Shown here: positions 1 through 38,273 of the stretch, one piece after another | How positions within the stretch are numbered: the first letter of the stretch is position 1 | How the letters are laid out: every line of letters begins with the position of its first letter | IMG/VR virus record: IMGVR_UViG_3300025137_000005 | Location: 1 to 38,273 of that record | Strand: one strand, 5' to 3' | Source: a virus | Length of the DNA: 38,273 nucleotides | Notes under the pieces: model-generated | What the model was told of the DNA's origin: nothing | The model's input: the letters and a program-made list of their open reading frames with translations, nothing else | Databases searched by the model: none | Position numbers and translations under genes: made by a program

Positions 1-99
1 CATTTTCGGCCAGCTCTGCATAGTATATACATAAACCACCCCTTTAAAAAATGGAAAACTCAAGGGATTTTTCATGCATCTCTTATATATAACAAAGAA
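1..99. repeat. Terminal direct repeat, left copy
   Basis: These 99 bases are identical to the last 99 bases of the window. An exact odd-length overlap at both contig ends is what de Bruijn assemblers leave when they close a circular or circularly permuted molecule, so I read this as an assembly overlap and the genome as 38,174 bp. A genuine short terminal repeat cannot be excluded from sequence alone. Confidence 0.95.
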
Positions 100-335
100 G
101 GAGCATGAAATATTCTATTCTTAGGAAGCAGGCATAGCTTCGCCAAGCAGCAAAGCTCTGAAACTAGACACAAGAAGTGTCGGACTAGGTATTATCGATC
201 AGTTTATCCATAACTCCAGGCATTATTTTATACTTTCCTTCATGCTAATTCAGGGAAAGTAACCTATAGACCAAGCAGAAAGCCCATATTCCTATGACCT
301 TTTGTTCTGAGTTGGTCTGCTTTTGCTTTTTTTGT
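100..335 (+). ncRNA. Candidate structured RNA or leader upstream of the late operon
   Basis: I find no convincing ORF here, but several complementary segments. AGCATGAA (102-109) can pair with TTCATGCT (239-246), which itself sits in the loop of a hairpin formed by ACTTTCC (232-238) and GGAAAGT (254-260); that would be a pseudoknot. The same 5' segment can instead pair with TTTCATGC at 70-77, giving a possible two-state switch. GACAC (167-171) pairs with GTGTC (177-181), and AAACT (161-165) with AGTTT (201-205). The region ends in an intrinsic terminator. It also holds three of the genome's rare CpGs (141, 181, 196). It could be a small RNA, an attenuator or a packaging or origin element. I matched it to no known RNA family. 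Confidence 0.35.
268..333 (+). terminator. Intrinsic terminator before the late promoter
   Basis: AGACCAA (268-274) pairs with TTGGTCT (312-318). Inside it CAGAA (276-280) pairs with TTCTG (305-309), giving a 12-bp stem with a small internal loop. A T-rich tract ending in seven T follows (321-333). It would stop rightward transcripts entering from the control region and insulate the late promoter at 381-406. Confidence 0.6.
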
Positions 336-380
336 CAGCTAGAAGCTACTCTACCTTGAATTACACCTGTCATTTAAAGG

Positions 381-406
381 TTGGCAAGGAGACTATGTGT
401 TATAAT
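381..406 (+). promoter_or_regulatory. Putative late (rightward) sigma70-type promoter with extended -10
   Basis: A perfect TATAAT lies at 401-406, preceded by TGT at 398-400, which makes an extended -10 element. A weak -35 candidate TTGGCA (381-386) is only 14 bp upstream, so the extended -10 probably dominates. The first gene of the packaging operon starts about 58 bases downstream. A very similar extended -10 precedes the scaffold gene near 6081. Confidence 0.6.
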
Positions 407-464
407 GATACCATAGTATTTTATTATACTTGCTATTGTCAATGTTTAATGCTTTTTTTTTGTA

Positions 465-1004
465 ATGACAGATAAGGATGAGTTAATGATCAACATAAAT
501 GATGCAATAAACAATGTATCAGAGCAAAAAAGGATAGGTAAGGTCAAGAGTTTGTCTGTTTATAACCCTGAGAAGGTAGCAAAAATCCTATATTTGCATA
601 GTATTGGTGTAAGTCAGACCCAAATGATAAGGAAATATGGGTTATCTAGGCACACAATACTCACAGTTTTGGTAGATTATGCTGATCATTTTGGTAAATT
701 AAAGGATTTAGCAGGTAGAATAAGTGCAAAAAACTATGTAAACATATCATCATTGGAAGAAGACCTTATAGAAAGTGTAAGAACAAGGATGGAAAGTGGT
801 GAATTAGAGGTAGGATTTAGGGATTTAAAGGAGTTAAGTATAGCAAAAGCTAATGCATTTAGGGAATCAATGACAGCTAGAGGTGAGGCTAGTAACATAA
901 CAGAGGATAGACAAACTGTAACCCAAGAAGATTATGATGCTACAGTAAAGGCAGCACAGGCCAGACTTGAAGCTATCAAAAAAGCAGATATAATAGATGT
1001 ATGA
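465..1004 (+). CDS. Putative terminase small subunit (TerS)
   Basis: The 179-residue product is placed as the small terminase, which recognises phage DNA and feeds it to the large subunit. Support is position (two small genes before TerL, first gene of the rightward operon), length in the usual range, and a helix-turn-helix-like segment at about residues 37-72 containing GVSQTQMIRKYGLSRHTI. The C-terminal half is helical and charged, as expected for oligomerisation and TerL contact. No Shine-Dalgarno stands before the ATG at 465. Met8 at 486 is an alternative start, with AAGGATGAG upstream. The gene overlaps the next by four bases (ATGA). It could be another DNA-binding protein. Confidence 0.6.
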   Translation: MTDKDELMININDAINNVSEQKRIGKVKSLSVYNPEKVAKILYLHSIGVSQTQMIRKYGLSRHTILTVLVDYADHFGKLKDLAGRISAKNYVNISSLEEDLIESVRTRMESGELEVGFRDLKELSIAKANAFRESMTARGEASNITEDRQTVTQEDYDATVKAAQARLEAIKKADIIDV

Positions 1005-1237
1005 GTGATTACCCTGATGATATTAATGATAGCATTAAGGCAAATGTAAGTGAGCACTATACTAATTATGCAATAATTTTGCTTGAAGAAGATGGTGGCT
1101 TGCATGTAGATTATTCAAATCCCATTATTGGAAAGGCTTTAATAGTTGAAGCTTTGAAAATAATGATTAAGTTAGATAGAAACCCAATAATATATTTTGA
1201 ACATGAACCAGAGGAGGAAGAAGATTTAGATGAGTAA
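1001..1237 (+). CDS. Hypothetical acidic protein, 78 aa
   Basis: The start overlaps the TerS stop (ATGA), so translation is probably coupled. The protein is acidic and ends in a Glu/Asp tail (EPEEEEDLDE). The middle (residues about 20-60) looks like a small alpha/beta fold with hydrophobic strands, including the YAIILLEEDGG stretch. I do not recognise a named family. Its place between TerS and TerL suggests a role in the packaging transcript, but that is context only. Confidence 0.7.
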   Translation: MSDYPDDINDSIKANVSEHYTNYAIILLEEDGGLHVDYSNPIIGKALIVEALKIMIKLDRNPIIYFEHEPEEEEDLDE

Positions 1238-1439
1238 AGAACAGTTAAAAGATTTAAAAGAAGATGATATCAAGGAATGTGCCAGACAGGCACTTTTTTT
1301 TCTCAATGAACAAAGGGTTAGTAGAGAAAACCTTATTTACAAAAATGCAGCAAAACAGTTTGTAGAAAATATAGTAAGATTAATAAAAGATGCCGGAACT
1401 AGCATTCAGTCCTCACCCACTACTAAGTCCACCAAGTGA
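1230..1439 (+). CDS. Hypothetical helical protein, 69 aa
   Basis: This small charged, helical protein overlaps the end of the preceding gene by 8 bases and the start of TerL by 50 bases in another frame. The preceding gene's GAGGAGGAAGA run supplies a strong Shine-Dalgarno just upstream of its ATG. No family is recognised. The long overlap with TerL means its last 17 residues are constrained by TerL coding, so the true C-terminus is less certain than the N-terminus. Confidence 0.6.
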   Translation: MSKEQLKDLKEDDIKECARQALFFLNEQRVSRENLIYKNAAKQFVENIVRLIKDAGTSIQSSPTTKSTK

Positions 1440-3051
1440 TGAAGAGATTATTCTCTTAGCTGAGAATGACCCTAAGTTATTACTCAAGTTGCATGAAGCA
1501 CATGAGGGCCGGATAAAAGCAGCAGAGATAGACCCACTTAGATATGGGTTTGATTTGGATGGTTGGCAAAGGATGAGAGACAGTTTGTGTGAGCACAATG
1601 AGTGCCTTGTTCTTGGTGGCAATAGATCAGGTAAAACTACAGGTTGTGCCAAGATGGTGATGGAGGCAGCAATGGAAAACAAGAATGGTCACATTGTATG
1701 TTTTTCGCAAAATGCAGACACATCAGTCAAGGTGCAGCAAGCAGCAATTTGGGAAATGATGCCCAAGGAGTTTAGGAGAAAGACCAAGAGTATGGAGGGT
1801 TACATAAACTTCTCTATGCAGAATGGTTTTACAGGTAGTAGTTTTATTTTTCCTGACACAAAAACTAGAGTAGATTTTAAGACCTATACACAGTTTAGTA
1901 ACAACCAGACAATTTTGGAAGGTTTTGAGTTTGGGTTTAAAAACCCAACTGGCCTTAATGTAGGTGCATGGTTAGATGAATATCTTGGAGATGCCACCTT
2001 GGTTAACACCCTAAGATTTAGGTTAGCAACCAGGAACTCTAAAATGGTTATAGGTTTTACTCCTATTGATGGTTATACTCCCTTTGTTGCAGAGTTTTTA
2101 AAAGGTGCAGAAACACTAGAGACCAAGCCAGCTGTATTGTTAAACAACACTCCTTTGCCAATAAAGCAATATAGCCCTAACAGAGATGCTAATGTAGTGT
2201 ATCTACACTCAGATGAAAACCCCTTTGGGGGCTATGATCGTATTGCCAAAGACCTCAAGGGTAGACCAGAGGAAGAGATAATGGTTAGAGCATATGGCAT
2301 ACCTGTTAGATCAATGACTTCATTGTTCCCATTGTTTAATACAGAGGTAAATGTATTATCAGACACACCCAACAAATATGAGATGACATTCCCTAAGTTT
2401 GAGTGGCCAGATGATTGGACATGGTATCAAGTAGTTGACCCTGCTGGAGCTAGAAACTTTACAGCTATATGGGCTGCAGTAAATCAAGATGGTGAAATAT
2501 ATATTAGAAAAGAATTTCCGGATAGAAATAGTTATGGAGAGTGGGCTATCTTTGCAGAACCAAAATGGAAGTATGGGCCAGCATCTAAAAAGATAGGACT
2601 AGATGTAGCAGGGTATGCAGAATTTTTTAGAGATATAGAGTCTGATCTAGGCATAGAGGTCTTTGAAAGGATAGGTGACTCAAGATATTTTGCTAAAGAA
2701 AATGAGAACAATGATGACTTATTCACATCATTTGATGATCATGGTATGACATTTGTGCCCTCAGATGGTAAGATGCAAGACATAGGTATAGCTGCAATAG
2801 ACAGGTATTTACAGTATAATCCTAATTATAGTATTGACAAGGCAAATAAACCCATGTTATACATACATGAAGAATGTGGAAACCTCATAGACAGTCTAAT
2901 AAATTATAATGGTGTTGGTAAATCAGATGAAGCACTTAAGGACTTTTTTGATGTCATCAGGTATCTGTGTATGGCTAATGCAGGTAATGGGCCAGACCAT
3001 ATCGACAAAAGATTACTTAATCTTAAGACAGACAGAAAGGGTGGATACTAA
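1390..3051 (+). CDS. terL: Terminase large subunit (TerL)
   Basis: The 553-residue packaging motor has an N-terminal ATPase and a C-terminal nuclease. The Walker A motif GGNRSGKTT is at about residues 76-84 and a Walker B-like WLDE at about 193-197. The nuclease domain begins near residue 345 (VVDPAG, with the conserved first Asp), and a late acidic FFDVIRY segment is near residue 518. Length is normal for the family. The protein docks on the portal and cuts and translocates DNA. The start at 1390 overlaps the previous gene by 50 bases and lacks a clear Shine-Dalgarno. Two CCGG sites (1393, 1509) fall in its first 40 codons. Confidence 0.93.
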   Translation: MPELAFSPHPLLSPPSDEEIILLAENDPKLLLKLHEAHEGRIKAAEIDPLRYGFDLDGWQRMRDSLCEHNECLVLGGNRSGKTTGCAKMVMEAAMENKNGHIVCFSQNADTSVKVQQAAIWEMMPKEFRRKTKSMEGYINFSMQNGFTGSSFIFPDTKTRVDFKTYTQFSNNQTILEGFEFGFKNPTGLNVGAWLDEYLGDATLVNTLRFRLATRNSKMVIGFTPIDGYTPFVAEFLKGAETLETKPAVLLNNTPLPIKQYSPNRDANVVYLHSDENPFGGYDRIAKDLKGRPEEEIMVRAYGIPVRSMTSLFPLFNTEVNVLSDTPNKYEMTFPKFEWPDDWTWYQVVDPAGARNFTAIWAAVNQDGEIYIRKEFPDRNSYGEWAIFAEPKWKYGPASKKIGLDVAGYAEFFRDIESDLGIEVFERIGDSRYFAKENENNDDLFTSFDDHGMTFVPSDGKMQDIGIAAIDRYLQYNPNYSIDKANKPMLYIHEECGNLIDSLINYNGVGKSDEALKDFFDVIRYLCMANAGNGPDHIDKRLLNLKTDRKGGY

Positions 3052-3440
3052 TGCCTAAGAAAAGATTATCTGTAATAGCCAAGGATATGAACCTAGAATT
3101 TAACCAGGCATACAATATAGTTGTGACCTTGTTAGAAGAAACAATGGTTTCTGGATCTGGCAAAAACACATGGATTGACGATAGGGGTCAATTAATTTTA
3201 GCAGAACATGAGGTAGTCCCAGAAATTACTTCTAAAGTTTTTGATGCAAGAGCAATAAAAAGATGTAACAATCTTAGGTATTGGTATGTGTATATACCCA
3301 ATGTAGGTAAAGTTCCTGCATTAGTACCTAAGACTTTAAGAGATGGTATGAATGAAAGAAAAAATGTCAAAGTTGAACTAATAGAAGATGACACAGGAAA
3401 ATCATACAGAATCTACAAAGCAAGATTGTACGACCAATAA
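3051..3440 (+). CDS. Hypothetical protein, 129 aa, with a possible N-terminal winged-helix-like segment
   Basis: The gene starts one base before the TerL frame ends. Residues 1-30 (KKRLSVIAKDMNLEFNQAYN) have the helix-turn-helix look of the small N-terminal domain of translation factor IF-2, and the rest looks like mixed beta structure. I cannot name a family. It lies between terminase and portal, a slot that commonly holds small head or DNA-binding proteins. The last 53 bases overlap the next gene in another frame. Confidence 0.7.
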   Translation: MPKKRLSVIAKDMNLEFNQAYNIVVTLLEETMVSGSGKNTWIDDRGQLILAEHEVVPEITSKVFDARAIKRCNNLRYWYVYIPNVGKVPALVPKTLRDGMNERKNVKVELIEDDTGKSYRIYKARLYDQ

Positions 3441-3618
3441 AAATTGGTTAGAAGAACATGAGGATAGGTTCATTGCATGGGAACTTTTTGTTAGGTATTG
3501 CAAGGGGCTATCAAGAACACCTATGAAGCAAAGTATATTGTGTGATAAAATAGGTCTGAGCAAAAGATATATCTATAGTATATTAATAAGTATAAAAAAC
3601 AAATATGGAAAATCCTGA
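3388..3618 (+). CDS. Hypothetical protein, 76 aa, helix-turn-helix-like C-terminus
   Basis: Residues about 45-70 (ILCDKIGLSKRYIYSILIS) read like a helix-turn-helix recognition unit, so a small DNA-binding role is plausible. The N-terminus is polar and overlaps the previous gene by 53 bases; an internal start would shorten it, but no later Met is better placed upstream of the HTH. The 3' end overlaps the portal start (ATG at 3605) by 14 bases. No family is recognised. Confidence 0.6.
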   Translation: MTQENHTESTKQDCTTNKNWLEEHEDRFIAWELFVRYCKGLSRTPMKQSILCDKIGLSKRYIYSILISIKNKYGKS

Positions 3619-5692
3619 TATAGATGATGCCTTAACCTATTACTCTAATGAACCAGATGTAAGGGCATTAAGGCATGCATATACACAAACCATAACTGAA
3701 TTAGAAGGTTACTTTGACCTGTGCAGAAACAGTTATGATGACCGGAGAAATTGGTGGGCTGGAAAATCTAGGGATCACAGGAAGCATGGAGCAGATGCAT
3801 TCCCTTGGGAGGGTGCTGCTGATATGGAGTCACATGTTATTGATGAAAGAATTACTAGAATGGTTTCTATCTTTATGGCTGCACTCAAAAGATCTAATGT
3901 TTCAGCATTTGCAGTAGAACCAAATGATGTAGCTAAAGCAGCAACAGTAACTAATTTCTTAAAATGGATGATTTCTTCTGGCTATATTGCTAGGTTTGAC
4001 AAAGAAATGGAACTAGGTGCTAACTATTTACTAGAAAGAGGCATCATGATTTCTTATGTTGGATGGCATAGGGAAGATAGAAAAGTTTTACAAAGACTTA
4101 GCCTTGATGAAATCAAACTTATTTCACCTGATTTAGGTAATTCAATAGAAAGTGGTGAAGCAGATGGAGCAGTTGCAGAAATATTGCAAATGGCACTTGA
4201 GGGTACTTCAGAAGAAAGGGCTATAAAGGCAGTACAAGAACTAAGGGAAACAGGGTTTGCTGAATTACCATTGGTACAAAGACAAATCAATGCACCTGAA
4301 GTATTAACACTAGCACCTGATGGTGACTTTTTCTTTCCTCCATATGTTACTGATCCACAAAGAGCACCATATTGTTTTTGGAGAACTTACTATACAGCCC
4401 AAGAGCTAGAGAATAAAGTTATTACAGATGGATGGGATCCAGACTTTGTTGAAATGGTTATAGATAAATACAAAGGTGTTACTTATGACTTACAAGAAGA
4501 TGAACCATATAACAATAGGAGTGCAGGATTAACTGATAATAGTTACACTACTTCTGATTTAATTGAAATTGTTTATGGATACCAAAGACTTATAGACAAA
4601 ACAGATAATGCTGAAGGGATTTACTGCACAGTTTTCCATAGGCAATATACAGGTGGTGATACTGTAAAACCATATGCTAAGTTTGAATTACTTAATGGAT
4701 TTGAAGATTATCCTGTGGTAGTTACTAAACTATCTGAAGATAGTAAAAGGCTTTATGACACTACAACTGTTCCTGACTTATTAAGGGGAATACAAAATCA
4801 AGTAAAAGTAGAAAGAGATTCCAGAATAGACAGGAACAGTTTAGCTACTTTACCTCCAATCATGCACCCTGTTGGCAATAGTCCTAAGAACTGGAAGCCT
4901 GGGGGATTAATCCCATACCGGAGGAAAGGTGAGTTTGAATTTGGGCCAGCTCCAGCATATAACCAGGGGTCTATTGAAATGGAAGCTACACAGCTAGGTC
5001 AAGCAGATAGATTAATGGGACTAGATGAAGGCTCTGATATTTCATTAATAAGACAACAATTCTTAGTTAATAAATACTTACACCATATAGCCAATGTAGT
5101 GAAGATGTGTTATAAATGCTACCAAAGATTTGGGCCAGCATCTATATTCTTTAGGGTCACTGGTAACTCTAATCCACAGACACTTGAAAAGGGTGTTGGG
5201 TTTGAAGATTATGATGTAACAATTAACTATGATATATTAAACAACAATCAAGATATACAAAAGGCTAAGTTAGAGCAACTTGTATCATTAACACAATTAG
5301 ATAGAAATGGGTTAATTGATATGGATAAACTACTTGCTGCTATAGCATCTTCTATAGACCCTGTATTATCTGATTCAATACTACAACCACTAGATGAAGC
5401 TAATCAAAATTTACTTAAAGAAATCACTGATGACCTTGCGAAAATTTATGCAGGGATTGAAATGCCTGCTAGACCAAATGCTACAGATGCTGCATTGCAA
5501 ATCATACAAGGATATTTGCAGCAACAAGATGTGCAAGCCAGGTTGCAAAGCGATCCGGCTTTTGCAGAAAGGATACAAAAGTATACTAATCAGTATGAAT
5601 TCAATCAACAACAACAAATAAATGCAACACAGTTTGGGCAGTTTGGAACAAAAGCTGCTGAGATGGGTGGAGTACAAACACAAAATATATAA
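3605..5692 (+). CDS. Portal protein (podovirus type, about 695 aa)
   Basis: The portal is the dodecameric ring at the head vertex through which DNA enters and leaves. Length fits the large portals of podoviruses. The N-terminal region has the HGADAFPWEGAADMESHVID block (about residues 60-80), which I recognise from marine podovirus-type portals. The central region is mixed alpha/beta and the last 150 residues are helical and Gln/Asn-rich, like a barrel domain. It sits directly after the packaging genes and before scaffold and capsid, the standard order. Two CpGs close together (5551 and 5556) fall near the 3' end, unusual in this CpG-poor genome. Confidence 0.88.
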   Translation: MENPDIDDALTYYSNEPDVRALRHAYTQTITELEGYFDLCRNSYDDRRNWWAGKSRDHRKHGADAFPWEGAADMESHVIDERITRMVSIFMAALKRSNVSAFAVEPNDVAKAATVTNFLKWMISSGYIARFDKEMELGANYLLERGIMISYVGWHREDRKVLQRLSLDEIKLISPDLGNSIESGEADGAVAEILQMALEGTSEERAIKAVQELRETGFAELPLVQRQINAPEVLTLAPDGDFFFPPYVTDPQRAPYCFWRTYYTAQELENKVITDGWDPDFVEMVIDKYKGVTYDLQEDEPYNNRSAGLTDNSYTTSDLIEIVYGYQRLIDKTDNAEGIYCTVFHRQYTGGDTVKPYAKFELLNGFEDYPVVVTKLSEDSKRLYDTTTVPDLLRGIQNQVKVERDSRIDRNSLATLPPIMHPVGNSPKNWKPGGLIPYRRKGEFEFGPAPAYNQGSIEMEATQLGQADRLMGLDEGSDISLIRQQFLVNKYLHHIANVVKMCYKCYQRFGPASIFFRVTGNSNPQTLEKGVGFEDYDVTINYDILNNNQDIQKAKLEQLVSLTQLDRNGLIDMDKLLAAIASSIDPVLSDSILQPLDEANQNLLKEITDDLAKIYAGIEMPARPNATDAALQIIQGYLQQQDVQARLQSDPAFAERIQKYTNQYEFNQQQQINATQFGQFGTKAAEMGGVQTQNI

Positions 5693-5697
5693 AAATC

Positions 5698-5856
5698 ATG
5701 GATAACCAATCAGGAGCACAATTCGCACAATCAAGGGCACAAGAGGCACCAGCAGAACAATCACCAGAGGCAGCAGGAAATGATGAGCTAAAATCAATGG
5801 TTCGTCAAATTGTCATGGAAGTTCTACAAGAAATGCAATCTGGTGCACAGGTCTAA
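5698..5856 (+). CDS. Small hypothetical protein, 52 aa
   Basis: Reading ATG at 5698 gives MDNQSGAQFAQSRAQEAPAE followed by a short helix with the VRQIVMEVLQEMQ stretch, ending at TAA 5854-5856. The stop overlaps the next start (TAATG). The first half is Ala/Gln/Glu-rich and disordered, the second an amphipathic helix that could be a docking or oligomerisation peptide. It fills what would otherwise be a 160-bp gap between portal and the next gene. No family is recognised. Confidence 0.65.
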   Translation: MDNQSGAQFAQSRAQEAPAEQSPEAAGNDELKSMVRQIVMEVLQEMQSGAQV

Positions 5857-6077
5857 TGGATTTAGATCAAGCACTCAAACAGTTAGTACATAACCCAGCA
5901 TATGGGAATGTTGTTGCACAAATACATGCTTATAGAGAAAATTCTATAAAGGCACTTGCTGGTGCATCTACTGAAACAGTACAACAAATTAGTGGAGAGT
6001 TATTAGCATATGACTCTATACTTGATTTGATGCACTGGGACTTAATTAATAAAATACATTTTACAAAAATTAATTAA
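5856..6077 (+). CDS. Hypothetical helical protein, 73 aa
   Basis: The start overlaps the stop of the 52-residue gene (TAATG), so translation is probably coupled. The sequence is helical, with the NPAYGNVVAQIHAYRENSIK segment, and has no membrane span or catalytic motif that I can see. It ends just before the internal promoter at 6060-6086, so it closes the first late sub-operon. Similar small helical proteins are common between portal and scaffold genes in marine podoviruses. The function is unknown. Confidence 0.7.
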   Translation: MDLDQALKQLVHNPAYGNVVAQIHAYRENSIKALAGASTETVQQISGELLAYDSILDLMHWDLINKIHFTKIN

Positions 6078-6086
6078 TGTTATAAT
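6060..6086 (+). promoter_or_regulatory. Putative internal rightward promoter for head genes
   Basis: TTTACA (6060-6065) and a perfect TATAAT (6081-6086) are separated by 15 bp, with TGT just before the -10 (extended -10). It lies at the end of the 73-residue gene and directly upstream of the scaffold gene. The terminator at 8743-8770 closes the same segment, so the scaffold, capsid and decoration genes form a separately boostable unit. Confidence 0.55.
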
Positions 6087-6134
6087 AATTTTATCGCAAT
6101 ATCGTCTTGGCGAAAAGAAGATGGACAAAAAATT
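6087..6134 (+). promoter_or_regulatory. Leader with a CpG-containing hairpin before the scaffold gene
   Basis: The 5' leader has TCGC (6094-6097) able to pair with GCGA (6110-6113), extended by U/A pairs and enclosing a 12-base loop that carries a third CpG (6103). Three CpGs within 18 bases is exceptional in this genome. It may be an mRNA-stabilising or regulatory hairpin. A short out-of-frame ATG at 6121 precedes the scaffold ATG at 6135. Confidence 0.35.
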
Positions 6135-7190
6135 ATGCAATCAGAAATCATTGAGGGGAACGAATCACCTAAACAAGAAGATTCGGAAAACATAAATTGG
6201 GAACAATTTATTGAACAAAGAGGGGGAGAAGAAACTTCACAAGAAATAGATTCTTCCTCTAAAGATGAGGCAGTAGACAATACCAAAGCAGAAGCTGGAA
6301 ATCAGACTACCAGTGAAAGTGATGGAAATAATACTACCGACCTTGTTCTTTCAAAGTTAGATTTAGATAGTTTATCTAAAGATCAAATTGGTGAGTTAGC
6401 AAAAAAACTCAATAGCAGAACCTTATCTAGGTTTGGAGAGCTGACAGCAAAAAGAAAAGCTGCAGAAGAAGAACTAGCAAAGATAAAGAACAACTCAACA
6501 GAAGCAGATGTACCAAAGGTTAAGAATAACCCATTAGCTGGTAAATCAAGTGAAGAGCTGAGTAATGCTAAGGAGCAAGCTGAAGAACTAATTGAATGGG
6601 CAGACAATGTATTATATGAACATGAGGATTCAAGTTCTAGTGATGTAATAGCAGAAGTAGAAGGTAAAGAATTTACCAAAGCAGAAGTTAAAAAATCATT
6701 AAGACATCACCAAAATGTAATAAAAAAATACATACCAGCTAGAGTAGCAGATATACAAAAGGAGGGTCAAAACCAAGAAATGGCACAAGCATTTGGCAGA
6801 CAAGCTGTCAAAGAATTAGCCTGGTTGAAGGATGAAAAAAATCCTATTACTCAAAAGTTTAAAGCTATGGCAGGTGACCCAAGGGTAAAGGATATGCAAA
6901 AAGAAGTGTCTCCAGAAATGCAGGCACAATTACCATACTTACTAGCACATGCTGCAAATAGCATATATGGCCGGAAGTTGGTAAATACAGCAAGACCTAT
7001 CATACCTAAGAAGATAAACAAACAACCTACTATAACACCTAATAAAACAGGCAAAACTGTAGTAGCTAAATCTGATAAGCCACAGAATAGAGCATCTAAA
7101 GTTATAGGTAATGCAATGAACAAATTTGCATCAACTGGTAGCAAAAATGATTTCATCAGTCTAAGAACTCAACAATTAACAAAAAATTAA
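6135..7190 (+). CDS. Putative capsid scaffolding protein
   Basis: The 351-residue protein is highly charged and low in hydrophobics: an acidic, Ser/Asn-rich first 80 residues, a helical coiled-coil stretch at about 85-150 (SRFGELTAKRKAAEEELAK) and a basic C-terminus. That composition and its place immediately before the major capsid gene are those of a scaffold, which guides procapsid assembly and then leaves. The start at 6135 follows a promoter and hairpin leader. No protease domain is visible. The assignment rests on composition and synteny, not on a motif. Confidence 0.72.
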   Translation: MQSEIIEGNESPKQEDSENINWEQFIEQRGGEETSQEIDSSSKDEAVDNTKAEAGNQTTSESDGNNTTDLVLSKLDLDSLSKDQIGELAKKLNSRTLSRFGELTAKRKAAEEELAKIKNNSTEADVPKVKNNPLAGKSSEELSNAKEQAEELIEWADNVLYEHEDSSSSDVIAEVEGKEFTKAEVKKSLRHHQNVIKKYIPARVADIQKEGQNQEMAQAFGRQAVKELAWLKDEKNPITQKFKAMAGDPRVKDMQKEVSPEMQAQLPYLLAHAANSIYGRKLVNTARPIIPKKINKQPTITPNKTGKTVVAKSDKPQNRASKVIGNAMNKFASTGSKNDFISLRTQQLTKN

Positions 7191-7210
7191 AAACAAGGAG
7201 ATTATAAATT

Positions 7211-8248
7211 ATGTCATTTTCAAATACATTTGACACCACAAATCCAGGATCTGCTGTTTCTAATAGAGAGGACTTGACAAGTACATTGACAATTCTTGCT
7301 CCAGAAGAAACACCTATCCTTTCCTCTGCTTCTAAAAAAGCTGCTAATGCAACTTTTGTGGAGTGGACAGTCGACAAGTTAGCCGACCCAATTACACCAT
7401 CTACAGCCAACTCAGGTATTGCTGAAGGTGCAGACATTTCTCAGTTTACTGATAAGTTTGCAGCAAGAGCAAGAATGGGTAACTATGTACAGAAGTTCCG
7501 CAGAGACTATATGGTTTCTGACCTTCAAGATGCAGTAGAATCAGTTGGGCCAGCTAAAATAGCAGAAGCAGAAGCTAAAGCTCTTAGAGAAATCAAAAGA
7601 GATATTGAAAAAGTTCTTGCTTCAACACAAGCCAGACAACAAGAAGATGGTACAGGTAACTCACCATATCGTACAGCAGGACTAGGTGCTTATTTAGCAG
7701 CAGCTCCAGCTAATGATTTTGTACCCTCTGGTTACTCAACACCAACAGCTAGTCGTTACACAGTAGCTCAAGCTAATGCTAATGCATTATCTGAGTCTAG
7801 CTTCAATGATCTTATTACAAGCATCTATGAAGTAACTGGTGAAACTAACAACCTAACACTTATTGCTGATACACAGCTAAGACGAATCATCTCTGACTTT
7901 GCAAGATTGCAAGGTGGTGATGGCACATCTATCCGTAATGTGAATTACCAAGGTGGAGCTGCAGACATTAAATTATCTGTAGAACTATACCAATCAGACC
8001 ATGGAACTATTTCTGTGATCAATGGTAATCCAGTATGTATGCCTAACTATGGTGCTACTGGAAACAAAGGATCAGGTTATTTTGTCAACCCTGAGTATTA
8101 TGGTATTCATGAGTTAATCCCAATGGGAACAACTAGACTACCAAATCAAGGTGGTGGTGAAAGAGGTTTTGTAGATTGTGCACTTACATTAGGTGTATAC
8201 CATCCTCAAGCTCATGGTGTTATCGAACAATCTAAAGACTTAGCTTAA
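7211..8248 (+). CDS. Major capsid protein (DUF5309/SU10-like)
   Basis: The 345-residue product has the N-terminal pattern I associate with DUF5309-type capsid proteins of the HK97 fold, including SNREDLTSTLTILAPEETPI at about residues 17-36 and a Gly-rich C-terminus. A strong Shine-Dalgarno (AAGGAG, 7195-7200) precedes the ATG, fitting high expression. It follows the scaffold and precedes a decoration-like gene. CpG is somewhat commoner here (seven sites) than in most genes, but none is CCGG. No other gene in the window could be the capsid protein. Confidence 0.87.
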   Translation: MSFSNTFDTTNPGSAVSNREDLTSTLTILAPEETPILSSASKKAANATFVEWTVDKLADPITPSTANSGIAEGADISQFTDKFAARARMGNYVQKFRRDYMVSDLQDAVESVGPAKIAEAEAKALREIKRDIEKVLASTQARQQEDGTGNSPYRTAGLGAYLAAAPANDFVPSGYSTPTASRYTVAQANANALSESSFNDLITSIYEVTGETNNLTLIADTQLRRIISDFARLQGGDGTSIRNVNYQGGAADIKLSVELYQSDHGTISVINGNPVCMPNYGATGNKGSGYFVNPEYYGIHELIPMGTTRLPNQGGGERGFVDCALTLGVYHPQAHGVIEQSKDLA

Positions 8249-8261
8249 GGAGAAAAATATT

Positions 8262-8729
8262 ATGCCAAAATTAACAGTACAAGAAGCAGCCATGACTGGC
8301 TTTACAGATGTCATTAGTTTTAAATTTGGAGATGACTTCAAAGCTAATACTAGTGCAGCAGCAATAACAAAGACATACTCTGTGCCAGCAGGTACACTCA
8401 TTGAGAATGCAGCTTATCACCTAGTTACACCTTTTACAGGTGGATCTATCTCCAATGTTACATTAGACATTGGTATTGGTGGTCAAGGATCAGCAACTAT
8501 TGATGATTTTATTGAAGCAGGAGACATCTTTGATGGTGCAACTTACTTAAAAAACAATGGATCTAAGCTTATAGGTGGGTCTGGAGCAAGGGGTCATCAG
8601 TTTGATACAGATGATACCATTGACATTGAGTTCACACCAGTAGGTGATGGTCTAGCAAATGCAACAGCAGGTGAAATTGTTATTAAGTTTACATTACTTA
8701 ATATGAATAAATCTGATGGAGTAAACTAA
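8262..8729 (+). CDS. Putative capsid decoration or head protein, 155 aa
   Basis: The 155-residue, Gly/Thr-rich, strand-rich protein directly follows the capsid gene and has an equally strong Shine-Dalgarno, both typical of abundant capsid-stabilising proteins. Strands around VPAGTLIENAAYHLVTPF and the C-terminal EIVIKFTLLNM suggest a beta sandwich. No Cys is present. The 22 bases around its start, from the preceding TAAGGAG to ATGCCA, recur exactly at the 28-residue gene at 11793. A minor virion protein is the main alternative. Confidence 0.6.
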   Translation: MPKLTVQEAAMTGFTDVISFKFGDDFKANTSAAAITKTYSVPAGTLIENAAYHLVTPFTGGSISNVTLDIGIGGQGSATIDDFIEAGDIFDGATYLKNNGSKLIGGSGARGHQFDTDDTIDIEFTPVGDGLANATAGEIVIKFTLLNMNKSDGVN

Positions 8730-8742
8730 TCTAATTTGGGTT

Positions 8743-8770
8743 GGGGGGCAAATAGCCCCCTGCCCTTTTT
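8743..8770 (+). terminator. Intrinsic terminator after the capsid genes
   Basis: GGGGGC (8744-8749) and GCCCCC (8755-8760) form a perfect 6-bp G/C stem with loop AAATA, followed after TGCCC by five T (8766-8770). It is the clearest terminator in the window. It lies between the decoration and 97-residue genes and would shape relative expression of head genes against downstream tail genes. Confidence 0.85.
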
Positions 8771-8773
8771 ATT

Positions 8774-9067
8774 ATGGAAGAAAATTATTCACAAGACGAA
8801 ACAGATGCAGCTTTTGTTGATCTAGTAAAAGGAGAACTAGACAAAGAAAAGAGGCAAGAAAAGTATAGAGTAGGACAAGCAGAAAAGGAAGCCAAGGATC
8901 TTGCTGGGGTAGATCATCCTATATTTGGTAAATGTGTAGCTTCAATACCTGCTAGAGATTACTTTAGACTTATAAACAAATATGGAACAGAAGAGGTACA
9001 TAGCCCTAAGTTCCTTAAATACTTTCAAAAAAACTTTGGTAACTTAACACCCAATAAATATAAATGA
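8774..9067 (+). CDS. Hypothetical protein, 97 aa
   Basis: The start lies four bases after the terminator T-run. The N-terminal half is charged and helical (ELDKEKRQEKYRVGQAEKEA); the C-terminal half is more globular, with a single Cys and a PARDYFRLINKYGTEE stretch. It overlaps the next gene by four bases (ATGA). The position between capsid and adaptor suggests a minor head or completion protein. I recognise no family. Confidence 0.7.
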   Translation: MEENYSQDETDAAFVDLVKGELDKEKRQEKYRVGQAEKEAKDLAGVDHPIFGKCVASIPARDYFRLINKYGTEEVHSPKFLKYFQKNFGNLTPNKYK

Positions 9068-10149
9068 AATCCTTTACTGATGCATTTGATTATATAAAAG
9101 CTTTAGCAGGTGTAAATAATTTTACAGCTCAAGAAAAAGCTAACATTAAGATACTCTTAAATAGGAGACTTAAGGTTGCATATAATGCACATGAGGCATG
9201 GAAAGAATATACAGTAGCAGGTGAAGAAAGGTTTTTTGCTCCCAAGACATTAACTATAGAAGATAAAGGTGCAACTGTAACCACATTATATTGGGCCGGC
9301 ATGACAAATGGATTTCCAGTTTATGTTAATCCTGACCCTGATGTACAAGGTGGTATAAATGTTTATCAATCTTTGTATAAAACTATTAGCACATCAACAG
9401 ATAGTGGTGGTGATTTTGTTATAACCCCTGGGGAGTGGAGATATGTTAAACAAACAAGAGTAACACTTACTTCATTAAATTTTTTAGAGCCATGGACAGC
9501 ACAAGTAGGAACACCTGCTGATGAAAATTTTTACTATGCTCAAACTGTTAATTTATATGGAAATATACAAGCTAATCCTGGATTTTCAGAACCTGACTTT
9601 AGTAAAGAAACAGTTTATCCTCACTTAGAAACTAACACTTGGCAGACAAGGGCAGAAGGTTCAGGTGTTAATACATTTAAAGTTATTGCATCAGATATGG
9701 TTGTTGTTCCCTATACAGAACAATTAAGTTCTAATAATCCATATCAAAAACATGAGGTAAGTACATTCCAAAGAGTTTTTAAAGAATACCCTTACCAAAG
9801 AAAGTCATCAATTGAGTATGATTTCCATGTAAATAGTGGTGGAGCATTGCCAATTAATTTAATTGAATCACCTAATTCTGTTTATGTAACATACAAAAAA
9901 ACATATACAGATCAAACTTTTGCTGAAGCAAGTGAGGATGTTAAGGTTATTGATAATACTTTTTTCCAATATGCTTGTTATGGGACATATGCTGATTTCT
10001 TAAGATTTGATGGGCAACTATCAAAAGCCTTAATAGAAGAAGAAATAGCACAAGGATTCCTTGATACTGAAATGGAAAAAGTTGATATAATGAATAATAG
10101 TAATTTAAATTTTAGGGTACAAACACACCTTAGTCACCAATCAAGATAA
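9064..10149 (+). CDS. Putative head-to-tail adaptor with an inserted beta domain
   Basis: The helical N-terminus (residues 1-45) and C-terminal segment (about 300-350, YGTYADFLRFDGQLSKALIE) resemble the helical bundle of podovirus adaptors, which sit under the portal. Between them lies a long strand-rich part. The NGFPVYVN and PGEWRYVKQTR pieces look like the small adhesive or carbohydrate-binding-like inserts common in marine phage virion proteins. The gene is in the expected slot between capsid and nozzle genes. At 361 residues it is larger than a minimal adaptor because of the insert. This is an inference from fold pattern and order. Confidence 0.55.
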   Translation: MKSFTDAFDYIKALAGVNNFTAQEKANIKILLNRRLKVAYNAHEAWKEYTVAGEERFFAPKTLTIEDKGATVTTLYWAGMTNGFPVYVNPDPDVQGGINVYQSLYKTISTSTDSGGDFVITPGEWRYVKQTRVTLTSLNFLEPWTAQVGTPADENFYYAQTVNLYGNIQANPGFSEPDFSKETVYPHLETNTWQTRAEGSGVNTFKVIASDMVVVPYTEQLSSNNPYQKHEVSTFQRVFKEYPYQRKSSIEYDFHVNSGGALPINLIESPNSVYVTYKKTYTDQTFAEASEDVKVIDNTFFQYACYGTYADFLRFDGQLSKALIEEEIAQGFLDTEMEKVDIMNNSNLNFRVQTHLSHQSR

Positions 10150-10151
10150 AT

Positions 10152-10472
10152 ATGAATACATATGTAGTAAACAGATATAATAAACCTACACCAGGAGCAG
10201 TTGCACAAAGTATGCAAATGACAACCTCAGATAATGCTGTAAAGACATTTGGTGCTTACAAAGAAAACACCAAAGTTATATTTTTAAGTGTATCAGGAGC
10301 TGCTGTTGGAATGACAATAGATGGTACAGCCCCAGGAGATACATCTTCTCATAGATTATTTTCAGGAAATAATTATTACTTTGCTAAGAATCTTATGCAA
10401 AATGCTAAGTTTAAAAGAATTTCTACAGGTACAGCTACAGTAAATCTGTATGCATCTGAGATGACCAATTAA
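10152..10472 (+). CDS. Small virion-type protein, 106 aa (paralogue of the next gene)
   Basis: The predicted structure is mostly beta. The C-terminal two-thirds aligns by eye with the neighbouring 131-residue protein: both have a KV-FL strand, an MTIDGT-P turn, an aromatic-rich segment, an AKF/ARF strand and a final SEMT/TEMT. The pair therefore looks like a tandem duplication. A capsid accessory, spike or tail-decoration role is plausible. No known family is recognised. Confidence 0.7.
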   Translation: MNTYVVNRYNKPTPGAVAQSMQMTTSDNAVKTFGAYKENTKVIFLSVSGAAVGMTIDGTAPGDTSSHRLFSGNNYYFAKNLMQNAKFKRISTGTATVNLYASEMTN

Positions 10473-10476
10473 TGTC

Positions 10477-10872
10477 ATGCCAAATGAATTTGAGGTAACT
10501 GTAGAAGAAAACCTTGTTCCTACTCCTAGACCAGGCAGGGCAAATAATGGTAGGCATTTTAGGCAATGGTTTAAAGGTAGTGGAACACCTGGTCAATCGA
10601 TAAAAAAATTTTTTGATATATCTGATAGAACCAAAGTTTGTTTTTTACAAATAAAATCAAGGGAAAATAATACAGGAAAACAAAAACTTTTAATGACAAT
10701 AGATGGTACTACACCAAATGTAGATGCTCCAGAAATAAGAACAGGTCATGAGTTATCAGAAAGAACAATATATAAATTCAATGCAGATCTAGTAAGAGCA
10801 GCTAGATTTTCTAATATACCTACATCACAAACCAAAGACATAACTCTTGTTTGTACAGAAATGACAATTTGA
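10477..10872 (+). CDS. Small virion-type protein, 131 aa (paralogue of the previous gene)
   Basis: This protein shares the MTIDGT core and the terminal TEMT with the upstream 106-residue protein but has an extra Arg/Pro/Gly-rich N-terminal extension of about 40 residues (RPGRANNGRHFRQWFKGSG). The start codon is separated from the previous stop by only four bases. The two copies may form a hetero-oligomer or have divided the work of one virion protein. The function is unknown. Confidence 0.7.
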   Translation: MPNEFEVTVEENLVPTPRPGRANNGRHFRQWFKGSGTPGQSIKKFFDISDRTKVCFLQIKSRENNTGKQKLLMTIDGTTPNVDAPEIRTGHELSERTIYKFNADLVRAARFSNIPTSQTKDITLVCTEMTI

Positions 10873-10873
10873 A

Positions 10874-11023
10874 ATGGATGGGTTAATAGACAGATTGGGA
10901 ATATCATTTATGGGATTATTGGCATCTTGGGGATTGATGGATATTAGTTTATTTTTAGCAGGGATTGCATCAATAATGACAATCATACATACTGCTATTT
11001 CAATTTATAAAATTCTAAAATGA
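10874..11023 (+). CDS. Small membrane protein, 49 aa; possible holin
   Basis: ATG at 10874 reads MDGLIDRLGISFMGLLASWG, then a second hydrophobic stretch (LFLAGIASIMTIIHTAISIY), and ends at TGA 11021-11023, overlapping the next start (ATGA). Two closely spaced membrane segments with a basic C-terminal YKILK resemble a two-span (class II) holin or a small inner-membrane anchor. Holins pierce the membrane at lysis. The membrane protein at 11384 is a second candidate. I saw no endolysin to pair it with. Confidence 0.6.
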   Translation: MDGLIDRLGISFMGLLASWGLMDISLFLAGIASIMTIIHTAISIYKILK

Positions 11024-11259
11024 GGAAAGAACACAAAAGTAAAACAGGTGGACTTACACAAAAAGGAAGAGATCATTTTAAAAGAAAGACAGGGGCAAAC
11101 CTTAAGCCTCCTGTTACAGAAAAAAACCCAAAGGGTAAACAAGCTAAAAGAAAAAAATCTTTTTGTGCTAGGATGAAAGGTAATCCTGGCCCTATGAAAG
11201 ACAAAAAAGGTAAACCTACTAGAAAAGCTTTAGCCCTTAGAAAATGGAGATGTGGATAA
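11020..11259 (+). CDS. Basic Lys-rich protein, 79 aa (DUF6321-like family of marine phages)
   Basis: The sequence pattern GLTQKGRDHFKRKTGANLK, a Lys/Arg linker, FCARMKGNPGPMKDKKGKPT and final ALRKWRC is one I recognise from many marine phages and believe is catalogued as DUF6321; the name is from memory. Two Cys (in FCARM and KWRC) flank the basic region and might bind metal. It is strongly positive, so packaged-DNA or nucleic-acid binding is plausible. It overlaps its neighbours by ATGA and TAATG. Confidence 0.75.
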   Translation: MRKEHKSKTGGLTQKGRDHFKRKTGANLKPPVTEKNPKGKQAKRKKSFCARMKGNPGPMKDKKGKPTRKALALRKWRCG

Positions 11260-11387
11260 TGAGCCTATATAAAAACATTAATAAAAGAAAAAAAGCAGGA
11301 ACTAGTCGTCCTAAATCTAAATCAACAATATCAGCTAAAGCATATAAAAATATGAAAGCTGGTTTTCCTAAGAAAAAAAAGAAATGA
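11259..11387 (+). CDS. Small basic protein, 42 aa
   Basis: ATG at 11259 reads MSLYKNINKRKKAGTSRPKS, then a short segment with AYKNMKAGF, and ends in a Lys tail at TGA 11385-11387. I recognise near-identical small proteins as a recurring element of marine phage structural clusters. It overlaps both neighbours (TAATG and ATGA), which supports real translation. The extreme basicity suggests association with packaged DNA or RNA. The function is unknown. Confidence 0.75.
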   Translation: MSLYKNINKRKKAGTSRPKSKSTISAKAYKNMKAGFPKKKKK

Positions 11388-11779
11388 CTAGTGAATTAAC
11401 AGCACTAGCTATGGGTGGGTCAGCTGGGTTTATTTTTAAATTGATTTCATCAATGGTAGAAGCACAGACAAAAACCACACAGATGCTCCTGAAGAGGCAG
11501 CAAGTGGCAGATGATAGTGCAGATAGGGCAGCAGCAAGAGATGGTGGTGTGTGGACAAGGAGAGCTATTGTAGGGGTATGTTTGTTTGCAGTTGTTATAG
11601 CACCATTTATGTTAGCACATAGCCCAGAAGGTATTACAGTAGGAACTGAAAAGAATTTGTTTGGTATAATTAGTTGGACTAATTGGAAAACCTTAAGTGG
11701 TTTTGTAGTTTTGCCAGAAATTAGACAAACATTATTAGCCATAGTAGGATTCTACTTTGGATCATCACAAGTAAAATAA
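11384..11779 (+). CDS. Membrane protein, 131 aa; putative holin
   Basis: The N-terminus (residues 8-25) is weakly hydrophobic. A charged helix (AQTKTTQMLLKRQQ) follows, then a clear membrane span at about residues 60-80 (RRAIVGVCLFAVVIAPFMLA) and a C-terminal hydrophobic segment (TLLAIVGFYFGSS). The WTRRAIV...GFYFGSS layout matches a membrane protein found near lysis genes in many marine phages, often called a three-span holin. It would permeabilise the inner membrane. No adjacent endolysin is recognisable. It overlaps the previous gene by ATGA. Confidence 0.65.
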   Translation: MTSELTALAMGGSAGFIFKLISSMVEAQTKTTQMLLKRQQVADDSADRAAARDGGVWTRRAIVGVCLFAVVIAPFMLAHSPEGITVGTEKNLFGIISWTNWKTLSGFVVLPEIRQTLLAIVGFYFGSSQVK

Positions 11780-11792
11780 GGAGAAAAATATT

Positions 11793-11879
11793 ATGCCATC
11801 AGGAAAAGGAACATACGGAAGTAAAAGAGGTAGACCACCAATGAAAAAAAGTGGAATGAAAACTAGAAAGAAAAAATAA
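11793..11879 (+). CDS. Small AT-hook-like basic protein, 28 aa
   Basis: ATG at 11793 reads MPSGKGTYGSKRGRPPMKKS and ends in a Lys/Arg tail at TAA 11877-11879. KRGRPP is the core of an AT-hook, which binds the minor groove of AT-rich DNA. I recognise this small protein family from marine podoviruses. A strong Shine-Dalgarno, identical over 22 bases with that of the decoration gene at 8262, argues for high expression. The stop overlaps the next start (TAATG). Confidence 0.78.
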   Translation: MPSGKGTYGSKRGRPPMKKSGMKTRKKK

Positions 11880-12574
11880 TGGCTACATCTAACAGGAAAC
11901 CATTGGCAAGGAGAAGGGTAGTACCAGTAAAGAAAAAAACTACTACCCCAAAACCAGTTGCATCTACAGTATCCAACAGGAAACCATTGCCCAGAAGAAG
12001 AGTAGTACCTGTTAAGAAACCCACAGCACAAGCTACTCCTGGTGTATCTAATAGAGAGCCATTGCCAAGGAGAAGGGTAATACCTGTAAACAAACCTTTA
12101 CAAGCTACCCCTGGTGTATCTAATAGAGAGCCATTACCTAGGAGAAGGGTAGTGCCAGTAAAGACACCAATGAACCCAACTATGGGGCAACCATTGAACC
12201 CAATAGGAAAGCCATTTGTAAACACAATGCCTGAAGCAGTTCAAGATAAAGCTATGCAATACATTACACCTGGTATTCAGAATGGAATGCAAGGTTATTT
12301 TTCAGATAGTAGGATGGATAATTTTGTTCCTCAAAACCCGGCTCCTAACTACAACTCTATGTTAAGGTCAGCTGAAAATGCAGCAAGGGACAATTACTTG
12401 AGATCACAAGAGTTACTAAATTCAAGACCTCCACAAACTAATATTATGTCACCTGACTTTCAAAGTATGTTACAAAAATTACTTAGTAGTTATCAAAATG
12501 AACTCAATTCAGGAAGAACTAATCCACTAAGTAGTAAACAGTTTAATAACATTTTTGGTGGATTAGGTAGATAG
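11879..12574 (+). CDS. Virion-type protein with four Arg-rich N-terminal repeats, 231 aa
   Basis: The first 94 residues hold four copies of SNR(K/E)PL(A/P)RRRV(V/I)PV beginning at residues 4, 32, 57 and 81, joined by Lys/Thr/Pro linkers. The remainder (95-231) is Asn/Gln/Ser-rich and helical, with a conserved-looking SPDFQSMLQKLLSSYQNEL segment and a Gly-rich end. The repeats are strongly positive and may wrap DNA or contact membrane or a polyanion. Its place just before the tail nozzle gene suggests a virion or ejection component. No family is recognised. Confidence 0.7.
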   Translation: MATSNRKPLARRRVVPVKKKTTTPKPVASTVSNRKPLPRRRVVPVKKPTAQATPGVSNREPLPRRRVIPVNKPLQATPGVSNREPLPRRRVVPVKTPMNPTMGQPLNPIGKPFVNTMPEAVQDKAMQYITPGIQNGMQGYFSDSRMDNFVPQNPAPNYNSMLRSAENAARDNYLRSQELLNSRPPQTNIMSPDFQSMLQKLLSSYQNELNSGRTNPLSSKQFNNIFGGLGR

Positions 12575-12577
12575 TGA

Positions 12578-14725
12578 ATGCCAAGGTATCAACAGTATGG
12601 TGAGTTAGATGAACAACCTGTAGAACAACAGGACTTAGGTTTTATTGGCTATAACAATAGGACAAGAGAAGATTTATTACCTGAAACTTTTTTAACTACA
12701 AGTGTTAATGGTGAGATAGATCGCAATGGCAAGTGGCAAATTCGCAAAGGTTTACTAGAAGTATCTGAAGCATTAGCTACTTCTGCTTCTGCAATATTAC
12801 TTAATACTGCTAGTGCAGAGTTACCTTTCACATTAGCAGATAATGCTGTAAATCTAATCTATGCATCTTGTGGTTTTTCTGACCCAAGGGTAAATGTCAC
12901 AGAGGTAGTAGATTACTCAGATACAACTAATACAGATTACATAGTTGTTGTTACTAATTTAAAGGCAACAGTGATAGATGTAAGGTTAGCTACTAAACAA
13001 GATGTTTATTACCCTGCAAGTGTAAGTGTTAGTAAGAAAGGTGATGCCATGCAAGCTTTTGATAAAGTTATGGTTTTCCAAGATGGTGTAGTATCTCTAG
13101 AATGGGATGGTAATCTACAAGATGTAGTAGCAACTACCTTTGTAGTAGGCCAGAGCTATAGGATTGAAGCAACAGGAAACACAGACTTTACAGCTATAGG
13201 TGCTGCTGACTCTAACCCAGGGACTATATTTGTAGCTACAGGTGTTGGTACTGGTACAGGTACAGCAAAGACTACATTTATGGAAGTAGCTAAAGGTGCA
13301 TATCCATCATTAACATTATATGATTCAAGCAACAATACTGTTGTTAGTAATGGTGTGGCAACAGTTACTGAAAGTACACATGGATTAAAGGTTGGAGATG
13401 TGGTTATTTGTTTAGATAAAGGATCAAGCAATTTATTAGATGATACTGGTTACATAATATCTTCTGTTGCAGATGTAAATACATTTACATTTTTTACAAC
13501 ATCAGATGATAGTACAGCAACTACTGTTAAATTCATGCAAAAACAAAGCCAAGGTATTGGGTATCTAAGAATGCCTTCTCCTGCATTTGGTGTAAATTTT
13601 CAAAGAAGATTGGCAGTACCTTTTAAATGGGATGTAACTTCCGGCACACCAGTTTTCCAAAATAGACATGATGAAATACTTATATCTAAGATTGATGATA
13701 CAGATACCTATGATAGGTTTAATGGTGGGTTTAGGTTTGAAATAGGATCTGATGATTTTCTTGTAGGGTTACATCCTTATAGTGACCAACAATTAATAGC
13801 ACTTATGAGAGATAGTGTGCATGTTATTACTGTGGAAAAAGATTTGGATACAGCAGTACAAAATGTAGTATCAACAGAAATAGGATGTGTAGCTAGAAGA
13901 TCAATAGTACAAATAGGAAATCAAATAGTTTTTCTATCTGACAATGGTGTGTATGCATTAGACTTTCAAGACCTATATAACTTAAGGGGTAGGGATGTGC
14001 CTATGAGTGAGCCTATTACAGGTTCAATAAATAATTTAAATAAAGATTATTGGCACAATTCTTTTGCTGTATATTTTGATAATAGATATTTCCTAGCAGT
14101 ACCATCATCTGATAGTATTACACAATCATCTGGGGGTGAAGATGGTAATAATGTAGCTAACAAAATTAATAGAATCTTAGTGTATAACTTATTAAACAAA
14201 CAGTGGGAAACAGAATTGTTTGTAGATAGCACAAATTTCGAAATAGATAATATGATTGTTGCTGGTAATGGAAACTTTAAACAATTATACATAATAACTA
14301 AGCATGGTGCTATACAATACTTTGGTGGAGATGGTAATTTAGATGTGGCAGCCACATCATTAAACACTACAGAAACATTGCCTATACCAGGGATTGCAGA
14401 AACAAGAGGATACAACTTTGGCACTAATGAAATAAAGAAATTTAATAGATTTGAATTACAAGTTGAATCAGGAAATGAGAGTGTTGATTTTGATGTTACT
14501 GCAATAGTACAAGATATAGACTTTACAACAAAGTTAGGTAAGTTATCTGAATTTTCAGATGGTGATTTACAACCTAATGAAGATTTTTATGTAAGAGGTA
14601 GGATAGGAAACCCAAGGGGTTACACATGTAAGTTAAAGTTTGACAATTTTTCAGGTAGACCAATCATTAAGACATTGAGAATGTCTGCTAGTAACACATT
14701 AAAATCAACTGATACAATAGAATAA
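12578..14725 (+). CDS. Tail nozzle / DNA-stabilisation protein (P22 gp10 or T7 gp12-like) with adhesive insertions
   Basis: The 715-residue protein has features of the beta-propeller nozzle that closes the short tail: an N-terminal Arg-rich start with GEIDRNGKWQIRKGL and a propeller-blade signature IVFLSDNGVYALDF near residue 450. Two inserts are recognisable from marine phage proteins. One at about residues 185-232 has the FTAIGAADSNPGTIFVATGV pattern and a GTGTGTA run. The other, at about 245-325, has HGLKVGDVVI...NTFTFF. These inserted modules are probably surface-binding and lengthen the protein well beyond P22 gp10. The fibre gene follows immediately, as expected. Confidence 0.7.
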   Translation: MPRYQQYGELDEQPVEQQDLGFIGYNNRTREDLLPETFLTTSVNGEIDRNGKWQIRKGLLEVSEALATSASAILLNTASAELPFTLADNAVNLIYASCGFSDPRVNVTEVVDYSDTTNTDYIVVVTNLKATVIDVRLATKQDVYYPASVSVSKKGDAMQAFDKVMVFQDGVVSLEWDGNLQDVVATTFVVGQSYRIEATGNTDFTAIGAADSNPGTIFVATGVGTGTGTAKTTFMEVAKGAYPSLTLYDSSNNTVVSNGVATVTESTHGLKVGDVVICLDKGSSNLLDDTGYIISSVADVNTFTFFTTSDDSTATTVKFMQKQSQGIGYLRMPSPAFGVNFQRRLAVPFKWDVTSGTPVFQNRHDEILISKIDDTDTYDRFNGGFRFEIGSDDFLVGLHPYSDQQLIALMRDSVHVITVEKDLDTAVQNVVSTEIGCVARRSIVQIGNQIVFLSDNGVYALDFQDLYNLRGRDVPMSEPITGSINNLNKDYWHNSFAVYFDNRYFLAVPSSDSITQSSGGEDGNNVANKINRILVYNLLNKQWETELFVDSTNFEIDNMIVAGNGNFKQLYIITKHGAIQYFGGDGNLDVAATSLNTTETLPIPGIAETRGYNFGTNEIKKFNRFELQVESGNESVDFDVTAIVQDIDFTTKLGKLSEFSDGDLQPNEDFYVRGRIGNPRGYTCKLKFDNFSGRPIIKTLRMSASNTLKSTDTIE

Positions 14726-15576
14726 TGGGCACATACTTAAATAGAGGAGTAAACTTTACAACTGGAGATCAAGTAACTGCAGCAAACCTACAAAATCTTG
14801 TAGACAATGCAACACTAGCTACAGGAGCTGGGGATGGACAGACAATAGAAATCACAGACAACACAATTACTGTTGCTAATGGTGGCATAACCCCTGTAAA
14901 ATTATCTACAGGTGGGCCAGGATGGGATGCATCTAGTAACTTAACTGTAGGTGGTAATGCTACTATCACAGGGAATACATCTACTGCTAATATTACAGCT
15001 AGTGGAACAGCTAATGTAGGTGGGGATGCTACCTTTACTAGTGGTATGCAAGTTACAGGCTCACATGGTACTACAGATGGAATTTTAAATGTTGGGAATC
15101 CAAGTAGTAAAGCAAGTACAGTTAATATTGATGGTACTCTTCAAGTAACAGGTGCTTCTAGTTTGCAAGCTTTATCTTCCACAAATATTACTTGTGCAAA
15201 TATTAATGCAACAGGTACAATCACAGGTACTTATGGTGGCAATGGTTCTATTTTTGCTGCTGCTTCTTTTCTTTTGGTGGGAGAAAGCTTACTTCCTAAC
15301 TCTAATAAATTTAATGTAACTAGTGTAGCAAGGGATGCTTCAAGTGATAGTGGGGATGTTAAGGTGTATTTAGTTACACTAGCTAGTGCAGCACCTAATA
15401 CAAGTTATATAGTGAATTACAGTAAATCATTTGGAGCAGCATCAATACAAGATAGTGATACATCAGACATTGCTACCATATCTGCTGGCATTTCTACAAC
15501 TCAATTTAAGATAGGTATCCATAATAGAACAGATGCAACCACTGTTGGATTTTCAGTTATAGCCCCAACTAGTTAA
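14725..15576 (+). CDS. Putative tail fibre/spike protein, 283 aa
   Basis: The N-terminus (MGTYLNRGVNFTTGDQVTAA) looks like a virion-attachment segment. Residues about 70-175 are short Thr/Gly/Asn repeats of the VTGNxTxxGT kind (ITASGTANVGGDATFTSGMQ), typical of a beta-helical fibre shaft. The C-terminal 80 residues form a separate small domain (KIGIHNRTDATTVGFSVIAP) that may be the tip. It would bind the host surface. At 283 residues it is short for a fibre, and no other fibre is present, so the giant protein downstream may share receptor functions. Confidence 0.65.
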   Translation: MGTYLNRGVNFTTGDQVTAANLQNLVDNATLATGAGDGQTIEITDNTITVANGGITPVKLSTGGPGWDASSNLTVGGNATITGNTSTANITASGTANVGGDATFTSGMQVTGSHGTTDGILNVGNPSSKASTVNIDGTLQVTGASSLQALSSTNITCANINATGTITGTYGGNGSIFAAASFLLVGESLLPNSNKFNVTSVARDASSDSGDVKVYLVTLASAAPNTSYIVNYSKSFGAASIQDSDTSDIATISAGISTTQFKIGIHNRTDATTVGFSVIAPTS

Positions 15577-15582
15577 TTACTT

Positions 15583-18500
15583 ATGAGTGATGAAAGCTAT
15601 ACATCATATCAACAAGCTGATTATGATAATTATTTAAATGATCTTGGTTTAGAACCAGGAGTTCATACTATAAATTCTATTGAGTATGATCCAGTAATGG
15701 ATGTAACTAACTTTAGTTACACTACAATGGACTCTGGGGATTTTGATGCTGGGTTTTTAGATGATTTTAATATAGGTGTTATTGATGGTGACTCATTGAA
15801 TTTAGGCACTGATCACATGAGTGGTGATTTTGATGATGATTATTCAAGTTTTGGTAGCATGCCTAATTTCATTCAAGATTTTAATGAAGGACAAACCTAT
15901 TGGCAAAGTGAAAACCCTAATATCTCACAAGACATTCAAAGCAGGATTGATAATCAATTAAATGCTAATGCACAAACTGTTGTGTTTACAACACTAGGGG
16001 AATATGGTGGTGCATACATAGGTGGTAATTATTTTCCACCCAATGCTTATCCTGGATTAGGTGGATTAAAAGTAGGTGGAGGCAAGGTAGGTGGATTTAT
16101 GCCACACATGCCACTAAGGCAAGATAGACCTCCAATGGTTAGTATGCCTTCACAAGAAGTTTTGGATAAGATACCAGATTATGTTAAACAAAATTATCTA
16201 AAAAATATTGCACAAAATAGGATAAAGGCTGAATTGGGTCAATATTACTTTGGTAATGCCACACCTGAAGAAGCTAATTATTTCATACAAATGTATATTA
16301 GAGAATATGCAGTAAATGAATTAGGTGTACCTTTACCAGATGCTATGGCAGCTTTAAGTTCTGCACTTGATGAAGGCTTTATTAAAAACTTACCATTTAC
16401 ATACAACAAGGATACAGATGGTGAGTATGAATTTACTAATGTTGCTGCAATAACTGAGCCTAGTGACTTACAATTCTTTAACACCTCTGATTCTGATATG
16501 AAGACAGCAGGTGAATTAAGGGAAGTAGGTATAGCTATGGGTGGAGATGTTTACTCTGAGATACCATCTAACAATGTTCCTGATAAATTTAATGTAGCAG
16601 TTGGGGCAAGAATATATAGAACAAGTAACCCTGATGAATTTGGTAATTACAATTATTATGTAGATAAAATAGAAAATGATACAAGGTTATCTAAATTAGA
16701 AAAAAAAGAATTAAATGAATCCAATGATGTAATAGTAAATACTCCTACATTTATTAGTGAAGGTGAAAGGCAAGCAGCTAGGAGATCAAAAACAGATAGC
16801 CTTTTGTTAAATCAAAATCAAAAAGATTCTTTTACAAACAATGTTTTACAGGCCGGAGCAGCTTTATTAGGAGATCCTATAGGGGAGTTAGGAAAAAAAG
16901 ATTTAGAAAAAGCAATATGGAATACTGCCACATCTTTAGCAAACCCTGCATTAGGCATATTAAATATTTTATCTTTTGTTCAAGAAGGATCGGAAAAAGT
17001 AATTCAAAAACTTACTGGTAATGATTCATTTAATATAGGGCCAGACATTCCTAATGCCCAAGATGTTATTGCTATGGCATCTAATGCTTTAGGTATAGAT
17101 GTATTAGGTAATCCTTATAGTGAAGCTAGGGAAAGAAGGCAGCAACAATCAGTAAGAAACAATTATAAGAATTTCTTTGATGAAGGTTTAATAGACTCAG
17201 ACACATATGCTAACTTAGAAAGAAATTATCAAAGTTTTTTATTGGGTGATTCTCTAGGCAACAACATGGATGACATTGAGGGTATTATATATGCAACAAA
17301 TGATGTAAGCAAATTGCTAAATTATGAGATAGAAGCATATACACCATTCCAAAGAAGCCAAAAATACCTAGAGACAATTGAACAAGGTTACATAGATGGC
17401 ACTGTTAGTGATTTCCATTTGCTAGATGCATACACAAAGCATCAAAAGTTTATTAAATCAATGGGTAATGATGGCAATGGTGTTACAGTAGAGGATGCTA
17501 ACTTTTTTACAGGCAAAAATAATATAGTATATTCTGAGTTACCTATAAGTTATAATATAGATTTTGAAATAGATTATGAATTTCAATTACCACAAGGTAA
17601 AACACCAGAAGAACAAGCATTATTTTTAGAACAGAAACAAAGTGTAGATAGCATTACTTATAACAATAGTGGGCAACAGCAGTATGAAAAATACTATGAA
17701 AACAAGCCTGTAGATCCTCCTATTGATATTAATAATTACATGAATACTGATGGCACTGTAAATACACAGGCTTATATTAATGCATATGGTAGTCTTTATC
17801 AGCAATTCTATGATGAATCTAAAAATAATGCATTAACTTTTAAAAGTTTGGTAAATCAATTAGATGGTAAAACACCAGGTGTCCCAATCATTTTGCCTCA
17901 ACAATCAAGTACACCCTTGATAGATGAAATAGAAAAGACTTTATTACAAAACACTACAGTTACACAACAGGATTTAAATAACAATACATTACCTCCTGAA
18001 TTTAAAATAATACCAGGTAAGGAAAAATTAAATGTAGATGAAGTTATGCAATCCATAGCTAACATTACACCTAGTAAAACCATAAGGGTAAATGATTACC
18101 AGTATTATAATACAGCAACAAACAAATTAGTAGATGTAGCTTCTGATAGTTTTACACCTATTAAACAATACTCTGATCAACAGATCTATATAGATAATAT
18201 GGGTAGACTAAGGGACTCTAACACCCAAGAAGAAGTAGACCCAACTGCTAATTATAGCCCTGCTGAATTAGATGCATACAACCAAAGTATAGAAGATGGT
18301 GTTGATCCAATGCAAGCTATGTTAGATTTAGCTGGAACAAACACATTTGATGATACTATAGAGGATGTAGAATCAGCACAGTTAGATGTGATTAGGGAAA
18401 GAATAGGTACAACTGACTTAACCATAGTAACAGATATTGAATCAATTCAACCAATTGAGTTACCTACTGCATTTCAATACAATGGTGTAGAAGTCCCTAG

Positions 18501-21500
18501 CCTTCCTGAAAGTTCTAAATATGATAATAGTATATTAGCATCTGATTTTAAACCATTTAGGACTCAAGAGGAAATTGATGCCTCTGAGATTCCAACTGCT
18601 GGAAATTACACAGATATGTATGGTGATGCAGCAATACATTACGAACAACAAGCAGAACTAATAAGGAATGTAATTAAAAATGAAATTAATAAAGTTGATT
18701 ACAATTATGCTAAAAACCCTGCTGAAGTAGGATTAGCAATAATGGCTCAATTACAACCATTAATAAATCAAGGTTTTGTTTCTGATGTTGATGATTATTA
18801 TGTAGTTAAGTCTGCTTATGGAAGTGTTCAAAATGCAAACCATGATGCTCATAGTAGATCAGGTACATTGTATTATGGAGATGATGCAAGGAGATACACT
18901 GTTGATACTATTCCAGAGGGTGGGGAACATGTAAGAGGGAATGTTTATAGGAAATTTTATGATAATCATGTTCCATCTATAACATTTAAAGAATTATCTG
19001 ACTTAATTATTTCTATGGGTAGAGAAGGTGAGAATGATTTTGGTGGATATGTAAATAGTAGCACAAACAATCCTGATGAATTAGCCTTAAAGACAGGTAC
19101 AATAAACAATATTATATTTGATAATTACAATCAACAAATAGTAGAATCCTATGCAAATAGCTCATATGTAACAGATGTTGAAGATGGTCTAAGAAGACTC
19201 TATAAATATGGTAATATTTATGTTCAAGTATCTGACCCATATATTGGTAATCATACTCAGTCCCAAGAGGTAACAAAAGAATTTACCGGCAACAATAATG
19301 GACAATTAAATACTAGAATTTGGCAGGATGTTGATGTAAATCAATCAGATGATGGTCAATACATAACAAATACATTAAACTTTAATGGATTAAGTAGACC
19401 TGAAAATTTTGAACATCCATTATTAACAGAAATCAAAAGCAATTTTGCTGTAAATGTTCTTACTAATGATTTATTAAACTCAATATCTGAATTAGATAAA
19501 ACAACTATAAAGCTACAGGGCAACATACAAGCTGCTGAAGCATCTAGAAATGAACTAGCACAATTAGCAGAAGAAAGAGGTCTATCAATTAATGCATTAG
19601 CTGAACAATTATCAGGCAAACAAGCAGAGATAGATCAAGCACAACAAAATGAATCTCAGGCACAAAGAGCAGCACAAGCTGCAGAGAGAGCAAAGGTAAC
19701 AGCACAAAATAATTTATCTAGTAAGCAAGCAGAGTTGGAAAACATACAAGCACAACTTGATGCTGAATCAATGAATGCAAATTACAATGAAACTTTGGTT
19801 AATAGCTTAAGTAATCAAATACAACAAGCTACACAATTAAAAGTTGATGCACAGTCTCAACTAGAACTTGCTGAACAACAACTTGCTGGAATGGTAGGAG
19901 AGCAAACTGAACTCATGGGTATACTTGATTCTTTGCAGTCTGAAAAACTAGGGTTGCTATCAGAATTAGAAAATCAAAAAGGTGACAAAGCTGACCTTAC
20001 AACAAGATTAGGTGCAAAAGAAACAGAAGTTCTTACATTAAAAGGTCAATTAAATACCAAACAATCAGAACTAGATGCTACAAAATTAGAAAAAGAAGCA
20101 AAGCAAACAGAGTTAGAAGGTGTAAATAAAACTTTAAGTGACCTTAGATTATTGTACAATGGCCAGATCTCACAATTAGAATTTAAACAAAACCAAATTA
20201 ATACTGTTAATCAACAAAGAGATGCTATACAAGCAAAGTTTGATGAAGAAAATAGATTAAAAAATAAAGCTCAAGCAGACAGGGATGCTAAACAATTAGA
20301 GTTAAATGCTGCTAGGTTAGAACACACTGCTGCATTATTAAAAGCTACACAAGCACAACAAACAGCAGTTGCAAATGCAGAAGCTGCTGGCCAAACAGCA
20401 GTTGCAAATGCAGAAAAAAAAGCAGCAGAAGATCTTGCAGCTAAAGAGGAAGAGTTAGATGCACAATTTGCAGCAACCTTACAGGAACAGTTAGCAGCAG
20501 CTAGAGCTGATGAACAACTTATAGCAAGTGGAAATTTAGCAGCAAGAGAAACTGAATTAGAAGAACAATATAATGCTGATAAAGCAGCAGCCATTAAAGC
20601 AGAACAAGATAAGGCACAGTTAGCACTTGATGCAAAAATTTCTGAAATAAATGAAACAGCAGCTGCAACTTTAGCTGCATCTCAAGCAGAAGGTGCTGCA
20701 AACTTGGCAGCTTTACAAAAAGATTATGATGATCAAGGTGCACAATTTTTAGTAGACCAACAAGCAGCAGAGGAAGCATTTCAAAAAGAAAAAACAGAAG
20801 CAGAGGCATTAGCTAGGACTGCTGGCCAAGAAGACATAACAAGTTATTTTGTACCTAACTTTAGTTTTGAGGATTACTTTACTAATTACTTAGGTTGGGA
20901 AGCTTCAAAAGAAGCTAACTTCTATATCAATCCAAAGGATAGAAATAGTGCTGAAATTAATGCAGTAAGGGATGAATATCTTGCTGATTACAGAGCAGTG
21001 TTAGACACTGGCCCATTGTCTGAGCAACAAAAAGATAGGCTTGAAAAATATGTGTCGTACAGTTTAAGCAATAAAACAAGCAGAGATTCCTATGCAAAAA
21101 ATGCAATTGAGTACAGTGCACAAAGAGATGCAGCTATAGCTGAAACCACAAGTGTAAGAACACAACTTACAGAAGAAAAAGCAGCAGAGATTGCAGCACT
21201 TACTACAAAATTTAATACAGATTTAAATAATGAATTGACTGCACAGGGTGTTACATTAGCTGCTGATAAGGCTAATGCATTAGCACAAGCAGAAGCAGCT
21301 CATAAAACTGCATTAGCTGCAGCTTTGGCTGGAGCTGAAACTGCATCAGAAGCAACTTTATTATCTAGACTTGCTGAACAAAGTGAAAGGCTTGGCAATG
21401 CACAACAGGCAGCATTGGATTCCCAAAAGGCTATATTAAATTTAGAGGCTCAAGAAAACCTTGAATTGTCTCAAGGAAGCTTAAGGCTAGAGCTTGAAGC

Positions 21501-24500
21501 CTTAGCTGCAGAACAATTAGCTAACACACAAAAAGATTATCAAACCCAGATAGACACATTAAACTCTAGCTTTGAAACAATAAGGAGTGGTTTGCAAAGT
21601 AGTATTGATACATATTCAGCTAATGAAACTATATATACAAATAATATTACTACACTTAACAATGACTTGAGTATAGCTACAACTAATTACAACAATAAAG
21701 TGCAACAATACAATGCACAGATAGAAGTAAATAATACTAAGCAAACAATTATAGAGTCCTTAGAGGGTCAAGTTGGGGTAATAAGTGCAGAGAATTTACA
21801 ATACATTGAGGACATAGCACAGGCAAAAATTAAACATCAAAATGATCTTGATGGTGCATTTAATAATTACAACACACAGCTTTCTAATACACAAGGTCAG
21901 CTGTCTGCACAATACACAGAAGATTTAAAAACACAAAGAGATGAACTTGAAAGTCAAGCTGCTCAAAACTTAGCTGATGAACAAGATAGATTAGAAGAAT
22001 TAAGACAAAGTGATTTAAATCAAGCTGCAATAGATGCAGAACAAGAATTACAAGACCAATTATCAAGTGCTAGGGCTGATGAACAATTGATAGCCTCTGG
22101 TAATTTAGCTGCAAGAGAAGCTGAGTTAGCAGAAGAGTTTGAGTCAAACTTAGCTGCAAAGCAAGCTGAAGCAGAAGCTAGTTATCAATCACAATTAGCT
22201 GCACAACAAGCAAGTAGTGCTACTACACTCACACAAGAACTTCTTTTATTGCAAACAAGATTGAATGATGAACATAAGGCAGCAATAGATAAGGTTAAAT
22301 TAGATTTACAAGTAGAATACACTAGTAATATAGATGCACAAACTGTTGCTCACAATGATCAATTAACAACATTGAATCAAACTCATGAAGCAGCATTAGC
22401 TGCACAAGCAGCTAGATTGAATAATGAAAGGATACAAGCATTAGCAAGTGCAGAAACATTATCTACTAGTCAAATGCAAACTGTTTTATCTGAACATGCA
22501 ATTGCTTTAACAAATGCTGAGACTGAAGCACAAAATAGATATGATGCAAAGTTAGAAGATGAATTAAATAGTGCTAATGCAAATTACCAAACAGCTTTAG
22601 ATGCTGCACAAAAGGTATCAGATGATTATTTAAATAGTGAAACAGCTAGGTTAAATGGAATAAGGGATACTGAAGCAACAAGAATTTCTAATGAATATGA
22701 AGCACAAATTGATGCTAATACTCAGGAGTATAATGAAAGCTTAGAAACTCTTAACAATGAAAATTTAATTTTACAACAACAAGTAATAGAATTAACTCCT
22801 CCTCCTCCCATGTATTTAGGTGTTGAGGGAGAAGATTACAGGGTGATTGATGAAGAAGAAAGAGCATACCTTGATAATCTTAAGGAAGAAGGCTTAAGTG
22901 GTATAGCTAACAATGCATTAAATCTACCTAGTTTATACAACTATGAAGGCAATGTAGTGTATGATCCAGGTGGTTTTAATGATGAAGACTTGTGGGCTAG
23001 TGACCAAATACAAGAGTTGTATTACAATGGATTCCCACAAACTGAAGAAGAATTAGTGGCATTATTAAAAGCTAATCCAGATATATTTGGAGAAGTAAAC
23101 ACAGATGGTTCTTCTAAAGATGCTAAAGATGACTTAGTTCAAAAAATCAAAGATGGTATAATAGACACAGGATATGCTTTGCAAAGGATTTCTGGGGGTA
23201 AGGTAGGTAGTACATTACTTAATATAGTAGGAATATTTTTTGCAGGTGGTATCCCATTAGGAAGAATAACAAATGCATTAGGAGACATATTTGGGCCAGA
23301 TACATCAATTGAATTAGCAGAAGTATTACAAAGACAAATAAATAATAGAAGAAATTTTTCAGATAATAATATTGTAGATTGGGATGATGTGTATAGATTG
23401 CATGCAGAAGACCTACCAACTTATTTCCCTGATGATTTAACAGACCCAAACCACCCACAAAATATGGCAGGACAAGTAATAGAATCAGATTTAACCACTG
23501 GAGGAGCAAATGTATCAGGGCCAGGGGGAACAAATGTAACAGGCACAACATCATATAGTGATGTAGATTTAGGAGATCCTACAGATTACCTTTATCAAAT
23601 ATTAAGAATAACTGAGGGGCCAGAAGTTGCTGAATCATTCAAGGGTAAGGGTATGTCTGATCCGGAAGGCTTTGGATTAATAGCTAAATACTTAGATCAA
23701 ACTACAATTGATGCAGCCATTAGGTCTAATGCAATAGATGAGATAGCCTTATTTGGTACAGATGAACAAAGAGGTAGCATAGACATACAAGGAGAAGCAG
23801 CACAAAAGATACAAGATATAGCACAATCCTTAAGGGAAGACCAAGCATTATCTGACATTGAACTTATCAAGAAGTATGGTTCAGAAGCTGCTGAAGCTAT
23901 AAAGGGGCTTGATCCAGAAAGATTAGAGCAACAAAGCATGCTCCAACTTCTTGCTAAAACTAGATTGAATGAAGCATTAGACTTTGACCCAGAGGTTTTA
24001 CCACAAGAAAAACTTATTGGTGAAGCATCAACTAATTTATTACAAGATGTAAGAGGTGAATCAATGATTGAGAAAGCAGTTAAGACTGCAGCACTTGGTC
24101 AATTAGATGTATCTCTTACTCCTGAAGAAGCAGCTATAAGGGAGAGGTCATTAGATTATCTAAGTAATGCAGGTAAACTATCTGATTTAGAACAACAAGA
24201 AATCAAGGACAACATTAACACAGGTTTGATGTCAAGAGGTAGGATGGATTCAGACTATGGTCTTATGCAACAAATCTTGGGTAGAACAGAGGCTGAGTTA
24301 GATAGAGAAGATAGAGATATAACTATGGGTCTTGGTTTGTATGGTGAGTTTGACAACTTGTATGGTGGTAGATTAGCTAGAGGTGCAACATTAGGCACAG
24401 CTGGTGAGTCACTTACATCTGCAAGAATGAATGACAATAGAGCAAATGTTGCTGCTGGTACAGAATTAGTTGGACAATTGTATAACTTTGAAAACAATAG

Positions 24501-25050
24501 AATAGAACAGCAAAATGCCAAAGATACAATGGCTGCAAACTTGCAAGGAGAGTATGATAGACAAGCAGCAGCCATGACAGGTGATGTGTTTGGTATGTTG
24601 TTGAGTTCACTATCTACTAGTCCATATGGCACAACAGCTATATCCTCTGTGGGTGGTAACATAGAAGCACCAACTAACTTAACAAACCTTATAGGTATGG
24701 GATCACAAGATTATTCTAATCAACAAACATTTGATTCAACCATGCAGGGTTTAAATAATTTACAAACAGGTACCAGGGATTACATGAACTTCCTTACACA
24801 AGGGACAAGGGATTATCAAACATCCTCAAGCAGTGGCATTAATCCTCAAACACCAAGCATCAATAATAATTTCCAAGGGTTTGGTAGTTTAAATTTTGCT
24901 GACAAAGTTGGAGTCATTGATAGTAGCCTTAATAAAATTTCTGGTGGACTAACAGGTGACCCTAACACAAGTATTAATTTGGGTGGTTTTGGTACTCCAG
25001 GTGGACTAACAGGTGACCCTAACACAAGTATATTTGATTTCTTTAATTAA
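15583..25050 (+). CDS. Giant coiled-coil virion protein, 3155 aa (putative ejection or tape-measure-like protein)
   Basis: One ORF occupies a quarter of the genome. Residues 1-1300 look globular, with an early Gly/Pro-rich GGLKVGGGKVGGFMPHMPL segment and a hydrophobic stretch near 445-470. Residues about 1300-2400 are heptad-like, Ala/Gln/Glu-rich coiled coil, broken near 1750-1830 by a non-coil EDYFTNYLGWE domain. A block containing ARADEQLIASGNLAARE occurs twice (about 1640 and 2165). PPPPMYLG ends the coil. A hydrophobic LLNIVGIFFAGGIPLG segment is near 2545, and the C-terminus is helical, then Gly/Asn-rich. Position between fibre and ejection genes suggests a virion protein that spans the envelope or periplasm. 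No catalytic domain is recognised. Confidence 0.75.
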   Translation: MSDESYTSYQQADYDNYLNDLGLEPGVHTINSIEYDPVMDVTNFSYTTMDSGDFDAGFLDDFNIGVIDGDSLNLGTDHMSGDFDDDYSSFGSMPNFIQDFNEGQTYWQSENPNISQDIQSRIDNQLNANAQTVVFTTLGEYGGAYIGGNYFPPNAYPGLGGLKVGGGKVGGFMPHMPLRQDRPPMVSMPSQEVLDKIPDYVKQNYLKNIAQNRIKAELGQYYFGNATPEEANYFIQMYIREYAVNELGVPLPDAMAALSSALDEGFIKNLPFTYNKDTDGEYEFTNVAAITEPSDLQFFNTSDSDMKTAGELREVGIAMGGDVYSEIPSNNVPDKFNVAVGARIYRTSNPDEFGNYNYYVDKIENDTRLSKLEKKELNESNDVIVNTPTFISEGERQAARRSKTDSLLLNQNQKDSFTNNVLQAGAALLGDPIGELGKKDLEKAIWNTATSLANPALGILNILSFVQEGSEKVIQKLTGNDSFNIGPDIPNAQDVIAMASNALGIDVLGNPYSEARERRQQQSVRNNYKNFFDEGLIDSDTYANLERNYQSFLLGDSLGNNMDDIEGIIYATNDVSKLLNYEIEAYTPFQRSQKYLETIEQGYIDGTVSDFHLLDAYTKHQKFIKSMGNDGNGVTVEDANFFTGKNNIVYSELPISYNIDFEIDYEFQLPQGKTPEEQALFLEQKQSVDSITYNNSGQQQYEKYYENKPVDPPIDINNYMNTDGTVNTQAYINAYGSLYQQFYDESKNNALTFKSLVNQLDGKTPGVPIILPQQSSTPLIDEIEKTLLQNTTVTQQDLNNNTLPPEFKIIPGKEKLNVDEVMQSIANITPSKTIRVNDYQYYNTATNKLVDVASDSFTPIKQYSDQQIYIDNMGRLRDSNTQEEVDPTANYSPAELDAYNQSIEDGVDPMQAMLDLAGTNTFDDTIEDVESAQLDVIRERIGTTDLTIVTDIESIQPIELPTAFQYNGVEVPSLPESSKYDNSILASDFKPFRTQEEIDASEIPTAGNYTDMYGDAAIHYEQQAELIRNVIKNEINKVDYNYAKNPAEVGLAIMAQLQPLINQGFVSDVDDYYVVKSAYGSVQNANHDAHSRSGTLYYGDDARRYTVDTIPEGGEHVRGNVYRKFYDNHVPSITFKELSDLIISMGREGENDFGGYVNSSTNNPDELALKTGTINNIIFDNYNQQIVESYANSSYVTDVEDGLRRLYKYGNIYVQVSDPYIGNHTQSQEVTKEFTGNNNGQLNTRIWQDVDVNQSDDGQYITNTLNFNGLSRPENFEHPLLTEIKSNFAVNVLTNDLLNSISELDKTTIKLQGNIQAAEASRNELAQLAEERGLSINALAEQLSGKQAEIDQAQQNESQAQRAAQAAERAKVTAQNNLSSKQAELENIQAQLDAESMNANYNETLVNSLSNQIQQATQLKVDAQSQLELAEQQLAGMVGEQTELMGILDSLQSEKLGLLSELENQKGDKADLTTRLGAKETEVLTLKGQLNTKQSELDATKLEKEAKQTELEGVNKTLSDLRLLYNGQISQLEFKQNQINTVNQQRDAIQAKFDEENRLKNKAQADRDAKQLELNAARLEHTAALLKATQAQQTAVANAEAAGQTAVANAEKKAAEDLAAKEEELDAQFAATLQEQLAAARADEQLIASGNLAARETELEEQYNADKAAAIKAEQDKAQLALDAKISEINETAAATLAASQAEGAANLAALQKDYDDQGAQFLVDQQAAEEAFQKEKTEAEALARTAGQEDITSYFVPNFSFEDYFTNYLGWEASKEANFYINPKDRNSAEINAVRDEYLADYRAVLDTGPLSEQQKDRLEKYVSYSLSNKTSRDSYAKNAIEYSAQRDAAIAETTSVRTQLTEEKAAEIAALTTKFNTDLNNELTAQGVTLAADKANALAQAEAAHKTALAAALAGAETASEATLLSRLAEQSERLGNAQQAALDSQKAILNLEAQENLELSQGSLRLELEALAAEQLANTQKDYQTQIDTLNSSFETIRSGLQSSIDTYSANETIYTNNITTLNNDLSIATTNYNNKVQQYNAQIEVNNTKQTIIESLEGQVGVISAENLQYIEDIAQAKIKHQNDLDGAFNNYNTQLSNTQGQLSAQYTEDLKTQRDELESQAAQNLADEQDRLEELRQSDLNQAAIDAEQELQDQLSSARADEQLIASGNLAAREAELAEEFESNLAAKQAEAEASYQSQLAAQQASSATTLTQELLLLQTRLNDEHKAAIDKVKLDLQVEYTSNIDAQTVAHNDQLTTLNQTHEAALAAQAARLNNERIQALASAETLSTSQMQTVLSEHAIALTNAETEAQNRYDAKLEDELNSANANYQTALDAAQKVSDDYLNSETARLNGIRDTEATRISNEYEAQIDANTQEYNESLETLNNENLILQQQVIELTPPPPMYLGVEGEDYRVIDEEERAYLDNLKEEGLSGIANNALNLPSLYNYEGNVVYDPGGFNDEDLWASDQIQELYYNGFPQTEEELVALLKANPDIFGEVNTDGSSKDAKDDLVQKIKDGIIDTGYALQRISGGKVGSTLLNIVGIFFAGGIPLGRITNALGDIFGPDTSIELAEVLQRQINNRRNFSDNNIVDWDDVYRLHAEDLPTYFPDDLTDPNHPQNMAGQVIESDLTTGGANVSGPGGTNVTGTTSYSDVDLGDPTDYLYQILRITEGPEVAESFKGKGMSDPEGFGLIAKYLDQTTIDAAIRSNAIDEIALFGTDEQRGSIDIQGEAAQKIQDIAQSLREDQALSDIELIKKYGSEAAEAIKGLDPERLEQQSMLQLLAKTRLNEALDFDPEVLPQEKLIGEASTNLLQDVRGESMIEKAVKTAALGQLDVSLTPEEAAIRERSLDYLSNAGKLSDLEQQEIKDNINTGLMSRGRMDSDYGLMQQILGRTEAELDREDRDITMGLGLYGEFDNLYGGRLARGATLGTAGESLTSARMNDNRANVAAGTELVGQLYNFENNRIEQQNAKDTMAANLQGEYDRQAAAMTGDVFGMLLSSLSTSPYGTTAISSVGGNIEAPTNLTNLIGMGSQDYSNQQTFDSTMQGLNNLQTGTRDYMNFLTQGTRDYQTSSSSGINPQTPSINNNFQGFGSLNFADKVGVIDSSLNKISGGLTGDPNTSINLGGFGTPGGLTGDPNTSIFDFFN
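20496..20560 (+). repeat. Duplicated coiled-coil block, copy 1
   Basis: This stretch encodes AAARADEQLIASGNLAARET. It is closely repeated about 1.57 kb downstream, in the same frame of the giant protein, with mainly synonymous differences. The repeat implies internal duplication during growth of the coil. Confidence 0.85.
22062..22130 (+). repeat. Duplicated coiled-coil block, copy 2
   Basis: This is the second in-frame copy, encoding SSARADEQLIASGNLAAREA. The amino acids are far better conserved than the bases, so the block has been kept by selection at protein level. Confidence 0.85.
24943..25031 (+). repeat. Two 32-bp direct repeats at the 3' end of the giant gene
   Basis: Bases 24943-24974 are repeated at 25000-25031, offset by 57 bp (19 codons). 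The unit encodes GGLTGDPNTSI and is followed by the last residues FDFFN. The copies are identical at DNA level, so the duplication is recent or maintained by recombination or slippage. Confidence 0.93.
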
Positions 25051-25057
25051 TTTTATT

Positions 25058-26251
25058 ATGGCTTTAACAAACTTAACTTCTGCACCTTCACAACAATTAG
25101 CAACACCTAGCTATGATGCCTTATTTCAAGGCACAGCTCAAGGTGAGGCTGCTAAAATGGCTGGTGCTAAATTTCAAGCAGACAGTATTAGGGAAGGTTT
25201 GCAAAATTTTGAAAAGAATCAGCAGTTATTATCCAAGCACATGGGTATATTCCAGGGTGCTATAACTACTAACCCAGAATTTAAATCAGCTATTGAGAAC
25301 TTAGATCCAAAGTCTGATATGGGTAAAGCTGTACAAGAAGCTTCAAGGGGTAATGCTTCTCTTACTAGTATGTTAGCTCTATCCAACTTTGCTTCTGAGT
25401 ATGGTGCAGGTGAATTAGCACAAACACAAATGGCACAAGCTGAACAAGTTACAAAAGGTTTAAAATTAGAAAACAATGCTGCACAACAAACAGAAAATGT
25501 TATTGATATGTTGGATAATTTAATAGGTACAGATGGTTTAATCAATCCAGCCAAAATATCACAAGCAGTAGATGATGCAAGGAAGTTGGGTAATGTACAA
25601 GATGGTTTTCTTACAGCATTAAATCAACAACTAGAGGTTTACAATAACATGGGTATGATTAAAAAACCTTTAGTAGAACCACAGATAACACCTGTATATG
25701 TAAACCCAGATGATAAAACAAGTGAATTAAAAGCTTATGTAGTATCAGATAATAATGGGAGACCTGTAACTACAATTGACATTACTAATGACCAAATTGA
25801 TTATACAACTGAAGGACAGGTGAATGGGTTTTTAAGAACAATTGAGGCACTTAGTAAATTAACAGGCAGTGATGGAGAGCCTTTATATACTGGTGCTGAA
25901 TTAGCAACTCTTAGAAAAAATGGCATTAATGACATAGTTCGCAAAGGTGATGCTAGTAGTAATAATGCTGTGGGACAAGCATACAACATAGTATTAAATC
26001 AGTTCAATCAAACACCATACATCAATGGTAAACCTAATCCAACTTTTTGGAATGAGGTAACAAGAATAATTAAGTTAAAACTTCAAGGTGTAAAGTTGTC
26101 TCCAGAAAAAGTTCAACAAACTATGGATCAATTTATTAATTCAATAATGGTTGAACAAGGCATTACAGATATAAATGAATTAGATAGAATACAAGCTAAT
26201 GCTACAGACTCATTAATTAAAGCTCAAAGTTCTAATTCAGGTTGGGAGTAG
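25058..26251 (+). CDS. Putative internal virion/ejection protein, 397 aa
   Basis: I start at ATG 25058, seven bases after the giant gene's stop; the frame is open further upstream to 25013 but that would overlap the giant gene. The protein is helical, Ala/Gln/Asn-rich, without Cys or a membrane span, and begins MALTNLTSAPSQQLATPSYD. Composition and position between the giant protein and the LPD38-like protein fit a DNA-ejection protein that travels with the genome into the cell. I see no transglycosylase motif. No clear Shine-Dalgarno is visible. Confidence 0.65.
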   Translation: MALTNLTSAPSQQLATPSYDALFQGTAQGEAAKMAGAKFQADSIREGLQNFEKNQQLLSKHMGIFQGAITTNPEFKSAIENLDPKSDMGKAVQEASRGNASLTSMLALSNFASEYGAGELAQTQMAQAEQVTKGLKLENNAAQQTENVIDMLDNLIGTDGLINPAKISQAVDDARKLGNVQDGFLTALNQQLEVYNNMGMIKKPLVEPQITPVYVNPDDKTSELKAYVVSDNNGRPVTTIDITNDQIDYTTEGQVNGFLRTIEALSKLTGSDGEPLYTGAELATLRKNGINDIVRKGDASSNNAVGQAYNIVLNQFNQTPYINGKPNPTFWNEVTRIIKLKLQGVKLSPEKVQQTMDQFINSIMVEQGITDINELDRIQANATDSLIKAQSSNSGWE

Positions 26252-26253
26252 TT

Positions 26254-29200
26254 ATGATTAAACCTAAGTTTGATGCAAGTAAACCTTATGAAGATTTACC
26301 CAACAAGGGTGGATATGCAATAAGAACTCAAGGTGGATTTGAGTACAAAAAATTATTAGATACACCCTTAGAAGAACCTAAAGAAATAGAGGTAGAGGTA
26401 GTAGAAGATAGAACTAGACCTAATCCATTTGAATTGGATATGACTACTTATGATAAAGCTAGGCAAAACATAGATGCTATCTTAAATTATGAAGAGCCTA
26501 ATCAACCAGGGCTAGGTGATTTTGCAGGTGCTTTGGCTATAGAAGCTGGTTACAATATGGCAGGTAGAGCTGGAGGCATGGGTCTTGGTATGCTTACTGG
26601 CCCAGCAGCACCTATTGCAGTACCAGTATTGGGCTTCATTGGTAATGGTGTTGGTGCATTTTATGGTAGTATGAAAGCACAAGAACATTTAGGTTTAGAA
26701 GTATCATATGGTAGAGCCCTGTTAGACACAGCTATATCCTATAATCCATTTGGAACAATGGCAAAGGGTGCTAAATATGCCACTAAATATGGTAAGAATT
26801 TAACAACTAAGACAGCACAGAAGCTTACTACTCAAAAAATTATAAGCAAAGGTTTTGAAAACCAAGTAAATACATTTGCACAAGCTACTGAAACTATAGC
26901 AAACAAAGCTTTAAGTAACCAAAACTTAGTTAGAATAGGTGGCAACATTGGCATTGGTGGTACATATGGATCTTTCCGGCAACTAGGTGAAGATGAAACT
27001 AGGATGGGTGCTATCTTCCAGGATGCATTATATAGTGGTGTACTTGGAGAATTGTTTAAAGGTGGTGGCAAGGTAGTTTCAAAATCTGCAGAGAAGGTAA
27101 AGAATTTAACTGTAAGAGAATTTGATGAAGCAATAAGAAGGGGTGACAAACATCCAACCATTATAAAAAATATTTTAGATGGTAACTTAACTAATAAAGA
27201 TAGTGAGTTTGCTAAGAAATTATCTAGAGGCATCATGAGTTTAAAGACTCAATTTAGTGATCAATATGAATACATAAGATTACTATCTAAAGAAGGTGGG
27301 GGTAATGATTACTTTAGAAAGAATGGTGTACTGTCTAGCACAGGTGATCATGATAGACCATACCAGGCATTTAGGTTAGTTAGACCATTACAAGAAAGAA
27401 AAAAATCTATTATAAATAAAGAAGTTAATTTACTTAATGATGCAACAAAACAATTTTCATATAAGAATAGTGTATCCAATGATGATTTCAGGGAGGATGT
27501 ATCTAACTTGTTGTATGCAAAACATTTACTTGATGTAAATAAAAATGTAAAAAGTAAGAAGGGTGAGTTTGCTTCAGGGACTAGTGATGAAAGGTTAAAA
27601 TCAATAATAACAAACATTGAATCCAAGCCTTACTTCAAGGATGTTCAGAGAGTAGCTGTTGAAGTTAAGGGAGTATCTGACCAGATATTAAAACAAGCTG
27701 TTGAAACAGGTATGATAAGTAAGGCTGCAGCAAATAACCTTAGAAAAAAATATCCCAACTATGTGCCTACACATAGGGAAATTAAGATGGATGACATTCC
27801 TAATACTAAGAGAACATCATACCCTATTAATAAGAGTGCACCTGTTTCATTACAACAAAGGACTAAAAGTAAGCTAAAGCCAGGTAAAAGAAAATCTGTT
27901 TTTGATAATGTTAGAGATGCAAACATAGATATGATCATGAAAGGTGAAAAGAATGTAGCCATGAATGCATTAGCTAGATCTATGCAACTAAGTAAAGCTG
28001 GTCAATTGGGTGTGATAAAAACTGTGAAACTATATGACTCAAAAGGCAATAAGATAAAAGATCCATATAAATCTAATGGCATACCATTTAATAATTTTGG
28101 AAAAAATTTCCAAATAGAAGTAAAAGATCCATTATTATTGGACACACTAAGAGGTATGAGCATAGAAAAAGGTGCTGCTATGTTTAACTTTGCAGAGTTT
28201 ATGACTACTACATTATCTAGTTTAAATAAATTTCAAGGTGCACAGCTTACAGGGTTAAGCCCTGACTTCCAGTTAGCTAATTTATTTAGGGATAGGGGTG
28301 AAGCATTCTTTCAAGCTATGTCTAAGATGAATACTAGGGAGGCAGCAAGCTTACTTAACCCCAAGGTTTTGGGTGAAGATATATTTGGTATCATTAGGGG
28401 CCGGATGCCAAATAAAAAAATGACAAAAATAGATTCTGAGTATTTGTTATTCCAAGATTCTGGTGGTGGTAATGTGTCTGGGTTACTCTCTTCATCACTT
28501 AATGATCTAAAGGGCACACTAGAAGGAATGAATTTTAATGCCAATAAAGTTGGGGGTAACTTTAACAAAAATGCAAGATCTGTTTTTAATGGTATATCTA
28601 TGATCAATGATATATTTGAACAATCATCTAGGTTTGCTACATTTAGGGCAGCAAGAAAGTCTGGTATGACTGCCAAGGAATCAGCATTAGCAGCAAGAGA
28701 TTCATCATTTGACCCACTACAAAGGGGTAGTAAGAGTAATCTTCTGAGTGCAGCTTATATGTTTGCTAATCCAGCTTTACAATCAACCAAAAATTTCTTT
28801 AGAAGAATGGATTTGACTCAGCCACAAAACAGAAAGGCTACTACTACTATGATGACTGGTTGGTTCTCATTAAACACAATGCAAAACCAATGGAATGATA
28901 ATGTTATTGGTGAAAACTGGAGAGAAGAATTTAAAGCTTCATTACCTGATTCATATGCTGAGTATACACTAAACAATCACATTATATTTGCTAACCCATT
29001 TGTAGGTGAAGGTGAAACAAAAAGAAAATTTATTAAATTACCTGTGCCTTACTCACAAGTACCAGCAAAACTTATAACTGATGGTACATCTAGGTTATTA
29101 TTTGATGAAAGATATAGGGAAAGTGGTGCTGCTTCTTTATTGTTTGGTAGAACTTTAGATTCAATATGGAGTAACATGAGCCCTGTTCCTAGAGGTTACA

Positions 29201-30198
29201 TACCTACAGTTATGCATAATGCATTGGGTACAATGGGTGTATTTGTAGATGAAAATCAATTTGGACAAAAGATTAAAAGGTGGACACCACCAAGGTCAGA
29301 GTCAGGAGTACCATACACAAACAAAGAACTAAAACAAATAGCAACAGCAAAGGATATGGTGCCAGTAGGATTTGATGACAACATGTATGGGAGGTTTTTA
29401 ATTAAAGCTACTGACTATGTGAACACTGTACTATCAGAGGATGAAGCTACATTAATGACACCTGAAACATTAAAGTTTGGTTTTGAATCTTACTTTCCTT
29501 TGCTTACTAAAACTACACCAAAAGTTCTAGGAGATTTAAGTGATCTATTTAATGCTATTAGTTATGGTAAAGTGGATACAATAGATGCAACAAAATTGAC
29601 TGGCCTAAGAAGATTCTTTGGTGAGCTACCTATATCTAAAGCATCAGAGATACTAGATGTTCAAGCAAATAGCAAAGCAGATACAAAAGAGTTTTTCTTA
29701 GCATCCAATGATAATAAAAGAGATTTTAAATTCTTAACATCTGAGTATAGAAAATTGCAAAACAATCCTAAGACTGAAGAGAAAGATGTTATGTTGTTTA
29801 ATCAAAAACTTTTAGAGATGACTGAAGGTAGACCTAAGTTGAATGACAAATTCTTAGAGTATGTACAGGAATATAAGATAGGTGTTGATACATTTGCAGA
29901 GTCTTCATTCAAAAGACTTAGTGCTGCAAAGAAAGCACAAAAATATGTTTCACATATTAAAACATTAACTGTTCCTGGTGACCCTAAACAAACACAACAA
30001 AACATTGGCAAATTTTTTGAAGCAATGTCTGAGCTAGGTGGTGGGCTAGATGCAAAAAATAACAATATGTTTAATGAGGATATACAAAAGTATATGAGAA
30101 TCAAAATGGATTTAGAATCCAATCCAGCATTCCAAGAAATGTCTCCATCACAAAGGCAAGAGACAATAGGTGCTGCTTTTGATAGAGTAAAGTATTAG
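26254..30198 (+). CDS. Large ejection-type/polyvalent protein, about 1314 aa (LPD38-like region)
   Basis: I use ATG 26254, which has GGGAG (26244-26248) five bases upstream; a TTG at 26242 is the longer option. Residues about 87-145 are Gly/Ala-rich and hydrophobic (LTGPAAPIAVPVLGFIGNGV), suiting membrane insertion. A segment ending MISKAAANNLRKKYPNYVP (about residue 500) and GAQLTGLSPDFQLANLFRD (about 665-685) match the pattern I associate with the large polyvalent protein-associated domain 38. The protein is probably carried in the virion and ejected with DNA. It is the last gene of the rightward arm. Confidence 0.7.
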   Translation: MIKPKFDASKPYEDLPNKGGYAIRTQGGFEYKKLLDTPLEEPKEIEVEVVEDRTRPNPFELDMTTYDKARQNIDAILNYEEPNQPGLGDFAGALAIEAGYNMAGRAGGMGLGMLTGPAAPIAVPVLGFIGNGVGAFYGSMKAQEHLGLEVSYGRALLDTAISYNPFGTMAKGAKYATKYGKNLTTKTAQKLTTQKIISKGFENQVNTFAQATETIANKALSNQNLVRIGGNIGIGGTYGSFRQLGEDETRMGAIFQDALYSGVLGELFKGGGKVVSKSAEKVKNLTVREFDEAIRRGDKHPTIIKNILDGNLTNKDSEFAKKLSRGIMSLKTQFSDQYEYIRLLSKEGGGNDYFRKNGVLSSTGDHDRPYQAFRLVRPLQERKKSIINKEVNLLNDATKQFSYKNSVSNDDFREDVSNLLYAKHLLDVNKNVKSKKGEFASGTSDERLKSIITNIESKPYFKDVQRVAVEVKGVSDQILKQAVETGMISKAAANNLRKKYPNYVPTHREIKMDDIPNTKRTSYPINKSAPVSLQQRTKSKLKPGKRKSVFDNVRDANIDMIMKGEKNVAMNALARSMQLSKAGQLGVIKTVKLYDSKGNKIKDPYKSNGIPFNNFGKNFQIEVKDPLLLDTLRGMSIEKGAAMFNFAEFMTTTLSSLNKFQGAQLTGLSPDFQLANLFRDRGEAFFQAMSKMNTREAASLLNPKVLGEDIFGIIRGRMPNKKMTKIDSEYLLFQDSGGGNVSGLLSSSLNDLKGTLEGMNFNANKVGGNFNKNARSVFNGISMINDIFEQSSRFATFRAARKSGMTAKESALAARDSSFDPLQRGSKSNLLSAAYMFANPALQSTKNFFRRMDLTQPQNRKATTTMMTGWFSLNTMQNQWNDNVIGENWREEFKASLPDSYAEYTLNNHIIFANPFVGEGETKRKFIKLPVPYSQVPAKLITDGTSRLLFDERYRESGAASLLFGRTLDSIWSNMSPVPRGYIPTVMHNALGTMGVFVDENQFGQKIKRWTPPRSESGVPYTNKELKQIATAKDMVPVGFDDNMYGRFLIKATDYVNTVLSEDEATLMTPETLKFGFESYFPLLTKTTPKVLGDLSDLFNAISYGKVDTIDATKLTGLRRFFGELPISKASEILDVQANSKADTKEFFLASNDNKRDFKFLTSEYRKLQNNPKTEEKDVMLFNQKLLEMTEGRPKLNDKFLEYVQEYKIGVDTFAESSFKRLSAAKKAQKYVSHIKTLTVPGDPKQTQQNIGKFFEAMSELGGGLDAKNNNMFNEDIQKYMRIKMDLESNPAFQEMSPSQRQETIGAAFDRVKY

Positions 30199-30260
30199 TA
30201 GGTGGTTGAAATAGGGAATGAAATAACCCCAACTAGCATCTTAATAGCCAGACTACCTAC
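30198..30260. other. Convergent junction with an inverted repeat
   Basis: Only about 58 bases separate the stops of the rightward and leftward arms. GTAGGT (30198-30203) is complementary to ACCTAC (30255-30260) across the gap. There is no T-run typical of an intrinsic terminator, so collision or factor-dependent termination is more likely. I see no gene here. Confidence 0.5.
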
Positions 30261-31561
30261 AAAGTATTTGAAACAAAGTCTCTTATCCTACAACAGGGTT
30301 TGATGAATTCAAAATCTCCATCAGCATAGCTCTGACCTGCTCTTTGTTTGGGCCGGCACCATCTTAATTTTGTAGCATGAAAATCATCTGTCTTAAGTGT
30401 GTACAGAAATGTTACAGAGTCAGCATCCCTTTCAAGTGATGCACTATCACCTAGATCTGATAGCCTTGGCTGCCTATCTTCTTTCTCTGACTCTCTATTT
30501 AATTGTGCTACTACTATAATTGGTATCTTTAATTGTCTAGCCAAAGACTTGAGTGACCTAGATATGCCTGAGATTTGCTCATCTCTTCTTATGCCTTCAC
30601 CTTTCATTAGTTGTATGTAGTCTACAACCATAAGTTTCATATCAAATTTTCTTTTCCAGTACCTAGCTTTTGATGCAATCTTCTCAAAGGTATCTCCCCT
30701 TTCATCTATAAGTATATCTAGTTTAGATACTTTTTCTAATGCATCATTGAACTTATCTAAATTACTTTTGGTAGCTACCTTGTCATAGATTTGTTGCACT
30801 TGCACACCAGATAATGTTGAGCATATCTTCTCAATGAGTTCATCATCACCCATTTCCAAACTAAAAATACCTACAGCTTTGTCATCAAGTGCTGCTCTTA
30901 ATGCTACATTCATAGCAAATGTTGTCTTACCTCTGCCTGGTCTAGCAGCAACAATACATATTTGTCCTGGCCCAAAGCCTCCTCTCTTCAAGGATTTATC
31001 ATAGCTTTCTATACCAGTAGGTATGTACTCATTGGAATCATTGGAGTAAACATTTTCTTTTACCCTCTCTATAGTATCTACTATATTAAAGTCATCACTG
31101 TAGGATAGGTTGATCTTAGATACACTAGTTTCAAGTGATGCACAAAGTGTTTCTGAATCAACTGATTGGCTAACTGCAGATTCAATTGATAGCCTGCATG
31201 ATCTAATAAGTTCTCTTAATTTAGATTTCTCTTTTACTTGTTGAGCAGCCCACCTACCTTTTACACCTGTTGTGCTTGTCTCTAATACTTGATAGATATA
31301 AGTGAGCCCACCTACAGTTCCTTCATCTCCATTAATTCTTAGCCTTTCAAGTAAGCTAATCTCATCTAAAGCTTCACCTTTAAGTGCAAGCTGTTTGATT
31401 GTAGCAAATAAAATCTTATGTGTTTCATAAAAAAAATCTTGCTCATGGACAATTTGTGATAGCTCATCAAACTTAGAGCCATCAGAAAAATGTAAACATG
31501 AAGCCAGAACAATTTGTTCTGACTCCATGCTACTAGGTAAATCAGAAGGGGATGTTGTCAT
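30257..31561 (-). CDS. dnaB: Replicative DNA helicase, DnaB type
   Basis: The 434-residue protein has an N-terminal helical domain (MESEQIVLASCLHF onward) and a RecA-type ATPase. The Walker A motif is ARPGRGKTT near residues 205-213, and Walker B is LMVVDYIQLM near 309-318. Near the C-terminus QRAGQSY and FIKP recall the DnaB Arg-finger and end regions. Helicases of this family unwind DNA at the fork. With no phage polymerase or primase visible, it would load the host replisome on phage DNA. It overlaps the SSB-like gene by 20 bases and ends the leftward operon. Confidence 0.94.
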   Translation of the reverse strand: MTTSPSDLPSSMESEQIVLASCLHFSDGSKFDELSQIVHEQDFFYETHKILFATIKQLALKGEALDEISLLERLRINGDEGTVGGLTYIYQVLETSTTGVKGRWAAQQVKEKSKLRELIRSCRLSIESAVSQSVDSETLCASLETSVSKINLSYSDDFNIVDTIERVKENVYSNDSNEYIPTGIESYDKSLKRGGFGPGQICIVAARPGRGKTTFAMNVALRAALDDKAVGIFSLEMGDDELIEKICSTLSGVQVQQIYDKVATKSNLDKFNDALEKVSKLDILIDERGDTFEKIASKARYWKRKFDMKLMVVDYIQLMKGEGIRRDEQISGISRSLKSLARQLKIPIIVVAQLNRESEKEDRQPRLSDLGDSASLERDADSVTFLYTLKTDDFHATKLRWCRPKQRAGQSYADGDFEFIKPCCRIRDFVSNTL

Positions 31562-31775
31562 TGACCACTTCTTTTTCCTGGGGTTTCTTTTCCTGCATTT
31601 CAGAGAACTTTACATTGTAGTAAACCTTACCATCTTTTGATTCAGCTTTCCACATTGCTAGTCTATACTCCTTGCCTTCAATGTTGCAAGGGCCGGATGC
31701 TATTGGATGTTTGTCAGACTTTGGGTCTGGATCAGGGAACACCCTACCTGTGTTTAGTTTTATTTCTGTTGTCAT
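31542..31775 (-). CDS. Small SSB-like protein, 77 aa
   Basis: The 77-residue protein is predicted to be mostly beta (KEYRLAMWKAESKDGKVYYN), followed by a charged linker and a final DNIPF. That last pentapeptide is close to the acidic tip by which bacterial SSB recruits partners (DDDIPF). Size, tip and position between the ERF and DnaB genes support a minimal ssDNA-binding or replication accessory protein. It overlaps the ERF gene by four bases (ATGA). The OB fold is inferred, not demonstrated. Confidence 0.6.
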   Translation of the reverse strand: MTTEIKLNTGRVFPDPDPKSDKHPIASGPCNIEGKEYRLAMWKAESKDGKVYYNVKFSEMQEKKPQEKEVVNDNIPF

Positions 31776-32215
31776 AGTAAATCTTGTTTTGGTTTGTCCT
31801 TACCATGGGTGTTGGTTGCATCTGGATCCTTAGTATCATCAATGGCAAACAAACCATTCAATGCATACTTTCTAGCATAGGAACTAGCTGAACCAGTTAT
31901 CTGTGCTGCATCCATACCTTTTTTATCTTCTGCTTCTCTTGCATAAGCAGTTACAGATACATGTTCATCATTGCTATCAAGCAAGGTAGCTTGTGCCATT
32001 ACATAGTGCCTTTCTCCAACTGCTTGGATTGTGTCACTTAAAACAAGAGAACAACCTATCTCTTTTAGGAGAGGTTTAGCTGACTCTTGGATGTCTTCAG
32101 CAGATCTATATCTATAGTTGCCGAACTTATTTAGCTGGCCCTTTGGGGCTTTTAAGTTCACCTGTAAAAAGTGTAACTTAGCTCTTATGTTTTGTTTTAT
32201 TTCTTTTTCTTCCAT
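31772..32215 (-). CDS. erf: ERF-family single-strand annealing recombinase
   Basis: The 147-residue protein carries the ERF hallmark: a conserved GSASSYARKYALNGLFAIDD block at about residues 107-126, preceded by strands with VMAQATLLDSNDE. ERF proteins anneal complementary single strands and, in phages, circularise or concatenate genomes. The nearby RecB/Cas4-like nuclease, the SSB-like protein and the endonuclease VII-like protein complete a recombination module. It ends with a charged tail that overlaps the next gene, and its start overlaps the upstream HNH gene by 38 bases. Confidence 0.92.
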   Translation of the reverse strand: MEEKEIKQNIRAKLHFLQVNLKAPKGQLNKFGNYRYRSAEDIQESAKPLLKEIGCSLVLSDTIQAVGERHYVMAQATLLDSNDEHVSVTAYAREAEDKKGMDAAQITGSASSYARKYALNGLFAIDDTKDPDATNTHGKDKPKQDLL

Positions 32216-32654
32216 AAAATTCTTTCTTTAAAAACTTAGAGTAAAGAACTACCCTTTGACTTAAGTTAGTGCAAGCATTTATTTCATTCATACTAAATCC
32301 TAACTGCACTAATGCAAACTCCTGGTCTCCTTTTTTTAATCTTTTAAACCTACTCATAAGTTGTTTACAACCAACAGGATGCAGGAAATCTGTCTTTGAA
32401 TGCATGAGATAATTTGATATAGCAATCATTACATTACCTATATCTTCTCTCTTACCTTTGCACATACTATAATAAATGTTTTCTATCTTACCAATTAAAG
32501 TGTTAGCTTCCCTACAAATTACTCCTCTGATCATACCAGTTTTATGGTCATGGTCTACACAAAAATCCTTATAACTTTCACCTAGTATTGGGCATCCTTT
32601 AGGTTCATTTGAAATTCTCCAAGCCTGTAATTTATTTGCTGGTATATATTTCAT
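32178..32654 (-). CDS. Endonuclease VII-like HNH nuclease, 158 aa
   Basis: Residues 32-51 (CVDHDHKTGMIRGVICREAN) match the His-Me finger core of the recombination endonuclease VII family, which resolves branched DNA. In that family a zinc is held by two Cys-x-x-Cys pairs. Here only one Cys of each pair remains (C21 in CPILGE and C47 in ICREAN); the partners are Leu24 and Ala50. The catalytic DHDH motif is intact. The C-terminal 90 residues are helical and basic. It probably acts on concatemers or recombination junctions before packaging, or is a homing-type nicking enzyme. Confidence 0.82.
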   Translation of the reverse strand: MKYIPANKLQAWRISNEPKGCPILGESYKDFCVDHDHKTGMIRGVICREANTLIGKIENIYYSMCKGKREDIGNVMIAISNYLMHSKTDFLHPVGCKQLMSRFKRLKKGDQEFALVQLGFSMNEINACTNLSQRVVLYSKFLKKEFYGRKRNKTKHKS

Positions 32655-32842
32655 TTGATTCTTTCAACACCTATCACCTTTAACTTTGCTCCTTTTTTAT
32701 TAACAGAAATGTCACCAACTTTTGATGCCTTGTGTGTCACAAATTTAATTGCTTCCTTCTCTGTGTTTGCCCACTTGCTTACACATGATGTGTGCTCTGG
32801 TGGCATCTCTAAATTCTTATAGTAAATTACATATTGATTCAT
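32651..32842 (-). CDS. Hypothetical protein, 63 aa
   Basis: This small mixed alpha/beta protein overlaps both neighbours by four bases (ATGA). It has one Cys and a charged C-terminus (KKGAKLKVIGVERIK). The layout of an N-terminal strand followed by a helix with WANTEKEAIKFV recalls small phage proteins that act as accessory factors. I recognise no family. Membership of the recombination cluster is context only. Confidence 0.75.
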   Translation of the reverse strand: MNQYVIYYKNLEMPPEHTSCVSKWANTEKEAIKFVTHKASKVGDISVNKKGAKLKVIGVERIK

Positions 32843-33270
32843 GTAAATTTTATTATCCGGCCTAAGTTAATATCTACCTCATAAAAATGTTCACCCTCTG
32901 GCATTGCTTGAGTAGATTTCTCAATTACTTTTGAGTTTTTAATTACATCTTCATGTAATCTTATGAACCTAGTAAGCCCATGATTCCATGTGAACACCAA
33001 GGTTGGCATGTCTTGGTTAAAAAACTTTCTCTTCCTGTGTGGTATATGTAAATATCTATATGGAAAATCACCATCATTATCCCACATGAATCTTCTCTCA
33101 ACCTCAATGTAACAAAGGCCAGGAACAATTAGATCAACACCATAAATATTTGGATTGTCTTCTGCATCATAGCCATGCCTACCTACATAGTATTTGGTCA
33201 CAGTTTTAGCTGGTGCATCAGCTTCCTCATGCAGCTTGGGGTCAAATTTTTTGTTGTTACTTATAATCAT
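32839..33270 (-). CDS. Hypothetical protein, 143 aa, possibly PD-(D/E)XK-like
   Basis: The centre reads NIYGVDLIVPGLCYIEVERR at about residues 41-60, followed by FPYRYLHIPHRKRKFF. An Asp then Glu-x-Glu on adjacent strands, followed by a basic segment, is reminiscent of the PD-(D/E)XK nuclease core, though the catalytic Lys is not at the usual position. It is sandwiched by a nuclease and the endonuclease VII-like gene, with four-base overlaps. A nuclease, or a non-catalytic relative, is the best guess. Confidence 0.7.
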   Translation of the reverse strand: MIISNNKKFDPKLHEEADAPAKTVTKYYVGRHGYDAEDNPNIYGVDLIVPGLCYIEVERRFMWDNDGDFPYRYLHIPHRKRKFFNQDMPTLVFTWNHGLTRFIRLHEDVIKNSKVIEKSTQAMPEGEHFYEVDINLGRIIKFT

Positions 33271-34022
33271 TCATTCATCCAATCCATGTAATAAATTTGC
33301 CTGAGTAATCTAAATCTCTTGATGCCCTTTCTTAACTGTGCCTTGCTCCAGTTCTTATGATAATGTTTCTGTGTTTCAGTACAAATGCACACACTAGTGA
33401 TGGCCGGAAAGTAATTCAATTCAAATTCTTCCTTGATCCACATTGATTCAATAGCAAGTTGAGAACAATCTTTCTTCTCATAAAACTTACCACCTGAACC
33501 CTTAGTATCTCTGCATTTGTAATCAAATAGATGATACTTACCATCCCACATTGCAACTAAGTCAATGCTACCAGCACTTCTCTCTTTGTCAGAGACTGCT
33601 ATCTTTTCACACTCAATAACCTCAATGTTATTGTCTTCTATAAAATCTAAGAAGGGCTCAACCCATCCATCCCAGGGTGTTTCATTTTCTTTTAACCCTT
33701 CATTAGTTATCCTATTGTTTAATACATCTTCAAGTCTACCATGCACAGCTGTGCCAAACTCATTTGATCTAATAGGCATACCATCAATGGGACTTGTTCG
33801 ATACCCATACTTGATGTCCATGATTTGCCTGGATGTAGCTTCAGGGTGCTGCCTAGCTAAGTCACAAATTTTTTGAGGGATCCAGATGTTGTGTAAGTAA
33901 TCCTCCATTTGTATGCCCAATATAGTAGTAACACTTGGGTATGCTTTTATTTTCTTAGCTTGGCTTGGGGTTCTAGCACTGGTAAGCTTGGGGCTACCAC
34001 TACAATCATAAAAATGGCTCAT
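33267..34022 (-). CDS. PD-(D/E)XK exonuclease, RecB/Cas4-like
   Basis: The 251-residue protein shows AGSIDLVA (about residues 151-158) followed by HLFDYKCRD (about 165-173), the Gly-x-x-Asp and Asp-x-Lys signature of RecB-family nucleases, with a helical QLAIESMW segment behind it. Such enzymes resect DNA ends. Together with ERF it forms an exonuclease/annealing pair comparable to lambda exo/beta in role. Length fits the phage subfamily. It starts three bases after the 21-residue ORF upstream. Confidence 0.85.
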   Translation of the reverse strand: MSHFYDCSGSPKLTSARTPSQAKKIKAYPSVTTILGIQMEDYLHNIWIPQKICDLARQHPEATSRQIMDIKYGYRTSPIDGMPIRSNEFGTAVHGRLEDVLNNRITNEGLKENETPWDGWVEPFLDFIEDNNIEVIECEKIAVSDKERSAGSIDLVAMWDGKYHLFDYKCRDTKGSGGKFYEKKDCSQLAIESMWIKEEFELNYFPAITSVCICTETQKHYHKNWSKAQLRKGIKRFRLLRQIYYMDWMNE

Positions 34023-34025
34023 AAA

Positions 34026-34091
34026 TTACTTCATCTTTTTCTTAATCTTTTTCTTTGCTACTTTTTTAGATACTATTTTCATTGTTCTCAT
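34026..34091 (-). CDS. Tiny Lys-rich ORF, 21 aa
   Basis: ATG at 34091 overlaps the upstream stop (ATGA) and reads MRTMKIVSKKVAKKKIKKKM plus one Lys before TAA. The next gene begins three bases later. Position in a tightly coupled operon suggests it is translated, either as a basic peptide or as a coupling device for the nuclease. There is no homology to report, and chance is possible at this length. Confidence 0.4.
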   Translation of the reverse strand: MRTMKIVSKKVAKKKIKKKMK

Positions 34092-34450
34092 AACTCATCC
34101 ATGTCCATGATGTATTGTGCTACATCTCTGACATCATCTCTCCTAGTTTCTTTAGAGTAAGGGTGATCACATATGAATTGGTCACTCCTGTATACATAAA
34201 CATCATCATCTCCATACTCAAACTTGAGTCTGTTATCTATGATGAAGTTTAATATTGATTCATCAGTTCTAGGTGGTAACTCAACAGGATTCTTTATCAT
34301 GTAATAGTCACCATCCAATAGGTTGGTCACATAACAATCCCTAAAGTCACCACTCCTTGATTGTTTCAACACAATCTTCTGATCATCTAATCCCTGGGCT
34401 GGCCCATCCGGGAATTGCCATAAGGCTAATTTATGTGGTGGATTTTTCAT
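34088..34450 (-). CDS. Hypothetical protein, about 120 aa
   Basis: I prefer ATG 34450 (MKNPPHKLALWQFPDGPAQG); the frame is open upstream to a GTG at 34519. The protein is acidic with Trp and Pro in the first 20 residues and an Asp-rich C-terminus (DDVRDVAQYIMDMDEL). The possible internal promoter at 34464-34491 fits the shorter start. I recognise no family. It lies between the AT-hook gene and the nuclease module. Confidence 0.65.
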   Translation of the reverse strand: MKNPPHKLALWQFPDGPAQGLDDQKIVLKQSRSGDFRDCYVTNLLDGDYYMIKNPVELPPRTDESILNFIIDNRLKFEYGDDDVYVYRSDQFICDHPYSKETRRDDVRDVAQYIMDMDEL

Positions 34451-34463
34451 TTCACTATTTGTA

Positions 34464-34491
34464 TTTGTAATTATTTTTATTTCATTGTCAA
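34464..34491 (-). promoter_or_regulatory. Weak candidate internal leftward promoter
   Basis: On the minus strand a perfect TTGACA (34491-34486) is followed after 16 bases by TACAAA (34469-34464), a weak -10. It would start transcripts just before ATG 34450. The -10 is poor, and AT-rich DNA gives such matches by chance, so this is tentative. Confidence 0.3.
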
Positions 34492-34565
34492 GGTTTGTAT
34501 TGCAAGCAGCATCATACACATCATAAATATGTATAAGGATACAAACAAACCAAATATTATTGATC

Positions 34566-34733
34566 TCACTTGAAGATTTGATTGTACCAGTTGGAAGGTA
34601 CTGGAATAAGAACCTTACTATCTTTACCTAAGTGATCAATAAGCTGATCAACAGAGATTAATATTTCTCTAGGTTTATTCTTACCACCCTTTGGTCTACC
34701 AAGTTTCTTAATAGGTGTCATTAATGTATTCAT
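34566..34733 (-). CDS. AT-hook-like small protein, 55 aa
   Basis: ATG at 34733 has GGAG six bases upstream and overlaps the end of the upstream gene by 26 bases. It reads MNTLMTPIKKLGRPKGGKNK, then a folded-looking ILISVDQLIDHLGKD segment, and ends at TGA 34566-34568. LGRPKGGKNK is an AT-hook-like DNA-binding motif. An early regulator or nucleoid-type DNA-binding role is plausible. It occupies a stretch that would otherwise look non-coding. Confidence 0.65.
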   Translation of the reverse strand: MNTLMTPIKKLGRPKGGKNKPREILISVDQLIDHLGKDSKVLIPVPSNWYNQIFK

Positions 34734-34995
34734 TTATTTCTCCTTCTATTTTTTGTTTATGTGCATAGGACATTGGATAGTCATGACTCTTTATGAATCT
34801 AATCTCTTCAATATCCCAATCATCTAGTTCTATTTCTTGCCAACTCTCTGATACTGATTGCTCTCCATGCATGCTAGTGCATTCACAGTTAGTAATGGTG
34901 TAGTTAGCATTTACTTTTATATCAATAAATTTATTGTGCTCAATTTCTAAGTCACAAAAATCTATGGTCTCATTGTGTTCTCCTGGTTCTCTCAT
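34708..34995 (-). CDS. Hypothetical acidic protein, 95 aa
   Basis: I start at ATG 34995, which overlaps the methyltransferase stop (ATGA) and has AAAGGA six bases upstream; a longer frame to 35037 would run into the methyltransferase. The protein is acidic, with three Cys in the first half (FCDLEIEH, TNCECTSMHG) and a C-terminal EIELDDWDIEEIRF motif. Such small acidic early proteins often inhibit host enzymes, but that is only a suggestion. No family is recognised. Confidence 0.68.
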   Translation of the reverse strand: MREPGEHNETIDFCDLEIEHNKFIDIKVNANYTITNCECTSMHGEQSVSESWQEIELDDWDIEEIRFIKSHDYPMSYAHKQKIEGEINEYINDTY

Positions 34996-35894
34996 TTTAT
35001 TCCTTTCAATATTTGTGCTACTGTATCTACTTGCCACCCATCACCTAACAAACCAGCAGCTTGGTTTCTAGTGATTGGTAAGGTGTATCCAATGGGCACA
35101 CCTTGGGCTCTCTCAAGTTCAATCCTAGACATGACCCTCAAGTCATTCTCTTTGGCCAGAGTATAATCCCTTTTGAGTTTGTCATGTGTAGCCTTGTCCC
35201 TGAAGATCACATTGCCAAACCCTACCTTGAAGAATCTTCTAGCAAGTTTGACTAGATCTGTATTAGGTCTTGAGTCACTTTCTAGTAGGCATGTGCCATA
35301 CTTTCTAGGACTATATGGTGTTACTAGGCTAGGATTACCTTTCTCTATTATGCATGAGAAGTGAGGTGCAATCTTATGTTGCATCCACTCCTTCACATTA
35401 TCAAGTGGTATGTTTGTCCAGTATAACCTTTTCCTATATACACCTGTTGCTATGTAACTATCAATGAAGATTGGCTCAACACCTACTTCCTTAGATATAA
35501 TGTCTTGTTGGTCTTGCTTCATTCTCACATTTTCTAGCAACCAATACTTAGGTTGAAGTTTATTTCTCCAATGTAGCCATGTCCAAAAGAGCTTAGACTT
35601 GTCACCATCTAGTCCCTTTCTTGTATGTCTATTTGCTATACTGAAATTTTGACAAGGTGATCCACCCATGAATAGGTCAACCTTCCCTGGTTCTATGTCT
35701 TGCAATATAGTTTCCCCTAAATCTAACACACTACCTAGTTGTATAGTCCTGGGAAAGTTTTCTTGAGTCACCTTGATTGCATCTTTCTTTATCTCACTTG
35801 CAAGATAGGTGTCATAATGTAGGCCGGCTTTCTTTAAAGCTAGTTGACCACATGACATGCCATCAAAGAGACTTACTACTTTCATATTATTCAT
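34992..35894 (-). CDS. DNA (cytosine-5) methyltransferase, Dnmt3-like
   Basis: I start at ATG 35894, which overlaps the previous stop (TAATG) and has AAGGA just upstream; the open frame extends to 35939. The 300-residue enzyme shows the C5 methyltransferase motifs in order: I SLFDGMSCG (8-16, SAM binding), IV GGSPCQNFS with catalytic Cys81, VI ENV (121-123), VIII YRKRLYW (153-159) and a C-terminal ERAQGVPIGYT...GLLGDGWQV. The SIANRHTRKGL segment after the catalytic loop, and Gly-Asp-Gly-Trp in place of the usual Gly-Asn-Ala of motif X, resemble the Dnmt3 branch rather than standard Dcm enzymes. Its target site is unknown; CpG is the obvious candidate. No restriction partner is visible. Confidence 0.93.
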   Translation of the reverse strand: MNNMKVVSLFDGMSCGQLALKKAGLHYDTYLASEIKKDAIKVTQENFPRTIQLGSVLDLGETILQDIEPGKVDLFMGGSPCQNFSIANRHTRKGLDGDKSKLFWTWLHWRNKLQPKYWLLENVRMKQDQQDIISKEVGVEPIFIDSYIATGVYRKRLYWTNIPLDNVKEWMQHKIAPHFSCIIEKGNPSLVTPYSPRKYGTCLLESDSRPNTDLVKLARRFFKVGFGNVIFRDKATHDKLKRDYTLAKENDLRVMSRIELERAQGVPIGYTLPITRNQAAGLLGDGWQVDTVAQILKGIK

Positions 35895-36022
35895 TATGTC
35901 CTTTCTAGTTTCACATCTGTATATCCTTTTTGCTTCCATTCCATCATTGCAATTTCAGCATCAATTAAATTTGTGTAGTGGTTGTCAATACCACCCACCC
36001 ATACTATCCATTTTTTACTCAT
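35894..36022 (-). CDS. Small hypothetical protein, 42 aa
   Basis: ATG at 36022 reads MSKKWIVWVGGIDNHYTNLI, then DAEIAMMEWKQKGYTDVKLE and two further residues, ending at TAA 35896-35894, which overlaps the methyltransferase start. The VWVGG...A...W..KGYTDVKLER pattern resembles a small beta-alpha-beta phage protein I have seen repeatedly, of unknown function. Coupled translation implies it is made with the methyltransferase. It may be a partner, but nothing shows that. Confidence 0.68.
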   Translation of the reverse strand: MSKKWIVWVGGIDNHYTNLIDAEIAMMEWKQKGYTDVKLERT

Positions 36023-36023
36023 A

Positions 36024-36362
36024 TCAATCTAGACCATCTATGAATTGGTGTACTAGTAGCACACCTCTCCTATCATAGCCTCCTATGTTCCAATCAAATA
36101 TATTCTTTCTCTCTGGTGCACCATCTCCATTGTATGACTTACCATTCTTCCAATTATATATGGTTGTAGTTATAATATTCTCACCATCTACAAATTGCAG
36201 CCTCCATTCTGCATCTGTTTTGTAGCCATCTCCATCACTTGGTTTCCCAAATGCCTGAACAAGTCTATGGAAGTCACATCTTATGTGTCCCTGTAGACAT
36301 GTGCCACTAGTCTCAATGTATGGACTAGCATGTACTTTTATATCTTCTTTTATCATAATCAT
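36024..36362 (-). CDS. Hypothetical protein, 112 aa
   Basis: The sequence looks globular, with CLQGHIRCDFHRLVQAFG near residues 22-39, a GDGYKTDAEWRLQF segment, then TTTIYNWKNG and WNIGGYDRRGV. The YKTDAEW...IYNWK...WNIGG spacing is one I associate with a widespread phage protein of unknown function. Met3 (36356) is an alternative start. The stop lies just before the ATG of the next gene. It may be a fold with nucleotide or RNA affinity, but there is no direct evidence. Confidence 0.72.
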   Translation of the reverse strand: MIMIKEDIKVHASPYIETSGTCLQGHIRCDFHRLVQAFGKPSDGDGYKTDAEWRLQFVDGENIITTTIYNWKNGKSYNGDGAPERKNIFDWNIGGYDRRGVLLVHQFIDGLD

Positions 36363-36391
36363 TTTTATTTATTCTATTTTATTTTTTATTA

Positions 36392-36586
36392 TTATTTAAC
36401 CATGTCAAATACTTTATTCTCTATTTTCTCTAGAAATATACTTATCTTAGCTAGTTCCCATCTTTCTTCCCTGGATACTTTACCTCTTATTTTATTATTA
36501 ATTATTTGTAGTCTTACAACTAGCTCACTTATCTCACCCTCAAGCACTAAGCCTTTGAGTTCTCTGAATTTTTCTTCTTCATTCAT
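36392..36586 (-). CDS. Hypothetical helical protein, 64 aa
   Basis: This charged, almost entirely helical protein has heptad-like spacing of Leu/Ile (LVVRLQIINNKIRGKVSREE) and no Cys. It begins five bases after the previous gene's stop. It could be a small dimerising early protein. No family is recognised, and the helical composition alone does not suggest a function. Confidence 0.68.
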   Translation of the reverse strand: MNEEEKFRELKGLVLEGEISELVVRLQIINNKIRGKVSREERWELAKISIFLEKIENKVFDMVK

Positions 36587-36591
36587 AATCT

Positions 36592-36810
36592 TTAATACCC
36601 TTCCTCATCTTCTTTTTTTCTATCCATATGTTGTTCATAGTCATACCCTGTTTGTACTTCAAGTATGTCATTGAGTGCTTCTATGTTATATCCATTGATG
36701 GCTGTAACTAGGGAAATTTCTTTCTCTGTTGCTATGCCCATCTCTAAGATGAACTCATGTATGTCATCTCTTTCTTTCTCATAGTTAGTATGTATTATTC
36801 TTTCTTCCAT
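36592..36810 (-). CDS. Hypothetical protein, 72 aa
   Basis: The middle reads IATEKEISLVTAINGYNIEA followed by LNDILEVQTGYDYEQ, a pattern I recognise from small phage proteins (an I-NGY...L-DIL...TGY module) with no assigned role. The C-terminus is a charged tail (DRKKEDEEGY). It sits in the early operon, right after a 28-residue ORF. Confidence 0.72.
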   Translation of the reverse strand: MEERIIHTNYEKERDDIHEFILEMGIATEKEISLVTAINGYNIEALNDILEVQTGYDYEQHMDRKKEDEEGY

Positions 36811-36811
36811 T

Positions 36812-36898
36812 TTATTTCTTTGGTTCCGGATTGGGTATTTTCTTTGCCCAATCTTGTATTTTCTTCATCATCATTTTTTCTATTTCTTTATTGTTCAT
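36812..36898 (-). CDS. Tiny basic ORF, 28 aa
   Basis: ATG at 36898 reads MNNKEIEKMMMKKIQDWAKK, then IPNPEPKK and TAA. It is placed three bases after the upstream stop and one base before the next ATG, so it exactly fills the gap between two genes. That tiling supports expression. An amphipathic helix followed by a Pro-rich tail is all that can be seen. Confidence 0.5.
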   Translation of the reverse strand: MNNKEIEKMMMKKIQDWAKKIPNPEPKK

Positions 36899-36901
36899 AT
36901 C

Positions 36902-37093
36902 TTATTGGGTTACTAGTTCATCTATATGTAAGAAGCCTGGCCCATTATCTTCAGGGTCTTGGCATATTACTAGTGTGTACTTTGGTTGATTTGGTTTGCT
37001 AATAGTGAAGGTAGGTCTTGCATCATACCCCTCCCCTATGATTCTGAAGTTGGATAATTTCCAACCATTGAGTTGTTTGTAGTGATTTTCCAT
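36902..37093 (-). CDS. Hypothetical protein, 63 aa
   Basis: The small globular-looking sequence contains GWKLSNFRIIGEGYDARPTF and TLVICQDPEDNGPGFLHI, probably a small beta domain. It starts five bases after the coiled-coil gene ends. I do not recognise the family. Its compact form suggests an accessory protein rather than a structural one. Confidence 0.7.
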   Translation of the reverse strand: MENHYKQLNGWKLSNFRIIGEGYDARPTFTISKPNQPKYTLVICQDPEDNGPGFLHIDELVTQ

Positions 37094-37098
37094 AAATT

Positions 37099-37308
37099 CT
37101 ATTTGCTTATTGTTATCAATTCTTCCCTGATTTCCATGATCTCATTCTCTACCTTTGATAGTCTTATCTTGTTATAGTATATCTCATTCTCTATTGTCAT
37201 GGCTCTTTGTTCTAGTTCCCTTATTTTTTCTTCTAGCTTAGTATTGTGCACCTTTGCATCATCTAAGATTAGTTTCTTTCTTGCTTTTATTATTTCTTGT
37301 AGTGCCAT
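37099..37308 (-). CDS. Short coiled-coil protein, 69 aa
   Basis: The whole protein after residue 15 is heptad-like (LEEKIRELEQRAMTIENEIY and continuing), so it is probably a dimeric or trimeric coiled coil. There is no catalytic residue pattern. Coiled-coil early proteins often bridge host factors, but nothing specific is visible. Confidence 0.68.
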   Translation of the reverse strand: MALQEIIKARKKLILDDAKVHNTKLEEKIRELEQRAMTIENEIYYNKIRLSKVENEIMEIREELITISK

Positions 37309-37445
37309 AATTTTATTCTTTTCATTTTGTTAGTTGTCCTGGGCCGGATTTTTTTCCATGCTTGGTAAAATATATCTTTGATTTTCTTGAGCAGCATCTC
37401 TCTCTTGATGGCTCTTGTCATTTTTTTGAGTGTTGCTTTGTGCAT
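37290..37445 (-). CDS. Small basic ORF, 51 aa
   Basis: ATG at 37445 reads MHKATLKKMTRAIKREMLLK, then KIKDIFYQAWKKIRPRTTNK and a Lys-rich end, with stop TAA 37292-37290. It overlaps the coiled-coil gene start by 19 bases and would be the first gene after the terminator hairpin at 37466-37490. Strong basicity suggests nucleic-acid contact. No Shine-Dalgarno is visible, so the ORF may be fortuitous, but without it about 140 bp would be unexplained. Confidence 0.42.
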   Translation of the reverse strand: MHKATLKKMTRAIKREMLLKKIKDIFYQAWKKIRPRTTNKMKRIKLWHYKK

Positions 37446-37465
37446 ATGATTTTTTTTATTAGGTT

Positions 37466-37490
37466 AAAAAGCATGGTGCATTAGCACCAT
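37466..37490 (-). terminator. Leftward terminator or attenuator after the first early gene
   Basis: On the minus strand ATGGTGC (37490-37484) and GCACCAT (37479-37473) form a perfect 7-bp stem with a four-base loop, followed by GC and five T (37470-37466). The stem overlaps the stop codon of the 96-residue gene. It would attenuate transcription from the early promoters, raising the first gene relative to the rest, or be regulated by an antiterminator. Confidence 0.62.
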
Positions 37491-37771
37491 ACTTGAGATT
37501 TTACAAAAGCAATGTCATCTTTTTTTCTACCTATAAGCATTTCTAAACTTGCTTGCTTATGTGTTATGGGGTTTTCATTGATGATCATATTTTCATTATG
37601 CTCAACAATTCTTGCCTCTATGATTTCATTGCTAGATTTTTTTCTTGATGTGTCATTAATTATCCTAGATCTTTTGAAGCTTCTTCTAGGTTTTAAATTC
37701 CTAGTGAAAGCCCATTGAGGATTGCTATTCCAATTAAAGAAACATCTAGTTTTTTTACTAGTTTGTCTCAT
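37481..37771 (-). CDS. First early gene, hypothetical basic protein, 96 aa
   Basis: This is the first gene of the leftward operon, about 55 bases below promoter 1. The N-terminal half is basic and aromatic (FFNWNSNPQWAFTRNLKPRR); the C-terminal half has a helical THKQASLEMLIGRKKDDIAF segment. First-expressed small phage proteins often target host machinery, and a terminator directly after it would allow separate dosage. No family or motif is recognised, so this is position-based inference. Shadow frames overlap on the plus strand, but the minus frame fits the operon and promoter. Confidence 0.62.
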   Translation of the reverse strand: MRQTSKKTRCFFNWNSNPQWAFTRNLKPRRSFKRSRIINDTSRKKSSNEIIEARIVEHNENMIINENPITHKQASLEMLIGRKKDDIAFVKSQVWC

Positions 37772-37828
37772 TTTTATTATTTGATTGTTAAAGAACTTTT
37801 AGCTAAGGCTTTCCTTAAGCTTGATAAT

Positions 37829-37857
37829 AGTATCTTACATTTAATAACACATGTCAA
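37829..37857 (-). promoter_or_regulatory. Leftward early promoter 1
   Basis: On the minus strand a perfect TTGACA (37857-37852) is followed after 17 bases by GATACT (37834-37829), with an A/T-rich stretch directly upstream that could act as an UP element. It faces the first early gene, leaving a leader of about 55 bases. Confidence 0.72.
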
Positions 37858-37951
37858 CTATTTATTTAAATTATTTAAAGTTTTTTTAACTTTATTTTGT
37901 CCAGGGTAGAAGGCCAGGACTAGTGCACAAATGTATACAAAAAATGTGAGC

Positions 37952-37979
37952 ATGATATATTATAAAGACAAGAAGTCAA
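37952..37979 (-). promoter_or_regulatory. Leftward early promoter 2
   Basis: TTGACT (37979-37974) lies 16 bases before TATCAT (37957-37952) on the minus strand, five of six matches to each consensus. The upstream AAATAAATAGTTGAC context is the same as that of promoter 1, so the two are related copies about 120 bp apart. Confidence 0.65.
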
Positions 37980-38036
37980 CTATTTATTTTAGGCCAGAAT
38001 TGGTCAGACTAGTGCACAAATGAGCACCATTAAGAA

Positions 38037-38052
38037 TGTTCCATGTGGAACA
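38037..38052. promoter_or_regulatory. 16-bp palindrome resembling parS
   Basis: TGTTCCATGTGGAACA is palindromic except at its central two bases, and differs from the ParB-binding form TGTTCCACGTGGAACA only by C to T at the central CpG. It may be a ParB or Noc-like site, an operator or an origin element. No parA/parB gene is visible in the window. Confidence 0.45.
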
Positions 38053-38174
38053 ATTGAAACCATTTTGAAACCATAAAAGCAATGTCAATGCATTGCACTT
38101 TCAAGAAATAAAAGGAAGGCTCAAAGTAGTGAACAAAAAAGTAGTGAACATATGAGCAGGGTGGGGGTGTATTT

Positions 38175-38273
38175 CATTTTCGGCCAGCTCTGCATAGTAT
38201 ATACATAAACCACCCCTTTAAAAAATGGAAAACTCAAGGGATTTTTCATGCATCTCTTATATATAACAAAGAA
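38175..38273. repeat. Terminal direct repeat, right copy
   Basis: This is the exact second copy of bases 1-99. It lies in non-coding DNA, so joining the ends breaks no gene and makes one continuous control region between the leftward and rightward transcription units. Confidence 0.95.

Follow-up and report, generated by a model that had tools for sequence, protein, structure and literature searches.

An uncultured phage genome nearly devoid of CpG, with spared CCGG and GGCCRG sites that suggest restriction avoidance

Why should a phage genome lose almost all of its CpG dinucleotides, and what distinguishes the few that it keeps? We addressed these questions for a stretch of 38,273 bases (hereafter the window) from an uncultured phage. 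The unique genome was taken as 38,174 bases, since the final 99 bases duplicate the first 99.

1..38174, no strand: CpG-depleted unique genome (63 CpG, strand-symmetric odds ratio 0.054)
38175..38273, no strand: direct terminal repeat of 99 bases, copy of 1–99

About 1,174 CpGs are expected in the unique genome from the counts of NC and GN, and about 95% of CpG is thus missing; the full window holds 64. An initial annotation made by eye had given about 63 CpG in 38,174 bp and an observed/expected ratio near 0.06, in agreement with the computed values. Its further statements that GpC is plentiful (odds 1.23), that the giant gene of 9.5 kb (15583–25050) has about six CpGs (six were counted) and that CpG is missing across codon boundaries were also confirmed, the deficit being found both within and between codons. 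Other odds ratios were 1.13 for CC/GG and 1.17 for AG/CT, at a G+C content of 35.1%. At fourfold degenerate sites only 0.2% of bases are G after C, and 0.2% are C before G. Arginine is encoded almost exclusively by AGA/AGG, and CGN codons make up 3.8% of 479 arginine codons versus 29–58% in 15 tabulated relatives outside the clade described below. A sequencing artefact was set aside as the cause of low CpG, because CpG-poor contigs come from seven sample numbers.

The distribution of the depletion among relatives was followed with the terminase large subunit, which was used to define the clade, keeping the best 80 relatives. The following head and replication genes are referred to:

1390..3051, plus strand: terminase large subunit (phrog_2, 9e-22)
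3605..5692, plus strand: portal protein, weakly named (63% with Phage C75C1 and 21% with annotated portal proteins; neither Pfam nor PHROG gave a match)
7211..8248, plus strand: major capsid protein of SU10 type (PF17236, 8.1e-48)
30257..31561, minus strand: DnaB-like replicative helicase (PF03796, 1.2e-59)

Among these best 80 terminase relatives, strong CpG loss marks one clade only: odds are 0.05–0.19 in the five nearest and 0.42–1.10 in the other 75. The depletion is old, with differences from the window of 0.39–0.44 at fourfold sites in seven of nine pairs. The nearest named relative by terminase, Phage C75C1 (OQ984151; 74% identical terminase), has head and replication genes in similar order, but its CpG ratio is 0.679 and its methyltransferase is larger and different. 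It has no GATC, and two GGCC versus 51 expected.

The almost exclusive use of AGA/AGG would fit a phage that merely reflects the genome or tRNA pool of a CpG-poor host. We give hardly any credence to this explanation, since the deficit spans codon boundaries and is confined to one clade whose relatives share the head genes, and host composition would not yield the rules for CCGG and GGCC described below. No tRNA or other RNA families were found in the window. Searches for the host with the terminase and the methyltransferase in a bacterial genome collection, in which only close relatives could be reached, returned none; with portal and capsid, only distant capsid matches were found among named phages, many of them in proteobacterial phages.

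The sequence context of the surviving CpGs turned out to be informative. Of the 63 CpGs, 23 lie in CCGG (46 expected, ratio 0.50), and 37 of the remaining 40 have TCG on at least one strand. The TCG-containing contexts hold these 37 versus 588 expected, with all four classes evenly at 0.05–0.07. Contexts without TCG on either strand, other than CCGG, hold 3 versus 541 expected (CCGC 1, ACGG 2, and none in ACGC, ACGT and GCGC), and each of these five VCGB classes is at or below 0.01. Where TCG is missing from both strands, sparing is confined to the full palindrome CCGG. Since the sparing follows a palindromic DNA site, an RNA-level cause of CpG loss was set aside. The counts of the non-CCGG VCGB sites are far below the expectation from their sub-words, which is the signature of site avoidance. 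All nine non-CCGG NCGN classes are depleted, so either many enzymes are at work or the word avoided must be CG or VCGB.

Such a combination of enzymes has to be considered. Several host restriction enzymes with different CpG-containing sites of 3–4 bases (e.g., ACGY, CGC, GCGC, CGCG or TCGA) might jointly remove CpG, with the phage methyltransferase sparing CCGG. Members of the family wholly lack certain short words, e.g., GCGC, GGCC, CATG or GATC, and some lack exactly those that such enzymes would read: CGC is absent from the loci of four relatives (0 versus 242, 160, 149 and 209 expected), and ACGC and ACGT are at zero in the loci of further relatives. However, the even depletion of the TCG classes and the uniformly low values of the other VCGB classes would demand many enzymes of matched strength, and we consider this explanation unlikely, while still giving it some weight. 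A single agent that reads CpG would be sufficient.

The initial annotation had overlooked both the non-random contexts of the survivors and their position: 28 of the 40 non-CCGG CpGs are crowded in the first 9 kb of the window. Two segments retain several of them:

128..200, no strand: non-coding element retaining CpGs 141, 181 and 196, kept in six of six covering sequences (window, L002–L006)
6090..6190, no strand: stretch of five CpGs, the first three non-coding, common to L002 and L005

The non-CCGG CpGs of the window are retained in L002 and L005 about like GpC (14/19 versus 0.71 and 14/20 versus 0.65, respectively). Retention was lower in L006 (3/6), L004 (4/8) and L003 (4/8).

The genome encodes a DNA methyltransferase that may account for the spared sites:

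34992..35888, minus strand: C5-cytosine DNA methyltransferase (PF00145, 3.8e-26; phrog_116; TIGR00675 below cut-off); the reading frame stays open to 35939

The conserved motifs of C5-methyltransferases (PCQ, ENV, RxR, QGxP) are visible in the alignment and, with the profile match, place the protein in PF00145. Homologues with 85–88% identity occur in L083 and L084, and the enzyme is present in all three clade members for which the region is available (window, L002, L006). No match spanning 80% of the protein was found in plasmids. A methyltransferase match was seen in 12 of 50 records examined; since most of these are fragments, its presence was not used as a correlation.

A second footprint is seen at GGCC. 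All 99 GGCC sites in the clade (76 distinct sites; the total takes in L090, which overlaps L089) lie within GGCCRG/CYGGCC, and the rule holds in each clade sequence (41/41 in the window, and 17/17, 12/12, 11/11, 5/5 and 8/8). Within the 76 distinct 20-mers around these sites RG is the sole invariant flank. In other loci with at least two GGCC, 339 of 1,725 (about 20%) are in this context, or 328 of 1,714 outside the clade once 11 sites of the clade sub-loci L103 and L104 are removed. GGCCRG is over-represented 5- to 18-fold (CTGGCC 30 versus 5.5 expected; CCGGCC 11 versus 0.6). Two sites of the window serve as examples:

1507..1512, plus strand: GGCCGG, a spared GGCC and a spared CCGG together, one of the 41 window sites obeying the rule
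2576..2581, plus strand: GGCCAG, with GGACC at the same place in L005

The rule persists through turnover of sites: 29 of 47 GGCCRG sites are retained between the window and five members, and 0 of 13 in L005/L091. GGWCC (GGACC/GGTCC) is absent from the window (0 versus 23.5 expected, or versus 16.6 when expected from sub-words), and was found 8 times in L005 and twice in L091 (4.8 expected in each). L005 and L091 are CpG-poor as well, yet they lack CCGG and are down to one GGCC site. Their common metagenome suggests that the two contigs represent one lineage, and the missing GGCC/CCGG footprint suggests that this lineage lacks the methyltransferase. Its early region was not found by exonuclease or methyltransferase alignment or by a search with the neighbouring gene.

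From this footprint we propose that the methyltransferase would recognize CCRG/CYGG and thereby shield CCGG and GGCCRG. The confinement of GGCC to GGCCRG and the ratio of 0.50 for CCGG fit relief by such a putative modification. The enzyme thus seems to protect the retained kinds of sites rather than to cause the loss of CpG.

The initial annotation had favoured the opposite role, in which the phage enzyme itself would methylate CpG in general, with deamination then converting it to TpG/CpA. The presence of the enzyme in all three members is compatible with this, as is its best match among solved structures, DNMT3A/3B, which are CpG enzymes. This match covers the catalytic half (residues 19–179), apart from one further stretch that matches very weakly. 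The footprint, with CCGG as the best-preserved CpG and the GGCCRG rule, argues against recognition of CG independent of the flanks, and L005/L091 are CpG-poor without it. In related carriers of the enzyme, which the initial annotation had suggested to compare, CpG is moderate: 82 loci with homologues, two of them from the clade, have a median of 0.60 versus 0.73 across 255 loci outside the clade (the 82 comprise loci of the 80 top-scoring among 564 matches and loci already in the comparison). When loci were ordered by how closely their recognition domain resembles that of the window, no consistent link to CpG content or CCGG sparing emerged. We regard methylation by the phage enzyme followed by decay as very improbable.

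Decay could also follow from a host CpG methyltransferase that methylates the phage DNA, with the 5-methylcytosines turning to T and the phage enzyme modifying CCGG first. The substitutions within the clade give a mixed picture. Over six aligned members paired with the window (L003, L090 and L088 were left out), 44 of 90 single-step CpG changes are transitions, against a background of 0.46–0.50. Dominance of transitions over background, the hallmark of deamination, is therefore not seen over the six pairs; taken by itself, the pair with L091 does show it (10 of 12). TG/CA is raised (odds 1.27), as the initial annotation had noted, and A/T at fourfold sites of the window is 1.31 after C versus 0.79 otherwise. 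As controls we compared fourfold sites where relatives have lost a palindrome, with seven words. A shift towards the transition product was found for GCGC (1.37 versus 1.01), ACGT (1.18 versus 0.98) and GGCC (0.76 versus 0.32). CCGG behaved in the opposite way (1.43 versus 3.11), with a comparison group itself almost without T there. TCGA and GTAC also shifted away from the transition product, on only 21 and 32 codons, and no phage lacking CTAG was available. Three of the four usable controls thus give a decay-like shift through palindrome avoidance, weaker than that of the window. The excess of A in the window, measured against C plus T, is about 1.7 and exceeds the GCGC and ACGT controls, which speaks for decay. 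On the other hand, the codon families compared are not alike, and the base that takes the place of the lost one does not always match decay: in GTN and ACN codons followed by G, C has given way to A and not to T. Furthermore, the 180-fold depletion of VCGB (3/541) far exceeds the roughly fivefold decay of CpG in vertebrates, and the GGCC rule is left unexplained. On balance, decay of methylated CpG is disfavoured as the chief cause, although the fourfold sites point both ways, and an origin from host methylation appears quite unlikely.

CpG depletion of the vertebrate type arises from DNMT methylation and deamination, leaving low CpG and raised TG/CA. The window resembles it in both respects and in the nearest solved structures to the catalytic half of its enzyme, but its depletion is deeper, strongly context-dependent, spares CCGG and comes without overall enrichment of transitions in the clade.

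The best explanation, to which we assign a probability of about 0.54, is a selective purge of CpG, i.e., restriction-site avoidance extended to a dinucleotide. A restriction-type defence of the hosts would be directed at CpG without modification; its attack would be strong in contexts lacking TCG on both strands, and some tenfold weaker where one strand has it. The same hosts would also defend against GGCC and GGWCC. Modification of CCRG/CYGG by the phage enzyme would block the attack on CCGG, the sole CpG context holding the motif, and likewise on GGCC wherever RG follows on either strand, so that CCGG and GGCCRG sites would persist. CpG-directed restriction was among the causes listed in the initial annotation, and the context rules and the evidence for avoidance favour it, with host restriction as the putative agent. 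Several observations speak against this explanation: the enrichment of GGCCRG goes beyond what protection alone predicts; protection of GGWCCRG might be expected, yet GGWCC is at zero; and homologues whose recognition domains are partly similar do not spare CCGG consistently. The transitions in the L091 pair, the excess of A at fourfold sites after C and the palindrome controls that ran the other way also count against it.

Orthodox Type II recognition sites have 4 bases or more, whereas the depletion in the window covers all nine non-CCGG NCGN classes. No restriction enzyme is known to recognize a mere dinucleotide, and a CpG target would be shorter than any known to us. Rusinov et al. 2018 (PMC6286503) attribute the nearly complete loss of short sites in phages to host restriction; sites with a compositional bias <0.1, counted as eliminated, amount to 7.1% for orthodox Type II systems, and a phage modification enzyme, e.g., the coliphage hydroxymethylase, relieves avoidance. 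By comparison, the word eliminated here is a dinucleotide and the exemptions track overlap with the presumed site of another enzyme; the terms "CpG", "dinucleotide" and "overlap" have no occurrences in that text. The prokaryotic CG enzymes M.SssI and M.MpeI (PMC5944983) are C5-methyltransferases of the same general kind, and CG is the depleted word here, but the proposed specificity of the window enzyme, CCRG/CYGG, would differ from theirs. No CpG-poor phages were found in the literature across titles and the openings of abstracts.

If the explanation is correct, restriction avoidance would act at the level of a dinucleotide, at the cost of about 1,100 of the CpGs expected and of almost every CGN codon for arginine. 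Low CpG together with high TpG should then be read with caution as a mark of methylation, and the specificity of a phage methyltransferase might be readable from spared sites without culturing. It would also predict that bacteria possess a so far undescribed defence directed at CpG in its unmodified form. We tentatively suggest, with the odds somewhat against it, that the hosts of the clade carry a defence reading CpG itself in unmodified DNA, and that one lineage of the family after another may have been driven to erase a whole di- or trinucleotide, CpG in this clade and CGC in four relatives.

CpG occurs 64 times in the 38,273 bases of the window (odds ratio 0.054 by direct composition count), and GpC and TG/CA stand at 1.23 and 1.27. 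The final 99 bases are a copy of the first 99, and the unique sequence of 38,174 bases holds 63 CpG, where NC and GN counts predict about 1,174. The same direct count confirmed the CpG numbers of the initial annotation, including the six in the giant gene. The shortage is present both inside codons and over codon boundaries and is therefore a DNA-level effect, as had been claimed. Positions 1–9000 hold 28 of the 40 non-CCGG CpGs, while only six lie between 15 and 38 kb; this crowding perhaps reflects exchange with a less depleted lineage. Two short stretches that are non-coding or partly so (128–200 and 6090–6190) retain CpGs shared by the clade and are perhaps regulatory or structural signals.

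For comparison with related phages, a terminase search of IMG/VR gave at least 599 matches, of which the best 80 were kept. Among these, the five nearest relatives (L002–L006, 87–92% identity) showed CpG ratios of 0.052–0.187, and the other 75 showed 0.418–1.097. Contigs found via other genes had 0.019 (L089), 0.020 (L090) and 0.094 (L091). A further contig, L088, differs from the window by just 0.1% and does not count as an independent clade member. In 255 other loci, a partly overlapping and non-random phage sample, the minimum was 0.288 and the median 0.73. Fourfold sites differ from the window by 0.39–0.44 in seven of nine clade members (0.21 in L091, 0.00 in L088), compared to 0.56–0.69 in 14 tabulated relatives outside the clade. 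The CpG depletion of the clade is therefore old, and probably near balance.

The surviving CpGs of the window are not distributed evenly over sequence contexts. Those where either strand reads TCG hold 37 versus 587.5 expected (0.063), CCGG accounts for 23 versus 45.9 (0.50), and all other VCGB contexts for 3 versus 541 (0.0055). The four TCG classes are level (0.05–0.07) and the five other classes each reach at most 0.01; this even depletion per class favours a single CpG-reading agent rather than several enzymes. L002, L003, L004, L006 and L089 follow the same order (TCG 0.01–0.12, CCGG 0.35–0.79, other VCGB 0–0.016), and L005 and L091 deviate from it (TCG 0.32 and 0.16, other VCGB 0.04, CCGG 0). 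Eleven of the 23 CCGG in the window sit inside GGCCGG, and by our own arithmetic the remaining 12 correspond to about 0.28 of expectation. The base 5′ of CCGG is T or G at 71 of 82 sites.

The initial annotation had offered decay of methylated CpG as one explanation. TG and CA are raised in the window, and the A/T ratio at fourfold sites is 1.31 after C versus 0.79 elsewhere, a shift that we calculate as about 1.7, above those of the GCGC and ACGT controls. Relatives lacking GCGC, ACGT or GGCC also shift to the transition product (1.37 versus 1.01, 1.18 versus 0.98 and 0.76 versus 0.32, respectively), and the CCGG control (1.43 versus 3.11), TCGA (21 codons) and GTAC (32 codons) go in the opposite direction. 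Transitions among single-step CpG changes relative to the window numbered 10 of 12 in L091, 17 of 35 in L005, 9 of 20 in L002, 2 of 10 in L006, 4 of 11 in L004 and 2 of 2 in L089; pooled, these were 44 of 90 against a background of 0.46–0.50, where all six aligned pairs include the window and are thus non-independent, and arginine CGN to AGR transversions are counted in. Non-CCGG CpGs of the window were retained at 14 of 19 sites in L002, 3/6 in L006, 4/8 in L004, 4/8 in L003, 1/1 in L089, 14/20 in L005 and 5/6 in L091, compared to a GpC retention of 0.63–0.77 in the same relatives. Where C was lost before G, T was the main substitute after GG and TC, and A after GT and AC. Jointly, the fourfold, transition, retention and replacement data make methylation decay less likely.

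Window positions 9171–15578 differ from L091 by 12% overall, with 96% identity at 10–11 kb, and the first 7.5 kb differ from L005 by 19%. Provided that L005 and L091 belong to a single lineage, this contrast points to recombination. The 3,155-aa protein encoded at 15583–25050, a quarter of the genome and coiled-coil-like by eye, shares 27% identity with its L091 counterpart, and the six preceding genes share 80–99%.

GGCC follows a strict rule in the clade. RG comes next on one strand at 41/41 sites in the window, 17/17 in L002, 12/12 in L006, 11/11 in L003, 5/5 in L004 and 8/8 in L089, giving 99/99 with L090 included, which overlaps L089. Other loci holding at least two GGCC had flanking RG at 339 of 1,725 sites, with 19% expected; 11 of the 339 stem from the clade sub-loci L103 and L104, and without these 328 of 1,714 remain. 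Among 76 distinct 20-base GGCC sites of the clade, RG was the sole invariant flank. GGCCRG sites of the window were retained at 10/19 in L002, 7/9 in L006, 4/7 in L004, 5/8 in L003 and 3/4 in L089, with GC-rich control words somewhat lower in each (0.36–0.50). The sites thus turn over while the rule holds, and the rule is therefore maintained, not just inherited. GGWCC is missing from the window (0 versus 23.5 expected) and almost missing from its clade (one site, in L006). L005 and L091, both from metagenome 3300025120 and treated as one lineage, have 8 and 2 GGWCC (4.8 expected in each), retain 0 of 13 window GGCC sites, contain one and no GGCC, respectively, and lack CCGG; both are still CpG-poor.

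GGCCRG is enriched in the window (CTGGCC 30 versus 5.5 expected, CCGGCC 11 versus 0.6), which is beyond protection alone, since this predicts neutrality. Some of these over-represented sites are positions that read GGACC in L005, and other clade members have enriched words of their own. Like CTGGCC in the window, phage-specific 6-mers are strongly enriched in four loci: L064 (GGGTAC, 47 versus 10.6), L024, L115 (AGCTAG, 39 versus 10) and L020 (AAGGCC, 30 versus 8.3).

The window has one recognised C5-methyltransferase:
34992–35888, minus strand: C5-methyltransferase
A scan of the proteins from a subset of the ORFs recognised no second methyltransferase. The gene is present with 85–88% identity in L002 and L006, the two other members with this region; the region was searched for in L005 and L091 and not found. 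The alignment contains PCQ, ENV, RxR and QGxP, which we take to be the conserved motifs, and by its sequence the enzyme looks intact. The motif CCRG (CYGG on the opposite strand) includes CCGG and overlaps GGCC exactly where RG comes next. A methyltransferase of this specificity would shield CCGG and RG-flanked GGCC alike. From this overlap, the phage's one recognised C5-methyltransferase appears to ease the selection against CCGG and GGCCRG sites.

Across the phage family, members wholly lack lineage-specific words (GCGC, GGCC, CATG, GATC, CAGG, even CGC), which supports host restriction as the purging force. CGC/GCG is zero over the whole loci L032, L035, L048 and L068 (242, 160, 149 and 209 expected), and for a non-palindromic three-base word to be lost completely is no less odd than the CpG deficit of the window. 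In five loci (L025, L040, L044, L066, L081) ACGC and ACGT are both zero, with ACGA at 0.70–1.03 of expectation, which amounts to an ACGY taboo. The non-palindromic CAGG/CCTG is absent or nearly so, together with CATG and often GCGC and GGCC, in many loci:
CAGG/CCTG-poor loci: L007, L010, L012–L015, L019, L021, L023, L030, L043 (0 versus 106), L050 (0 versus 71), L054, L059 and others

None of the titles and abstract openings listed by the literature searches describes a phage purged of CpG. In outline, orthodox Type II sites are described as eliminated from phages, with a phage modifying enzyme giving relief (Rusinov et al. 2018, PMC6286503). The window resembles these cases, as outlined there, in site elimination with apparent relief by a modifying enzyme; unlike them, the eliminated word is a dinucleotide and exemptions hinge on overlap. 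The other CpG and GGCC sites would be removed through cleavage by host restriction, which is most simply the force that purges them.

Follow-up and report, generated by a model that had tools for sequence, protein, structure and literature searches.

A DNMT3-like orphan cytosine methyltransferase and the GGCC and CCGG sites that survive in a CpG-poor marine phage genome

The SPR enzyme, one of the multispecific self-methylases of the Bacillus phage SPR/phi3T type, is an orphan phage C5 methylase thought to be protective against host restriction of the GGCC/CCGG type. The gene described here is likewise an orphan phage C5 methylase with a putatively protective role, but SPR is placed among canonical enzymes and not on the DNMT3-like branch to which the present enzyme belongs. 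Phage genes annotated as DNMT3A have already been reported to be frequent in coral viruses (PMC11309003), and an independent prokaryotic origin has been argued for eukaryotic DNMT3 (PMC3227630).

The DNA analyzed (the window) is the whole of IMG/VR record IMGVR_UViG_3300025137_000005, 38,273 nucleotides, and constitutes the complete 38.3-kb genome of a marine phage bounded by exact 99-bp terminal direct repeats. Placement of the phage relied on the terminase large subunit, with which 80 relatives were also retrieved, and further relatives were fetched by the exonuclease (the syntenic ones) and by the ERF protein. A major head protein is also encoded. The features that bear on the analysis are as follows.

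1..99, no strand: left copy of the exact 99-bp terminal direct repeat
1..8300, no strand: left end with a relaxed CpG purge, from observed/expected (o/e) CpG ratios
1..38273, no strand: genome-wide footprint in GGCC, CCGG and CpG contexts, from site counts and codon shuffles
1390..3051, plus strand: terminase large subunit
30257..31561, minus strand: DnaB-like replicative helicase
31772..32215, minus strand: ERF single-strand annealing protein
32178..32654, minus strand: recombination endonuclease VII (Pfam, 1.2e-9), not a restriction partner
33267..34022, minus strand: exonuclease (phrog_298, 2.3e-15)
34708..34995, minus strand: 95-aa ORF directly downstream of the methyltransferase, kept in contigs L002 and L003
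34992..35894, minus strand: orphan C5-cytosine DNA methyltransferase, 300 aa, of the DNMT3-like phage family phrog_116
38175..38273, no strand: right copy of the exact 99-bp terminal direct repeat

Scans of genome contigs for a host, with the terminase alignment and with the methylase, returned no relatives. The structural module contains a single ORF of 3,155 aa (15583-25050) with many coiled-coil-like repeats, and contig IMGVR_UViG_3300001460_005516 (L206, L218) encodes exonuclease and ERF proteins identical to those of the window.

The longest minus-strand frame of the methylase begins at 35939. Because the close homologues on L002 and L003 both start with MNNMKVVSLF, the start was set at the ATG at 35894, yielding an intact ORF of 300 aa with the boundaries given in the first-pass annotation. 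The protein matches Pfam PF00145 (C5 methylase; E = 3.8e-26, 92.7 bits against a cut-off of 22) and, over nearly its whole length (residues 11-314), PHROG 116 (E = 6.6e-46). It contains motifs I (FDGMSCG), IV (GGSPCQ, with Cys81), VI (ENV, 121-123), VIII (RKR, with R154 and R156) and X (GLLGDGWQV), and its key residues are invariant in an alignment of relatives. By these motifs and the above-threshold PF00145 match, the protein is a C5-cytosine DNA methyltransferase. The first-pass annotation had described motifs I, IV, VI and VIII as intact and the gene as having no restriction partner, and both descriptions hold, the second as far as the ten neighboring ORFs go. Pfam and PADLOC searches of the ten ORFs next to the methylase, some of which have no match of any kind, found no restriction endonuclease, such that the cognate endonuclease of a type II restriction-modification methylase is absent from these ten neighbors, and the methylase does look like an orphan gene. 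The 95-aa ORF at 34708..34995 has no Pfam, PHROG or PADLOC match.

The resemblance to DNMT3 first suggested by motif X extends to the entire enzyme, whose nearest solved relatives are DNMT3A and DNMT3B by sequence, fold and tree. With the single protein as query, phmmer against the PDB ranks DNMT3A (1.7e-22) and DRM (1e-15) ahead of HaeIII (1.6e-6) and HhaI (2e-4), and a 40-row profile against solved structures scores 2e-50 for DNMT3A/B and about 1e-30 for HhaI and HaeIII. The AlphaFold2 model (pLDDT 85.8) matches DNMT3B and DNMT3A with Z scores of about 29, as opposed to about 23 for HhaI and HaeIII and 22.6 for 4dkj, a CpG-specific bacterial enzyme. In a quick-search tree of 44 enzymes, for which the HhaI row was entered by hand and the DNMT3 rows were taken from alignments, DNMT3 and the phage DNMT3-like enzymes, including that of the window, form one branch (SH-aLRT 100), with HhaI, Dcm, SPR and the methylases of several sister phages outside it; the enzyme thus does not fall among the ordinary GGCC or CCWGG methylases. 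Unlike DNMT3A/B, the window enzyme at 300 aa has no room for PWWP and ADD domains, the methylase domain being its sole Pfam match, and its inferred target is not CpG in general.

The full-length family match and the grouping with family members in the tree assign the enzyme to PHROG 116. Between 354 and 368 records of the phage collection match this family, and DNMT3-like phage methylases are not rare but form a large, common phage family, in which the motif X form LLG(N/D)GW(T/Q)V is ordinary. The Dnmt3 likeness of GLLGDGWQV therefore stands, but not its reading as an oddity of this gene. Members include the enzymes of Psychrobacillus phage Perkons (43% identity to the window methylase), Flavobacterium phage FPSV-S1 (40%), Synechococcus phage S-CBS2 (38%) and Escherichia phage phi92 (35%), which share with it a single domain of about 300 aa, the sequence motifs, a phage-borne gene and the tree branch with DNMT3. 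Neither the near-absence of CpG nor the GGCCRG footprint described below occurs in any of roughly 90 other genomes sampled that carry PHROG 116 enzymes. Phage Perkons itself has three tandem C5 methylase genes (L123, 19035-21988).

The footprint consists of restriction-type sites that survive only in particular flanks. In the window, all 42 GGCC sites are GGCCRG, on exactly one side. The same holds in L002 (17/17), L003 (12/12), L008 (11/11), L009 (5/5), L219 (8/8) and L220 (5/5), making 100 of 100 in seven clade contigs; these sites are not all independent, as some contigs share homologous ones, although each of the 42 in the window occupies a position of its own. As background, GGCCRG makes up 13% of GGCC sites in low-G+C relatives (92 of 709) and 492 of 2,453 in all background contigs. 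In all tested contigs over 7 kb, no other 4-bp palindrome is so strongly restricted in its flanks, and the pattern was found in the window clade only. Similarly, the 23 CCGG sites of the window are all KCCGG in at least one orientation, a requirement that is weak by itself given a background of 80%. Against synonymous-codon shuffles, KCCGG occurs at 2.1 times expectation (22 versus 10.5) and non-K CCGG is missing (0 versus 5.8), with every other CpG context at 0 to 0.15 of expectation. The only GGWCC in the clade sits in GGACCGGC, where it overlaps GCCGG. Very-short-patch repair was considered as a source of the GGCCRG excess and rejected, single-base neighbors such as GGTCAG and GGCTAG not being depleted.

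CpG itself is nearly gone from the window, as was noted at first pass. There are 64 CpG dinucleotides in the 38,273 bp (o/e 0.054), the depletion affects all codon positions, and only 18 of 469 arginine codons are CGN. CpG o/e is 0.02 to 0.11 in contigs of the same clade and 0.4 to 1.1 in sister phages (72 to 77% terminase identity), indicating that CpG depletion is a derived trait of the clade. Avoidance of CpG palindromes alone, accumulated over sites, was rejected as its cause, with non-palindromic contexts being equally purged. The left end of the genome (1-8300) has a CpG o/e of about 0.09 to 0.19, as opposed to 0.02 to 0.05 elsewhere, and L002 behaves likewise. Should the genome enter the cell with its right end, which carries the replication genes, in front, the left end would be the last part to be exposed, possibly at a time when protection is already in place.

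The reading that we favor, with a probability of roughly 0.68, is that the gene encodes a self-methylating, anti-restriction C5 methyltransferase that marks a motif close to 5'-KCCRG-3' (K = G/T, R = A/G) in the DNA of its own phage, the GGCCRG and KCCGG exemptions both fitting this one shielded motif. Such marking would overlap host sites, shielding GGCC as GGCCRG and CCGG as KCCGG. Hosts of the lineage would cut GGCC, GGWCC and CCGG and would also select against CpG more generally, such that markable sites survive and unmarked GGCC and CpG are lost by selection. From the observed purge, the exempt contexts and the kinship of the protein, we infer that the window enzyme and not some other factor makes the exemption, that the motif is approximately as given, and that host nucleases do the purging. 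If the first C were methylated (GGmCC, mCCGG), this would agree with the way in which known GGCC and CCGG endonucleases are blocked; if the second C were, the only CpGs left would be methylated ones. The data fit either position.

The simplest guess at what removes bare CpG is a host nuclease, given that the spared contexts coincide with the putative methylation motif. In its extended form, which we hold only tentatively and consider somewhat doubtful, host defense would act on unmethylated CpG almost irrespective of its flanks, and the phage lineage would have purged CpG while keeping the KCCGG that its DNMT3-like enzyme can methylate. A two-base target of this kind is, to our knowledge, without precedent among restriction systems. 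The proposal at first pass that the enzyme protects the genome from a CpG-directed host nuclease is thus retained in altered form: shielding seems to be limited to KCCGG, and CpGs in every other context were lost, not guarded.

Gene and footprint occur together in only three contigs (the window, L002 and L003), the remaining footprint contigs ending before the methylase locus and the rest of the clade being fragmentary; every methylase-bearing contig of the clade shows the footprint, although the clade amounts in effect to one evolutionary event. A comparison beyond the clade is provided by sister phages of the same lineage. Among those that do not have the window-type enzyme, GGCC is near zero (0 in G030, 2 in C75C1) or has unrestricted flanks (G013). 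Four of them, C75C1, G026, L210 and L212, encode C5 methylases of the canonical type that group together in the tree. These phages resemble the window in lineage, in having a C5 enzyme and in leaving an exempt-CCGG footprint, but their enzymes lie on another branch and the exempt context is CCCGG, which accounts for all CCGG sites in C75C1 (9/9), G026 (11/11), L210 (12/12) and L212 (15/15). CCCGG also makes up 13 of 14 CCGG sites in G034 and 12 of 12 in G023, whose partial contig carries no methylase. The exempt context thus differs with the methylase, which is what one would expect if survival of restriction sites were determined by the phage enzyme. CCGG is likewise present solely as CCCGG across L208-L214. 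Other site losses in the sister phages include the non-palindromic CCTG/CAGG, absent from G030 (L109, L110; 0 of about 146 expected in genes) together with CATG and GGCC; GATC, absent from L087 (which is phage C75C1), G013 and G036 (0 of about 200 expected); and CACTG and GATATC, both missing from C75C1.

It is unlikely that the host alone, through its methylase and nuclease specificities or its codon and dinucleotide habits, produced both footprint and CpG purge, with the phage enzyme incidental. Relatives with no known methylase range in CpG o/e from about 0.02 to 1.5, suggesting that hosts set the CpG level, and L010, a member of the same terminase clade, is CpG-poor (0.19) without the footprint: CCGG is absent from it, its one GGCC does not have the RG flank, its contig lacks sequence at the methylase locus, and it may not have the window-type methylase. 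However, it is difficult to conceive of a host enzyme sparing precisely GGCCRG unless methylation is involved, and in the sister phages the exempt context shifts with the type of phage methylase.

Quite improbable is the view, put forward in the first-pass annotation, that the enzyme methylates CpG broadly and that deamination of 5-methylcytosine to TpG and CpA emptied the genome of CpG. The kinship with DNMT3 is in its favor, as are the TG/CA o/e of 1.27 accompanying the CpG deficit, the somewhat raised frequency of NCA codons relative to NCT, and the replacement of NNC followed by G mainly by TG (23 of about 34 replacements), a predominance that arises because twofold codons force TG. Among clade members, which are about 80% identical in nucleotide sequence, the replacement spectrum nevertheless equals that of the controls: TG and CA make up 37 to 46% of CpG replacements versus 43% transitions at control GC, the most frequent single replacement is CpG to AG, and NCG codons change to CA 13 times, CT 10 times and CC 3 times, in data that are few and partly saturated, such that saturation may hide old deamination. 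Nor are the residual CpGs hypermutable, 65% being shared between pairs as opposed to 67 to 72% for the GC control. An early signal of C-to-T and G-to-A change at fourfold sites showed no excess once A/T baselines, within-clade spectra and codon-phase controls were applied, and the outgroup spectrum, based on the terminase only, was too small and saturated. Broad CpG methylation also fails to account for the over-representation of KCCGG, itself a CpG, in place of its depletion, or for the exemption of GGCCAG, whose CCAG contains no CpG. Moreover, about 90 other genomes with PHROG 116 methylases have CpG o/e values of 0.295 to 1.9, indicating that such an enzyme alone does not empty a genome of CpG. 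As part of the favored reading and at its strength, the CpG poverty probably reflects selection and not deamination of 5-methylcytosine laid down by the window enzyme. No paper describing loss of CpG from a phage through a methyltransferase turned up in literature searches, which yielded only general studies of restriction-site avoidance.

A functional role of GGCCRG and KCCGG, with positive selection for them as, for example, Chi-like or regulatory signals instead of shielded restriction sites, is very improbable: GGCCRG is about 7 times over-represented relative to codon shuffles (37 versus 5.3), but largely because the alternatives have been purged (11 of 13 Gly-Pro codon pairs are GGGCCA followed by G, since GGACC, GGTCC and other GGCC are avoided), its positions vary between clade members, and a positive signal would not require the absence of GGCC from all other contexts.

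These results separate two ideas that are easily merged, namely, kinship with DNMT3 and methylation of CpG. They also suggest a rule for reading phage genomes: where a short site is open to host cleavage and the phage can methylate it in some flanks only, the surviving sites would spell out both the target of the phage enzyme and the nucleases of its hosts, from sequence alone and with no culture. In this phage lineage, two methylase types accompany two footprints. If the tentative part concerning CpG is true, bare CpG is a target of attack in some marine hosts, a form of restriction that would be new and could account for the wide range of CpG ratios among related phages.
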